From contig CM049315.1 of assembly GCA_026874595.1 (NCBI GenBank), positions 12,586,664 to 12,650,663 on the forward strand: a stretch of 64,000 nucleotides of DNA, written 5' to 3'. The notes under the pieces were generated by a model that worked only from the letters and a program-made list of their open reading frames with translations, searched no databases and was not told the origin of the DNA. The stretch comes from Sipunculus nudus. Lineage: Eukaryota; Annelida; Sipuncula; Golfingiida; Sipunculidae. The position numbers and the translations under genes were made by a program. This document shows, in pieces, positions 1 through 64,000 of this stretch (its first letter is position 1; each line of letters starts with the position of its first letter).

Positions 1-3000
1 TTCACTTTGACTTGCGTTGACTAACCGTCGGCTCCGTCACATGCAGGGAAATAAGGCTGTATTGTTGCGAATGAATACAATGTCCCGGAAATTAAGGCGT
101 ATACCAGGTTATGTATATTTATTGAAGTTAGGTAACCAATCAACCGTCGGCTTTCCAAGGGAATTTCCATTGGGTTTACCACTTGATAGCATCGTTCCCA
201 GCCTGCTTTGCGCTACGCTCACGCAGTCAGGGCTCAAACCCTTACATCATCGTCCCACAATACACCACGCGAAACAACACCAGAGCCACGTGTCAGGATG
301 TATACACGTGTTGGTCTGCTTGCTTCAAAACACTGTGATGGTGTTAAGTTTACAAGAAAAGGTTATCATTTTATGCAGTGCCTTAAAATATGTTATAATG
401 GGACTTTCTGATGGATTCTGAACAAAATAACCACAATAAATGCGATTTCTACATAAACAAAAACAACGTCAGGACGCGAGACATTGCATGGAACTGTGAA
501 TGACAAAATTACCCATGTTTGATGTTTGAATTTTAGAAGTTCTGTCTGTGGCATATTAACATGTCTTGGTACTAGCAATAAATAAAACTAAGAAGTCGGA
601 AGCCTTTGGATGTCGTAAGCCATTTTATTTTTTAGTAGTATTTTACAAAATCACGATCATACCAAAACATTTTCGTGTTAAAATGGAAGATAGAGACCCT
701 CTTTGCAAAACCAGTAAGTCTCACAAACATATATATTCCCATATATCAAAATTAATGCATATTTAATTCATCGGAAGCCTCTCCGAAGTTATCCGGAAGT
801 GACAGATGATTTTCAAAATGCATAAAACTCGGAAGTCAAGCCCAGAGCACCAACCAACAATGACACAGAAAAGGTCTTGCATTATTCCAAATTTTAATTT
901 AAGTAGTATTTATGAATTTGAATAAAATAATAATGTATATTACTAACATAATGATATATAATATAAAAAAAAAAAGATGACATGTACCCATGCTCATGCG
1001 TGTCGTAGATACAAGCAAGATGGCGTTCAAAGCAAATCACGTGGTTCAGACGACAACGTGTAGCACATCCTAGATGTCCTAAAACCCCGCCATTTTATTT
1101 TATTGATAACTAATCGGTTTCCCGGAGCTGAGCGTTTCTCAATGATATAATTGAAAAATTGAGTTTAAATCAAAATGGCACTATAAATAAATTATTTATA
1201 TATATCATCCTAAGTAGGTGCCAGTGCTTGCAGTATAATGCTCGATACAGCTAAGGTAAAGCAGATTAATTAAACGTTAAGCAATATGGAGCATTATGTT
1301 ATAACTTTCGATAAGAAAGTAACAGTTACCGCTGGGTCCTCGACAAGCGTCATTTATCTGATGAACGCCCGAGTGCCGATACCGGCTTAATGTGCTTAAC
1401 GTTTAGTATATATATATACTATTTTACTACAAGTGGGCTCCAAATGGGTCAAAAAATAATCCTTGTCGCACCGGACCTAATTTTTCTTATGTTAGCGTTT
1501 CTGTTGTTATAGTTAATTAAAGATTTGTAGTAAAATGGCAACCCCCACAGTGGGTTGGTGAACAGTGTAGAACTTGTATAAGGCCAAAAAAAAAATAATA
1601 AATAAATAAAAGTTATGGTTCTCTGCAGGTACCCCCGCGTCAATTTTATACCCCCCCCCTAAAAAAAACCCGCATCAAAATTTTTTTATGATTTTCATCT
1701 TTCGCGAAGATAAAATAATACAATTCTGATAAGATTTCTTTTGACATGTAGTGCTTTTATCTGTTTAGAAAAAATTCTGTTCATACTTTCATGCTTTTCC
1801 CTGATCATATGACTTTTTTATCAAAACACAAAAAGGTTAAAAATAAATTATCGCCCGCCCGCATTGATTTCTGAAAAAAGTGCCTGAGAACCATACATTT
1901 TTTTGCCTATTAACAACGTCTCTGGGAAGGTGCACGTGGCGCCCCCTTAAGCGCGTGTAATGAGCATGACAGCTTACTGCGTCATAATCTCAATATTCTC
2001 CGACAGAGTGCGTTTGTGAATAAACTGTTCGTATCCCTGTGCTCATTAGATGAGGGAAGAATAGGTTTATTTGAAAATTCAATGTTATCTGCCAACACAT
2101 AAAATAAATCATTAATTACTGTTCGTGGCTTTAAAAAAACCCTCTTCATACAGTACAGTAATTTATTTGTAAGCTGACGTCAGTTTCGCCTATGTCACGT
2201 CAAGTAGGCCGTATGTCTGGATTTTAATCATATTATGTCCTCTGTCTGCGGCCACATCTAGTCTGTGGTTTAATTGTTCTCAACTCAGTCTTATTTAAAA
2301 ACTCACATTAAGTGTCTCAGACGTTCGACTGCTACAAAACAACTAGAAATATGAAACTGTTAAAATAATATCCAAAGGACTCCACAATCTGACTCGAGCA
2401 GTTCAGAAACCCAATGAAACAATACAGAGTTAACAGGTGATTGGGTAAAGAAAGATTAATTTTATACTTTTCCGACAGGTTCGAAATCAAGACGGCCCTT
2501 ACAGACTCTTGATTTGAAGTTGGTGAAAATGTCGCTCTTCGTAATGCACTTATGACTCGGAACGAATTGAGGGACCTCTGCCCCACTCGTTGCTGCCCTG
2601 GTCCACAACTAGAAAAACTCCCTAAAGTGTGGTGCAGATCCAGATGTTTAATCACGAGAGCAGCAACTTTTATGTTGCTGCTCCCTCGTCCGTCCGTCTG
2701 TCCGCCCGTTCACGTTTATCTGGTGAGCAGGATGTCTCAATAAGAGTTGAACATAGACATGCAATCTGTATACGTTACTAAGCCCTACTCACTATAGCTC
2801 ATGAATGTAAAAGGTACCTTCCTTCCCTGTCAGCAGGATATCTCAACCAGTTCTCAATTGTTTTTATGAAACTTGAAAGGGACATTTTAAGGGTGATCGT
2901 ATTTGGGTCGAAAGAGATTATTTACTCAGATTTTGTAACGAAAAACACAGAAGAGAGCATGCAAAAAGAGGCGATAAAGATCGGTCTGGATCCAGATACG

Positions 3001-3600
3001 CATATTAATTGTTCAGATGCGTCCCAAAATATGTATTCTTCTTTCCATCCAGGACTATCGTAGACATGGCCGATTACATATAACCTTGTCATATTCGTTA
3101 GCAAAGGTAATAATTATAATATTAATAATAAAAATACTAATAATTATCATCATCATTTTCGTCATTATCATCATTGTCATAATCATAATCATCACCATAA
3201 TAATAATAATTATAAGGCTCCCACTTCTCACTTGTCACAGCCTCGAGTAAGTACATCACATATGGTAACAACATTTTAGGAATGGGGACAACTGAAATAC
3301 AAAGCTACATGCATCCACATACACACACAATGACCATCATACACATAATCACACAACCACACTGCAAAACTCTCCAGCGAAAGCTTTCCATAACATTTTC
3401 GTCAGCTTTGTGGGACAGTCAGTAAGCCCCGTAGAGGGATTAGGGTGACCAGAGAACCGTGTCGGCCGGGGAGCAGTGAAACAAGTCATGTGACACACCA
3501 ATCAATTCCACGATCAGACGGCAAAGCTGTGCATGCTCAGATGTATACGACAAGAACGAAGGATAATAGGAATGATTTGTAATTCCTTCATATCTGCACT
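1..3600. other. Intergenic, no gene recognised
   Basis: AT-rich sequence with short open frames only (the longest, 134 codons at 17-421, has low-complexity, non-family-like translation). There are A/T runs, short TA tracts (around 1190 and 1408) and a C-run/A-run stretch near 1650-1680. No protein domain, splice-site-delimited exon or RNA gene could be recognised on either strand. Around 2660-2960 the text (CGTCCGTCCGTCTGTCCG, then GAGCAGGATGTCTCAA and CAGCAGGATATCTCAA) reads like remnants of a dispersed repeat rather than a gene. Confidence 0.6.
3107..3222. repeat. Imperfect (ATT/ATC)n trinucleotide microsatellite
   Basis: About 115 bases of interrupted AAT, ATC and ATT trinucleotides. The isoleucine-rich reading frame over it is a by-product of the repeat. 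Confidence 0.85.
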
Positions 3601-3634
3601 GCTGGAGCCGGTAAGCTAAGTGCATGTTTTAGAA

Positions 3635-3656
3635 TATAAGATATACGCTGCTCAGC
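3635..3656 (+). promoter_or_regulatory. Candidate core promoter of the type A LIM-HD gene
   Basis: A TATA-like TATAAGATA at 3635-3643 is followed by GCTCAGCA around 3650-3657. The latter resembles the GCTCTCAGCAT placed similarly upstream of the type B genes. The spacing is shorter than usual for TATA to start site, so this is a tentative call from pattern only. Confidence 0.3.
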
Positions 3657-3784
3657 AAAGGAAGTTGAAAAAGATGGATGTGTAGAACATTATTGCTACG
3701 GGAGGTTATGTAATCAGATTAAAGCTTTAGTGATTCCAAGAGAGACGAAAGACGCTAATACTTTAAAGGACTTGCATTTTCAAT

Positions 3785-4804
3785 ATGCTAACCGCGCATT
3801 TAAATGATATGGCAGGGGAGGTGAAGATGAAGACGGAAATAGAGTCGCCATCTATCGGCAAGGCCGGGTATGAAATTTTCTCAGACGAACTTTCTCATTC
3901 TACGTTTGTTCAGGCGCATGGACTGATACAGAGGCTTGTCTCTGTAACACACGCCAATTACCAGGATCACCTTGCAAGTTTGTCAGACACACGAGAAAAT
4001 GAATTACATCGCCCTCTTGTGTCCGACAAGGTCGGCGACTGGCGCCCACTAACGCCAGAATCTGACGTTTCTTTGGAGACTGATCCAGGGCTGGTTTCCC
4101 CGGACTCCGAGACTCCTGGCTTCCTCGGTTGTGCGGGTTGCTGCATGCCTATCAGTGAGCGCTATATTTTACTCATGAACGGACTTCTATGGCATGAGAA
4201 TTGCTTAAGATGTTGCGAGTGCGGGGCTGAACTTGTATTACATGGCAAGTGCTACGTTAAAAACGGTCAAACTTACTGCACACATCATTACAATGAAATG
4301 TACGGTCCTCACTGTGCCAGATGTGACCGCGTGGTGGCGCCTTCAGACTGGGTGAGGCATGTCGGTGATCACGTATACCACGTGACGTGTTTCACGTGCT
4401 GTGTCTGCGCAAGGTTACTCAGCTCTGGTGACCATATTGTGCTGGTGAGTAGCGGGGTTAGTTGTGCTTCACACTGCATGATACAGTCAACAGGGATATC
4501 AGACATTGTTATGGCCAGTTCGCCGGACGAAACAGCAGATGAGGTTGAAACTAAAGTTACAAAAACTGTGCTGCATCAACGCGTCAGAATCCCAGGGATG
4601 GACATTCAAAAGTGCAACATAAGGAACAGACGATCACGCACTACTTTTACGCAGGAGCAGCTAGACGCACTGCAGGACGCGTTCAACCGTCACACCAACC
4701 CTGTCGGACGCGCCCTGCAGGCCATCGCTCAGTCGGTGGGGCTCAGCAGGCGTGTCACCCAAGTGTGGTTCCAGAACGCCAGGGCGCGCCACCGGAGGCG
4801 GTAA
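3785..4804 (+). CDS. Intronless LIM-homeodomain transcription factor, type A (Lhx6/8-like)
   Basis: One 339-codon exon. LIM1 spans about residues 116-168 (C-x2-C, H-x2-C-x2-C-x2-C, closing C-x2-H). LIM2 spans about 177-230 and is closed by C-A-S-H. The homeodomain spans about 281-339, with W48 at residue 328 and the recognition-helix run WFQNARAR. By family knowledge this is a nuclear DNA-binding regulator whose LIM domains bind LDB/CLIM-type cofactors. GLSRRV in helix 3 and the DWVRH segment in LIM2 favour the Lhx6/8 (Arrowhead) class, although identity looks low. The N-terminus shares two motifs with the type B genes downstream: DELS-x-S followed by a helix-like run (residues ~35-55), and W-R-P-L-T-P-E-S (~88-95). 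Canonical Lhx6/8 genes have several introns, so the single exon suggests retrocopy origin. The first ATG is used; Met9 is an alternative. The protein ends at about homeodomain position 59, with no C-terminal extension. Confidence 0.9.
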   Translation: MLTAHLNDMAGEVKMKTEIESPSIGKAGYEIFSDELSHSTFVQAHGLIQRLVSVTHANYQDHLASLSDTRENELHRPLVSDKVGDWRPLTPESDVSLETDPGLVSPDSETPGFLGCAGCCMPISERYILLMNGLLWHENCLRCCECGAELVLHGKCYVKNGQTYCTHHYNEMYGPHCARCDRVVAPSDWVRHVGDHVYHVTCFTCCVCARLLSSGDHIVLVSSGVSCASHCMIQSTGISDIVMASSPDETADEVETKVTKTVLHQRVRIPGMDIQKCNIRNRRSRTTFTQEQLDALQDAFNRHTNPVGRALQAIAQSVGLSRRVTQVWFQNARARHRRR

Positions 4805-4904
4805 CGAACCGCCAAGAATAGTGGTACATTTGATATTTGAGTGTCGCTTATCATAATAACTCATTTGTTTATATGCTACATTTGTCATTTTAATTTATTT
4901 TCCA

Positions 4905-4910
4905 AATAAA
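4905..4910 (+). terminator. Polyadenylation signal AATAAA, type A gene
   Basis: AATAAA lies 101 bases after the stop codon of the type A gene; a second AATAAA follows at about 4951. The 3' UTR would be about 120-170 bases. Confidence 0.6.
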
Positions 4911-5289
4911 CATATTTAGATGCATTGAACCATTATTTTTTCATTGAGCCAATAAACATTTTATATGAGAAGTATTTTTCTTAAACATTTTAGTATGCCA
5001 GAATGTTTGCATATCATTGGTGCTGGTATATTAAGCGGAAAGAAAGTCTTCATTCAAAATGCGACTAGTGTTTGTCTTACTGGTCGTGTGTGTGTGTACG
5101 TGTGTCGGGATATTAGGTAATAGCCTCTAGCTAAAAAAAAGGAACTTGCGAAGCCTATCTTTAACACAAGTCTGGCCTCGTCTTCCCCTTGAGATTATTG
5201 TTCTTATATTTCACCGATATTTCAGTTGGTTCACGAGCAGGATAGTACGGAAGCGTATTGCTGCCACCTGGTAAAAGAAAAATAAATTA

Positions 5290-5520
5290 TTTATCTCGTA
5301 CGTACGACATACTATCTCGTACGTACGACATAGTATCTCGTACGTACGACATAGTATCTCGTACGTACGACATAGTATCTCGTACGTACGACATAGTATC
5401 TCGTACGTACGACATATTATCTCGTACGTACGACATACTATCTCGTACGTACGACATATTATCTCGTACGTACGACATACTATCTCGTACGTACGACATA
5501 TTATCTCGTACGTACGACAT
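5290..5520. repeat. 21-bp tandem array, left arm (11 copies)
   Basis: Eleven 21-bp units of the form TATCTCGTACGTACGACATA plus one base. Each contains the perfect 12-bp palindrome TCGTACGTACGA. Because 21 is a multiple of 3 the array makes a repetitive open frame on both strands; it is not a gene. Confidence 0.95.
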
Positions 5521-6496
5521 AATAAATCTCACGGATTTGATTCATAGACTAGATAACATGCCAACAGATATATGTATAAGCAATATGTATATGTTAGATA
5601 ATGTATGTTTTCACATTAACTATATATACAACATCTCCACTTCCTTGCAAACCGCTGGACCACCATTGAAAACAACACACACAATCACATATATCTATTT
5701 ATTTATTGTATATATTTAAATGCTATTCGATTCACATTTTTTGTGTGTGTCCAGGTTTCTGTTATATTTCAAGCAAGCGAAACATACATCAAATCGTTGT
5801 CTGACAATCATATAAAGAACTCATTTTACGACAGGTGAATAAATAATTTTAGCAGTATATGATGTTATAATAGTTAGCCTGTCATAATGTTAATAAGAAA
5901 AAATCTTGCCTTTGCCAAACTGAAACTACCTATTTTAGAAAGAAGGGTTCGGACAAGAGGTACAGCTCCCGAATAGCCTGATTTTAAGTAACTGAGAATG
6001 ATTATTTTTGGGGCAGGTTTCTAATATTCTAAACTGATCTTTCTAAGAACTAGATTAATACATAACACATCGTGTAGTTTGACCTTTTAAACTATTGAAT
6101 GCATATACAGCGATTGATATGATTGTTGGGTAGCTGAATAGAAAACGATCCATTTAATGGGGGTACGTATAATTTTTATTTTGAACTAAATTATAAAAAA
6201 AAATTATATTAAAAACTATCACTCATGGGCGTGTGATTAATCTGTGACCGAAGAATACGAAATTCAAAAATAGGTCTTAACCTCATATGTCAAGCTGAAG
6301 TGGTGGTAAAATCTACACCTCAGATTTGTCTCATTTGCGAATTGGTATAAGATCTTGTATGTGGTACATGTACGTGTAACTCGCCCTTTTGTAAACGGCA
6401 TGAAGTTCAACTTATGGGTTCAAGCACTTCGTTTCATTAAATATGAATCATGAACCTCCCCTAATGGGCATCTCTGTATTATAGAACCTCTATAAG

Positions 6497-7464
<968 letters not shown>

Positions 7465-7779
7465 AAGGTGCACTCTGTTAACTCACACACAGAACCGTTA
7501 TAACGGATACAGGTAAACAGGAGATATTAATCCCGTTTATCGGCATGGATTTGCTAAACATTTTTCGTATTCAGCCTAAATGAGTTAATAACGTGAGACA
7601 AAACATATTATTACAAAAGAATATGAACCTTGAGTGTCAATATATAGTCAGGTGGCTTAACGGAATTATCGTTACACGCCGGATAAAAGCACCAAATTTG
7701 ATATGAAGTATCTACAGATCGATCCTGATCATTCTGGAGGGGGTGCCCACCGGAACTCAGTTTCTGGTTCTTTCAGCAG

Positions 7780-10120
7780 GCCCGAGTCCAAAATAACAGG
7801 ATTTTACGTAAAATTTCACAAGTTTACAACAATTAACGGAATGTTGTATACTTAGTTGACTCTAAAACTCATTTTAAATTAATCAATAAGCATAATAAGA
7901 ACACCATTAAGAAATATCATGAACAGTTGTCGTTGAAATTGTGACGAAAATCATATTTAAGTATAATTGTAAGTCGCAAGAGTAAATGCTTTGATGAAAA
8001 TGTGCCATAAAGCAATATAAGTTACACTTATCCAAAATAATATCTGTCTGGAGAGAAAAGGGCTACAAGCAAATCCATTGACTTAGCCAGTCTTATATAT
8101 GGACTTACATAATACGCTAATAGGTGGTTCTTGAACACCCATTGGGTTTTATATCTATTTGGAATAATAACATTTCAAAGAAATTAATAAATTGCAGAAT
8201 AATTATTGATAGTAGCAATTTAGATCAAGGTTCAATACGACGCAGCCTGCTGTTGTAATAATTATAGGTTGAGAGTGTAGTTAAAATATTGGAGCTCAGC
8301 TTTTAAGATATATATATATATATATGAATATAAATAAATTATAAATAAATAATGCATAATTGTTTGGGTGATAAAGATCATACTAGTATAGGTGCGATCT
8401 GGGCAACTCAGTGCATGATTGGTGTTTACATTGGCAGTCTACATGAATTGGACTAATATTTTTGCACTGCGCATTAACGCATCTCAATTACGATAAATGA
8501 TATACAGGCAAATGAGACAATTCTCAGAATTGAATCATTAAGCAGCATTTCTTTACACTTATCCTAAATAATATTTTACTGAAAAAGAAAAATTTGGTTT
8601 GTGGCTTTGTTCATATCTATGCAATGTGAGACTGACGATACCTTTAGAGTACAAGTCAATGAGGACTTATGAAGATTAGCTGGGTGTTTAATTCGTTTAG
8701 AATAAAGCGTCTCTATAAAAAAAAGTCAGAATATTAATGATTAACGTTGTTGAGACCAAGTTTTACATTCTAAATTGTTTAGACATGGAAATGTCCGACT
8801 GAGTTAACTTTAATTGTTTATGATTATAAAATATTGAATATAAATAAAGTATAAAATATGAATATGCTTAAGTTGTATTATAATGCTGAGACCGCCATTT
8901 TTTTGCAAGTCTAAAGTTCTGTCTAAAAGCAAACACGATATATCTATCAGGAAAAGGGGGCTTTGTCTTAAGTTTACCTATACATTTTGTTGTTCAAAGG
9001 TGTTTGTTATTGATGGATTCCTAAACCTAATAACCTTTAGAGTGAATTTAAGAGGGAGTTTGGAGATACAGATAACACATGATTTGGAATAAAATTGGTT
9101 GTTTTTGTTATTCAGACATATACTTTCAAACTTGTTGTCAAGTTCAAACTAGACATCTTGTTTGCGATTAAATCATTTTATAAAGGTATTTGTTGCATCA
9201 TACGGAAAATAGAAAGGCCTATGAAATTTGTTAAACCGCATGCTTGCATATAGTATAAAAAAATGAATCATGTATCTATGGTATTTATTTTTATATTCCC
9301 AAAATAAAAAAGAAAACAGGTATGAAGTTAAATAGTTATGGGATGCAGGAATAAGAAAGGAATAAGAAATTTAGGTTAATATTCTACAGGACATGGTCTC
9401 TAGATGAAATAATGAACAACTAAGTAACACCATATAAATTTAGCCATTGTAGAAAACTATATATAAACAAGACAGTTTGCTACATAACAAAAATGCAAGA
9501 TTTATTGTAAAAGTACTACAAATACCAAGAAGACTAAAAGACGGGATATATTTGTTCATCTGCAATTAAATCATTGAAAGTTAGAACGCATAATTTCCGG
9601 CTAATAAAGAACAGGACAGGATAAGTGTAGAATGAAAACGTTGATATTTTGCGATGGCATTTAAGCGTTTAACATGACTATATGCGAAGTCTTGATCACA
9701 AATTGAAGTCAGCTACAATGACCGCAAAGAAAATTATCAATAATTCCTAATGGACAATACTCTCCAACTCAGGCAAAATATATAAGGAATTATTAAACAA
9801 AAACTATGTTAATAATTGTACCTCTTCACTAAAACATTTGTGTCACATTTTCATCATGGCTGATGACCGCCTTTTTGAGATCTGTCATAAACACCTGACT
9901 TTTGCTGTTATGTTGGCTTCTTGTGCACATAAAAAAAAATAATAAATATATTGGACTGGAACATATTTTTCTTTGTCTTTAATTTAGCATATCATTTGCA
10001 ATATTCTATCCAAATAAAGCGGATCTAAAGTGATTTTCCTTTCCCTGACCTTTCATATTTTCAGGCTAAATATTGTTATTTCGGTGAGCAAGGGCCAAAT
10101 AGATTTCGGCGCTAAAAACG
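7780..10120. other. Interior of the foldback element, no coding content recognised
   Basis: AT-rich, with short TA tracts (8311-8325). No open frame longer than about 70 codons and no transposase motif seen on either strand. Confidence 0.5.
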
Positions 10121-11845
10121 AAACTATTATGTACTTCACCTGGGGACCTCCTCTAAAATCAACCCCCTGGATGTAGTCTATCCACTTTCACAGTTTGGTG
10201 CTTATATCCGATTTTAAACTATATGGTCCAAATTTGACGCCAAGCTACATGACTAAAAGAAAATCTTGATTGTACACCCTTTTCCAAATGTAACTACCCA
10301 AGTTGTGTTCCAGAATGTGCCAGTACGACTAATATATCGCATTTTAACCTTTTGGCTTAAATAATATTGTCGGCTTATTTGATAATGCAGTCTGAACGAT
10401 TTAATTTCTATGTTATATTTTAATTTGTATTTAATTTGGAAACAGGTGATGTATCAGTGGTAATTTCTCAACATATTATTCGGAATGTGGTCGCAATCTT
10501 GTAACAAGGCGGTTATGATAGTTAATAATATAATTCTAATATAAATCCATTTTGCTGGCCCAGAAGTTTACATTTTGAATTGGGTACGATTTACAGAGAT
10601 CCGTTGCAATGAATAACAAGAAAAACAAAAATATTAATGTAAGGTTGATTTTTATCATAAATATGGGTAATCGGTCATATTATAAGTTCAAACACAAGGA
10701 GCTGCTAAGGGAACTATCCTTTATCATAAACATTTAATACTTTCCCAAAAACTGAATCACAAACTCAACAATAGTAAACAAGAAAAATATTTGCACATTT
10801 TTTCGTTTATACACTTAATATCTTCGTTTAATGTTTGCATGTAGCTTTCCCAGTCCCGAATTTGAGAAACTGTATTGTCACGTGACCATTCTACACTTTT
10901 TGGGCTACAGGTGTATAATATAACAATGTAAATGGTAATGATAGAAAGAACACTTCTTTGGCTTTCTTTTGGTATATAATTTACTATATTTCATTAAACC
11001 ACGAAAAGAGGGTACTGTGATACGCAAGGCGCAGATGGTTTTCAGGGTCTAAAACTTATCTCGTAGGTACTCCATCAGGGCACCCCATCTGAAATCATCT
11101 GTTTTGGTGTACTCTATCCATATACAAATTTTAGTGCTTTTATCCGGTCTGTAACGATATGGCCAAAATCTGACGCTAAGCCACCTGACTAATAGAGGTG
11201 TCTGTAATACAGAGATGCCCGTAAGGAGAGGTTCCTGATTCATATATTATGAAACGAAGTGCTTGATCCCATCAGTTGAACTTAGTGTTTACGGTAGAAC
11301 GAGTGACACTGTGCGTTATGTCATAAATCTAGTTCTTATACAGATCAATTAAGGAATATAAGAAACCTACCCTACATATATCAATTCTCAATTACTTACA
11401 ATCAGGCTATTTGTTAGCTGTACCTCTTGTCCGAACCCTTCCTTCTCCAAAAGGTAGTTTTAATTTGACAAAGGCAATAGTTTTTTCTTATTAATATTAC
11501 ACTGCTAACAGAATTAATTACCTATTTAAAAATGAAAGTTCTGTAAATGACTGGCAGACAACGATTTGATAAATTTCTTTTCCTTGCAATATTTCCGAAA
11601 CGTTAACACAAAGAAACAACAATAAATCAATAGCATTTTAATTTATAGTAAAAATAAATAAAAAGATAAATGCATTAATAAACATGTGTATTTTTTTTTC
11701 TTTTCAACGGTGTTCCGACGGTTTGCAAGGTGAAGATGTTGTGTAGTTAGGGTACGAACACGCATTATTTAACATATATATAATGCTTATACATATATCA
11801 GTTGGCCTGTTGTGTATTCTGTGATTCAGATGCGGAAGATTAATT

Positions 11846-12094
11846 ATGTCGTACGTACGAGATAATATGTCGTACGTACGAGATAGTATGTCCTACGTAC
11901 GAGATACTATGTCGTACGTACGAGATACTATGTCGTACGTACGAGATATTATGTCGTACGTACGAGATATTATGTCGTACGTACGAGATAATATGTCGTA
12001 CGTACGAGATACTATGTCGTACATACGGGATACTATGTCGTACGTACGAGATACTATGTCGTACGTACGAGATACTATGTCGTACGTACGAGAT
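11846..12094. repeat. 21-bp tandem array, right arm (12 copies, inverted)
   Basis: Twelve copies of the same 21-bp unit in opposite orientation to the left-arm array. One unit has a C (CCTACGTACG, near 11893) and one has ACATACGGG (near 12020). Same embedded CGTACGTACG palindrome. Confidence 0.95.
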
Positions 12095-12149
12095 AAATAA
12101 TTTATTTTTCTTTTACCAGGTGGCAGCAATACGCTTCCGTAGGATAGAA

Positions 12150-13571
12150 TAACAATGCATCAAATAGATTTCTAGACGACAGTCACGGATCTCAACCTGT
12201 CCCCCCTTATTCTCCGTTGTTGGGTTTTACCACTTGTCTAACTTTCTTACCTATCTCAAAGGTTTTCTTTAGTTTCACAGATGAGATGAAATGTCAACGT
12301 GACATTTTCGTTATTTGCATATTATTAGAAAAGTGATACAGGTAACCAAAGTTCACGCTGTACTTCTATGTTGTAAGAAACGTCTTTTACCCAAAGCTGT
12401 AAAAGTTCTAGGTTATCAGCTAAGGAAAAGATGTGGGGGGGGGGGGGTGGAAGCGACAGAAAAGATACGGCAAAATTCTCCAATTATGCTTAAGGAGCGC
12501 ACAGGGCTGGAGTCTTGACTACAGCAACCTGTAGCTACTCGATAAAGCTAAAAATATCTTTAGTCAGTCAGTCAGAAGAGAGACCGGGGGGTGGGGGGGG
12601 GGGTTGGGTTGGGGACGTGTAGCATGAGTGCACAAAAAGGCAGATCAAACACACACATGAATGTAAGAAAAATATTCATATAAAATATTGATATATAGAA
12701 ATGTGAACCATAAACAGAGAGAAGTCAGTACTAAAAAAAACATATATAAAAGTATGACATTCTTTCACCCTTTAACTTCTCGCATATACGTACAATCCAC
12801 ATTAAATACATAACAGCCAAAATAATAATAATACAATAGCTAGAGTTCTTGTAACTGTCAAGGGACTTCTTGAAGCTGTCTTGGGACAGTTACAGATCCC
12901 TACCTATAACCCCCTGCCCACACCCACCCCAACCCTATACCCCCGAATCTCCCACTTATGTTTCATCCACGCACCTGTAATAGTTTGAGAGGAACTATAT
13001 TCCTGTAAAACAATTAAAATTCGTTTGTTACTTCTTGAGTTTTCACCGATCTGCTGATAATGCTGACGTCACATTTTCGTAATTTACATATTTTCAAAAA
13101 CTATTCAAGATATCGCTACCAAACTTGCCACTGCACTCCTACGTTGTAAATGTTTGTAAACGTTTGTATAAGATTCAAGTTTTAAGGCCGTATGGTTTAC
13201 CAGGAAACGTAGCCTGATTGAATTGTGCTGAGTCATCTATCTCATATGGATCAGCATGAGAGAAATCAAAGCGGTACGCAATGGAATGTTAAAAACTAGA
13301 TATTATAGGGGATTCTTTATCCATTTGACTATACCCCTTATAATTTAAAAGAAAATCGACGTTAAAAATCTGAAAAAATCGCACTTTTTGACCCTTATAC
13401 CTTGAAAAATAGGCCAAGGTACCTGAAACGGAGCAAATGAATTGGACCTTGGTAGGGTACATCCTGCGTGCATCTGAATGAAATCGGATGAAAAAAAAGT
13501 GGCGGAATAAAAATAATAATACGAAGAATAATAATGGCCAAAACAAATATCTCCACCTTTGGATAGTGGAG

Positions 13572-13619
<48 letters not shown>

Positions 13620-13900
13620 TTGTTGTTATACCATGTATATAGACCTTTCATACCTTACACAAGACACCTGCTTCGCCATTTTATCATGACGACATCGTCA
13701 ACTTCTAGGGCGAAACGTTCATGAACTGCACGGCTACCTGTTGGCCGTTACGGAGTGGCATTCCGAATACCCTCTTGGGAGATGCCAGATTGTTTGCACG
13801 TCTTCCCTGTAGACCAAACAAACATCCATTCAACTGCCAACAATTAGACACCGCCTTGACGCACATGATTGAAGCTCTGGAGTGGAATGCCAGGCTTTAA
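12150..13900. other. Intergenic with simple repeats
   Basis: G-runs at about 12433-12447 and 12586-12603 and an A/T-rich background. A (AAT)n tract lies at 13568-13618. No gene recognised; the frames crossing the AAT tract are isoleucine or asparagine runs. Confidence 0.6.
13568..13618. repeat. (AAT)n microsatellite
   Basis: About 16 near-perfect AAT/TAA repeats. Confidence 0.95.
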
Positions 13901-13904
13901 TCAC

Positions 13905-14046
13905 AGAAGAGCGCGTGTCTCAGTAGTACTCTAATCGTGCTACCATGAACACGTGACCAGTGTCAGATGATATCACATGTCATTAATTGAAAACCCGTCA
14001 ACATAACTCGATCAGTACCGGTAGGCGGTACTTAAACCTCATGCAA
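13905..14046 (+). promoter_or_regulatory. Decayed type B promoter block
   Basis: Matches the region upstream of the intact type B genes (GTCTC-AGTAGTACT, ACACGTGA at about 13949, GTCAACAT, CAGTACCGGTA, ACTTAAACCTCAT) with scattered changes. In the intact genes about 650 bases of 5' UTR and N-terminal coding sequence follow; here the promoter is joined directly to the LIM1 coding sequence, so an internal deletion is evident. Confidence 0.75.
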
Positions 14047-14050
14047 CTGT

Positions 14051-14696
14051 CAGAATTTATGTTCAGGTTGTGATGGCTGTATAACAGACCGCAACAGTCT
14101 ACAGGTGAACGGACTCCTGAGGCATGAGACATGTCTGCGATGTTGTGAATGTCACTTACAGCTTGGTTACCATGGCAAGTGTTAGGTCGAGGACGGCAGG
14201 ATTTACTGTAAACAGCATTACCGGGAGATGTACGGTGTCCGTTGTACCAAGTGTGACCGCGTGGTGGCGCAGTCTGACTTAGTTCATCACGTAGGTCGTC
14301 ATGTCTATCACGTGACATATTTTTCTTGTAATACAAGTGGACTTTTATTATATACAGGCGCACAGTTTTCAGTACAGGGATCTGATCTGATATGTTGTGA
14401 TCACGCAGGCCATTCGTCAATCTCGGGACTGACGAGTTTAACACGGAGGAGAGCAACCAAGAGATCAGCTTTCGACGACCCAGGGAGCCCCAAGAAACCC
14501 AAGTCTAAGCGTCTGAGAACACAATTCATGCACAGACGAACAAGTCGAGCTTCTCAAAGAGGAATACAAACAAGAAACCAACCCTGTCGGAAGCGACCTT
14601 GAGCGGATCGCGCTGAAGGTCGGCCTCAATCGGCGCGTCACACAGATCTGGTTTCAGAACGTACGTGCACGGGACAGGAAACAACAGAGTAAATAA
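14051..14696 (+). pseudogene. Type B LIM-HD pseudogene lacking its N-terminus
   Basis: Homologous to residues ~175-387 of the intact type B protein. Lesions seen: the N-terminal coding region is deleted; a TAC to TAG stop at 14183-14185 falls in LIM1 (the Tyr after the conserved Cys); two LIM2 zinc ligands are changed (the C-x2-C-x2-C run has Tyr and Ser in place of Cys, near 14320-14340); and a 4-base insertion near 14525-14540 shifts the frame at the start of the homeodomain. The homeodomain recognition helix is still readable in another frame up to TAA at 14694. It cannot encode a full LIM-HD protein. Confidence 0.9.
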
Positions 14697-15054
14697 AATA
14701 GACTTTTTGAATTAACTCTGAAATACACGTATTTTGATTTAATACAAAGGGGACTGTGATTGATTCACAGATACTGACTGCCTAATGTGCTTTATATATC
14801 TACATGTTATTGTAACTTCATCTGTCGTTTCATTCTTGATATTTATAAAAATATCACAGGCCTATCGTTTGTACACAGCCCAGTTTCGTCTATTATTCGA
14901 CATATCATAATCACACTTATCATTCTTTAATTAATTGTCATTTCATTTTGCATACTACATTAATTGTATATATCTCGTTTTACTTACATATTCAATTATG
15001 TTATATTAATTTAATTCATCAATTATAAATATTTTAGATTTATACGTAAATTTG

Positions 15055-15060
15055 AATAAA
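15055..15060 (+). terminator. AATAAA in the 3' flank of the type B pseudogene
   Basis: Same position relative to the stop codon (about 360 bases) as in the intact type B genes. Confidence 0.5.
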
Positions 15061-15659
15061 CTTTATTATCACGTATGAATGGTCTACTCTTTTTTTTTGT
15101 TTTAGAAAGAATTAGGATCCATTTTAGGATAACCGTCCATCACTTTTTAATTTAGGACCAATCACCTATTAAGCATGTTAAATGAACACAAAAATAGCTT
15201 CTTCCCTTTAAAATAAATGTTTACCTGCCAAAACATTGCCCCGAAGCCGTTTGCTTACTCCCGTAAACGAGTGTTAAAAACAGTCGACCGGGCGCGATCA
15301 AAGGTGTCAACATAAACATAGCACTGTGCATCGCTGAGCAACAACACCTGCCAATTACGTAAAACCCTGATTGACTTGGCTGCAAAATGTTTTACATGTT
15401 ACCGCCAGCTGAAAATTTGTGTGTTGCGGCTCACAATCGGACTTTCGGTCACGCGGACCTGTTATGGTAAACAGACACCCGTGGCCTGTGTTTAAAAAAC
15501 ACAGAGCTATAACTGTGAGATGGGATGGTATTGCTTGGATACATTTGTATAAAGCAAAACTGAACTAATAGTGTGAAAGATGGACATAATATTGCTCCTG
15601 ATTATGTCCCTTATCTCCCATCATATTATTTTCAAATTAAATTTAAAATGTATGTTCTA

Positions 15660-15870
15660 TACCAATGGGGTAATTGCCCGGGATGATATTTGTCTGAGGG
15701 AAAATTGTCTTCGGGGTAATCGACGGGAGGAGGGGGGGGGGGGGGTTCAAATTGTTCGGGGGGGAGGGGGGGGGGGGTAATTGTCAGAGGGCTTATTTGT
15801 CTCGGGGGTAGTTCTCCAAGGGGGGGGGGGAGGTTTCTATGGGGTAATTGTCCGGGGGTCAGTTGTCCGA
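15660..15870. repeat. G-rich GGGGTAATTGTCC-type degenerate repeat, copy 1
   Basis: Irregular repeats of GGGGTAATTGTC/GGGGTAGTTCTCC separated by G-runs of 5-12. Present in every intergenic unit (see also near 21560, 24230, 29815, 32495, 45615 and 58090). G-quadruplex formation on the + strand is plausible. The G-run lengths differ between copies, as expected for slippage. Confidence 0.8.
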
Positions 15871-16720
15871 GATCCCTTTGGATCTGTGTTTAAAGAAAAA
15901 AAATGGTGCGAGTGTACGAAATTTTATAATTGATTTTTATTTGTATCGGCCAAGACACAATGCTTGGAACCCTGCAAGCCAACCAGGGAAAATAAAAAAA
16001 TTAAATGTATATAATGCGTGAAGGGTAGTCCATTTCCATAACTTCAAATTATCTCTTAATTACCTGAGGTATAGCAGCACAAGTTAGCATAATTACTGAA
16101 GACCTGGTTCTCTCTTGTAAAACAAATATATGCCAGTGGAAAGTCCAATCCCTAATAAACAAAAAAAAAATAAGTCAGACCAGTTTCACATCCATGGTTT
16201 AAAGGTGTTTTGTGTCAAGTTAATACAACCATGGAACATACTTTTGATCTGCGGGAAACATCGAAAGCACTCACCAGTCTGCATTTCACTGTTTTCTTTC
16301 AATTAGAATTTTAATTTCTTTATATCCTAAAATTTGAGTATATATTATATTTGTATCCGTATAATCATTTGTTTCCTTGGAGTACAAATCAATTTTAATC
16401 TCTGCAAGTTTTGGCTTGTATTATAGTTTGTATTATAGAATAATATTTCAAAATATATGTTAACTATTGCAAGCGTTTTGTATTGACGATGTGGAAACAG
16501 GTTATCATAGATGCACTTATTTGGAAAGTGAATCTCTCAAAACGTCCGATATGACCCAATTCTTGTGTTCGTCTTTAAATTTAACCTTCTGGGATTAAAA
16601 GAAATCTGATCGGGTGTGTTTGTGTTTAAATCTGTTTACGTTATACTTCCTGATGCAGGCGACAGGAATAACATATAACATTATCAGCAGCGTCTGAATC
16701 AACAATCGACGTACAAAGGA

Positions 16721-16990
16721 GAGTTACAAAAACTGTGCTGCATCAACTAGTCTAAATCCGAGGGATGGACATTCAAAAAGGTAAAACGAGGAACAGACGA
16801 TATCCGATCACAACTTTTACGGAGTAGAGGAACAGCTGGGCGCGCTGCAGGACTCGTTTAACCGTCACATCAACCCAGTCGGACGAGCCCTGCAGGCCGT
16901 CGCTCAGTCCGTGGGGCTCAGCAGGCGTGTCACCAAGTGTGGTTTCTGACCGCCAGGGCGCGCCACCGGAGGCGGAAAGGAACCGCCAGA
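16721..16990 (+). pseudogene. Type A homeodomain remnant 1
   Basis: Matches 4553-4815 of the intact type A gene, from the linker (AAAACTGTGCTGCATCAAC) through the homeodomain to the 3' flank (GAACCGCCAGAATAGTGG). No LIM coding sequence precedes it. There is a one-base deletion where the intact gene reads CACCCAAGTGTGG (here CACCAAGTGTGG), the WFQN codons become a Trp-less TTTCTGACC, and upstream changes break the frame. Non-functional. Confidence 0.9.
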
Positions 16991-17411
16991 ATAGTGGCAC
17001 ATGTATACTTGATCAAACATTTATGTTGGTGATTCATAAGATTATACTGATGTGTTGATATATGCATTGACACAAATCAACGCGCAGCGTGTTTTTCCGG
17101 GCTATTTTATAACATTCGCTGGCCTTTTTATTACTAAACTAGAGAATGAATTGGATTTTAATTATTTGTAAACGTACAGGTGTCGTACGTTCATTTTTGT
17201 TTTATATCTACAAAGTGAAAACGAAAGGTTTGACATGAACATAATTATCAGAGATGACCTTTGTGTTTGAGTCTTACTGTATGCTTTTGGAAAATATTCA
17301 TATTTAATTTTAATATATAGATAAAAATTGATCATGAATACACAAAAAACAGCTCACCCCGAAATGCATTTAACCCCTGATACATGCTACACATATATTT
17401 ATGTATAAAGA

Positions 17412-17416
<5 letters not shown>

Positions 17417-17476
<60 letters not shown>
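17417..17476. repeat. (TA)n microsatellite
   Basis: About 28 TA repeats with one CA interruption. This tract and about 330 surrounding bases are missing from the next two units (compare 25720-25740 and 33990-34010). Confidence 0.9.
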
Positions 17477-17477
<1 letters not shown>

Positions 17478-17765
17478 AATTTAAAAAAAAATTGATATGC
17501 AATATTCTTTACCGTTTATATGTCTAATCTGAAAATATATTTCCGTCAATATGTCTAATCCTATATTGTATTTATGTTAATATGTCTAGTCCTATATAAT
17601 TTATTCCCCATAATATGTTTAATCCTATATTCTATTTCCGTTAAGATGACTCATTTTCAAGGACAGGGTGTGTCATACACCTATTATCTATTATTGAATC
17701 GTTCAAGACGGCATATTTTATTCCTGTACAGTGTTACGAAGACAAATTGTTAGGGGGAAAATTTT

Positions 17766-17800
17766 GGGCCGTTCCGGGATTCGAACCCATAACGGCTTTG
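17766..17800 (-). repeat. tRNA-like B-box remnant (possible SINE)
   Basis: On the minus strand this reads GGGTTCGAATCCCGG, matching the polymerase III B box (GGTTCGANTCC) and T-loop of tRNAs. The T-stem is imperfect and no A box, acceptor stem or CCA-ready end was found. It may be the head of a decayed tRNA-derived SINE. Copies recur near 26025 and 34285. Confidence 0.4.
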
Positions 17801-18180
17801 GATTTGTATATTCAGTATGAGATGTGATCGCCTCCCATTTCATAAACGTATCCGGAAACAACATTGTTTTCTAAATCTGTTCTAGTAACAGACATCTGAC
17901 TCACCATCATATAATCAAGATATCCCTAAATTTAAGGCTGCAAGTTTATGAATGACACGTCTAAACCTAGGCCTCTGTACCCAGTCTAAACCCTGTCGTC
18001 CAATACTGAGCTGTCAGCAGAGTACCGAGCACACTGATTGTAGTACTTACTCCAGTCTCATTAGACTCACTATCTAACAACTGTTAGTTGTTTGCAGTAA
18101 ACACTTAAGTGAATGTGACAAACATCCAATTAGTTGTCCGCACCCACAGTGCTTTCATTCTCTGCAGTAAAACACTTGAG

Positions 18181-18455
18181 TAGAATAATTAACCCCCTGT
18201 AATCACTCAAGCGTCTCTGAGTGGTACTCGCGTTCACGCTGCCCTGACCACGTGAGCAGTGTCACAAGTGATTACGTGTCAATGAGTGAGCACCTGTCAA
18301 CATTACTCAGTACCGGTACTTAAACCTCATACATCTGCTCTCAGCATCATACCTACCACCGCCCACGGTCCACGGTTCTCACAGACTCGCTTCAATCCAG
18401 ATAAAAATACTACAGGGTTAACTATAAAAGTAAAATTTGAGAGAAATTTATCATA
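18181..18455 (+). promoter_or_regulatory. Type B promoter and 5' leader, copy 1
   Basis: Block shared almost unchanged by all type B genes. It contains an E-box CACGTG at 18249-18254, CACCTG near 18292, GTACCGGTAC near 18310, a TATA-like ACTTAAAC at 18318-18325 and a candidate initiator TCAGCAT at 18341-18347. The leader runs about 110 bases to the ATG. The roles of these boxes are inferred from sequence pattern and from their retention also upstream of the decayed copy at 14 kb. Confidence 0.6.
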
Positions 18456-19619
18456 ATGTTTGCCGGAGAGATAAGCTTGTCGCCCCAGAAGGCAAGGAAC
18501 GACGCTTCCTTTGTAGTAGATGAGCTTTCTGACTCGCTGGTGTTACAAGGATTTAATCACATCGAGGACCTTTTGAAGATGGAGTTTTCTAATGAGGAAC
18601 CACTGCCAGCTAAATGTGACGATCTTTTAGCGACCGCCATGTACCAGCACATTCTGACGGACGGAGCTACGGAACCAGACGAACCCGTCAACCAACTGCC
18701 GCCATGGTATCCACTCACACCCGAGTCGCAAACTGTCTCGGGAGTGACGTCAGAGGTAACACCAGAGCATCATGATGCCGTCCCCGTGGTGACGTCAGAG
18801 ATTCAAGATGACGGTATAACTCACATTCACGCTCATTTCCGGATGCAGCAGCTACAAGAAGCAGACGACCTTCCCTGTTCTCTGGATGACCTTGTACCAG
18901 AAACCCTCCACAAAGAAACATGTTCTGTCATAGAGCCAGTGACAGCGCCACCATCCCCGGTGGTCGTGATCCGTAGTCAGAATTTATGTTCAGGTTGTGA
19001 TGGCTGTATAACAGACCGCTACATTCTACAGGTGAACGGACTCCTGTGGCATGAGACATGTCTACGATGCTGTGAGTGTCACTTACAGCTTGGTTACCAT
19101 GGCAAGTGTTACGTCAAGGACGGCAGGATTTACTGTAAACAGCATTACCGGGAGATGTACGGTGTCCGTTGTACCAAGTGTGACCGCGTGGTGGCGCAGT
19201 CTGACTTAGTTCATTACGTAGGTCGTCATGTTTATCACGTGACATGTTTTTCGTGTACTACATGTGGACGTTTATTATCTACAGGAGAACAGTTTTCTGT
19301 AGAAGGATATGATGTGATATGTAGGGATCACGCAGGCCATTCGTCAATCTCGGGACTGACGAGTTTAACACGGAGGACAGCAACCAAGAGATCAGCTGTC
19401 GATGACCCAGGGAACCCATTGAAACCCAAGTCTAAGCGTCTGAGAACACAATTCACGGACGAACAAGTCGAGCTTCTCAAAGAGGAATACATACAAGAAA
19501 CCAACCCTGTCGGAAGTGACCTTGAGCGGATCGCGCTGAAGGTCGGGCTCAGTCGGCGCGTCACACAGATCTGGTTTCAGAACGTTCGTGCCCGGGACAG
19601 GAAACAACAGAGTAAATAA
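18456..19619 (+). CDS. Intronless LIM-homeodomain transcription factor, type B copy 1
   Basis: A 387-codon single exon. The N-terminal ~175 residues are acidic and Ser/Thr/Pro-rich with a conserved DELS-x-S helix-like segment (~23-43), W-Y-P-L-T-P-E-S and repeated V-T-S-E units. LIM1 spans 178-230 and LIM2 239-292, both with all eight zinc-ligand positions. The homeodomain spans 326-385, with W373, F374, N376 and R378 (positions 48, 49, 51, 53) intact and Q50 and A54 as in LIM-HD proteins. The protein ends two residues after the homeodomain. Predicted nuclear regulator; LIM-HD proteins act with LDB cofactors. Closest class appears to be Lhx6/8. Compared with the other full copies it lacks seven residues in the V-T-S-E repeat and has Val-Val after Phe19. 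The start is the ATG shared by all copies; here there is no second in-frame ATG two codons upstream. Confidence 0.92.
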   Translation: MFAGEISLSPQKARNDASFVVDELSDSLVLQGFNHIEDLLKMEFSNEEPLPAKCDDLLATAMYQHILTDGATEPDEPVNQLPPWYPLTPESQTVSGVTSEVTPEHHDAVPVVTSEIQDDGITHIHAHFRMQQLQEADDLPCSLDDLVPETLHKETCSVIEPVTAPPSPVVVIRSQNLCSGCDGCITDRYILQVNGLLWHETCLRCCECHLQLGYHGKCYVKDGRIYCKQHYREMYGVRCTKCDRVVAQSDLVHYVGRHVYHVTCFSCTTCGRLLSTGEQFSVEGYDVICRDHAGHSSISGLTSLTRRTATKRSAVDDPGNPLKPKSKRLRTQFTDEQVELLKEEYIQETNPVGSDLERIALKVGLSRRVTQIWFQNVRARDRKQQSK

Positions 19620-21817
19620 AATAGACTTTTTGAATTAACAATGAAATACCCGTACTTTGATGTAATACAAAGGGGACTGTGATTATTTCTTTGATACTGA
19701 CTACCTAATGTGCTTAATATATTTACATGTTTTTGTAACTTCATCTGCCGTTTCATTCTTGATATTTATAGAAATACCAAAAGCCTATCGTTTGTACCCA
19801 GCCCAGTTTCGTCTATTATCCGACATATCATAATCACACTTATCATTCTTTAATTAACTGTCATTTCATTTTGAATACTACATTAATTGTATATATCTCG
19901 TTTTTCTTACATATTCAATTTTGTTATATTAATTTAATTTATAAATTATAAATATTTTATGTTTATATGTAAAATTGAATAAACTTTATTATCACGTATG
20001 TATGGTCTTCTCCGTTCTTTGTTTTAGGAAGAATTAGGATCCAATTTTAAGATGACCGTTCATCACTTTTTAATTTAAGTGTGTCTCGTGCGTGTTTAAA
20101 CTTTCTAAACTGAACAACGGTGGTCATGGCATGATCGACTGTACGGATTCCTGGCTTCCATCCTAACCCACGTCACTAAAACCGTAGGGAAAAGCGAATG
20201 TATAAACAAACAATACTAAAACATGTTTTATGTAGTCACGTCAACTAATTATCCGTGCCGTTTCGTCACTCCGCATCAACGGCCTGTCGCAGCTCTACGA
20301 CTCGCTTTTCGAACCCGTAGCGCCATCCAGTGGTTATCGGTAGCGAGTCACGAAACTGTCGTCAGAAGATGACCGAAGTTACTGCGTATGACAAGTGTTC
20401 TTCTAAACTACTATTGTGCAACTATATGAAGACGCACAAGAACAAGCAGAAAAAAACTTCTTACTTGAATGTTAAATTACAGCCACATATCATCAAGGAT
20501 ATAGGATGTTGTAGAAGACATAGGGAATGTTATGATATCAGACAGATGTTGTAGGTGGGCAGCTTGATTATTAATTGACTCATTTAAATTTTAGAATTAA
20601 TTTGTTTTCTGACTCTCTCGTATTATAATAAATGAAAAAAAAATCCCATCAGAGCCTCTGGATGACTGTTATCCAAAAATGTATTAGTTACTTATAAATC
20701 GTAATAAGATTTTAAAATGGTCTTTGCGAATTTATCCAGATACCGGAATACAAACCTCTCAAGGCGCGCTCAGATCGCAAATTATTTCATTCATCATGAT
20801 TAATGCCAGGTTGGAAGCACGGTATTGGGTTAAAGAAAGCAATAAATAAATACAAGACGCTGGCGGAGATGTTCTCTCTAATTGTGTTCTGGATGAAATA
20901 AGGCGGAGGTGTTACCTCTCAGAGTGCGCTCGATAAATTCCAGGCTCTTTTTTTCTTACAAGTAGTATGCATGTATTTTTGATGAGAAAATATTGAAATA
21001 CACATTGGAAGTAACCCATTAACTTAAAGGGGACCAATCACCTATTTAGCATGTTGAATTAACACAAAAAAATAGCTTCTTCCCTTTCAAATAAATGTTT
21101 ACCTGCCAAAACATGGCCCCGAAACCGTTTGCTTACTCCCGTAAACGAGTGTTAAAAACAGTGGACCGGGCGCGATCAAAGGTGTCAACATAAACATAGC
21201 ACGTGGGACACTGTGCATCGCTGAACAACAACACCTGCCAATTACGTAAAACCCTGACTGACTTGGCTGCAAAATGTTTTACATGTTACCGCCAGCTGAA
21301 AATTTGTGTGTTGCGGCTCACAATCGGACTTTCGGTCACGCGGACCTGTTATGGTAAACAGACACCCGTGGCCTGTGTTTAAAAAAACACACAGAGCCAT
21401 AACTGTGAGATGGGATGGTATTGCTTGGATACATTTGTATAAAGCAAAACTGAACTGATAGTGTGAAAGATGGACATAATATTACTCCTGATTATGTCCC
21501 TTATCTCCCATCATATTATTTTCAAATTAAATTTAAAATGTATGTTCTATACCAATGGGGTAATTGCCCGGGATGATATTTGTCTGAGGGAAAATTGTCT
21601 TCGGGGTAATCGACGGGAGGGGGGGGGGGGTTCAAATTGTCCGGGGGGTGGGGGTAATTGTCAGGGGGCTAATTTGTGTCGGGGGTAGTTCTCCAAGGGG
21701 GGGGGGGGGGGGTTCTATGGGATAATTGTCCGGGGGTCAGTTGTCCGAGATCCCTTTGGATCTGTGTTTAAAGAAAAAAAAATGGTGCGAGTGTACGAAA
21801 TTTTATAATTGATTTTT
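19620..21817. other. Type B 3' flank and intergenic repeat
   Basis: Non-coding module found after each type B gene. A 74-codon frame at 20330-20554 is present in the full-length units but is interrupted by a stop in the duplicates at 23 and 31 kb and shows no family signature. The segment ends at the join with the truncated copy at 21817/21818. Confidence 0.65.
19978..19983 (+). terminator. Polyadenylation signal AATAAA, type B copy 1
   Basis: AATAAACTTTATTATCACG, 359 bases after the stop, conserved in all type B copies. Confidence 0.6.
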
Positions 21818-21825
21818 ACCGGGAG

Positions 21826-22290
21826 ATGTACGGTGTCCGTTGTACCAAGTGTGACCGCGTGGTGGCGCAGTCTGACTTAGTTCATTACGTAGGTCGTCAT
21901 GTTTATCACGTGACATGTTTTTCGTGTACTACATGTGGACGTTTATTATCTACAGGAGAACAGTTTTCAGTAGAAGGATATGATGTGATATGTAGGGATC
22001 ACGCAGGCCATTCGTCAATCTCGGGACTGACGAGTTTAACACGGAGGACAGCAACCAAGAGATCAGCTGTCGATGACCCAGGGAACCCATTGAAACCCAA
22101 GTCTAAGCGTCTGAGAACACAATTCACGGACGAACAAGTCGAGCTTCTCAAAGAGGAATACATACAAGAAACCAACCCTGTCGGAAGTGACCTTGAGCGG
22201 ATCGCGCTGAAGGTCGGGCTCAGTCGGCGCGTCACACAGATCTGGTTTCAGAACGTTCGTGCCCGGGACAGGAAACAACAGAGTAAATAA
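21826..22290 (+). pseudogene. 5'-truncated type B LIM-HD copy (LIM2 + homeodomain)
   Basis: An open 154-codon frame identical in protein sequence to residues 234-387 of the copy at 18456. It starts in the LIM1-LIM2 linker at the natural Met of M-Y-G-V-R-C and has no N-terminal region, no LIM1 and no type B promoter; repeat-derived intergenic DNA lies immediately upstream. It has no lesions, so it may be very young or maintained by gene conversion. If transcribed it could give a LIM2-homeodomain protein, but there is no direct sign of that. AATAAA lies at 22649-22654. Confidence 0.75.
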
Positions 22291-25270
22291 AATAGACTTT
22301 TTGAATTAACACTGAAATACCCGTACTTTGATGTAATACAAAGGGGACTGTGATTATTTCTTTGATACTGACTACCTAATGTGCTTAATATATTTACATG
22401 TTTTTGTAACTTCATCTGCCGTTTCATTCTTGATATTTATAGAAATACCAAAAGCCTATCGTTTGTACCCAGCCCAGTTTCGTCTATTATCCGACATATC
22501 ATAATCACACTTATCATTCTTTAATTAACTGTCATTTCATTTTGAATACTACATTAATTGTATATATCTCGTTTTTCTTACATATTCAATTTTGTTATAT
22601 TAATTTAATTTATAAATTATAAATATTTTATGTTTATATGTAAAATTGAATAAACTTTATTATCACGTATGTATGGTCTTCTCCGTTCTTTGTTTTAGGA
22701 AGAATTAGGATCCAATTTTAAGATGACCGTTCATCACTTTTTAATTTAAGTGTGTCTCGTGCGTGTTTAAACTTTCTAAACTGAACAACGGTGGTCATGG
22801 CATGATCGACTGTACGGATTCCTGGCTTCCATCCTAACCCACGTCACTAAAACCGTAGGGAAAAGCGAATGTATAAACAAACAATACTAAAACATGTTTT
22901 ATGTAGTCACGTCAACTAATTATCCGTGCCGTTTCGTCACTCCGCATCAACGGCCTGTCGCAGCTCTACGACTCGCTTTTCGAACCCGTAGCGCCATCCA
23001 GTGGTTATCGGTAGCGAGTCACGAAACTGTCGTCAGAAGATGACCGAAGTTACTGCGTATGACAAGTGTTCTTCTAAACTACTATTGTGCAACTATATGA
23101 AGACGCACAAGAACAAGCAGAAAAAAACTTCTTACTTGAATGTTAAATTACAGCCACATATCATCAAGGATATATGATGTTGTAGAAGACATAGGGAATG
23201 TTATGATATCAGACAGATGTTGTAGGTGGGCAGCTTGATTATTAATTGACTCATTTAAATTGTAGAATTAATTTGTTTTCTGACTCTCTCGTATTATAAT
23301 AAATGAAAAAAAAATCCCATCAGAGCCTCTGGATGACTGTTATCCAAAAATGTATTAGTTACCTATAAATCGTAATAAGATTTTAAAATGGTCTTTGCGA
23401 ATTTATCCAGATACCGGAATACAAACCTCTCAAGGCGCGCTCAGATCGCAAATTATTTCATTCATCATGATTAATGCCAGGTTGGAAGCACGGTATTGGG
23501 TTAAAGAAAGCAATAAATAAATACAAGACGCTGGCGGAGATGTTCTCTCTAATTGTGTTCTGGATGAAATAAGGCGGAGGTGTTACCTCTCAGAGTGCGC
23601 TCGATAAATTCCAGGCTCTTTTTTTCTTACAAGTAGTATGCATGTATTTTTGATGAGAAAATATTGAAATACACATTGGAAGTAACCCATTAACTTAAAG
23701 GGGACCAATCACCTATTTAGCATGTTGAATTAACACAAAAAAATAGCTTCTTCCCTTTCATATAAATGTTTACCTGCCAAAACATGGCCCCGAAACCGTT
23801 TCCTTACTCCCGTAAACGAGTGTTAAAAACAGTGGACCGGGCGCGATCAAAGGTGTCAACATAAACATAGCGCGTGGGACACTGTGCATCGCTGAGCAAC
23901 AACACCTGCCAATTACGTAAAACCCTGGCTGACTTGGCTGCAAAATGTTTTACATGTTACCGCCAGCTGAAAATTTGTGTGTTGCGGCTCACAATCGGAC
24001 TTTCGGTCACGCGGACCTGTTATGGTAAACAGACACCCGTGGCCTGTGTTTAAAAAACACACAGAGCCATAACTGTGAGATGGGATGGTATTGCTTGGAT
24101 ACATTTGTATAAAGCAAAACTGAACTGATAGTGTGAAAGATGGACATAATATTACTCCTGATTATGTCCCTTATCCCCCATCATATTATTTTCAAATTAA
24201 GTTTAAAATGTATGTTCTATACCAATGGGGTAATTGCCCGGGATGATATTTGTCTGAGGGAAAATTGTCTTCGGGGTAATCGATGGGAGGAGGGGGGGGG
24301 GGTTCAAATTGTCCGGGGGGAGGGGGGTAATTGTCAGGGGGCTAATTTGTGTCGGGGGTAGTTCTCCAAGGGGGGAGGGGGTTCTATGGGATAATTGTCC
24401 GTGGGTCAGTTGTCCGAGATCCCTTTGGATCTGTGTTTAAAGAAAAAAAAATGGTGCGAGTGTACGAAATTTTATAATTGATTTTTATTTGTATCGGCCA
24501 AGACAATGCTTGGAACCCTGCAAGCCAACCAGGGAAAATAGAAAAATTAAATGTTTGAAAAGGTGCAAATAATGCGTGAAGTTTAGTCCATTTCCATACC
24601 TTCAAGATATCTCTTAATTACCTGAGGTATAGCAGCACAAGTTAGCATAATTACTGAAGACCTGGTTCTCTCTTGTAAAACAAATATATGCCAGTGGAAA
24701 GTCCAGTCCCTAATTAACAAAAAAAAATAAGTCAGACCAATTTCACATCCATGGTTTAAAGGTGTTTTGTGTCAAGTTAATACAACCATGGAACATACTT
24801 TTGATCTGCGGGCAACATCGAAAGCACTCACCAGTCTGCATTTCACTGTTTTCTTTCAATTAGAATTTTAATTTCTTTATATCCTAAAATTTGAGTATAT
24901 ATTATATTTGTATCCGTATAATCATTTGTTTCCTTGGAGTACAAATCAATTTTAATCTCTGCAAGTCTTGGCTTGTATTATAGTTTGTATTATAGAATAA
25001 TATTTCAAAATATATGTTAACTATTGCAAGCGTTTTGTATTGACGATGTGGAAACAGGTTATCATAGATGCACTTATTTGGAAAGTGAATCTCTCAAAAC
25101 GTCCGATATGACCCAATTCTTGTGTTCGTCTTTAAATTTAACCTCCTGGGATTAAAAGAAATCTGATCGGGTGTGTTTGTGTTTAAATCTGTTTACGTTA
25201 TACTTCCTGATGCAGGCGACAGGAATAACATATAACATTATCAGCAGCGTCTGAATCAACAATAGACGCA
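22291..25270. other. Type B 3' flank and intergenic repeat, second copy in unit 1
   Basis: Repeats the module after 19620, including the G-rich block (about 24230-24400), then runs into the AT-rich stretch before the type A remnant. No gene recognised. Confidence 0.65.
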
Positions 25271-25276
25271 CAAAGG

Positions 25277-25545
25277 AGAGTTAAAAAAACTGTGCTGCAT
25301 CAACTAGTCTAAATCCGAGGGATGGACATTCAAAAAGGTAAAACGAGGAACAGACGATATCCGATCACAACTTTTACGGAGTAGAGGAACAGCTGGGCGC
25401 GCTGCAGGACTCGTTTAACCGTCACATCAACCCAGTCGGACGAGCCCTGCAGGCCGTCGCTCAGTCCGTGGGGCTCAGCAGGCGTGTCACAAAATGTGGT
25501 TTCTGACCGCCAGGGCGCGCCACCGGAGGCGGAAAGGAACCGCCA
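25277..25545 (+). pseudogene. Type A homeodomain remnant 2
   Basis: Same extent as remnant 1 (linker plus homeodomain, no LIM domains). It lacks the WFQN coding run and reads CACAAAATGTGG where the intact gene has CACCCAAGTGTGG. Confidence 0.88.
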
Positions 25546-25559
25546 GAATAGTGGCACAT

Positions 25560-26440
25560 GTATACTTGATCAAACATTTATGTCCGTGATTCATAAAAGT
25601 ATACTGATGTGTTGATATATGCATTGACACAAATCAACGCGCAGCGTGTTTACCGGGCTATTTTATAACATTCGCTGGTCTTTTTATTACTAAACTAGAG
25701 AATGAATTGGATATTAATTATTTGTATTTTTTTTTTAAAAATTGATATGCAATATTCTTTACCGTTTATATGTCTAATCTGAAAATATATTTTCGTCACT
25801 ATGTCTAATCCTATATTCTATTTATGTTAATATGTCTAGTCCTATATAATTTATTCCCCATAATATGTTTAATCCTATATTCTATTTCCGTTAAGATGAC
25901 TCTTTTTCAAGGACAGGGTTTGTCATACACCTATTATCTACTATTGAATCGTTCAAGACGGCATATTTTATTCCTGTACAGTGTTACGAAGACAAATTGT
26001 TAGGGGGAAAATTTTGGGCCGTTCCGGGATTCGAACCCATAACGGCTTTGGATTTGTATATTCAGTATGAGATGTGATCGCCTCCCATTTTATAAACGTA
26101 TCCGGAAACAACATTGTTTTCTAAATCTGTTCTAGTAACAGACATCTGACTAACCATCAAGATATCCCTAAATTTAAGGCTGCAAGTTTATGAATGACAC
26201 GTCTAAACCTAGGCGTCTGTACCCAGTCTAAACCCTGTCGTCCAATACTGAGCTGTCAGCAGAGTACCGAGCACACTGATTGTAGTACTTACTCCAGTCT
26301 CATTAGACTCACTATCTAACAACTGTTAGTTGTTTGCAGTGAACACTTAAGTGAATGTGACAAACATCCAATTAGTTGTCCGCACCCACAGTGCTTTCAT
26401 TCTCTGCAGTAAAACTCTTGAGTAGAATAATTAACCCCCT
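25560..26440. other. AT-rich spacer upstream of type B copy 2
   Basis: Repeats the spacer at 17.0-18.2 kb without the ~330-base (TA)n-containing part. Includes the tRNA-like B box near 26025 (minus strand). No gene recognised. Confidence 0.6.
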
Positions 26441-26690
26441 GTAATCACTCAAGCGTCTCTGAGTAGTACTCGCGTTCACGCTGCCCTGACCACGTGAGCA
26501 GTGTCACAAGTGATTACGTGTCAATGAGTGAGCACCTGTCAACATTACTCAGTACCGGTACTTAAACCTCATACATCTGCTCTCAGCATCATACCTACCA
26601 CCGCCCACGGTCCACGGTTCTCACAGACTCGCTTCAATCCAGATAAAAATACTAGTGTAAACCATAAAAAGTAAACTTTGAGAGAAATTT
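26441..26690 (+). promoter_or_regulatory. Type B promoter and 5' leader, copy 2
   Basis: CACGTG at 26491-26496, ACTTAAAC at 26560-26567 and a TCAGCAT candidate initiator near 26583; nearly identical to the copy at 18.2-18.4 kb. Confidence 0.6.
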
Positions 26691-27878
26691 ATGACAATGT
26701 TTGCCGGAGAGATTAGCTTGTCACCCCAGAAGGCAAGGAACGACGCTTCCTTTGTAGATGAGCTATCTGACTCGTTGGTGTTACAAGGATTTAATCACAT
26801 CGAGGACCTGTTGAAGATGGAGTTTTCTAATGAGGAACCTCTGCCAGCTAAATGTGACGATCTTTTAGCGACCGCCATGTACCAACACATTCTGGCGGAC
26901 GGAGCTATGGAACCAGACGAACCCGTCAACCAACTGCCGCCATGGTCTCCAGTCACACCCGGGTCGCAAACTGTCTCGGAAGTGACGTCAGAGGTTCAAG
27001 ATGAGGTCTCCGAGGTAACACCATGGCATCATGATGCCGTCCCCTTGGTGACGTCAGAGATTCAAGATGACGGTATAACTCACATTCACGCTCATTTCCG
27101 GATGCAGCAGCTACAAGAAGCAGACGACCTCCCCTGTTCTCTGGATGACCTTTTACCAGAAACACTCCACAAAGAAACATGTTCTGTCATAGAGCCAGTG
27201 ACAGCGCCACCATCCCCGGTGGTCGTGATCCGTAGTCAGAATTTATGTTCAGGTTGTGATGGCTGTATAACAGACCGCTACATTCTACAGGTGAACGGAC
27301 TCCTGTGGCATGAGACATGTCTACGATGCTGTGAGTGTCACTTACAGCTTGGTTACCATGGCAAGTGTTACGTCAAGGACGGCAGGATTTACTGTAAACA
27401 GCATTACCGGGAGATGTACGGTGTCCGTTGTACCAAGTGTGACCGCGTGGTGGCGCAGTCTGACTTAGTTCATTACGTAGGTCGTCATGTTTATCACGTG
27501 ACATGTTTTTCGTGTACTACATGTGGACGTTTATTATCTACAGGAGAACAGTTTTCTGTAGAAGGATATGATGTGATATGTAGGGATCACGCAGGCCATT
27601 CGTCAATCTCGGGACTGACGAGTTTAACACGGAGGACAGCAACCAAGAGATCAGCTGTCGATGACCCAGGGAACCCATTGAAACCCAAGTCTAAGCGTCT
27701 GAGAACACAATTCACGGACGAACAAGTCGAGCTTCTCAAAGAGGAATACATACAAGAAACCAACCCTGTCGGAAGTGACCTTGAGCGGATCGCGCTGAAG
27801 GTCGGGCTCAGTCGGCGCGTCACACAGATCTGGTTTCAGAACGTTCGTGCCCGGGACAGGAAACAACAGAGTAAATAA
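26691..27878 (+). CDS. Intronless LIM-homeodomain transcription factor, type B copy 2
   Basis: A 395-codon exon. An extra in-frame ATG lies two codons upstream of the start shared with copy 1, so the true start may be 26697. The acidic N-terminus includes D-E-L-S-D-S, W-S-P-V-T-P-G-S and a V-S-E-V repeat that is seven residues longer than in copy 1. LIM1 spans about 186-238, LIM2 247-300 and the homeodomain 334-393, with W, F, N and R of the recognition helix intact. The LIM-to-end part is identical in protein sequence to copy 1, while the N-terminus differs at several positions, including a Trp at P-W-H-H-D where the other copies have Glu. Predicted nuclear transcription factor, apparently intact. 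Confidence 0.92.
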   Translation: MTMFAGEISLSPQKARNDASFVDELSDSLVLQGFNHIEDLLKMEFSNEEPLPAKCDDLLATAMYQHILADGAMEPDEPVNQLPPWSPVTPGSQTVSEVTSEVQDEVSEVTPWHHDAVPLVTSEIQDDGITHIHAHFRMQQLQEADDLPCSLDDLLPETLHKETCSVIEPVTAPPSPVVVIRSQNLCSGCDGCITDRYILQVNGLLWHETCLRCCECHLQLGYHGKCYVKDGRIYCKQHYREMYGVRCTKCDRVVAQSDLVHYVGRHVYHVTCFSCTTCGRLLSTGEQFSVEGYDVICRDHAGHSSISGLTSLTRRTATKRSAVDDPGNPLKPKSKRLRTQFTDEQVELLKEEYIQETNPVGSDLERIALKVGLSRRVTQIWFQNVRARDRKQQSK

Positions 27879-30086
27879 AATAGACTTTTTGAATTAACAA
27901 TGAAATACCCGTACTTTGATGTAATACAAAGGGGACTGTGATTATTTCTTTGATACTGACTACCTAATGTGCTTAATATATTTACATGTTTTTGTAACTT
28001 CATCTGCCGTTTCATTCTTGATATTTATAGAAATACCAAAAGCCTATCGTTTGTACCCAGCCCAGTTTCGTCTATTATCCGACATATCATAATCACACTT
28101 ATCATTCTTTAATTAACTGTCATTTCATTTTGAATACTACATTAATTGTATATATCTCGTTTTTCTTACATATTCAATTTTGTTATATTAATTTAATTTA
28201 TAAATTATAAATATTTTATGTTTATATGTAAAATTGAATAAACTTTATTATCACGTATGTATGGTCTTCTCCGTTCTTTGTTTTAGGAAGAATTAGGATC
28301 CAATTTTAAGATGACCGTTCATCACTTTTTAATTTAAGTGTGTCTCGTGCGTGTTTAAACTTTCTAAACTGAACAACGGTGGTCATGGCATGATCGACTG
28401 TACGGATTCCTGGCTTCCATCCTAACCCACGTCACTAAAACCGTAGGGAAAAGCGAATGTATAAACAAACAATACTAAAACATGTTTTATGTAGTCACGT
28501 CAACTAATTATCCGTGCCGTTTCGTCACTCCGCATCAACGGCCTGTCGCAGCTCTACGACTCGCTTTTCGAACCCGTAGCGCCATCCAGTGGTTATCGGT
28601 AGCGAGTCACGAAACTGTCGTCAGAAGATGACCGAAGTTACTGCGTATGACAAGTGTTCTTCTAAACTACTATTGTGCAACTATATGAAGACGCACAAGA
28701 ACAAGCAGAAAAAAACTTCTTACTTGAATGTTAAATTACAGCCACATATCATCAAGGATATAGGATGTTGTAGAAGACATAGGGAATGTTATGATATCAG
28801 ACAGATGTTGTAGGTGGGCAGCTTGATTATTAATTGACTCATTTAAATTTTAGAATTAATTTGTTTTCTGACTCTCTCGTATTATAATAAATGAAAAAAA
28901 AAATCCCATCAGAGCCTCTGGATGACTGTTATCCAAAAATGTATTAGTTACTTATAAATCGTAATAAGATTTTAAAATGGTCTTTGCGAATTTATCCAGA
29001 TACCGGAATACAAACCTCTCAAGGCGCGCTCAGATCGCAAATTATTTCATTCATCATGATTAATGCCAGGTTGGAAGCACGGTATTGGGTTAAAGAAAGC
29101 AATAAATAAATACAAGACGCTGGCGGAGATGTTCTCTCTAATTGTGTTCTGGATGAAATAAGGCGGAGGTGTTACCTCTCAGAGTGCGCTCGATAAATTC
29201 CAGGCTCTTTTTTTCTTACAAGTAGTATGCATGTATTTTTGATGAGAAAATATTGAAATACACATTGGAAGTAACCCATTAACTTAAAGGGGACCAATCA
29301 CCTATTTAGCATGTTGAATTAACACAAAAAAATAGCTTCTTCCCTTTCAAATAAATGTTTACCTGCCAAAACATGGCCCCGAAACCGTTTCCTTACTCCC
29401 GTAAACGAGTGTTAAAAACAGTGGACCGGGCACGATCAAAGGTGTCAACATAAACATAGCACGTGGGACACTGTGCATCGCTGAACAACAACACCTGCCA
29501 ATTACGTAAAACCCTGACTGACTTGGCTGCAAAATGTTTTACATGTTACCGCCAGCTGAAAATTTGTGTGTTGCGGCTCACAATCGGACTTTCGGTCACG
29601 CGGACCTGTTATGGTAAACAGACACCCGTGGCCTGTGTTTAAAAAACACACAGAGCCATAACTGTGAGATGGGATGGTATTGCTTGGATACATTTGTATA
29701 AAGCAAAACTGAACTGATAGTGTGAAAGATGGACATAATATTACTCCTGATTATGTCCCTTATCTCCCATCATATTATTTTCAAATTAAATTTAAAATGT
29801 ATGTTCTATACCAATGGGGTAATTGCCCGGGATGATATTTGTCTGAGGGAAAATTGTCTTCGGGGTAATCGACGGGAGGGGGGGGGGGGGGGTTCAAATT
29901 GTCCGGGGGGAGGGGGTAATTGTCAGGGGGCTAATTTGTGTCGGGGGTAGTTCTCCAAGGGGGGGGGGGGGGGGGGGTTCTATGGGATAATTGTCCGGGG
30001 GTCAGTTGTCCGAGATCCCTTTGGATCTGTTTTTAAAGAAAAAAAAATGGTGCGAGTGTACGAAATTTTATAATTGATTTTTACCG
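27879..30086. other. Type B 3' flank and intergenic repeat, unit 2
   Basis: Close copy of 19620-21817, including the G-rich block (about 29815-30000, with a 16-20 base G-run). No gene recognised. Confidence 0.65.
28237..28242 (+). terminator. Polyadenylation signal AATAAA, type B copy 2
   Basis: Same conserved 3' flank position, about 359 bases after the stop. Confidence 0.6.
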
Positions 30087-30090
30087 GGAG

Positions 30091-30555
30091 ATGTACGGTG
30101 TCCGTTGTACCAAGTGTGACCGCGTGGTGGCGCAGTCTGACTTAGTTCATTACGTAGGTCGTCATGTTTATCACGTGACATGTTTTTCGTGTACTACATG
30201 TGGACGTTTATTATCTACAGGAGAACAGTTTTCAGTAGAAGGATATGATGTGATATGTAGGGATCACGCAGGCCATTCGTCAATCTCGGGACTGACGAGT
30301 TTAACACGGAGGACAGCAACCAAGAGATCAGCTGTCGATGACCCAGGGAACCCATTGAAACCCAAGTCTAAGCGTCTGAGAACACAATTCACGGACGAAC
30401 AAGTCGAGCTTCTCAAAGAGGAATACATACAAGAAACCAACCCTGTCGGAAGTGACCTTGAGCGGATCGCGCTGAAGGTCGGGCTCAGTCGGCGCGTCAC
30501 ACAGATCTTGTTTCAGAACTTTCGTGCCCGGGACAGGAAACAACAGAGTAAATAA
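30091..30555 (+). pseudogene. 5'-truncated type B LIM-HD copy with damaged homeodomain
   Basis: A 154-codon frame, same extent and junction as the copy at 21826. It carries two substitutions in the recognition helix: Trp48 to Leu (TGG to TTG) and Val52 to Phe (GTT to TTT), at about 30508-30522. Trp48 is nearly invariant in homeodomains because it packs the hydrophobic core, so DNA binding is probably lost. It lacks the N-terminus, LIM1 and type B promoter. AATAAA lies at 30914-30919. Confidence 0.8.
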
Positions 30556-33540
30556 AATAGACTTTTTGAATTAACACTGAAATACCCGTACTTTGATGTA
30601 ATACAAAGGGGACTGTGATTATTTCTTTGATACTGACTACCTAATGTGCTTAATATATTTACATGTTTTTGTAACTTCATCTGCCGTTTCATTCTTGATA
30701 TTTATAGAAATACCAAAAGCCTATCGTTTGTACCCAGCCCAGTTTCGTCTATTATCCGACATATCATAATCACACTTATCATTCTTTAATTAACTGTCAT
30801 TTCATTTTGAATACTACATTAATTGTATATATCTCGTTTTTCTTACATATTCAATTTTGTTATATTAATTTAATTTATAAATTATAAATATTTTATGTTT
30901 ATATGTAAAATTGAATAAACTTTATTATCACGTATGTATGGTCTTCTCCGTTCTTTGTTTTAGGAAGAATTAGGATCCAATTTTAAGATGACCGTTCATC
31001 ACTTTTTAATTTAAGTGTGTCTCGTGCGTGTTTAAACTTTCTAAACTGAACAACGGTGGTCATGGCATGATCGACTGTACGGATTCCTGGCTTCCATCCT
31101 AACCCACGTCACTAAAACCGTAGGGAAAAGCGAATGTATAAACAAACAATACTAAAACATGTTTTATGTAGTCACGTCAACTAATTATCCGTGCCGTTTC
31201 GTCACTCCGCATCAACGGCCTGTCGCAGCTCTACGACTCGCTTTTCGAACCCGTAGCGCCATCCAGTGGTTATCGGTAGCGAGTCACGAAACTGTCGTCA
31301 GAAGATGACCGAAGTTACTGCGTATGACAAGTGTTCTTCTAAACTACTATTGTGCAACTATATGAAGACGCACAAGAACAAGCAGAAAAAAACTTCTTAC
31401 TTGAATGTTAAATTACAGCCACATATCATCAAGGATATATGATGTTGTAGAAGACATAGGGAATGTTATGATATCAGACAGATGTTGTAGGTGGGCAGCT
31501 TGATTATTAATTGACTCATTTAAATTGTAGAATTAATTTGTTTTCTGACTCTCTCGTATTATAATAAATGAAAAAAAAATCCCATCAGAGCCTCTGGATG
31601 ACTGTTATCCAAAAATGTATTAGTTACTTATAAATCGTAATAAGATTTTAAAATGGTCTTTGCGAATTTATCCAGATACCGGAATACAAACCTCTCAAGG
31701 CGCGCTCAGATCGCAAATTATTTCATTCATCATGATTAATGCCAGGTTGGAAGCACGGTATTGGGTTAAAGAAAGCAATAAATAAATACAAGACGCTGGC
31801 GGAGATGTTCTCTCTAATTGTGTTCTGGATGAAATAAGGCGGAGGTGTTACCTCTCAGAGTGCGCTCGATAAATTCCAGGCTCTTTTTTTCTTACAAGTA
31901 GTATGCATGTATTTTTGATGAGAAAATATTGAAATACACATTGGAAGTAACCCATTAACTTAAAGGGGACCAATCACCTATTTAGCATGTTGAATTAACA
32001 CAAAAAAATAGCTTCTTCCCTTTCATATAAATGTTTACCTGCCAAAACATGGCCCCGAAACCGTTTCCTTACTCCCGTAAACGAGTGTTAAAAACAGTGG
32101 ACCGGGCGCGATCAAAGGTGTCAACATAAACATAGCGCGTGGGACACTGTGCATCGCTGAGCAACAACACCTGCCAATTACGTAAAACCCTGGCTGACTT
32201 GGCTGCAAAATGTTTTACATGTTACCGCCAGCTGAAAATTTGTGTGTTGCGGCTCACAATCGGACTTTCGGTCACGCGGACCTGTTATGGTAAACAGACA
32301 CCCGTGGCCTGTGTTTAAAAAACACACAGAGCCATAACTGTGAGATGGGATGGTATTGCTTGGATACATTTGTATAAAGCAAAACTGAACTGATAGTGTG
32401 AAAGATGGACATAATATTACTCCTGATTATGTCCCTTATCCCCCATCATATTATTTTCAAATTAAGTTTAAAATGTATGTTCTATACCAATGGGGTAATT
32501 GCCCGGGATGATATTTGTCTGAGGGAAAATTGTCTTCGGGGTAATCGATGGGAGGAGGGGGGGGGGGTTCAAATTGTCCGGGGGGAGGGGGGTAATTGTC
32601 AGGGGGCTAATTTGTGTCGGGGGTAGTTCTCCAAGGGGGGAGGGGGTTCTATGGGATAATTGTCCGTGGGTCAGTTGTCCGAGATCCCTTTGGATCTGTG
32701 TTTAAAGAAAAAAAAAATGGTGCGAGTGTACGAAATTTTATAATTGATTTTTATTTGTATCGGCCAAGACAATGCTTGGAACCCTGCAAGCCAACCAGGG
32801 AAAATAGAAAAATTAAATGTTTGAAAAGGTGCAAATAATGCGTGAAGTTTAGTCCATTTCCATACCTTCAAGATATCTCTTAATTACCTGAGGTATAGCA
32901 GCACAAGTTAGCATAATTACTGAAGACCTGGTTCTCTCTTGTAAAACAAATATATGCCAGTGGAAAGTCCAGTCCCTAATTAACAAAAAAAAATAAGTCA
33001 GACCAATTTCACATCCATGGTTTAAAGGTGTTTTGTGTCAAGTTAATACAACCATGGAACATACTTTTGATCTGCGGGAAACATCGAAAGCACTCACCAG
33101 TCTGCATTTCACTGTTTTCTTTCAATTAGAATTTTAATTTCTTTATATCCTAAAATTTGAGTATATATTATATTTGTATCCGTATAATCATTTGTTTCCT
33201 TGGAGTACAAATCAATTTTAATCTCTGCAAGTCTTGGCTTGTATTATAGTTTGTATTATAGAATAATATTTCAAAATATATGTTAACTATTGCAAGCGTT
33301 TTGTATTGACGATGTGGAAACAGGTTATCATAGATGCACTTATTTGGAAAGTGAATCTCTCAAAACGTCCGATATGACCCAATTCTTGTGTTCGTCTTTA
33401 AATTTAACCTCCTGGGATTAAAAGAAATCTGATCGGGTGTGTTTGTGTTTAAATCTGTTTACGTTATACTTCCTGATGCAGGCGACAGGAATAACATATA
33501 ACATTATCAGCAGCGTCTGAATCAACAATAGACGCACAAA
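30556..33540. other. Type B 3' flank and intergenic repeat, second copy in unit 2
   Basis: Repeats 22291-25270 almost base for base, with the G-rich block at about 32495-32690. No gene recognised. Confidence 0.65.
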
Positions 33541-33542
33541 GG

Positions 33543-33812
33543 AGAGTTAAAAAAACTGTGCTGCATCAACTAGTCTAAATCCGAGGGATGGACATTCAAA
33601 AAGGTAAAACGAGGAACAGACGATATCCGATCACAACTTTTACGGAGTAGAGGAACAGCTGGGCGCGCTGCAGGACTCGTTTAACCGTCACATCAACCCA
33701 GTCGGACGAGCCCTGCAGGCCGTCGCTCAGTCCGTGGGGCTCAGCAGGCGTGTCACCAAATGTGGTTTCTGACCGCCAGGGCGCGCCACCGGAGGCGGAA
33801 AGGAACCGCCAG
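33543..33812 (+). pseudogene. Type A homeodomain remnant 3
   Basis: Same structure as remnants 1 and 2; reads CACCAAATGTGG and TTTCTGACC in place of the intact recognition-helix codons. Confidence 0.88.
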
Positions 33813-33819
33813 AATAGTG

Positions 33820-34680
33820 GCACATGTATACTTGATCAAACATTTATGTCCGTGATTCATAAAAGTATACTGATGTGTTGATATATGCATTGACACAAAT
33901 CAACGCGCAGCGTGTTTACCGGGCTATTTTATAACATTCGCTGGTCTTTTTATTACTAAACTAGAGAATGAATTGGATATTAATTATTTGTATTTTTTTT
34001 TAAAAATTGATATGCAATATTCTTTACCGTTTATATGTCTAATCTGAAAATATATTTTCGTCACTATGTCTAATCCTATATTCTATTTATGTTAATATGT
34101 CTAGTCCTATATAATTTATTCCCCATAATATGTTTAATCCTATATTCTATTTCCGTTAAGATGACTCTTTTTCAAGGACAGGGTTTGTCATACACCTATT
34201 ATCTACTATTGAATCGTTCAAGACGGCATATTTTATTCCTGTACAGTGTTACGAAGACAAATTGTTAGGGGGAAAATTTTGGGCCGTTCCGGGATTCGAA
34301 CCCATAACGGCTTTGGATTTGTATATTCAGTATGAGATGTGATCGCCTCCCATTTTATAAACGTATCCGGAAACAATATTGTTTTCTAAATCTGTTCTAG
34401 TAACAGACATCTGACTAACCATCAAGATATCCCTAAATTTAAGGCTGCAAGTTTATGAATGACACGTCTAAACCTAGGCGTCTGTACCCAGTCTAAACCC
34501 TGTCGTCCAATACTGAGCTGTCAGCAGAGTACCGAGCACACTGATTGTAGTACTTACTCCAGTAACAACTGTTAGTTGTTTGCAGTGAACACTTAAGTGA
34601 ATGTGACAAACATCCAATTAGTTGTCCGCACCCACAGTGCTTTCATTCTCTGCAGTAAAACTCTTGAGTAGAATAATTAA
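33820..34680. other. AT-rich spacer upstream of type B copy 3
   Basis: Repeats 25560-26440, with a short deletion of the CTCATTAGACTCACTATC stretch near 34563. B-box copy near 34285. No gene recognised. Confidence 0.6.
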
Positions 34681-34935
34681 CCCCCTGTAATCACTCAAGC
34701 GTCTCTGAGTAGTACTCGCGTTCACGCTGCCCTGACCACGTGAGCAGTGTCACAAGTGATTACGTGTCAATGAGTGAGCACCTGTCAACATTACTCAGTA
34801 CCGGTACTTAAACCTCATACATCTGCTCTCAGCATCATACCTACCACCGCCCACGGTCCACGGTTCTCACAGACTCGCTTCAATCCAGATAAAAATACTA
34901 GTGTAAACCATAAAAGTAAACTTTGAGAGAAATTT
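34681..34935 (+). promoter_or_regulatory. Type B promoter and 5' leader, copy 3
   Basis: CACGTG at 34737-34742 and ACTTAAAC at 34806-34813. Intact block upstream of the retrotransposon-split gene. Confidence 0.6.
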
Positions 34936-35463
34936 ATGACAATGTTTGCCGGAGAGATTAGCTTGTCACCCCAGAAGGCAAGGAACGACGCTTCCTTTGT
35001 AGATGAGCTATCTGACTCGTTGGTGTTACAAGGATTTAATCACATCGAGGACCTGTTGAAGATGGAGTTTTCTAATGAGGAACCTCTGCCAGCTAAATGT
35101 GACGATCTTTTAGCGACCGCCATGTACCAACACATTCTGGCGGACGGAGCTATGGAACCAGACGAACCCGTCAACCAACTGCCGCCATGGTCTCCAGTCA
35201 CACCCGGGTCGCAAACTGTCTCGGAAGTGACGTCAGAGGTTCAAGATGAGGTCTCCGAGGTAACACCAGAGCATCATGATGCCGTCCCCTTGGTGACGTC
35301 AGAGATTCAAGATGACGGTATAACTCACATTCACGCTCATTTCCGGATGCAGCAGCTACAAGAAGCAGACGACCTCCCCTGTTCTCTGGATGACCTTTTA
35401 CCAGAAACACTCCACAAAGAAACATGTTCTGTCATAGAGCCAGTGTCAGCGCCAGCATCCCCG
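34936..35463 (+). pseudogene. Type B LIM-HD copy 3, N-terminal part (5' of LINE insertion)
   Basis: Encodes about the first 176 residues of the type B protein (acidic N-terminus with the DELS helix-like segment, W-S-P-V-T-P-G-S and the longer V-S-E-V repeat). It is interrupted just before LIM1 by a non-LTR retrotransposon. The frame reads seven codons into the element and stops at 35485-35487, giving a possible 183-residue protein without LIM or homeodomain. The promoter is intact, so a truncated product is possible. Confidence 0.88.
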
Positions 35464-35670
35464 TTTATTACTTTATGTCACAAATGAAGAAATACCGGAT
35501 GTTTTAGTGATTATTCATGATTAACTGACAAACAAAGAGTCGTCATTTGTAAATTGCGTCACAAGATACTTCTCAGAATCAACCACCTGTGACAGGTATG
35601 TTATACTTTTAATGATTCCTGTACCTCGAATGTGTTATTACCTACACCTGGCTGTTAAAATAATGGACTT

Positions 35671-37458
35671 ATGGTTGCAAACCCTGAGAGCAGGAACTTC
35701 AATATCAGTTTTGTTTTCGCAGTGTGTGCTGCTTATTGTAACCCGGGCCTTTATTTGAACGACCGAGACTTTCCAAAATTGCTGTGTATCAACTGTCAGC
35801 TAGTTGCATCTAGCAAATCAAACAGTAGCCCACAAGTATGTTTTCTGATTTATGATTCGCTCGGAAGGAGTACTTCACATATTAACTTTACCAGCCTGTG
35901 AAGGCGCGTCGGCGAACCATTGTCTGGTCAAAAGCCCTGATCCTTGTACTCCTTTTGATCCCTTAAACCCGCGGATGGCTGCCCAACGTGTGAGTGGTGC
36001 TATTGCCGAGGCTTTGGCCGCTGTTAACAACGGGGACTATGACGATTGTGAAATGGAACAAACCTGCTCTATCACAGATATGTTGCTGGTTGAGCTGACT
36101 GGTCTCCCAAAAGACCAATTTATTAAGAAATTGATTAACCAGTCTGATGAAATGCAATTAACATTGAACACTTTCGTGACCACCTTTTTGATATGGCGAA
36201 ATTACAGCAAAACTTTCCTGGGGGTAAACTTATCAAACGACTAAAGTCTAGAAACAAACCTTGCAATGACTATGAAATAAAATTGGCCAGTGATTGTTAT
36301 ATTCTGTACCATTTTACGAAAGGTGGGACCCCAGACTCCGTTAAAGAAGTTCTCAGCGGTCACTCTAGTCGACAAAGAACGGTCAGTGTTTCAACGCCTC
36401 GAAATAAAGATTCAGTGAACTCCTCTGCTGGTCGTATTCTGCCGGATATAGACCTGAATGCTCACAATAGGTTGGAAATTATTCGTCTCAACAGTACTTG
36501 TGATCAGCTACAAAACACCTGTAATGTCAGATACGACTATCTATCAAAACACGTAGACAGTGTAAATGATCTGCTTAAAGAAACGAGGACTGCCCTAGAA
36601 GACTACAAATATTATATGCAAAATAAAATTGACAAAGTAAGCGCTGCCTTGAATGACCAAACAGAGGCCATTCTTACTCTAAACGGAAAACTTGACTCCG
36701 TAATCGTTCGCCAGGAGGAACTCCAGGGTAATAAGGAAAGGAGCCGGGCTGAAATGAATAGACATGCCTCCGAACGACGTCAGATTCAGGCGACAATTCG
36801 AGAAATTGAATACAACGTCAAAGAACTGTCTGAAAAGTCTGCCGCCTTTGCGCGTTCTCTTACGGATCTCAGATCTCGCATGACTCAAACTAATGGTGCT
36901 CAAATAATGTCTGCTTCATTTGCAAGAGTCGCATCTAAGCCACCATCTCCTACTGTAACAAGAAAGACAATAGGAACCAGTACGGGGGGATCTGATTCTC
37001 CATCAAGGCAAGGAGGTAACGTACGAGAGGACACAAATGAGGCTCCAGCTCCTGCATCTGTTGAACGTTGCGCGGAAAACGTTACCCCTGTTCGAACAGG
37101 AAATGCCGAAATCAGCTCTCAAAGGAATACATTCATCGGGCCGCAAGAGGAAGGTTCATCCTCATCCTCAGCAGGTGATGACATTCCCGTATTAACCTCA
37201 CGAAGACGTGATCATAACATAAACTCTGTGTTCTCTGAATATCATATCGGTAACATTGAAAAACATGTAAGTGTGAAAAGGGTGACAAACCATATTATAG
37301 CTAGAGGAGTCCATGTGTTCAGTGTAAAGCTTCTGAGGAGCAAAAACATGCGCTACAACGGATGTTACTTGAAAGTACATAATTCAAGCTGCAGGCTTGT
37401 AGAATCAGGTAGCATTTGGCCGCAAAATGTATACGCCAGACCCTGGGTTAATAGATAG
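35671..37458 (+). pseudogene. LINE ORF1-like region (coiled coil), frameshifted
   Basis: Two long overlapping frames (35852-36244 and 36193-37458) appear to be one ancestral ORF1 with a frameshift near 36190-36240. A further frame from 35671 (with C-N-P and C-I-N-C motifs) may be its start. The 421-codon part has a long heptad-rich, Glu/Lys/Asn-rich stretch (about residues 95-230) suggestive of a coiled coil, then a Ser/Thr/Pro-rich low-complexity tail. ORF1 proteins of such elements usually bind the element RNA and trimerise or multimerise. No RRM or CCHC array was recognised. Confidence 0.65.
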
Positions 37459-37538
37459 TGAGCAAAGGAATTTTGTGGTATGTACCCTTTCACTGATTCA
37501 TTGTCTGAGTATTCTGTTGACTGCCTTTCACATCCATT

Positions 37539-40500
37539 ATGTACAATCATTCATATCTTGTAAACAATATAACAATTGCCTGTTATAATGCTCGTGGAAT
37601 TATGGCAAGTTTCGCATTTGTTGAAAATCTTTTAAACCGTTACAAACTTGACATTTGCTGTGTAACTGAACACTGGCTATTCCCCGATTCTTTGCAATTC
37701 TTGTCAACATTCCACGAGGATTACCAGGTACACGCTGTTGCTGATTCCTCTCTTGACCCATATGACATGTACAGGCGGGGTAAGGGAGGGGTAGCCCTTT
37801 TCTGGCACAAACACCTGTCAGGTATAATCTCCCCAGTAGATAACCTGCTTGACGATCGAATTGTTGGTATCTGTGTTCGCCCCGAGCATGGTCCATGTAT
37901 TTTCATATTTGCAGTCTATATGCCGAGCTCAAACCACGGAGTCCAATTATTTAAAGAATATACTGAAAAATTACACATCATTTATGAGGAATATTTGAGT
38001 AGCGATATTGTGGTGATGCTAGGCGACTTTAATAGTGAAGTGACGGGCACAAGATACGAAGTCCCAAATCACTTAGAACTAGTGTTATGCAATCTTTTCT
38101 ATGTGAACACGATCTTATTTCTCAGACTGCCGATTCTCTTTGCGGTGGTCCACTTTATACGTTTGATCCATACTCTGACGGTTCCAACCAATCGTTAATT
38201 GACCACGTTATTTTACCACGTGACCAGCTCCACTTGGTCGAACATTGTGAAGTGTTAGATTGTAGCCTTAATACTTCCGACCACCTGCCTGTGGTGACAA
38301 GATTAAAAATACCTCAAAGGCACAAATCCAAAAGTAGATTACACTCTCCTAATTGGTCAAAACTCGCGTCAGAGAAAGAACTGCAAAGACGTTATGCTGC
38401 GATTTGCTAGGTGAGCTTGATAAAATAGCTGAACCAAACCCAGAAGACTGTACTGTCTCTGCCATCAACCAATATTATTCAGATATTGTCAAGGCCCTTC
38501 AAAATGCGGCGTCTAATCTTCCTTTAAAACAGTTTAAATCTTTCCTACGACCTGGCTGGAAAAGTAAATTAAAGCCTTCTTATGATGAAATGAAAAGATT
38601 GAGGAGAGTCTGGATAGTAGATGGTAAGCCACGCGGTCACTCCTCTAAGTCTTATAGCGACTACAAAGAAGCGAAAGCCATTTTCGAAGGCACATGAGAC
38701 ACTACCACACCTCTAAAGATCGAATAGAATTTGAGAAATTGGATCAAGCCGCTGAACTCGATATAAATAAATTCTGGCAACTGCTCAACAAAAAAAGAAG
38801 AATTAAAGCGAATCTGAATAATGATATGTCTTTTAATGGTATTACAACAAACGATCCAATTATTATTTGTGAGAAGTGGGCAGACTATTTCGAGGAGTTG
38901 TACTCCTTTCAGACAAATTCCTTTTATGACGTAAATTTCAAAACTAAAGTAACTGAAAAATGTAAACGATTATATAAAGAGTCTAAAAGAAATAAAGCGG
39001 GAGTATTAGATGATAAATTCACGAAATTAGAAATAAAAAACAGTATTAAACAACTTAAAAACAGAAAGGCTCCTGGTCACGACAGTATTATGAATGAGGG
39101 GATATTTGGAATATAAAATTTGGCGGGGATATGATGATCAATCATCTTGAAAACTTATTCAATTCCATTAGAAAAACGGAAACTATGCCAGAGTGCATGA
39201 AGATAGGTATAATTGTAACAGTACCAAAGGATAAAACCAAAAGTCGTACCAATCCAGACAATTATAGAGGAATAACCTTGCTGCCGTGTATATATAAAAT
39301 TATTGAAAATGTTTTGCACTCTCGTTTTAATAAATATATTACCATGTCAGGAATAGCTTTTCCTGACCCCATGCAGTTTGCATTTCAAAAAGGTACAGGC
39401 GCACTTAACGCATCCCATTGCCTGCTGGAATGCATTTGTCACAATCTCGAGCGGCAGTCCCTAGTTTACTGCTGCTGTCTCGACAGTAGCAAAGCCTTTG
39501 ATCATATCTGGCACCACGGTTTATTCGTGAAATTATATAAAATGGGAATCGATGGGAAATTATGGAGGATTTTATTTAACGTGTACACAAAAATGACAGC
39601 GAAAATTTTATACCAGGACAAAACCAGCAGAAAGATTCCAATTACTCAGTCTGTCCGGCAGGGGGGGGAGTACTGTCGCCACTTTTATACTTAATTTTTA
39701 TTAATGATCTCTTGAGGGAACTTAGAATTCTTGGCGTTTGGGCCAAAATAGGTGATATATTTACAGGATGTCCCACTCAGGCAGATGACATTGCACTGCT
39801 GGCACTCACGCCTTCTGATCTCCAATTAATGATTGACACATGCGTTGCGTATTCTAATAAGTGGAGATTTGTATTTAATACTACAAAGACCGTTATTATT
39901 ACTTTTGGTGAAAGTGAAAGGATGTATAATCTGAGAAGCCCTCATCGCTTTTGGAGATTAAACAATGAGACGATAAAGCAAACCCGAAGTCATAAGCATC
40001 TCGGTATTTTATTAAATGCAAGCATGTCCTCCATTGATCGGACGAATGAAGCATGCAGAAAGGGCAAGGGATCATTCATGGCATTAGCAGAATCAGGTGT
40101 TCGGCCGTATGGTTTAAATCCCCTGACGGCTATAAAACTGTATAAGACAATGGTCCTCCCGAGGGCTCTGTACGGGGCAGAGTTATGGTGGTCATTGACC
40201 GTGCAAGAGTACTTAATTCTGGAACGAATGCACAGGCTTTGCATTAAAAATGCGCAGATGATGCACCCTCGAGTTCGGTCGGATTTAGCTCAGAGTCTGG
40301 TCGGCATGCCGAGACTGGAAGCGTTCATTGACCGCATGAAACTTTTATTCCTTGGAAGGATATGTAACAACAATAACATTTCAAAATCCATTCTATGGAT
40401 GCGCGTAATTAGTGGCAGCTTTTGTAATCTGCCAATATACGGGTTTGCAGCGGACATAATTTCAATTCTGAAAAAGTATAACCTCGAAAACTTTTTAATT

Positions 40501-41065
40501 AACTGGTTAGGCGACTTACAGTTTCCAAACAAATTGTCATGGAGCCGTATCGTAACTGAAAAGCTAGTTTCCATGGAAACTGACTTATTTCTCCAAAGAA
40601 CAAATCTTTTTAAGTTTAACATGTTACGTGAAGTAAAACCTTCCTTTCTTCAGCCATCCATCCTCTGGTTATATTCAAGGGATATCCCTGCATCATACAA
40701 TATATTTTCTTAAACTGCTATCATTCTATGGCTGTATAGACATTAGGAACGAATTATTTCTTTGTCATTTATGCGGCAAACTTTTCCACAATCCGGTCCA
40801 TCATGTAGTAATAGAATGTGATATGACAAAAACAGAAAGAGATTCCATGTGGGATTTCATTATTGATAACTTTAGTGTACACATAAGCACTTACCTCTTC
40901 AACTTAGATGACTTCTCGTTTATCGCTACTCTACTTGGAAAACCTCTCCCTGATATGTCGCGGGAGGACATGGTCTCACTTTCGTATAGGGCTGGTTTAA
41001 TGCTTAGGAATATGAAGCCAACCATTGAGTCGTTGTGGCCGAAAATTACATTCAGTAATGAGTAA
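37539..41065 (+). pseudogene. LINE ORF2-like endonuclease-reverse transcriptase, multiply frameshifted
   Basis: Endonuclease motifs of the exonuclease-endonuclease-phosphatase fold: N-A-R-G, T-E-H-W, V-Y-M-P, L-G-D-F-N (37539-38085), then I-D-H-V and S-D-H-L-P-V in another frame (38190-38300). Reverse transcriptase motifs: K-A-P-G-H-D (39065), Y-R-G-I-T-L-L (39265), motif A L-D-S-S-K-A-F-D (39478), motif B V-R-Q-G-G (39653), motif C Q-A-D-D (39778). A C-terminal C-x2-C/H/C zinc-knuckle-like segment lies at about 40770-40820. Frame breaks are visible near 38086, 38400, 38690, 39100, 39665 (in a G-run at motif B) and 40700. This copy therefore looks unable to make active protein. Confidence 0.88.
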
Positions 41066-41327
41066 TTATTTTTGTGTTTTCCGCTTCAATTTACCTTGAT
41101 GTCAATTAATATCTTGGTTTAATGACACGAAATGTCTACATGAATATGCATATGAATTATACTATTTTTTTTATTAGATTTTATTGTATTTTAATTTCAT
41201 CTTAATGTTGTGTGTTACAATTTCATTCTGTATTGCCGTCTGATGGCGCATTCTCATTATAAGAAAATTGATTGTACTCTTCAATTCATTGGAGGCAATA
41301 AAGAAAATCAATCAATCAATCAATCAA

Positions 41328-41977
41328 TCATAGAGCCAGTGTCAGCGCCACCATCCCCGGTGGTCGTGATCCGTAGTCAGAATTTATGTTCAGGTTGTGA
41401 TGGCTGTTTAACAGACCGCTACATTCTACAGGTGAACGGACTCCTGTGGCATGAGACATGTCTGCGATGTTGTGAGTGTCACTTACAGCTTGGTTACCAT
41501 GGCAAGTGTTACGTCAAGAACGGCAGGATTTACTGTAAACAGCATTACCGGGAGATGTACGGTGTCCGTTGTTCCAAGTGTGACCGCGTGGTGGCGCAAT
41601 CTGACTTAGTTCATGATGTGGGTCGTCATGTCTATCACGTGACATGTTTTTCGTGTACTACATGTGGACGTTTATTATCTACAGGAGAACAGTTTTCAGT
41701 ACAAGGATATGGACTGACAAGTTTAACACGGAGGACAGCAACCAAGAGATCAGCTATCGATGACCCAGGGAACCCAATGAAACCCAAGTCTAAGCGTCTG
41801 AGAACACAATTCACGGACGAACAAGTCGAGCTTCTCAAAGAGGAATACATACAAGAAACCAACCCTGTCGGAAGTGACCTTGAGCGGATCGCGCTGAAGG
41901 TCGGGCTCAGTCGGCGCGTCACACAGATCTGGTTTCAGAACGTTCGTGCCCGGGACAGGAAACAACAGAGTAAATAA
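41328..41977 (+). pseudogene. Type B LIM-HD copy 3, LIM/homeodomain part (3' of LINE insertion)
   Basis: Continues the gene interrupted at 35463: linker, LIM1, LIM2 and homeodomain to TAA at 41975. The frame stays open upstream into the LINE tail, so a chimeric 255-codon frame starts at an ATG inside the LINE (41210) and runs through the ATCA repeats into the LIM region. There is an in-frame 14-residue deletion at the end of LIM2 (after 41709): the residues D-V-I-C-R-D-H and the following A-G-H-S-S-I-S are gone, so LIM2 lacks its last zinc ligands. Homeodomain residues W48, N51 and R53 are intact. AATAAA lies at 42334-42339. Confidence 0.88.
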
Positions 41978-43904
41978 AATAGACTTTTTGAATTAACAAT
42001 GAAATACCCGTACTTTGATGTAATACAAAGGGGATTGTGATTGATTCACAGATACTGACTGCCTAATGTGCTTAATATATTTACATGTTATTGTAACTTC
42101 ATCTGTCGTTTCATTCTTGATATTTATACAAATACCAAAAGCCTGTCGTTTGTACCCAGCCCAGTTTCGTCTATTATCTGACATCATAATCACACTTATC
42201 ATTCTTTAATTAACTGTCATTTCATTTTGAATACTACATTAATTGTATATATCTCGTTTTTCTTACATATTTCATTATGTTATATTAATTTAATTTATAA
42301 ATTATAGATATTTTATGTTTATATGTAAAATTGAATAAACTTTATTATCACGTATGTATGGTCTTCTCCAGTCTTTATTTTAGAAAGAATTAGGATCCAA
42401 TTTTAAGATGACCGTTCATCACTTTTTAATTTAAGTGTGTCTCGTGCGTGTTTAAATTTTCTAAACTGAACAGCAGTAGTCATGGCATGATCGACTGTGA
42501 TTGCTGGCTTCCATCCTAACTCACGTCACTAAAACAGTGGGGAAAAGCGAATGTATAAACAAACAATACTAAAACATGTTTCATGTGGTCACGTCAACTA
42601 ATTATCCGTGCAGTTTCGTCACTCCGCATCAACGGCCTGTCGCAGCTCTACGACTCGCTTCTCGAACCGGTAGCGCCATCCAGTGGTTATCGGTAGCGAG
42701 TCACGAAACTGTCGTCAGAAGATGACCGAAGTTACTGCGTATGACAAGTGTTCTTCTAAACTACTATTGTGCAACTATATGAAGACGCACAAGAACAAGC
42801 AGAAAAAAACTTCTTACTTGAATGTTAAATTACAGCCACATATCATCAATGATATACGATGTTGTGGAAGACATAGGGAATGTTATGATATCAGACAGAT
42901 GTTGTAGGTGGGCAGCTTGATTATTAATTGACTCTTTTAAAATGTAGAATTAATTTGTTTTCTGACTCTCTCGTATTATAATAAATGAAAAAAAAATCCC
43001 ATCAGAGCCTCTGCATGACTGTTATCCAAAAATGTATTAGTTACTTATAAATCGTAATAAGATTTTTAAATGGTCTTTGCGAATTTATCCAGATACCGGA
43101 ATTCAAACCTCTCAAGGCGCGCTCAGATCGCAAATGATTTCATTCATCATGATTAATGCCAGGTTGGAAGCACGGTATTGGGTTTAAGAAAGCAATAAAT
43201 AAATACAGGCGCTGGCGGAGGTGTTCTCTCTAATTGTGTTCTGGATGAAATAAGGCGGAGGTGTTACCTCTCAGAGTGCGCTCGATAAATTCCAGGCTCT
43301 TTTTTTCTTACAAATAGTATGCATGTATTTTTGATGAGAAAATATTGAAATACACATTGGAAGTAACCCATTAACTTAAAGGGGACCAATCACCTATTTA
43401 GCATGTTGAATTAACACAAAAAATAGCTTCTTCCCTTTAAATAAATGTTTACCTGCCAAAACATTGCCCCGAAACCATTTGCTTACTCCCGTAAACGAGT
43501 GTTAAAAACAGTGGACCGGGCGCTATCAAAGGTGTCAACATAAACATAGCGCGTGGGACACTGTGCATCGCTGAGCAACAACACCTGCCAATCACGTAAA
43601 ACCCTGACTGACTTGGCTGCTAAATGTTTTACATGTTACCGCCAGCTGAAACTTTGTGTGTTGCGGCTCACAATGGGACCTTCGGTCACGCGGACTTGTT
43701 ATTGTTAACAGACACCCGTGGCCTGTGTTTAAAAAAACACACATAGCCATAACAATGCGTTAAACAGCCGTATGCGAGGTACTGAGACTGTAAGATGGGA
43801 TGGTATTGCTTGGATACATTTGTATAAAGCAAAACTGAACTGATAGTGTGAAAGATGGACATAATATTGCTCCTGATTATGTCCCTTATGTCCCATCATA
43901 TTAT
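41978..43904. other. Type B 3' flank and intergenic repeat, unit 3
   Basis: Homologous to 19620-21510 with more divergence than units 1 and 2 show to each other. No gene recognised. Ends at a Helentron-like insertion. Confidence 0.65.
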
Positions 43905-45586
43905 TGTATCCGCCAAAACAGAGTTTTGCGGATACTATGTTTTCAGCTGCACGCCGCCGCCGCCGCCGCCGCGGCGTAGGTGTCCGGATAACTCCTCCGT
44001 AACCGCTGGGCGGAATTTTACGAAACACGGGATTATGTTCGGGTCACATGTGAACTGCTGCGCCCCGATTTTGTTTTGACCTCTGACCTTTCCTCTGCGC
44101 TCCGCGTCCGTTTGTGCGTCTGTTTCCACACATAAACCCACATATCTCGGGAACCGTTTGACCGATCAGGAAATTTTTTTTTACACAAATGTAGCCCTTG
44201 GAGAGCTTTATAACATACACAAAAAATGGTGGCGCCACCTGCAACCATGTTTGCACAGTGTCCATCTGTTCGTCTGCCTTTGGTTAAAATCACTCATATC
44301 TCTGCAGTGACTAGACCAATTCACCTGAAATTCGGCATGCGTAAACATCCTGGATAGCTTTTCTGACTTTATGACAGGTGGCGCCACCTACATTCACGTT
44401 TACGCTGCAGACATCCAAGCTCATATCTCGGGAACCGTTTGACCGATCAGGAAAATTGTTTTGCACAAATGTAGCCCTTGGAGAGCTTTATAACATACAC
44501 AAACAATGGTGGCGCCACCTGCAACCATGTTTGCACAGTGTTCATCTGTTCGTCTGCCTTTGGTTAAAATCACTCATATCTCTGCAGTGACTAGACCAAT
44601 TCACCTGAAATTCGGCATGCGTAAACATCCTGGATAGCTTTTCTGACTTTATGACAGGTGGCGCCACCTACATTCACGTTTACGCTGCAGACATCCAAGC
44701 TCATATCTCGGGAACCGTTTGACCGATCAGGAAAATTGTTTTGCACAAATGTAGCCCTTGGAGAGCTTTATAACATACACAAACAATGGTGGCGCCACCT
44801 GCAACCATGTTTGCACAGTGTTCATCTGTTCGTCTGCCTTGGGTTAAAATCACTCATATCTCTGCAGTGACTAGACTAATTCACCTGAAATTCGGCATGC
44901 GTAAACATCCTGGATAGCTTTTCTGATTTTATAACAGGTGGCGCCACCTACATTCACGTTAACACTGCAGACATCCAAGCTCATATCTCGGGAACCGTTT
45001 GACCGATTGGGCCAAAATTTTGCATGTGTATAGATCTCACATAGCTCTTCATCATACGCAAAACTGGTGACGCCACCTGCAGCCATTTTTGCACAGCTCC
45101 TGTCTGTCTGCCATGGGATAAAATCACTCATATCTCGGCAGTGGTTTGACATATCTGCCTAAAATTTTGCAGGTTTATACATCCCCGACAGCTCTCTTGA
45201 TTTTATGACAGGTGGCGCCACCTGCATTCTAGTTTATGCAGCAGACATCCAAGCTCATATCTTGGGAACCGTTTGACCGATTGGTGGCGTCACCTGCAAC
45301 CATTTTTGCTCAGCGTTCATCTGTTTGTCTGCCACGGGCTAAAATCACTCATATACATGTAGTGCTTTGACTTATCTGCCTTAAATTTTGCATATGTATA
45401 CAACTTGGACGGCTTTCTGGATTTTGTGGTATGGGGGGAAACCTACATACACAATTTGGCTGCAGACATCCATGCTAATATGCAACACTCAATTTTCCCT
45501 TGCCACTCAATCCATGCCTCACTTCACCCGTTCCACTCTGATTTAGGCGGATACACGTAGTCGCTTGTCGACTACCCGTATTCTAG
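43905..45586 (+). mobile_element. Helentron-like non-autonomous element (HINE) with core tandem repeats, copy 1
   Basis: Compared with units 1 and 2 (empty site ATTAT/TTTCAAATT) this is a 1.68-kb insertion between two Ts. The 5' end carries GTATCCGCC and its inverse GGCGGATAC lies about 38 bases from the 3' end: an asymmetric terminal inverted repeat. Between that and the 3' terminus is a hairpin TAGTCG-CTTGT-CGACTA, and the element ends CTAG about 9 bases beyond it. These are the named hallmarks of Helentron/Helitron2-type elements. A (GCC)n tract near 43953 and 280-bp tandem repeats fill the interior. No Rep/helicase coding, so non-autonomous. Confidence 0.82.
44140..45440. repeat. 280-bp dimeric tandem repeat in HINE, copy 1
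   Basis: Units start at the phrase TCATATCTCGGGAACCG at about 44143, 44421, 44701 and 44981, with a degenerate one near 45255. Each 280-bp unit is two diverged halves of about 140 bp (CTCATATCTCGGGAACC and CTCATATCTCTGCAGTG heads), each ending near the 14-bp palindrome AGGTGGCGCCACCT or its variant. Open frames repeated in the array are by-products. Confidence 0.9.
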
Positions 45587-45599
45587 TTTCAAATTAAAT

Positions 45600-46310
45600 T
45601 TAAAATGTATGTTCTATACCAATGGGGTAATTGCCCGGGATGATATTTGTCTGAGGGAAAATTGTCTTCGGGGTAATTGACGGGAGGAGGAGGGGGGGGG
45701 GGGGTTCAAATTGTCCGGGGGGGGGGGGTAATTGTCACGGGGCTAATTTGTCTCGGGGGTAGTTCTCCAATGGGAAGGGGGAGGTTTCAATGGGATAATT
45801 GTCCGGGGGTCAGTTGTCCGAAATCCCTTTGGATCTCTGCTTAAAGAAAAAAATGTTGCAAGTGTACGAAATTTTATAATTGATTTTTATTTTTATATCG
45901 GCCAAGACACAATGCTTGGAACCCTGCAAGCCAACCAGGGAAAATAAAAACATTAAATGTTTGAAAAGGTGCATATAATGCGTGAAGTGTAGTTCATTTC
46001 CATACCTCAAGATATCCCTTAATTACCTGAGGTATAGCAGCACAAGTAAGCATAATTACTGAAGACCTGTTTCTCTCTTGTAAAACAAATATATGCCAGT
46101 GGAAAGTCCAGTCCTTAATTAACAAAAACAGTTAAGTCAGACCAATTTCACATCCATGGTTTAAAGGTGTTTTGTGTCAAGTTAATACATTCATGGCACA
46201 TACTTTTGATTTGCGGGAAACATCGAAAGCACTCACCAGTCTGCATTTCACTGTTTTCTTTCAATTAGAATTTAAATTCTTTATATCCTAAAATATGAGT
46301 ATATATTATA
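45600..46310. repeat. G-rich repeat and spacer, unit 3
   Basis: G-rich GGGGTAATTGTC block (about 45615-45830), then the same spacer as at 15.9-16.34 kb. No gene recognised. Confidence 0.7.
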
Positions 46311-47246
46311 CTAGCTGATAAACCCGGTATACCGGGCTTTTTACCGCGGTTTGGGAGATATATTTACTAAGATATTGAATGTTGGCTCAATAAATGGAAA
46401 ATATAGATTTTTAATGGGATACTCTCGGAATACGATATGTACAAATAATTTTTACTGTTATTTTGTGGCGTTGTGCTCGTGGCAAAAGTCATATCCCGGT
46501 TTGTTTACCTTGAAGATCTGCTCAGTGATGGTTTACATTGCAAACTGTAATGAGACGCGGAGGCATACAGTTTTTCGTTGATATTTGACTGGTTTCTATC
46601 GTTGGTCGTATAAAGAATAGAATGAGGTGAGGAACACAGGAAAGATTAATGAAATGTACGTTGCAAGGAAACTGTTCCTGAAGAAGGAAACAGAAATATA
46701 CATACATCGTAAGTAGTAGAAGCGGACCCAGCGTGCATTGGGTCCGTATCCCATTTTCAGCCACCGCAACCTTTTTTCATCGTATCAGACAAACTTTGAG
46801 GCCTGAAACCCCCGACACCACCCCAGGCCTGTTCCTGAAACTGGGACCTTGAATTAGGTTTTTACATTAATCCTCCTGGGTTTGAACTCTCCATTTCATA
46901 AAGCAAGAAACACGTGATTTTTATCTTTTACTGAGCACGCACGTGGGTCAAATCCCTCATTGAAAGCAAGCGTTATTCATATGAACAATAGTCCTTAGTG
47001 TTAGAGGTTAAGTGACCACGATGCACGCATTCCGATGATTGCCGAAGGCAGTTCGGCTGTGCTCGGTAAAAAAACGGGAAAATCACTCAAAATTATATGC
47101 ATATTAAAAATTATTTATTTTCATATCGCCTATGTCACTGCGGGGATAATAACCTTTAAAATGGTGTATGGCACAATATTGTACACAACGCGGTTATAGA
47201 GAACACTGCGAACAAACGTGAACCGAATTCCTTTTATAAGTATAAG
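46311..47246. mobile_element. 0.93-kb insertion beginning CTAGCTGATAAACC, copy 1
   Basis: Absent from the same point in units 1 and 2 (16345, 24900, 33168) and present in unit 4. It starts CTAGCTGATAAACCCGG and contains the perfect palindrome CCCGGTATACCGGG and a hairpin GGACCCAGCGTGCATTGGGTCC near 46725. Candidate target duplication TATTATA/TATAAGA is imperfect. No protein recognised; class unknown. Confidence 0.6.
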
Positions 47247-47620
47247 ATTTGTATCCGTATAATCATTTGTTTCCTTGGAGTACAAATCAATTTTAATCTC
47301 TGCAAGTCTTGGCTTGTATTATAGTTTGTATTATAGAATAATATTTCAAAATATACGTTAACTATTGCAAGCGTTTTGTATTGACGATGTGGAAACACAG
47401 GTTATCATAGATGTACTTATTTGGAAAGCGAATCTCTCAAAACATCCGATATGACCCAATTCTTTTGTTTGTCTTGAAATTTAACCCTCTGGGATTAAAA
47501 GAAATCTGATCGGGTGTGTTTGTGTTTAAATCTGTTTACGTTATTCCTCCTAAAGCAGGCGTCAGGAATAACATATAACATTATCAGCAGCGTCTGAATC
47601 AACAATCGACGCACAAAGGA

Positions 47621-47890
47621 GAGTTACAAAAACTGTGCTGCATCAACTAGTCTAAATCCGAGGGATGGACATTCAAAAAGGTAAAACGAGGAACAGACGA
47701 TCTCCGATCACAACTTTAACGGAGGAACAGCTGGGCGCGCTGCAGGACGCGTTTAACCGTCACACCAACCCAGTCGGACGAGCCCTGCATGCCGTCGGTC
47801 AGTCCGCAGGGCTCAGCAGGCGTGTCACCAAGTGTGGTTTCTGACCGCCAGGGCGCGCCACCGGAGGCGGAAAGGAACCGCCAGAATAGT
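47621..47890 (+). pseudogene. Type A homeodomain remnant 4
   Basis: The linker-homeodomain segment is the best preserved of the remnants up to the recognition helix (GGAGGAACAGCTGG without the extra TAG seen in remnants 1-3). It carries the same CACCAAGTGTGG deletion and TTTCTGACC change. No LIM region upstream. Confidence 0.88.
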
Positions 47891-48339
47891 GGCACATGTA
47901 TACTTGATCAAACATTTATGTCCGTGATTCATAAAATTATACTGATGTGTTGAGACATGCATTGACACAAATCAACGCGCAGCGTGTTTACCGGGCTATT
48001 TTATAACATTCGCTGGCCTTTTTTATTACTAAACTAGAGAATGAATTGGATTTTAATTATTTGTAAACGTACAGGTGTCGTAAGTTTATTTTTTTATATC
48101 TACAAAGTAAAAACGAAAGGTTTGACATGAACATAATTATCAGAAATGACCTTTTTGTTTGAGTCTTACTGTATGCTTTTGGAAAATATTCATATTTAAT
48201 TTTAATATATAGATAAAAATTGATCATGAATACACAAAAAACAAAAACAAAAAAACAGCTCACCCCGAAATGCATTTAACCCCTGATACATGCTACACAT
48301 ATATTTATGTATAAAGATGTATATCGCCCTACCTCCTGC

Positions 48340-48970
48340 TTCTTGGCGAATCCTTACTTTTAGCAGATGTTGCATTTATCTACATTACCAGACGTGAAGA
48401 GAAAAAGAAGAAGAATCCGGTTTAAAGACGCTTCTGCGCAAGGCCTTGGCTTTTTCGCAAGCCATAATATGGCCAGTACGAGAGGCTCATGGCAAAGCTG
48501 GCCAGGGAGGATTCGCCAGGTTTCAAAAACTTTCAGCGTGTGGATCCTTACCTTTTTCAGTAGCTACTTAATCGTGTGGGATCGAGGACCAAGAAGCAGG
48601 ACACCTTCATGCGCAAAGCCCTCGAACCAAGATTACGGCTTGCGTTGACGTTACGTTTCCTGGCAAAACGGGATCCTTACAAGAGTCTTGAGTACGGCTC
48701 CGCGTGTCGAACAACGCAGTTTTTCTACTATATTCCCAGAAACTTGCGAAGCCATCAGAGCGTAGTGAGCGGAGGACGTTTTCTTTGTCCAAATTCACCT
48801 GAAGAGTGGATGGTGGTGAGTCTGAACTTCTCCCGGAAGTGGAACTTTCACAATACTATTGGAGCCTTGGATATAACTCGACATACCCTCGGCACTACTC
48901 CTTGGGCAATCAGGACTGAACCGCCGGAGCTCGGTTTAACTCTTGCTGAGCTCGGCTCAATAAGACGTTA
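48340..48970 (+). pseudogene. PIF/Harbinger-type transposase (HARBI1-like) remnant, copy 1
   Basis: In one frame (about 48481-48700) the translation includes R-E-D-S-P-G-F, V-D-P-Y-L-F-Q, a TAG stop, then K-Q-D-T-F-M-R-K-A-L-E-P and Y-K-S-L-E-Y-G. Further on it has C-P-N-S-P-E-E-W and W-N-F-H-N-T-I-G-A-L-D (to about 48875). The last run matches the family signature around the first catalytic Asp of Harbinger DDE nucleases. Sequence beyond is unrelated, so the C-terminal half is missing. Not functional. Confidence 0.75.
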
Positions 48971-49340
48971 ACTTGCAGGAAACTCGTATTCATGTCGGCT
49001 TCAATTCATACGCAACTAGGAAATACTCAGTGTGACTCGAGAACCCACGGGCGTTACTCGGCCTGAGCTCGGGATAACTCGGCTTGTTATTCGAGACCGA
49101 GCGCAACGCCGATCTGTGCCGAGTGAGTTCCGAGTAACTCCGAGCTCCATCCGAGGGCCCCACGATTCACGTCGATCTCTTAACTCGGAATGATATTTTT
49201 GAACATGTTCAAAATTTTTTTTCCGGGCTCCACGAGTGACACCGACTTGTGCAGAGTTTTCCCGAGCATGAAGCCGAGTGTATCCCGATTTCTGACCGAG
49301 TAATCCCGAGTCCCAACTCGGAATTACTCGGCCTCAAACT
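48925..49340. repeat. CTCGG/CCGAG-rich block, copy 1
   Basis: Very dense short repeats of ACTCGG, GCTCGG and CCGAG in both orientations, for example GGCCTGAGCTCGGGATAACT at 49058 and TTCCGAGTAACTCCGAGCTC near 49127. Follows directly after the Harbinger remnant. No gene recognised. Confidence 0.7.
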
Positions 49341-49559
49341 CGTGAAAATATGAGAGCTGCTTTAATGTTCAAGTTACACATGAAAGTTATGCCACTGTTG
49401 AGTTGCCAACACGCTGAACGTCGTGATCGTTTCAGTCAGCCGGTACATGAATAACAGTTTGACTGCGTTCGTCGCGTGTGGACCTGAATATCTCACGCTG
49501 ATTGGCTGAGCTGGAGACACATTTTAAAACCGGCCTGCCGCGATATGCAATGGTCTGAT

Positions 49560-50096
49560 TAGACTGGTACCCTGCTCTATTATGGCCCTCAGCCAAGCAT
49601 AGAGACAGGCGTACAACGCCATCTTAAGTACTCCTAGTTGCAACTCCTGACTAACCTGTAGACTGGTTCCAACTCCAGTATGCACGCTCATACCGGTTGC
49701 CATGGACGTTCACGCGATCCTGGTTGGTTATCCGTGAAGATTTCTTATAAAATAACTTTCTTTAGTTATATCTAGTTTTCAAATATTTAAAAATGAGTTG
49801 TTGCACAAAAAGTGAATAATGGATGTATAGATTATACGATATACTGCATCTTTGATATTCCACTGTATGTAGCAGTGATTTATTATTAATACCTATTAAT
49901 CTTATCATTATGTCACACGTTATGTACAGCCAACCTTTGGTAACTTCTCTGAACAAACGAAATGCTTATTTTTATCATATATAATACACACAGGAGATGG
50001 AACCAGTCTGCCAGGAGTACAAAAGATGGCGTTGTACGCCCGTCTCTATGACTGGACTAGAGCAGCGGTGCCATAATAGAGCGGGGTACCAGTCTA
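49560..50096. mobile_element. 537-bp inverted-repeat element with 9-bp target duplication (Mutator-like MITE)
   Basis: Terminal inverted repeats begin TAGACTGGTACCC and include GCTCTATTATGGC and GGCGTACAACGCCATCTT on both sides (at least 70 bases with small gaps). Flanking copies of TGGTCTGAT lie at 49551-49559 and 50097-50105. The matching site in unit 4 (near 61958) is empty and has one TGGTCTGAT. The 9-bp duplication and long inverted ends fit Mutator-like elements; no transposase inside. Confidence 0.88.
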
Positions 50097-50505
50097 TGGT
50101 CTGATAAACGGTGACAAACTGACTCACTGAGGCTGAGGGTTATATATAATCAAATAGCCGAGGACATAAACGTATTAAAATTGATACAATGGGATTAGAT
50201 ATACTCTCTGACCCTCTTATTTCATCGACTGGTAAACTAGGGCCGTTCCGGACAGTCAGGGCCAAACATCACCGCCTAACTGAACTAAGGTCTTTCCCAG
50301 TGACGTAAGGATTTTATAGTGGTCTTTCCCAGAATCTTTTTTTCAAAACCAACATGGTTTAGTAACCGCCTATTGTGGGCTTCCAGCTTGCTATATATAG
50401 TAATTAGTTATGTAAGTTGCCGCGTGGTAGCAGTACCGGCACTAAATGGGACACAGTGAGAGCCGATTGATATCTCTGTCAGAGCCATTTCATTGACTGG
50501 GACAG

Positions 50506-50580
50506 TCTACAGGCGTATCACCCAGTGTTGTTTCTGACCACCAGGGCGCGCCACCGGAGGCGGAAAGGAACCGCCAGAAT
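50506..50580 (+). pseudogene. Type A homeodomain 3'-end remnant 5
   Basis: Only the last ~70 bases of the type A homeodomain coding sequence and the following flank (AGGCGTATCACCCAGTG to GGAACCGCCAGAATAGTGG). It is a second copy within the unit of the sequence at 47810-48230. Confidence 0.8.
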
Positions 50581-50916
50581 AGTGGCACATGTATACTTAA
50601 TCAAACATTTATTTCTGTGATTCATAAAATTATACTGATGTGTTGAGATATGCATTGACACAAATCAACGTGCAGCGTGTTTACCGGGCTATTTTATAAC
50701 ATTCGCTGGCCTTTTTATTACTAAACTAGAGAATGAATTGGATTTAATTATTTGTAAACGTACAGGTGTCGTAAGTTTATTTTGTTTATATCTACACAGT
50801 GAAAATGAAAGGTTTGACATTAACATAATATTCAGAGATGACCTTTGTGCTTGAGTTTTACTGTATGCTTTTGGAAAATATTCATATTTAATTTTAATAA
50901 AAAGATAAAAATTGAT

Positions 50917-51720
50917 CATGTGTTCTGTTCCTTGGGCATCCAGGGGAACGAGGGAATTAGCTCCACGTAGATTTATATATACATCCATGTTTTCTTGTAC
51001 ACATTTTCTCACTAATCATGATCAATCATGATAAAGTCCATCCATATGGTAATAATAAAGTTTATTCTCTTCTTAGTTCACAAATTAAAATATATATCCA
51101 AAATACTGAAGGTTGACATTTCTAACTACAAGAATGATCATAAGATTTTCCTTTAAAAAGTTTCTAATCTAATTAAATGAGGCTTTATGAATTTAAATAA
51201 AAACAGAAAAGAGTCCTGCTTTGACTAAAAGTGCCCAAAAGTGCTTGTCTGTCCGAGGCCTATAAAGCCCTTAAGTACATGTCCCTAAACCTGACTAAAC
51301 AACCAGATACTTGATTTAAGCTACTGAATATTATAATACTGACCTAAAACAAGCATTAGAAATACTGTCCATTTAGAACTAAGAAAAATCTTGACCATCC
51401 ATATCATCTAAATATATTAACATAATGAACTTACATAAAGTCTTATATAAAATGACAAATCTGGTTGATAAGTCAAGTTGACAATCTAAGGATCAACTTG
51501 CTCGATGGAGGAGCAATTTTAAACGATCCTAAACACAGACTATCACTCAAATGTAATCCAGGGTGACTAGCCGCTGTCCAGCAAAGGTTATCTGCATTGC
51601 AGGGGGTAGAGGATTCTACTTACATGCCTGTACTGGATGAACCTGTATAATAAGCTAAACTGAAGAGTAAAAAGAATTTATAGTTATTTGGCCCAATAAT
51701 CACCATAATCATAACACATG
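50917..51720. mobile_element. 0.80-kb insertion with CATGTGTT ends, copy 1
   Basis: Interrupts text that is contiguous at 17330 and 48225 (TTGATCATGAATACACA). Ends are CATGTGTTCTG and CATAACACATG, short inverted repeats. No coding content recognised. A second copy lies in unit 4. Confidence 0.6.
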
Positions 51721-51739
51721 ACTACACAGAAAATCAGTT

Positions 51740-52660
51740 CACTCCTAAATGCATTAAACCTCTGATACATACTACACATATATTTATGTATAAATATGTA
51801 CATATATATATATTTATTAAAAGAAAAATTGATATGCAATAATCTTTTCCGTTAAAATGTCTAATCCTAAAATATATTTCCGTCAATATGTCTAATCCTA
51901 TATTCTATTTATGTTATTATGTCTAGTCCTATAATCTATTTCCTAAAATATGTTTAATCCTATATGCTATTTTTGTTAAGATGTCTCATTTTTGAAGACA
52001 GGGTGTGTCATACACCTATTATCTCTAGGAATCGTTCAAGACGGCATACTTTATTCCTGTATAGCTATAAAGAAATACTGCATTTTAAACTTTTAATTTA
52101 TTTCACTTACTACGTAAATTAATCAGTTGTAATAATAATAACAGATGTAAAAACAATAAAGGTAAAAATTTCTTTGCTGAAATTATCACTTTACCATGTT
52201 AAAATGAATATATCTGATTTTTTTTATTCCGGGGTTGCAGACCAGCAAGAGAGCTTTTGATTTGTATATTCAGTATGAGATGTGATCGCTTCCATTTCAT
52301 AAACGTATCCGGAAACCACATTGTTTTCTAAATCTGTTCTAGTAACAGACATCTGACTAACCATCATATAATCAAGATATCCCTAAATTTTAAGGCTGCA
52401 AGTTTATGAATGGCACGTCTAAACCTAGGCGTCTGTACCCAGTCTAAACCCTGTCGTCCAATACTGAGCTGTCAGCAGAGTACCGAGCACACTGATTGTA
52501 GTACTTACTCCAGTCTCCAGTCTCATTAGACTCACTATCTAACAACTGTTAGTTGTTTGCAGTAAACACTTAAGTGAATGTGACAAACATCCAATTAGTT
52601 GTCCGCACCCACAGTGCTTTCATTCTCTGCAGTAAAACTCTTGAGTAGAATAATTAACCC
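51740..52660. other. AT-rich spacer upstream of type B copy 4
   Basis: Homologous to the spacer at 17.3-18.2 kb, with an extra ~190-base AT-rich stretch (about 52065-52255) that replaces the B-box region. No gene recognised. Confidence 0.6.
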
Positions 52661-52914
52661 CCTGTAATCACTCAAGCGTCTCTGAGTAGTACTCGCGTTC
52701 ACGCTGCCCTGACCACGTGAGCAGTGTCACAAGTGATTACGTGTCAATGAGTGAGCACTTGTCAACATTTCTCAGTACCGGTACTTAAACCTCATACATC
52801 TGCTCTCAGCATCATACCTACCACCGCCCACGGTCCACGGTTCTCACAGACTCGCTTCAATCCAGATAAAAATACTACAGTGTAAACCATAAAAGTAAAC
52901 TTTGAGAGAAATTT
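52661..52914 (+). promoter_or_regulatory. Type B promoter and 5' leader, copy 4
   Basis: CACGTG at 52714-52719 and ACTTAAAC at 52783-52790. The second E-box reads CACTTG instead of CACCTG here. Confidence 0.6.
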
Positions 52915-54105
52915 ATGACAATGTTTGCCGGAGAGATAAGCTTGTCACCCCAGAAGGCAAGGAACGACGCTTCCTTTGTAGTAGATGAGCTTTCTGACTC
53001 GCTGGTGTTTCAAGGATTTAATCACATCGAGGACCTGTTGAAGATGGAGTTTTCTAATGAGGAACCACTGCCAGCTAAATGTGACGATCTTTTAGCGACC
53101 GCCATGTACCAACACATTCTGACGGACGGAGCAACGGAACCAGACGAACCCGTCAACCAACTGCCGCCATGGTCTCCAGTCACACCCGAGTCGCAAACTG
53201 TCTCGGAAGTGACGTCAGAGGTTCAAGATGAGGTCTCCGAGGTAACACCAGAGCATCATGATGCCGTCCCCTTGGTGACGTCAGAGATTCAAGATGACGG
53301 TATAACTCACATTCACGCTCCTTTCCGGATGCAGCAGCTACAAGAAGCAGACGAACTCCCCTGTTCTCTGGATGACCTTTTACCAGAAACACTCCACAAA
53401 GAAACATGTTCTGTCATAGAGCCAGTGTCAGCGCCACCATCCCCGGTGGTCGTGATCCGTAGTCAGAATTTATGTTCAGGTTGTGATGGCTGTTTAACAG
53501 ACCGCTACATTCTACAGGTGAACGGACTCCTGTGGCATGAGACATGTCTGCGATGTTGTGAGTGTCACTTACAGCTTGGTTACCATGGCAAGTGTTACGT
53601 CAAGGACGGCAGGATTTACTGTAAACAGCATTACCGGGAGATGTACGGTGTCCGTTGTTCCAAGTGTGACCGCGTGGTGGCGCAATATGACTTAGTTCAT
53701 CATGTGGGTCGTCATGTCTATCACGTGACATGTTTTTCGTGTACTACATGTGGACGTTTATTATCTACAGGAGAACAGTTTTCAGTAGAAGGATATGATT
53801 TGATATGTAGGGATCACGCAGGCCATTCGTCAATCTCGGGACTGACGAGTTTAACACGGAGGACAGAAACCAAGAGATCAGCTATCGATGACCCAGGGAA
53901 CCCAATGAAACCCAAGTCTAAGCGTCTGAGAACACAATTCATGGACGAACAAGTCGAGCTTCTCAAAGAGGAATACATACAAGAAACCAACCCTGTCGGA
54001 AGTGACCTTGAGCGGATCGCGCTGAAGGTCGGGCTCAGTCGGCGCGTCACACAGATCTGGTTTCAGAACGTTCGTGCCCGGGACAGGAAACAACAGCGTA
54101 AATAA
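52915..54105 (+). CDS. Intronless LIM-homeodomain transcription factor, type B copy 4
   Basis: A 396-codon exon; the start shared with copy 1 is the second ATG at 52921. The acidic N-terminus has Val-Val after Phe and the longer V-S-E-V repeat. LIM1 spans about 187-239, LIM2 248-301 and the homeodomain 335-394. All zinc-ligand positions and W48, F49, N51 and R53 are present. It differs from copies 1 and 2 at scattered residues: Ser for Thr and Tyr for Ser in LIM2, Met for Thr at homeodomain position 9, and Arg for Ser next to the C-terminal Lys. It is thus the most divergent intact type B copy in the window and the best evidence that the protein is more than a fresh duplicate. Predicted nuclear regulator of the Lhx6/8-like class. 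Confidence 0.92.
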   Translation: MTMFAGEISLSPQKARNDASFVVDELSDSLVFQGFNHIEDLLKMEFSNEEPLPAKCDDLLATAMYQHILTDGATEPDEPVNQLPPWSPVTPESQTVSEVTSEVQDEVSEVTPEHHDAVPLVTSEIQDDGITHIHAPFRMQQLQEADELPCSLDDLLPETLHKETCSVIEPVSAPPSPVVVIRSQNLCSGCDGCLTDRYILQVNGLLWHETCLRCCECHLQLGYHGKCYVKDGRIYCKQHYREMYGVRCSKCDRVVAQYDLVHHVGRHVYHVTCFSCTTCGRLLSTGEQFSVEGYDLICRDHAGHSSISGLTSLTRRTETKRSAIDDPGNPMKPKSKRLRTQFMDEQVELLKEEYIQETNPVGSDLERIALKVGLSRRVTQIWFQNVRARDRKQQRK

Positions 54106-56036
54106 AACAGACTTTTTGAATTAACACTGAAATACCCGTACTTTGATGTAATACAAAGGGGATTGTGATTGATTCACAGATACTGACTGCCTAATGTGCT
54201 TAATATATTTACATGTTATTGTAACTTCATCTGTCGTTTCATTCTTGATATTTATACAAATACCAAAAGCCTGTCGTTTGTACCCAGCCCAGTTTCGTCT
54301 ATTATCTGACATCATAATCACACTTATCATTCTTTAATTAACTGTCATTTCATTTTGAATACTACATTAATTGTATATATCTCGTTTTTCTTACATATTC
54401 AATTATGTTATATTAATTTAATTTATAAATTATAGATATTTTATGTTTATATGTAAAATTGAATAAACTTTATTATCACGTATGTATGGTCTTCTCCAGT
54501 CTTTATTTTAGAAAGAATTAGGATCCAATTTTAAGATGACCGTTCATCACTTTTTAATTTAAGTGTGTCTCGTGCGTGTTTAAATTTTCTAAACTGAACA
54601 GCAGTAGTCATGGCATGATCGACTGTGATTGCTGGCTTCCATCCTAACTCACGTCACTAAAACAGTAGGGAAAAGCGAATGTATAAACAAACAATACTAA
54701 AACATGTTTCATGTAGTCACGTCAACTAATTATCCGTGCAGTTTCGTCACTCCGCATCAACGGCCTGTCGCAGCTCTACGACTCGCTTCTCGAACCGGTA
54801 GCGCCATCCAGTGGTTATCGGTAGTGAGTCACGAAACTGTCGTCAGAAGATGACCGAAGTTACTGCGTATGACAAGTGTTCTTCTAAACTACTATTGTGC
54901 AACTATATGAAGACGCACAAGAACAAGCAGAAAAAAACTTCTTACTTGAATGTTAAATTACAGCCACATATCATCAATGATATACGATGTTGTGGAAGAC
55001 ATAGGGAATGTTATGATATCAGACAGATGTTGTAGGTGGGCAGCTTGATTATTAATTGACTCATTTAAAATGTAGAATTAATTTGTTTTCTGACTCTCTC
55101 GTATTATAATAAATGAAAAAAAAATCCCATCAGAGCCTCTGCATGACTGTTATCCAAAAATGTATTAGTTACTTATAAATCGTAATAAGATTTTAAAATG
55201 GTCTTTGCGAATTTATCCAGATACCGGAATTCAAACCTCTCAAGGCGCGCTCAGATCGCAAATTATTTCATTCATCATGATAAATGCCAGGTTGGAAGCA
55301 CGGTATTGGGTTTAAGAAAGCAATTAATAAATACAGGCGCTGGCGGAGTTGTTCTCTCTAATTGTGTTCTGGATGTAATAAGGCGGAGGTGTTACCTTTC
55401 AGAGTGCGCTCGATAAATTCCAGGCTCTTTTTTTCTTACAAATAGTATGCATGTATTTTTGATGAGAAAATATTGAAATACACATTGGAAGTAACCCATT
55501 AACTTAAAGGGGACCAATCACCTATTTAGCATGTTGAATTAACACAAAAAATAGCTTCTTCCCTTTAAATAAATGTTTACCTGCCAAAACATTGCCCCGA
55601 AACCGTTTGCTTACTCCCGTAAACGAGTGTTAAAAACAGTGGACCGGGCGCTATCAAAGGTGTCAACATAAACATAGCGCGTGGGACACTGTGCATCGCT
55701 GAGCAACAACACCTGCCAATCACGTAAAACCCTGACTGACTTGGCTGCTAAATGTTTTACATGTTACCGCCAGCTGAAACTTTGTGTGTTGCGGCTCACA
55801 ATGGGACCTTCGGTCACACGGACTTGTTATGGTTAACAGACACCCGTGGCCTGTGTTTAAAAAAAAAAACACACAGAGCCATAACAATGCGTTAAACAGC
55901 CGTATGCGAGGTACTGAGACTGTAAGTTGGGATGGTATTGCTTGGATACATTTGTATAAAGCAAAACTGAACTGATAGTGTGAAAGATGGACATAATATT
56001 GCTCCTGATTATGTCCCTTATCTCCCATCATATTAT
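54106..56036. other. Type B 3' flank and intergenic repeat, unit 4
   Basis: Very close to 41978-43904. No gene recognised. Confidence 0.65.
54462..54467 (+). terminator. Polyadenylation signal AATAAA, type B copy 4
   Basis: Conserved 3' flank signal about 357 bases after the stop. Confidence 0.6.
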
Positions 56037-58049
56037 TGTATCCGCCAAAACAGAGTTTTGCGGATACTATGTTTTCAGCTGCACGCCGCCGCCGCCGCCG
56101 CGTAGGTGTCCGGAGAACTCCTCCGTAACCGCTGGGCGGAATTTTACGAAACCCGGGATTATGTTCGGGTCACATGTGAACTGCTGCGCCCCGATTTTGT
56201 TTTGACCTCTGACCTTTCATCTGCGCTCTGCGTCCGTTTGTGCGTCTGTTTCCACACATAAACCATCATATCTCGGGAACCGTTTGACCGATCAGGAAAA
56301 TTTTTTTTTACACAAATGTAGCCCTTGGAGAGCTTTATAACATACACAAAAAAATGGTGGCGCCACCTGCAACCATGTTTGCACAGTGTCCATCTGGTCG
56401 TCTGCCTTGGGTTAAAATCACTCATATCTCTGCAGTGACTAGACAAATTCACCTGAAATTCGGCATGCGTAAACATCCTGGATAGCTTTTCTGATTTTAT
56501 GACAGGTGGCGCCACCTACATTCACGTTTACGCTGCAGACATCCAAGCTCATATCTCGGGAACCGTTTGACCGATCAGGAAATTTTTTTTTGCACAAATG
56601 TAGCCCTTGGAGAGCTTTATAACATACACAAACAATGGTGGCGCCACCTGCAACCATGTTTGCACAGTGTCCATCTGTTCGTCTGCCTTGGGTTAAAATC
56701 ACTCATATCTCTGCAGTGACTTGACTAATTCACCTGAAATTCGGCATGCGTACACATCCTGGATAGCTTTTCTGATTTTATGACAGGTGGCGCCACCTAC
56801 ATTCACGTTTACGCTGCAGACATCCAAGCTCATATCTCGGTAACCGTTTGACCGATCAGGAAATTTTTTTTGCACAAATGTAGCCCTTGGAGAGCTTTAT
56901 AACATACACAAAAAATGGTGGCACCACCTGCAACCATGTTTGCACAGTGTCCATTTGTTCGTCTGCCTTGGGTTTAAATCACTCATATCTCTGCAGTAAC
57001 TTGACTATTTCACCTGAAATTCGGCATGCGTACACATCCTGGATAGCTTTTCTGATTTTATGACAGGTGGCGCCACCTACATTCACGTTTACGCTGCAGA
57101 CATCCAAGCTCATATCTCGGGAACTGTTTGACCGATCAGGAAATTTTTTTTGCACAAATATAGCCCTTGGAGAGCTTTATAACATACACAAAAAATGGTG
57201 GCGCCACCTGCAACCATGTTTGCACAGTGTCCATCGAGTCTGCCTTGGGTTAAAATCACTCATATCTCTGCAGTGACTAGACTAATTCACCTGAAATTCG
57301 GCATGCGTAAACATCCTGGATAGCTTTTCTGATTTTATGACAGGTGGCGCCACCTACATTCACCTTAACACTGCAGACATCAAAGCTCATATCTCGGGAA
57401 CCGTTTGGCCGATTGGGCCAAAATTTTGCATGTGTATAGATCTCACATAGCTCTTCATCATACGCAAAACTGGTGGCGCCACCTGCAGCCATTTTTGCAC
57501 AGCTCCTGTCTGTCTGCCATGGGATAAAATCACTCATATCTCGGCAGTGGTTTGACATATCTGCCTAAAATTTTGCAGGTTTATACATCCCCGACAGCTC
57601 TCTTGATTTTATGACAGGTGGTGCCACCTGCATTCTAGTTTATGCAGCAGACATCCAAGCTCATATCTTGGGAACCGTTTGACCGATTGGGCCAAAGTTA
57701 TGCATGTGTATAGTTCTCACATAGCTCTTTATCATACGCAAAACTGGTGGCGTCACCTGGAACCATTTTTGCTCAGCGTCCATCTGTTTGTCTGCCACGG
57801 GCTAAACTCACTCATATACATGTAGTGCTTTGACTTATCTGCCTTAAATTTTGCATATGTATACAACTTGGACGGCTTTCTGGATTTTGTGGTATGGGGG
57901 GCAACCTACATACACAATTTGGCTGCAGACATCCATGCTAATATGCAACACTCAATTTTCCCTTTCCACTCAATCCATGCCTCACTTCACCCGTTCCACT
58001 CTGATTTAGGCGGATACACGTAATCGCTTGTCGACTACCCGTATTTTAG
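56037..58049 (+). mobile_element. Helentron-like non-autonomous element (HINE), copy 2
   Basis: Same insertion point and ends as the element at 43905 (GTATCCGCC head, GGCGGATAC near the tail, hairpin TAATCG-CTTGT-CGACTA with one mismatch). The terminus reads TTAG instead of CTAG. About 330 bases longer because of an extra tandem-repeat unit and an undeleted distal repeat. Confidence 0.82.
56265..57910. repeat. 280-bp dimeric tandem repeat in HINE, copy 2
   Basis: Unit heads at about 56269, 56549, 56830, 57110, 57389 and 57660. One more unit than in copy 1; otherwise the same two-half structure and GGTGGCGCCACC palindromes. Confidence 0.9.
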
Positions 58050-58059
58050 TTTCAAATTA

Positions 58060-58784
58060 AATTTAAAATGTATGTTCTATACCAATGGGGTAATTGCCCG
58101 GGATGATATTTGTCTGAGGGAAAATTGTCTTCGGGGTAATTGACGGGAGGAAGAGGGGGGGGGGGGTTCAAATTGTCCGGGGGGGGGGGGGGGGGTAATT
58201 GTCAGGGGGCTAATTTGTCTCGGGGGTAGTTGTCCAAGGGGGAGGGGGAGGTTTCAATGGGATAATTGTCCGGGGGTCAGTTGTCCGAAATCCCTTTGGA
58301 TCTCTGTTTAAAGAAAAAAATGGTGCAAGTGTACGAAATTTTATAATTGATTTTTATTTGTATCGGCCAAGACACAATGCTTGGAACCCTGCAAGCCAAC
58401 CAGGGAAAATAAAAAAATTAAATGTTTGAAAAGGTGCATATAATGCGTGAAGTGTAGTTCATTTCCATACCTCAAGATATCTTTTAATTACCTGAGGTAT
58501 AGCAGCACAAGTAAGCATAATTACTGAAGACCTGGTTCTTTCTTGTAAAACAAATATATGCCAGTGGAAAGTCCAGTCCTTAATTAACAAAAACAGTTAA
58601 GTCAGACCAATTTCACATCCATGGTTTAAAGGTGTTTTGTGTCAAGTTAATACAACCATGGAACATACTTTTGATTTGCGGGAAACATCGAAAGCACTCA
58701 CCAGTCTGCATTTCACTGTTTTCTTTCAATTAGAATTTAAATTCTTTATATCCTAAAATTTGAGTATATATTATACTAGCTGAT
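58060..58784. repeat. G-rich repeat and spacer, unit 4
   Basis: Copy of 45600-46310, with G-rich block at about 58090-58290. No gene recognised. Confidence 0.7.
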
Positions 58785-59710
58785 AAACCCGGTATACCGG
58801 GCTTTTTACCGCGGTTTGGGACATATATTTACTAAGATATTGAATGTTGGCTCAATAAATCGAAAATATAGATTTTTAATGGGATACTCTCGGAATACGA
58901 TATGTACAAATAATTTTTACTGTTATTTTGTGGCGTTGTGCTCGTGGCAAAAGTCATATCCCGGTTTGTTTACCTTGAAGATCTGGTCAGTGATGGTTTA
59001 CATTGCAAACTGGAATGAGACGCGGAGGCATACAGTTTTTCGTTGATATTTGACTGGTTTCTATCGTTAGTCGTATAAAGAATAGGTTGAGGTGAGGAAC
59101 ACAGGAAAGATTAATGAAATGTACGTTGCAAGGAAACTGTTCCTGAAGAAGGAAACAGAAATATACATACATCGTAAGTAGCAGAAGCGGACCCAGCGTG
59201 CAGTGGGTCCGTATCCCATTTTCAGCCACCGCAACCTTTTTTTCATCCTATCAGACAAACTTTGAGGCCTGAAACCCCCGACACCACCCCAGCCCTTCCT
59301 GAAACTGGGACCTTGAATTAGGTTTTTACATTAATCCTCCTGGGTTGAACTCTCCATTTCATAAAGCAAGAAACACGTGTTTTTTATCTTTTACTGAGCA
59401 CGCACGTGGGTCAAATCCCTCATTGAGAGCAAGCGTTATTCATATGAACAATAGTCCTTAGTGTTAGAGGTTAAGTGACCACGATGCACGCATTCCGATG
59501 ATTGCCGAAGGCAGTTCGGCTGTGCTCGGTAAAAAAACGGGAAAATCACTCAAAATTATATGTATATTAAAAATTATTTATTTTCATATCGCCTATGTCA
59601 CTGCGGGGATAATAACCTTTTAAATGGTGTATGGCACAATATTGTACACAACGCGGTTATAGAGAACACTGCGAACAAACGTGAACAGAATTCCTTTTAT
59701 AAGTATTAGA
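58785..59710. mobile_element. 0.93-kb insertion beginning CTAGCTGATAAACC, copy 2
   Basis: Nearly identical to 46311-47246, including CCCGGTATACCGGG and the GGACCCAGCGTGCAGTGGGTCC hairpin. Confidence 0.6.
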
Positions 59711-60036
59711 TTTGTATCCGTATAATCATTTGTTTCCTTGGAGTACAAATCAATTTTAATCTCTGCAAGTCTTGGCTTGTATTATAGTTTGTATTATAGA
59801 ATAATATTTCAAAATATACGTTAACTATTGCAAGCGTTTTGTATTGACGATGTGGAAACACAGGTTATCATAGATGTTCTTTTGTTCGTCTTGAAATTTA
59901 ACCCTCTGGGATTAAAAGAAATCTGATCGGGTGAGTTTGTGTTTAAATCTGTTTTCGTTATTATTCCTAAAGCAGGCGTCAGGAACAACATATAACATTA
60001 TCAGCAGCGTCTGAATCAACAATCGACGCACAAAGG

Positions 60037-60302
60037 AGAGTTACAAAAACTGTGCTGCATCAACTAGTCTAAATCCGAGGGATGGACATTCAAAAAGATA
60101 AAACGAGGAACAGACGATCTCCGATCACAACTTTAACGGAGGAACAGCTGGGCGCGCTGCAGGACTCGTTTAACCGTCACACCAACCCAGTCGGACAAGC
60201 CCTGCAGGCCATCGCTCAGTCCGTGGGGCTCAGCAGGCGTGTCACCAAGTGTGGTTTCTGACCGCCAGGGCGCGCCACCGGAGGCGGAAAGGAACCGCCA
60301 GA
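60037..60302 (+). pseudogene. Type A homeodomain remnant 6
   Basis: Same lesions as remnant 4 (CACCAAGTGTGG, TTTCTGACC). No LIM region. Confidence 0.88.
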
Positions 60303-60744
60303 ATAGTGGCACATGTATACTTGATCAAACATTTATGTCCGTGATTCATAAGATTATACTGATGTGTTGAGATATGCATTGACACAAATCAACGCGCAGC
60401 GTGTTTACCGGGCTATTTTATAACATTCGCTGGCCTTTTTTATTACTAAACTAGAGAATGAATTGGATTTTAATTATTTGTAAACGTACAGGTGTCGTAA
60501 ATTTATTTTTTTATATCTACAAAGTAAAAACGAAAGTTTTGACATGAACATAATTATCAGAAATGACCTTTTTGTTTGAGTCTTACTGTATGCTTTTGGA
60601 AAATATTCATATTTAATTTTAATATATAGATAAAAATTGATCATGAATACACAAAAAAAACCAGCTCACCCCGAAATGCATTTAACCCCTGATACATGCT
60701 ACACATATATTTATGTATAAAGATGTATATCGCCCTACCTCCTG

Positions 60745-61380
60745 CTTCTTGGCGAATCCTTACTTTTAGCAGATGTTGCATTTATCTACATTACCAGACG
60801 TGAAGAGAAAAAGAAGAAGAATCCGGTTTAAAGACGCTTCTGAGCAAGGCCTTGGCTTATTCGCAAGCCATAATATGGCCAGTACGAGAGGCTCATGTCA
60901 AAGCTGGCCAGGGAGGATTCGCCAGGTTTCAAAAACTTTCAGCGTGTGGATCCTTACCTTTTTCAGTAGCTACTTAATCGTGTGGGATCGAGGACCAAGA
61001 AGCAGGACACCTTCATGCGCAAAGCCCTCGAACCAAGATTACGGCTTGCGTTGACGTTTCGTTACCTGGCAAAACGGGATCCTTACAAGAGTCTTGAGTA
61101 CGGCTTCCGCGGGTCGAACAACGGAGTTTTTCTACTATATTCCCATAAACTTGCGAAGCCTTCAGAGCGTAGTGAGCGGAGGACGTTTTCTTTGTCCAAA
61201 ATCACCTGAAGAGTGGATGGTGGTGAGTCTGAACTTCTCCCGGCAGTGGAACTTTCACAATACTATTGGGGCCTTGGATATAACTCGACATACCCTCGGC
61301 ACTACTCCTTGGGCAATCAGGACTGAACCGCCGGAGCTCGGTTTAACTCTTGCTGAGCTCGGCTCAATAAGACGTTAACT
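60745..61380 (+). pseudogene. PIF/Harbinger-type transposase remnant, copy 2
   Basis: Duplicate of 48340-48970 with the same TAG stop, plus additional frame differences near 61105. K-A-L-E-P, Y-K-S-L-E-Y-G-F and W-N-F-H-N-T-I-G-A-L-D remain readable. Confidence 0.75.
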
Positions 61381-61750
61381 TGCAGGAAACTCGTATTCAT
61401 GTCGGCTTCAATTCATACGCAACTCGGAAATACTCAGTGTGACTCGAGACCACACGGGCGTTACTCGGCCTGAGCTCGGGATAACTCGGCTTGTTATTCG
61501 AGACCGAGCGCAACGCCGATCTGTGTTGAGTGAGTTCCGAGTAACTCCGAGCTCCAACCGAGGGCCCCACGATTCACGTCGATCTCTTAACTCGGAATAA
61601 AATTTTTAAACATGTTCAAAATTTTTTTTCCGGGCTCCACGAGTGACACCGACTTGTGCAGAGTTTTCCCGAGCATGAAGCCGAGTGTATCCCTATTTCT
61701 GACCGAGTAATCCCGAGTCCCAACTCGGAATTACTCGGCCTCAAACTCGT
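61335..61750. repeat. CTCGG/CCGAG-rich block, copy 2
   Basis: Duplicate of 48925-49340 with scattered substitutions. Confidence 0.7.
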
Positions 61751-62385
61751 GAAAGTATGAGAGCTGCTTTAATGTTCAAGTTACACATGAAAGTTATGCC
61801 ACTGTTGAGTTGCCAACACGCTGAACGTCGTGATCGTTTCAGTCAGCCGGTACATGAAAAACAGTTTGACTGCGTTCGTCGCGTGTGGACCTGAATATCT
61901 CACGCTGATTGGCTGAGCTGGAGACACATTTTAAAACCGGCCTGCCGCGATATGCAATGGTCTGATAAACGGTGACACACTGACTCACTGAGGCTGAGGA
62001 TTATATATAGTGTTAAAAAGCTTGCCGTAATCATATAGCCGAGGACCTAAACGTATTAAGATTGATACAATGGGATTAGATTTACTCTCTGACCCTCTTA
62101 TTTCATCGACTGGTAAACTTGGGCCGTTCGGGACAGTCAGGGCCAAACATCACCACCTCGCTGAACTAAGGTCTTTCCCAGTGACGTAAGGATTTTATAG
62201 TGGTTTTTTCCCAGAATCTTTTTTTCAAAACCAACATGGTTTAGAAACCGCCTTTTGTCGGCTTCCAGCTCACTATATAGTAATTAGTTATGTAAGTTGC
62301 CGCGTGGTAGCAGTACCGACACTAAATGCGACAGAGTGAGAGCCGTTTGATATCTCTGTCAGAGCCATTTCATTGACTGGGACAG

Positions 62386-62460
62386 TCTACAGGCGTATCA
62401 CCCAGTGTTGTTTCTGACCACCAGGGCGCGCCACTGGAGGCGGTAAGGAACCGCCAGAAT
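62386..62460 (+). pseudogene. Type A homeodomain 3'-end remnant 7
   Basis: Duplicate of remnant 5; only the end of the homeodomain and the flank remain. Confidence 0.8.
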
Positions 62461-62795
62461 AGTGGCACATGTATACTTAATCAAACATTTATTTCTGTGA
62501 TTCATAAAATTATACTGATGTGTTGAGATATGCATTGACACAAATCAACGTGCAGCGTGTTTACCGGGCTATTTTATAACATTCGCTGGCCTTTTTATTA
62601 CTAAACTAGAGAATGAATTGGATTTTAATTATTTGTAAACGTATAGGTGTCGTACGTTTATTTTTTTATATCTACACAGTGAAAACGAAAGCTTTGACAT
62701 TAACTAGTATTCAGAGATGACCTTTGTGCTTGAGTTATACTCTATGCTTTTGGAAAATATTCATATTTAAATTTAATATATAGATAAAAATTGAT

Positions 62796-63598
62796 CATGT
62801 GTTACGTTCCTTGGGCATCCAGGGGAACGTGGGAATTAGCTCCACGTAGATTTATATATACATCCATGTTTTCTTGTACACATTTAGTCACCAATCATGA
62901 TCAATCATGATAAAGTTCATCCATATGGTAATAATAAAGTTTATTCTCTTCTTAGTTCACAAATTAAAATATATATCCAAGTATTGAAGGTTGACATTTC
63001 TAACTACAAAAATGATCATAAGATCTTCCTTTAAAAAGTTTCTAATCTAATAAAATGAGGCTTTATGAATTTAAATAAAAACAGAACAGAGTCCTGCTTT
63101 GACTAAAAATGCCCAAAAGTGCCTGTCTGTCCGAGGCCTATAAAGCCCTTAAGTACATGTCCCTAAACCTGACTAACCAACCAGATACTTGATTTAAGCT
63201 ACTGAATATTATAATACTGAGCTAAAACAAGCATTAGAAATACTGTCCATTTAGAACTAAGAAAAATCTTGACCATCCATATCATCTAAATATATTAACA
63301 TAATGAACTTACATAAAGTCTTATATGAAATGACAAATCTGGTTGATAAGTCAAGTTGACAATCTAAGGATCAAGTTGCTTGGTGGAGGCGCAATGTTAA
63401 ACGATCCTAAACACAGACTATCACTCAAATGTAATCAAGGGTGACTAGCCGCTGTCCAGCAAAGGTTATCTGCATTGCAGGGGGTAGAGGATTCTACTTA
63501 CATGCCTGTACTGGATGAACCTGTATAATAAGCTAAACTGAAGAGTAACAAGTATTTATAGTTATTTGGCCCAATAATCACCATAATCATAACACATG
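62796..63598. mobile_element. 0.80-kb insertion with CATGTGTTA ends, copy 2
   Basis: Duplicate of 50917-51720; ends read CATGTGTTA and TAACACATG, a perfect 9-bp inverted repeat. Confidence 0.6.
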
Positions 63599-63599
63599 A

Positions 63600-64000
63600 C
63601 TACACAGAAAATCAGTTCACTCCTAAATGCATTAAACCCCTGATACATACTACACATATATTTATGTATAAATATGTACATATATATATATATATTTATT
63701 AAAAGAAAAATTGATATGCAATAATCTTTCCGTTTAAATGTCTAATCCTAAAATATATTTCCGTCAATATGTCTAATCCTATATTCTATTTATGTTATTA
63801 TGTCTAGTCCTATAATCTATTTCCTAAAATATGTTTAATCCTATATGCTATTTTTGTTAAGATGGCTCATTTTTGAAGACAGGGTGTGTCATACACCTAT
63901 TATCTCTAGGAATCGTTCAAGACGGCATACTTTATTCCTGTATAGCTATAAAGAAATACTGCATTTTAAACTTTTAATTTATTTCACTTACTACGTAAAT
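63600..64000. other. AT-rich spacer, start of the next array unit
   Basis: Matches 51720-52118, which lies about 0.8 kb before the type B gene at 52915. A further gene copy is therefore expected just beyond the window; this is an inference from the repeat register. Confidence 0.6.

What the first reader, a model, noticed from the sequence alone, without database searches (positions are those of the whole stretch)
3785..54105. Tandem cluster of intronless, diverged Lhx6/8-like LIM-homeodomain genes
Seen: one type A gene, four type B genes (one split), two truncated copies and several remnants, all on one strand and all single-exon. Known: canonical LIM-HD genes such as Lhx6/8 (Arrowhead) are usually single-copy, multi-exon and highly conserved. 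Inference: a retrocopy of an Lhx6/8-class gene founded a lineage-specific, rapidly evolving family that then amplified in tandem. Such homeobox bursts in other animals (Dux, Rhox, mollusc TALE genes) often act in early embryo or germline, which makes expression timing worth testing here.
Basis: partly seen in the sequence, partly recalled or inferred. Interest (0 to 1): 0.9.

Follow-up and report, generated by a model that had tools for sequence, protein, structure and literature searches.

The report
Retrogene-born LIM-homeodomain gene array
An animal genome carries a family of intron-free copies of a normally single, highly conserved developmental control gene; they look protein-coding and maintained by selection, have multiplied in a row on one chromosome, and may act in eggs or early embryos, although that role is untested.

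Summary
The window, from a 1.43 Gb animal genome, carries one type A gene, three intact type B genes, one B gene split by a LINE, two 5'-truncated B copies, one decayed B copy and five type A homeodomain remnants, all on the plus strand. The family is wider than reported: the array runs on past the window with two more intact B genes, and an intact B-like gene 11 Mb away, two further types (C, D) and pseudogenes lie on the same contig. All 9 intact members read LIM1-LIM2-homeodomain in one open frame. Their closest relative, the multi-exon Lhx6/8 (Arrowhead) gene, survives on another contig with introns of about 2.1 and 3.3 kb between these domains. In a maximum-likelihood tree the 9 form one clade (100/99), sister to Arrowhead (98/95); joining any of five other classes is rejected (p 0.022 to 0.00015). 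Selection against the 23.64 Mb copy is purifying (omega 0.24-0.26). All 16 LIM zinc ligands are kept. A retrocopy founder is the best explanation, but no trace of the founding insertion was seen. Expression is untested; papers on other bivalves give only indirect female-gonad leads. New variant of a known kind: lineage-specific homeobox bursts.

The parts
3785..4804 (+). type A single-exon LIM1-LIM2-homeodomain gene, 339 aa, the only intact A copy found in the genome
14051..14693 (+). decayed type B copy (frameshift; LIM and homeodomain in two frames)
16675..16946 (+). type A homeodomain remnant 1 (frameshifted)
18456..19619 (+). type B gene B1, intact single-exon ORF, 387 aa
21826..22290 (+). 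5'-truncated B copy T1 (LIM2 plus homeodomain, open, 154 aa) made by a 2.67 kb internal duplication
25232..25503 (+). type A homeodomain remnant 2
26691..27878 (+). type B gene B2, intact single-exon ORF, 395 aa
30091..30555 (+). 5'-truncated B copy T2; homeodomain Trp48 changed to Leu
33498..33769 (+). type A homeodomain remnant 3
34936..35463 (+). 5' part of split type B gene B3
35464..41327 (+). LINE insertion (endonuclease and reverse transcriptase ORFs, AATC-repeat tail) that splits B3
41328..41977 (+). 3' part of split type B gene B3 (LIM1-LIM2-homeodomain)
47575..47870 (+). type A homeodomain remnant 4
52725..52914 (+). upstream block of B4, alignable with the B-like gene at 23.64 Mb (142 of 189 bases): promoter or 5' leader
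52915..54105 (+). type B gene B4, intact single-exon ORF, 396 aa
59992..60287 (+). type A homeodomain remnant 5

Best explanation
An mRNA of the single multi-exon Lhx6/8 (Arrowhead) gene was reverse-transcribed long ago and inserted on what is now contig C10. The copy lost the canonical C-terminal tail and has a different N-terminal region, keeping both LIM domains and the homeodomain. It diversified into at least four types (A, B, C, D) along that contig. An A-B pair then amplified in tandem: five B copies of the array stayed intact while the A partner in each unit decayed to a homeodomain stub. Shown here: nearest relative, intronless frames, single clade, one contig, purifying selection on the B type, mosaic array divergence. 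Inferred: the products bind Arrowhead-type TAAT sites through the conserved recognition helix and an LDB/Chip co-factor through the LIM pair, as sequence-specific regulators with altered activity because the tail is gone. Most likely time of action, inferred and weakly supported, is the female germline and early embryo (about 0.4 by itself).
For: Class: homeodomain identity to own-genome Arrowhead 32-35 of 58 (55-60%) for 9 of 9 intact members; the best other class is 27 of 58 (47%, Lhx3/4 with type D). Tree: 9 of 9 in one clade 100/99, plus Arrowhead 98/95; AU rejects Lhx2/9 p 0.022, Lhx1/5 1.5e-4, Lhx3/4 3e-4, Islet 1.8e-3, Lmx 1.6e-3 (one recalled homeodomain). Introns: canonical LIM1, LIM2 and HD exons lie about 2.1 and 3.3 kb apart on C5; 9 of 9 family members are contiguous there. 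Every match stronger than the Arrowhead homeodomain exon lies on C10: 18 of 53 matches and 19 of 57. Selection: B array against the 23.64 Mb copy, 5 of 5 pairs omega 0.24-0.26; Fisher p 6.6e-15 for the B4 pair. 16 of 16 LIM zinc ligands invariant in 9 of 9. Upstream block shared with the 23.64 Mb copy. Mosaic divergence between units. Leads for time of action: female-gonad-specific LHX6-like transcript in Utterbackia (PMC6754070, section 12 read); Lhx6/8 transcript listed with zona pellucida and vitellogenin genes in giant clam gonad (PMC7720611, passages); homeobox domains enriched in a female-gonad module of Manila clam (PMC9803972, passages); mammalian LHX8 is an oocyte factor (PMC4487509, PMC5055334, search listing).
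Against: No transcript data for this animal were available. The literature leads concern other bivalves and may refer to the canonical gene; the Manila clam paper names pbx4, not a LIM gene; three further bivalve reproduction papers gave nothing (PMC9716669 mentions LHX8 only for Xenopus; PMC5608214 only LHX9; PMC12530298 no Lhx; passages). The host's identity is itself inferred. No poly-A tail or target-site duplication of the founding event was seen. The LIM domains alone do not single out Arrowhead. The Lhx2/9 rejection is moderate (p 0.022). The name Lhx6/8 for the C5 gene rests on recalled motifs: the PDB holds no Lhx6/8, and its homeodomain exon hits ZFHX-type AFP enhancer binding protein and LHX9 about equally. 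Within the array omega reaches 0.97 for B4/B5 on only 13 changes, so selection on each recent copy is not shown.
Confidence: 0.55

Rival explanations
1. Same origin, but the genes act late (larva to adult tissue, for example neural or mantle) as a lineage-specific extension of Arrowhead function rather than in the germline or early embryo.
For: Oyster novel homeobox genes peak either early or late, with 30% late (PMC5322547, passages); homeodomain core residues of Arrowhead are kept.
Against: Reproductive-tissue leads in three bivalve papers, none shown to be this family; 67% of oyster novel homeobox genes peak early and ETCHbox genes are embryonic.
Confidence: 0.25
2. Only the dispersed copies (A, C, D, the 23.64 Mb B-like gene and perhaps one B) are functional; the tandem B array is recent passive amplification whose copies are decaying, as the split, truncated and stub copies show.
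For: Units 1 and 2 differ at only 9 of 6,647 compared bases from 19087 (inside LIM1) onward; two truncated, one split and one frame-broken B copy plus five A stubs lie in the window; omega 0.97 for B4/B5.
Against: Five B copies keep full frames; B1/B2 against B4/B5 differ in LIM1-LIM2 by 7 synonymous changes (of about 77 sites) and 5-6 nonsynonymous ones (of 283), omega 0.18-0.22; the upstream block is conserved.
Confidence: 0.2
3. Introns were lost from a DNA-level duplicate instead of by retroposition.
For: No poly-A or target-site trace of the founding event was seen (flanks by eye); the tandem units show that DNA-level duplication does occur in this family.
Against: Both introns of the conserved region are absent at once in all four types, and the family sits on another contig than the parent.
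Confidence: 0.1
4. The genes belong to another LIM-homeodomain class or are a fast-evolving orphan class attracted to Arrowhead.
For: LIM-domain identity is not class-specific and the stem is long.
Against: AU tests reject five other classes and the clade with Arrowhead has 98/95 support.
Confidence: 0.03

Closest known systems
Lhx6/8 (Arrowhead) LIM-homeodomain genes
   Same: two LIM domains plus homeodomain, 55-60% homeodomain identity to the own-genome gene, same core recognition-helix residues
   Different: family is intronless, multi-copy, on another contig, has 1 to about 16 residues after the homeodomain where the canonical frame continues, and a different N-terminus
Oyster Awh1/Awh2 (Crassostrea gigas, PMC5322547 Table 1, passages)
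   Same: a second Lhx6/8 gene in a bivalve
   Different: intron structure, position and orthology of Awh2 are not given in what I saw; could be the same ancient duplicate or unrelated
Eutherian ETCHbox genes (PMC8208926, abstract)
   Same: diverged duplicates of a conserved homeobox gene, tandem arrays, homeobox-centred gene conversion
   Different: derived from CRX (PRD class), no LIM domains; embryonic expression known
Dux / DUX4 (PMC3004920, abstract in listing)
   Same: proposed retroposition of a homeobox gene; multi-member family
   Different: double homeodomain, no LIM domains
Spiralian SPILE TALE genes (PMC8524836, passages)
   Same: lineage-expanded homeobox genes, nearly identical tandem copies in a limpet, early blastomere expression
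   Different: TALE class, no LIM domains

Membership tests
LIM-homeodomain class | two tandem LIM domains followed by a homeodomain | tested here: met
   Pfam matches for A, B1, B2, B4; alignment of all 9 intact members
LIM-homeodomain class | all 16 LIM zinc ligands kept (ligand positions recalled) | tested here: met
   invariant columns in 9 of 9
Lhx6/8 (Arrowhead) group, as derived members | groups with Arrowhead in a tree of the LIM-HD classes | tested here: met
   98/95; five other classes rejected; class label of the C5 gene is recalled
Canonical one-per-genome Lhx6/8 gene | multi-exon structure and long region after the homeodomain, as in the C5 gene | tested here: not met
   single frame, 1 to about 16 residues after the homeodomain
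Retrogene | no introns where the parent has them, and a different chromosome | tested here: met
Retrogene | poly-A tail and target-site duplication | tested here: inconclusive
   none seen by eye in about 260-370 bases beside A, B4, the 23.64 Mb copy, C and D; no systematic search; such traces decay with age
Homeobox burst (Dux, ETCHbox, SPILE type) | lineage-restricted, tandem, diverged copies of a conserved homeobox gene | tested here: inconclusive
   tandem and diverged: met; lineage restriction not testable, no other animal genome here
Homeobox burst (Dux, ETCHbox, SPILE type) | expression in germline or early embryo | not testable with these tools
   no RNA data
Orthologue of oyster Awh2 | reciprocal orthology or shared intron absence | not testable with these tools
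   oyster sequence not held

The most novel reading that the evidence does not exclude
A retroposed Lhx6/8 gene founded an egg or early-embryo regulatory family, a LIM-homeodomain counterpart of Dux and ETCHbox, in a genome where TALE-like and other homeobox genes also form separate clusters of diverged single-frame genes, so intronless homeobox bursts recur across classes in one animal.
Probability: 0.3. Interest if true: 0.8.

Novelty: new variant of a known kind. Interest (0 to 1): 0.6.

Why it matters
LIM-homeodomain genes are among the most conserved developmental regulators and are usually one or two per class (recalled). A family that escaped by apparent retroposition, kept both LIM domains and the core DNA-contact residues, changed its termini and multiplied is a natural experiment on how a constrained transcription factor gains a new role. 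If expressed in eggs or early embryos it would extend homeobox bursts, known mainly from PRD and TALE genes, to the LIM class, and the parent gene in the same genome gives a direct control.

Tried and rejected
Other LIM-HD classes: rejected. Host naming: egg-lysin and mollusc hemocyanin families gave no match in the 1 genome searched, but neither search had a positive control; a literature search by assembly size found 0 papers. Eleven of contigs C1-C17 whose length was shown are 61 Mb or more, and C18, C19, C20 and C153 are under 0.1 Mb, which fits 17 chromosomes; this and the TALE-like clusters suggest a lophotrochozoan, perhaps a bivalve; not shown. Promoter E-box idea: CACGTG occurs in the 600 bases upstream of B4, B6, the 23.64 Mb copy and D but not A or C; too weak to use. 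Polyadenylation signal near the stop: seen as AATAAA by the scan in B6 and overlapping the stop in B4 by eye; not used. Gene conversion against unequal crossing-over: the mosaic fits both. Whether the 23.64 Mb copy arose by DNA duplication or a second retroposition: open (see full report).

Literature on LIM-class expansions in molluscs: among the rows listed I saw no report of an intronless Lhx6/8 array; lists were capped and only open-licence papers are held (rows listed of papers found: 1 of 1, 20 of 150, 20 of 62, 20 of 834, 20 of 549, 15 of 96, 15 of 128, 15 of 23, 15 of 11,961).

An earlier count gave 7 and 5 hits for the C6 and C3 clusters; recounting one search gives 6 and 4. A first identity table had the homeodomains one column out of register and was replaced.
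Full report
What is there. The window is contig C10:12,586,664-12,650,663 of a 1,426,538,692-base assembly in 153 contigs. Of 10 ORFs given to Pfam, A, B1, B2, B4 and the 3' part of B3 show LIM domains plus a homeodomain; the truncated copy T1 shows one LIM and a homeodomain; the 5' part of B3 shows none; three belong to the LINE. T2 was not given. Self-comparison shows the array plan: a type A homeodomain stub, about 1.2-5 kb of spacer, a type B gene, its 3' flank, and in the first two units a 2.67 kb internal duplication carrying a copy of the 3' half of B.

Extent. A genome search with B4 gave 53 matches and one with A gave 57. The matches stronger than the Arrowhead homeodomain exon, 18 and 19 of them, all lie on C10. 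Intact single-frame members are nine: A, B1, B2, B4 in the window; B5 (12,651,435-12,652,622) and B6 (12,662,759-12,663,907) beyond it; a B-like gene at 23.64 Mb; type C at 12.297 Mb (minus strand); type D at 39.35 Mb. Broken members outside are a B pseudogene with stops at 12.548 Mb (minus), a B remnant at 12.451 Mb (minus) and a sixth A stub at 12.6575 Mb.

Parent. The canonical gene is on C5:6,503,172-6,509,159 (minus). Its LIM1, LIM2 and homeodomain exons are about 2.1 and 3.3 kb apart and its open frame continues for tens of residues after the homeodomain. All nine family members read through both places without interruption and end 1 to about 16 residues after the homeodomain.

Class. 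On 58 homeodomain columns the nine members match own-genome Arrowhead at 32-35 positions; the best other class is Lhx3/4 with type D at 27 of 58, and Lhx2/9 with type C at 20 of 46. LIM columns alone do not separate the classes: type A is 39% to both Arrowhead and Lhx3/4, type C 44% and 45%, type B 39-42% to Arrowhead and 40-41% to Lhx2/9. The combined tree (14 rows, 175 columns, LG+C20+F+G4) puts the nine in one clade (100/99) with Arrowhead as sister (98/95). Constrained trees are rejected for Lhx2/9 (p 0.022, moderate), Lhx1/5 (1.5e-4), Lhx3/4 (3e-4) and Islet (1.8e-3); adding one recalled LMX homeodomain gives p 1.6e-3. Lhx2/9 and Lhx1/5 rows lack the last homeodomain columns (next exon), Islet lacks LIM1, and one of two Lhx2/9 genes was left out. 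The order among A, B, C and D is unresolved (68-69 bootstrap).

Labels of the canonical genes. PDB searches name the Lhx2/9 homeodomain (LHX9, E 1.6e-23), the Lhx3/4 homeodomain (LHX4, 9.5e-32) and the Islet LIM2 (ISL-1, 5e-36). The label Lhx1/5 is recalled: its best PDB match is Lhx3 (2.2e-48), with no Lhx1/5 among the 12 listed. The label Lhx6/8 (Arrowhead) is recalled too: no Lhx6/8 is among the 23 PDB sequences listed, and the best are an AFP enhancer binding protein homeodomain (1.4e-16) and LHX9 (2.8e-16). That the family is nearest to this C5 gene does not depend on the label.

Selection. Nei-Gojobori counts: each of the five array B genes against the 23.64 Mb copy gives dS 0.36-0.39 and omega 0.24-0.26; for B4, Fisher p 6.6e-15. 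The ten pairs among array copies give omega 0.28 to 0.97 on few changes. In the six type-against-type pairs tested (A, C, D and B4) synonymous sites are saturated or nearly so (pS 0.69-0.86) while pN is 0.24-0.35, so the types are old and constrained. The 16 LIM ligands, W48, F49, Q50, N51 and R53 are invariant in all nine (numbering recalled). A short N-terminal W-x-P-x-T-P-x-S stretch is shared by A and B.

Array dynamics. Units 1 and 2 differ at 37 of 1,586 compared bases up to 19086 (upstream and N-terminal part of B), but at only 9 of 6,647 from there on. B4 against B6 is close around the start (5 of 400) and at the LIM region (7 of 400), but far in the N-terminal part (40 of 367) and the 3' flank (76 of 378, then 144 of 297). 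In B4/B6 the synonymous changes alone go the same way (14.5 of 119 against 4 of 117; Fisher p 0.025). This mosaic means recombination (unequal crossing-over or gene conversion) keeps parts of B alike. It resembles the homeobox-centred conversion reported for TPRX1/TPRX2 (PMC8208926, abstract). B3 was split by a LINE of about 5.9 kb with a repeated target stretch. Assembly error could mimic the near-identical units 1 and 2, but not the 1-5% and larger differences among the others.

Upstream block. About 190 bases upstream of the start are alignable between the array and the 23.64 Mb copy (142 of 189 bases for B4); BLAST homology stops there and, at the other end, 5 bases after the stop codon. 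This may be a promoter carried by a DNA-level duplication, or a 5' leader carried by a second retroposition; the start of transcription is unknown, so I leave it open.

Function, inferred. Kept zinc ligands and recognition helix predict a sequence-specific factor with Arrowhead-like TAAT preference and LDB/Chip binding; the missing tail predicts changed activity. Germline or early-embryo action is suggested by analogy and by leads in other bivalves: an LHX6-like transcript (E 2e-11) among 10 annotated female-specific genes in Utterbackia (PMC6754070, section 12); an Lhx6/8 transcript, log2 fold 4.51, listed among zona pellucida and vitellogenin genes in giant clam gonads (PMC7720611, passages); homeobox domains enriched in a female-gonad module of Manila clam, where the gene named is pbx4 (PMC9803972, passages). 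Passages of three other bivalve papers gave no support. None of these transcripts is shown to be this family, and the host here is not shown to be a bivalve.

Known or new. Pacific oyster has two Lhx6/8 genes, Awh1 and Awh2 (PMC5322547, passages), so a second bivalve Lhx6/8 gene is in print; the same paper reports a LIM clade shared only by trematodes and cestodes. I saw no report of an intronless, tandem Lhx6/8 family in the searches listed in Tried and rejected. I file it as a new variant of a known kind, the lineage-specific homeobox burst.

Noticed in passing
same genome: C6:5310915-5373771, C11:62039473-62066858, C3:7088754-7112342: Three more clusters of diverged homeobox genes in long single open frames (6, 5 and 4 Pfam homeodomain hits, which scored 150 of 321 candidates); one member read per cluster (L072, L071, L073): by eye the C6 and C11 ones are TALE-like and share an N-terminal region, the C3 one is ANTP/NK-like.
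   Followed up: partly
window 35464-41327: LINE with endonuclease and reverse transcriptase ORFs, an upstream ORF with only a sub-threshold Pfam match, and an AATC-repeat tail, inserted in B3 with a repeated target stretch; its frames appear interrupted.
   Followed up: partly
window 44127-45537 and 56255-57944: A tandem satellite of about 280 bases lies about 2.1 kb 3' of two B genes.
   Followed up: no
window 5258-5719 and 11839-12141: A minisatellite of about 63 bases reads as repeated SRTYDI in one frame; a related, mostly inverted copy lies about 6 kb away.
   Followed up: no
L052 (C10:12557610-12558509, minus): An open frame that resembles a BIR-domain (inhibitor of apoptosis) protein lies upstream of the array; judged by eye only.
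   Followed up: no
C11:41921265-41923673: An open frame of 1,877 codons with four homeodomain hits and zinc-finger-like stretches, probably the ZFHX gene (recalled); it scores against the family by homeodomain alone.
   Followed up: no
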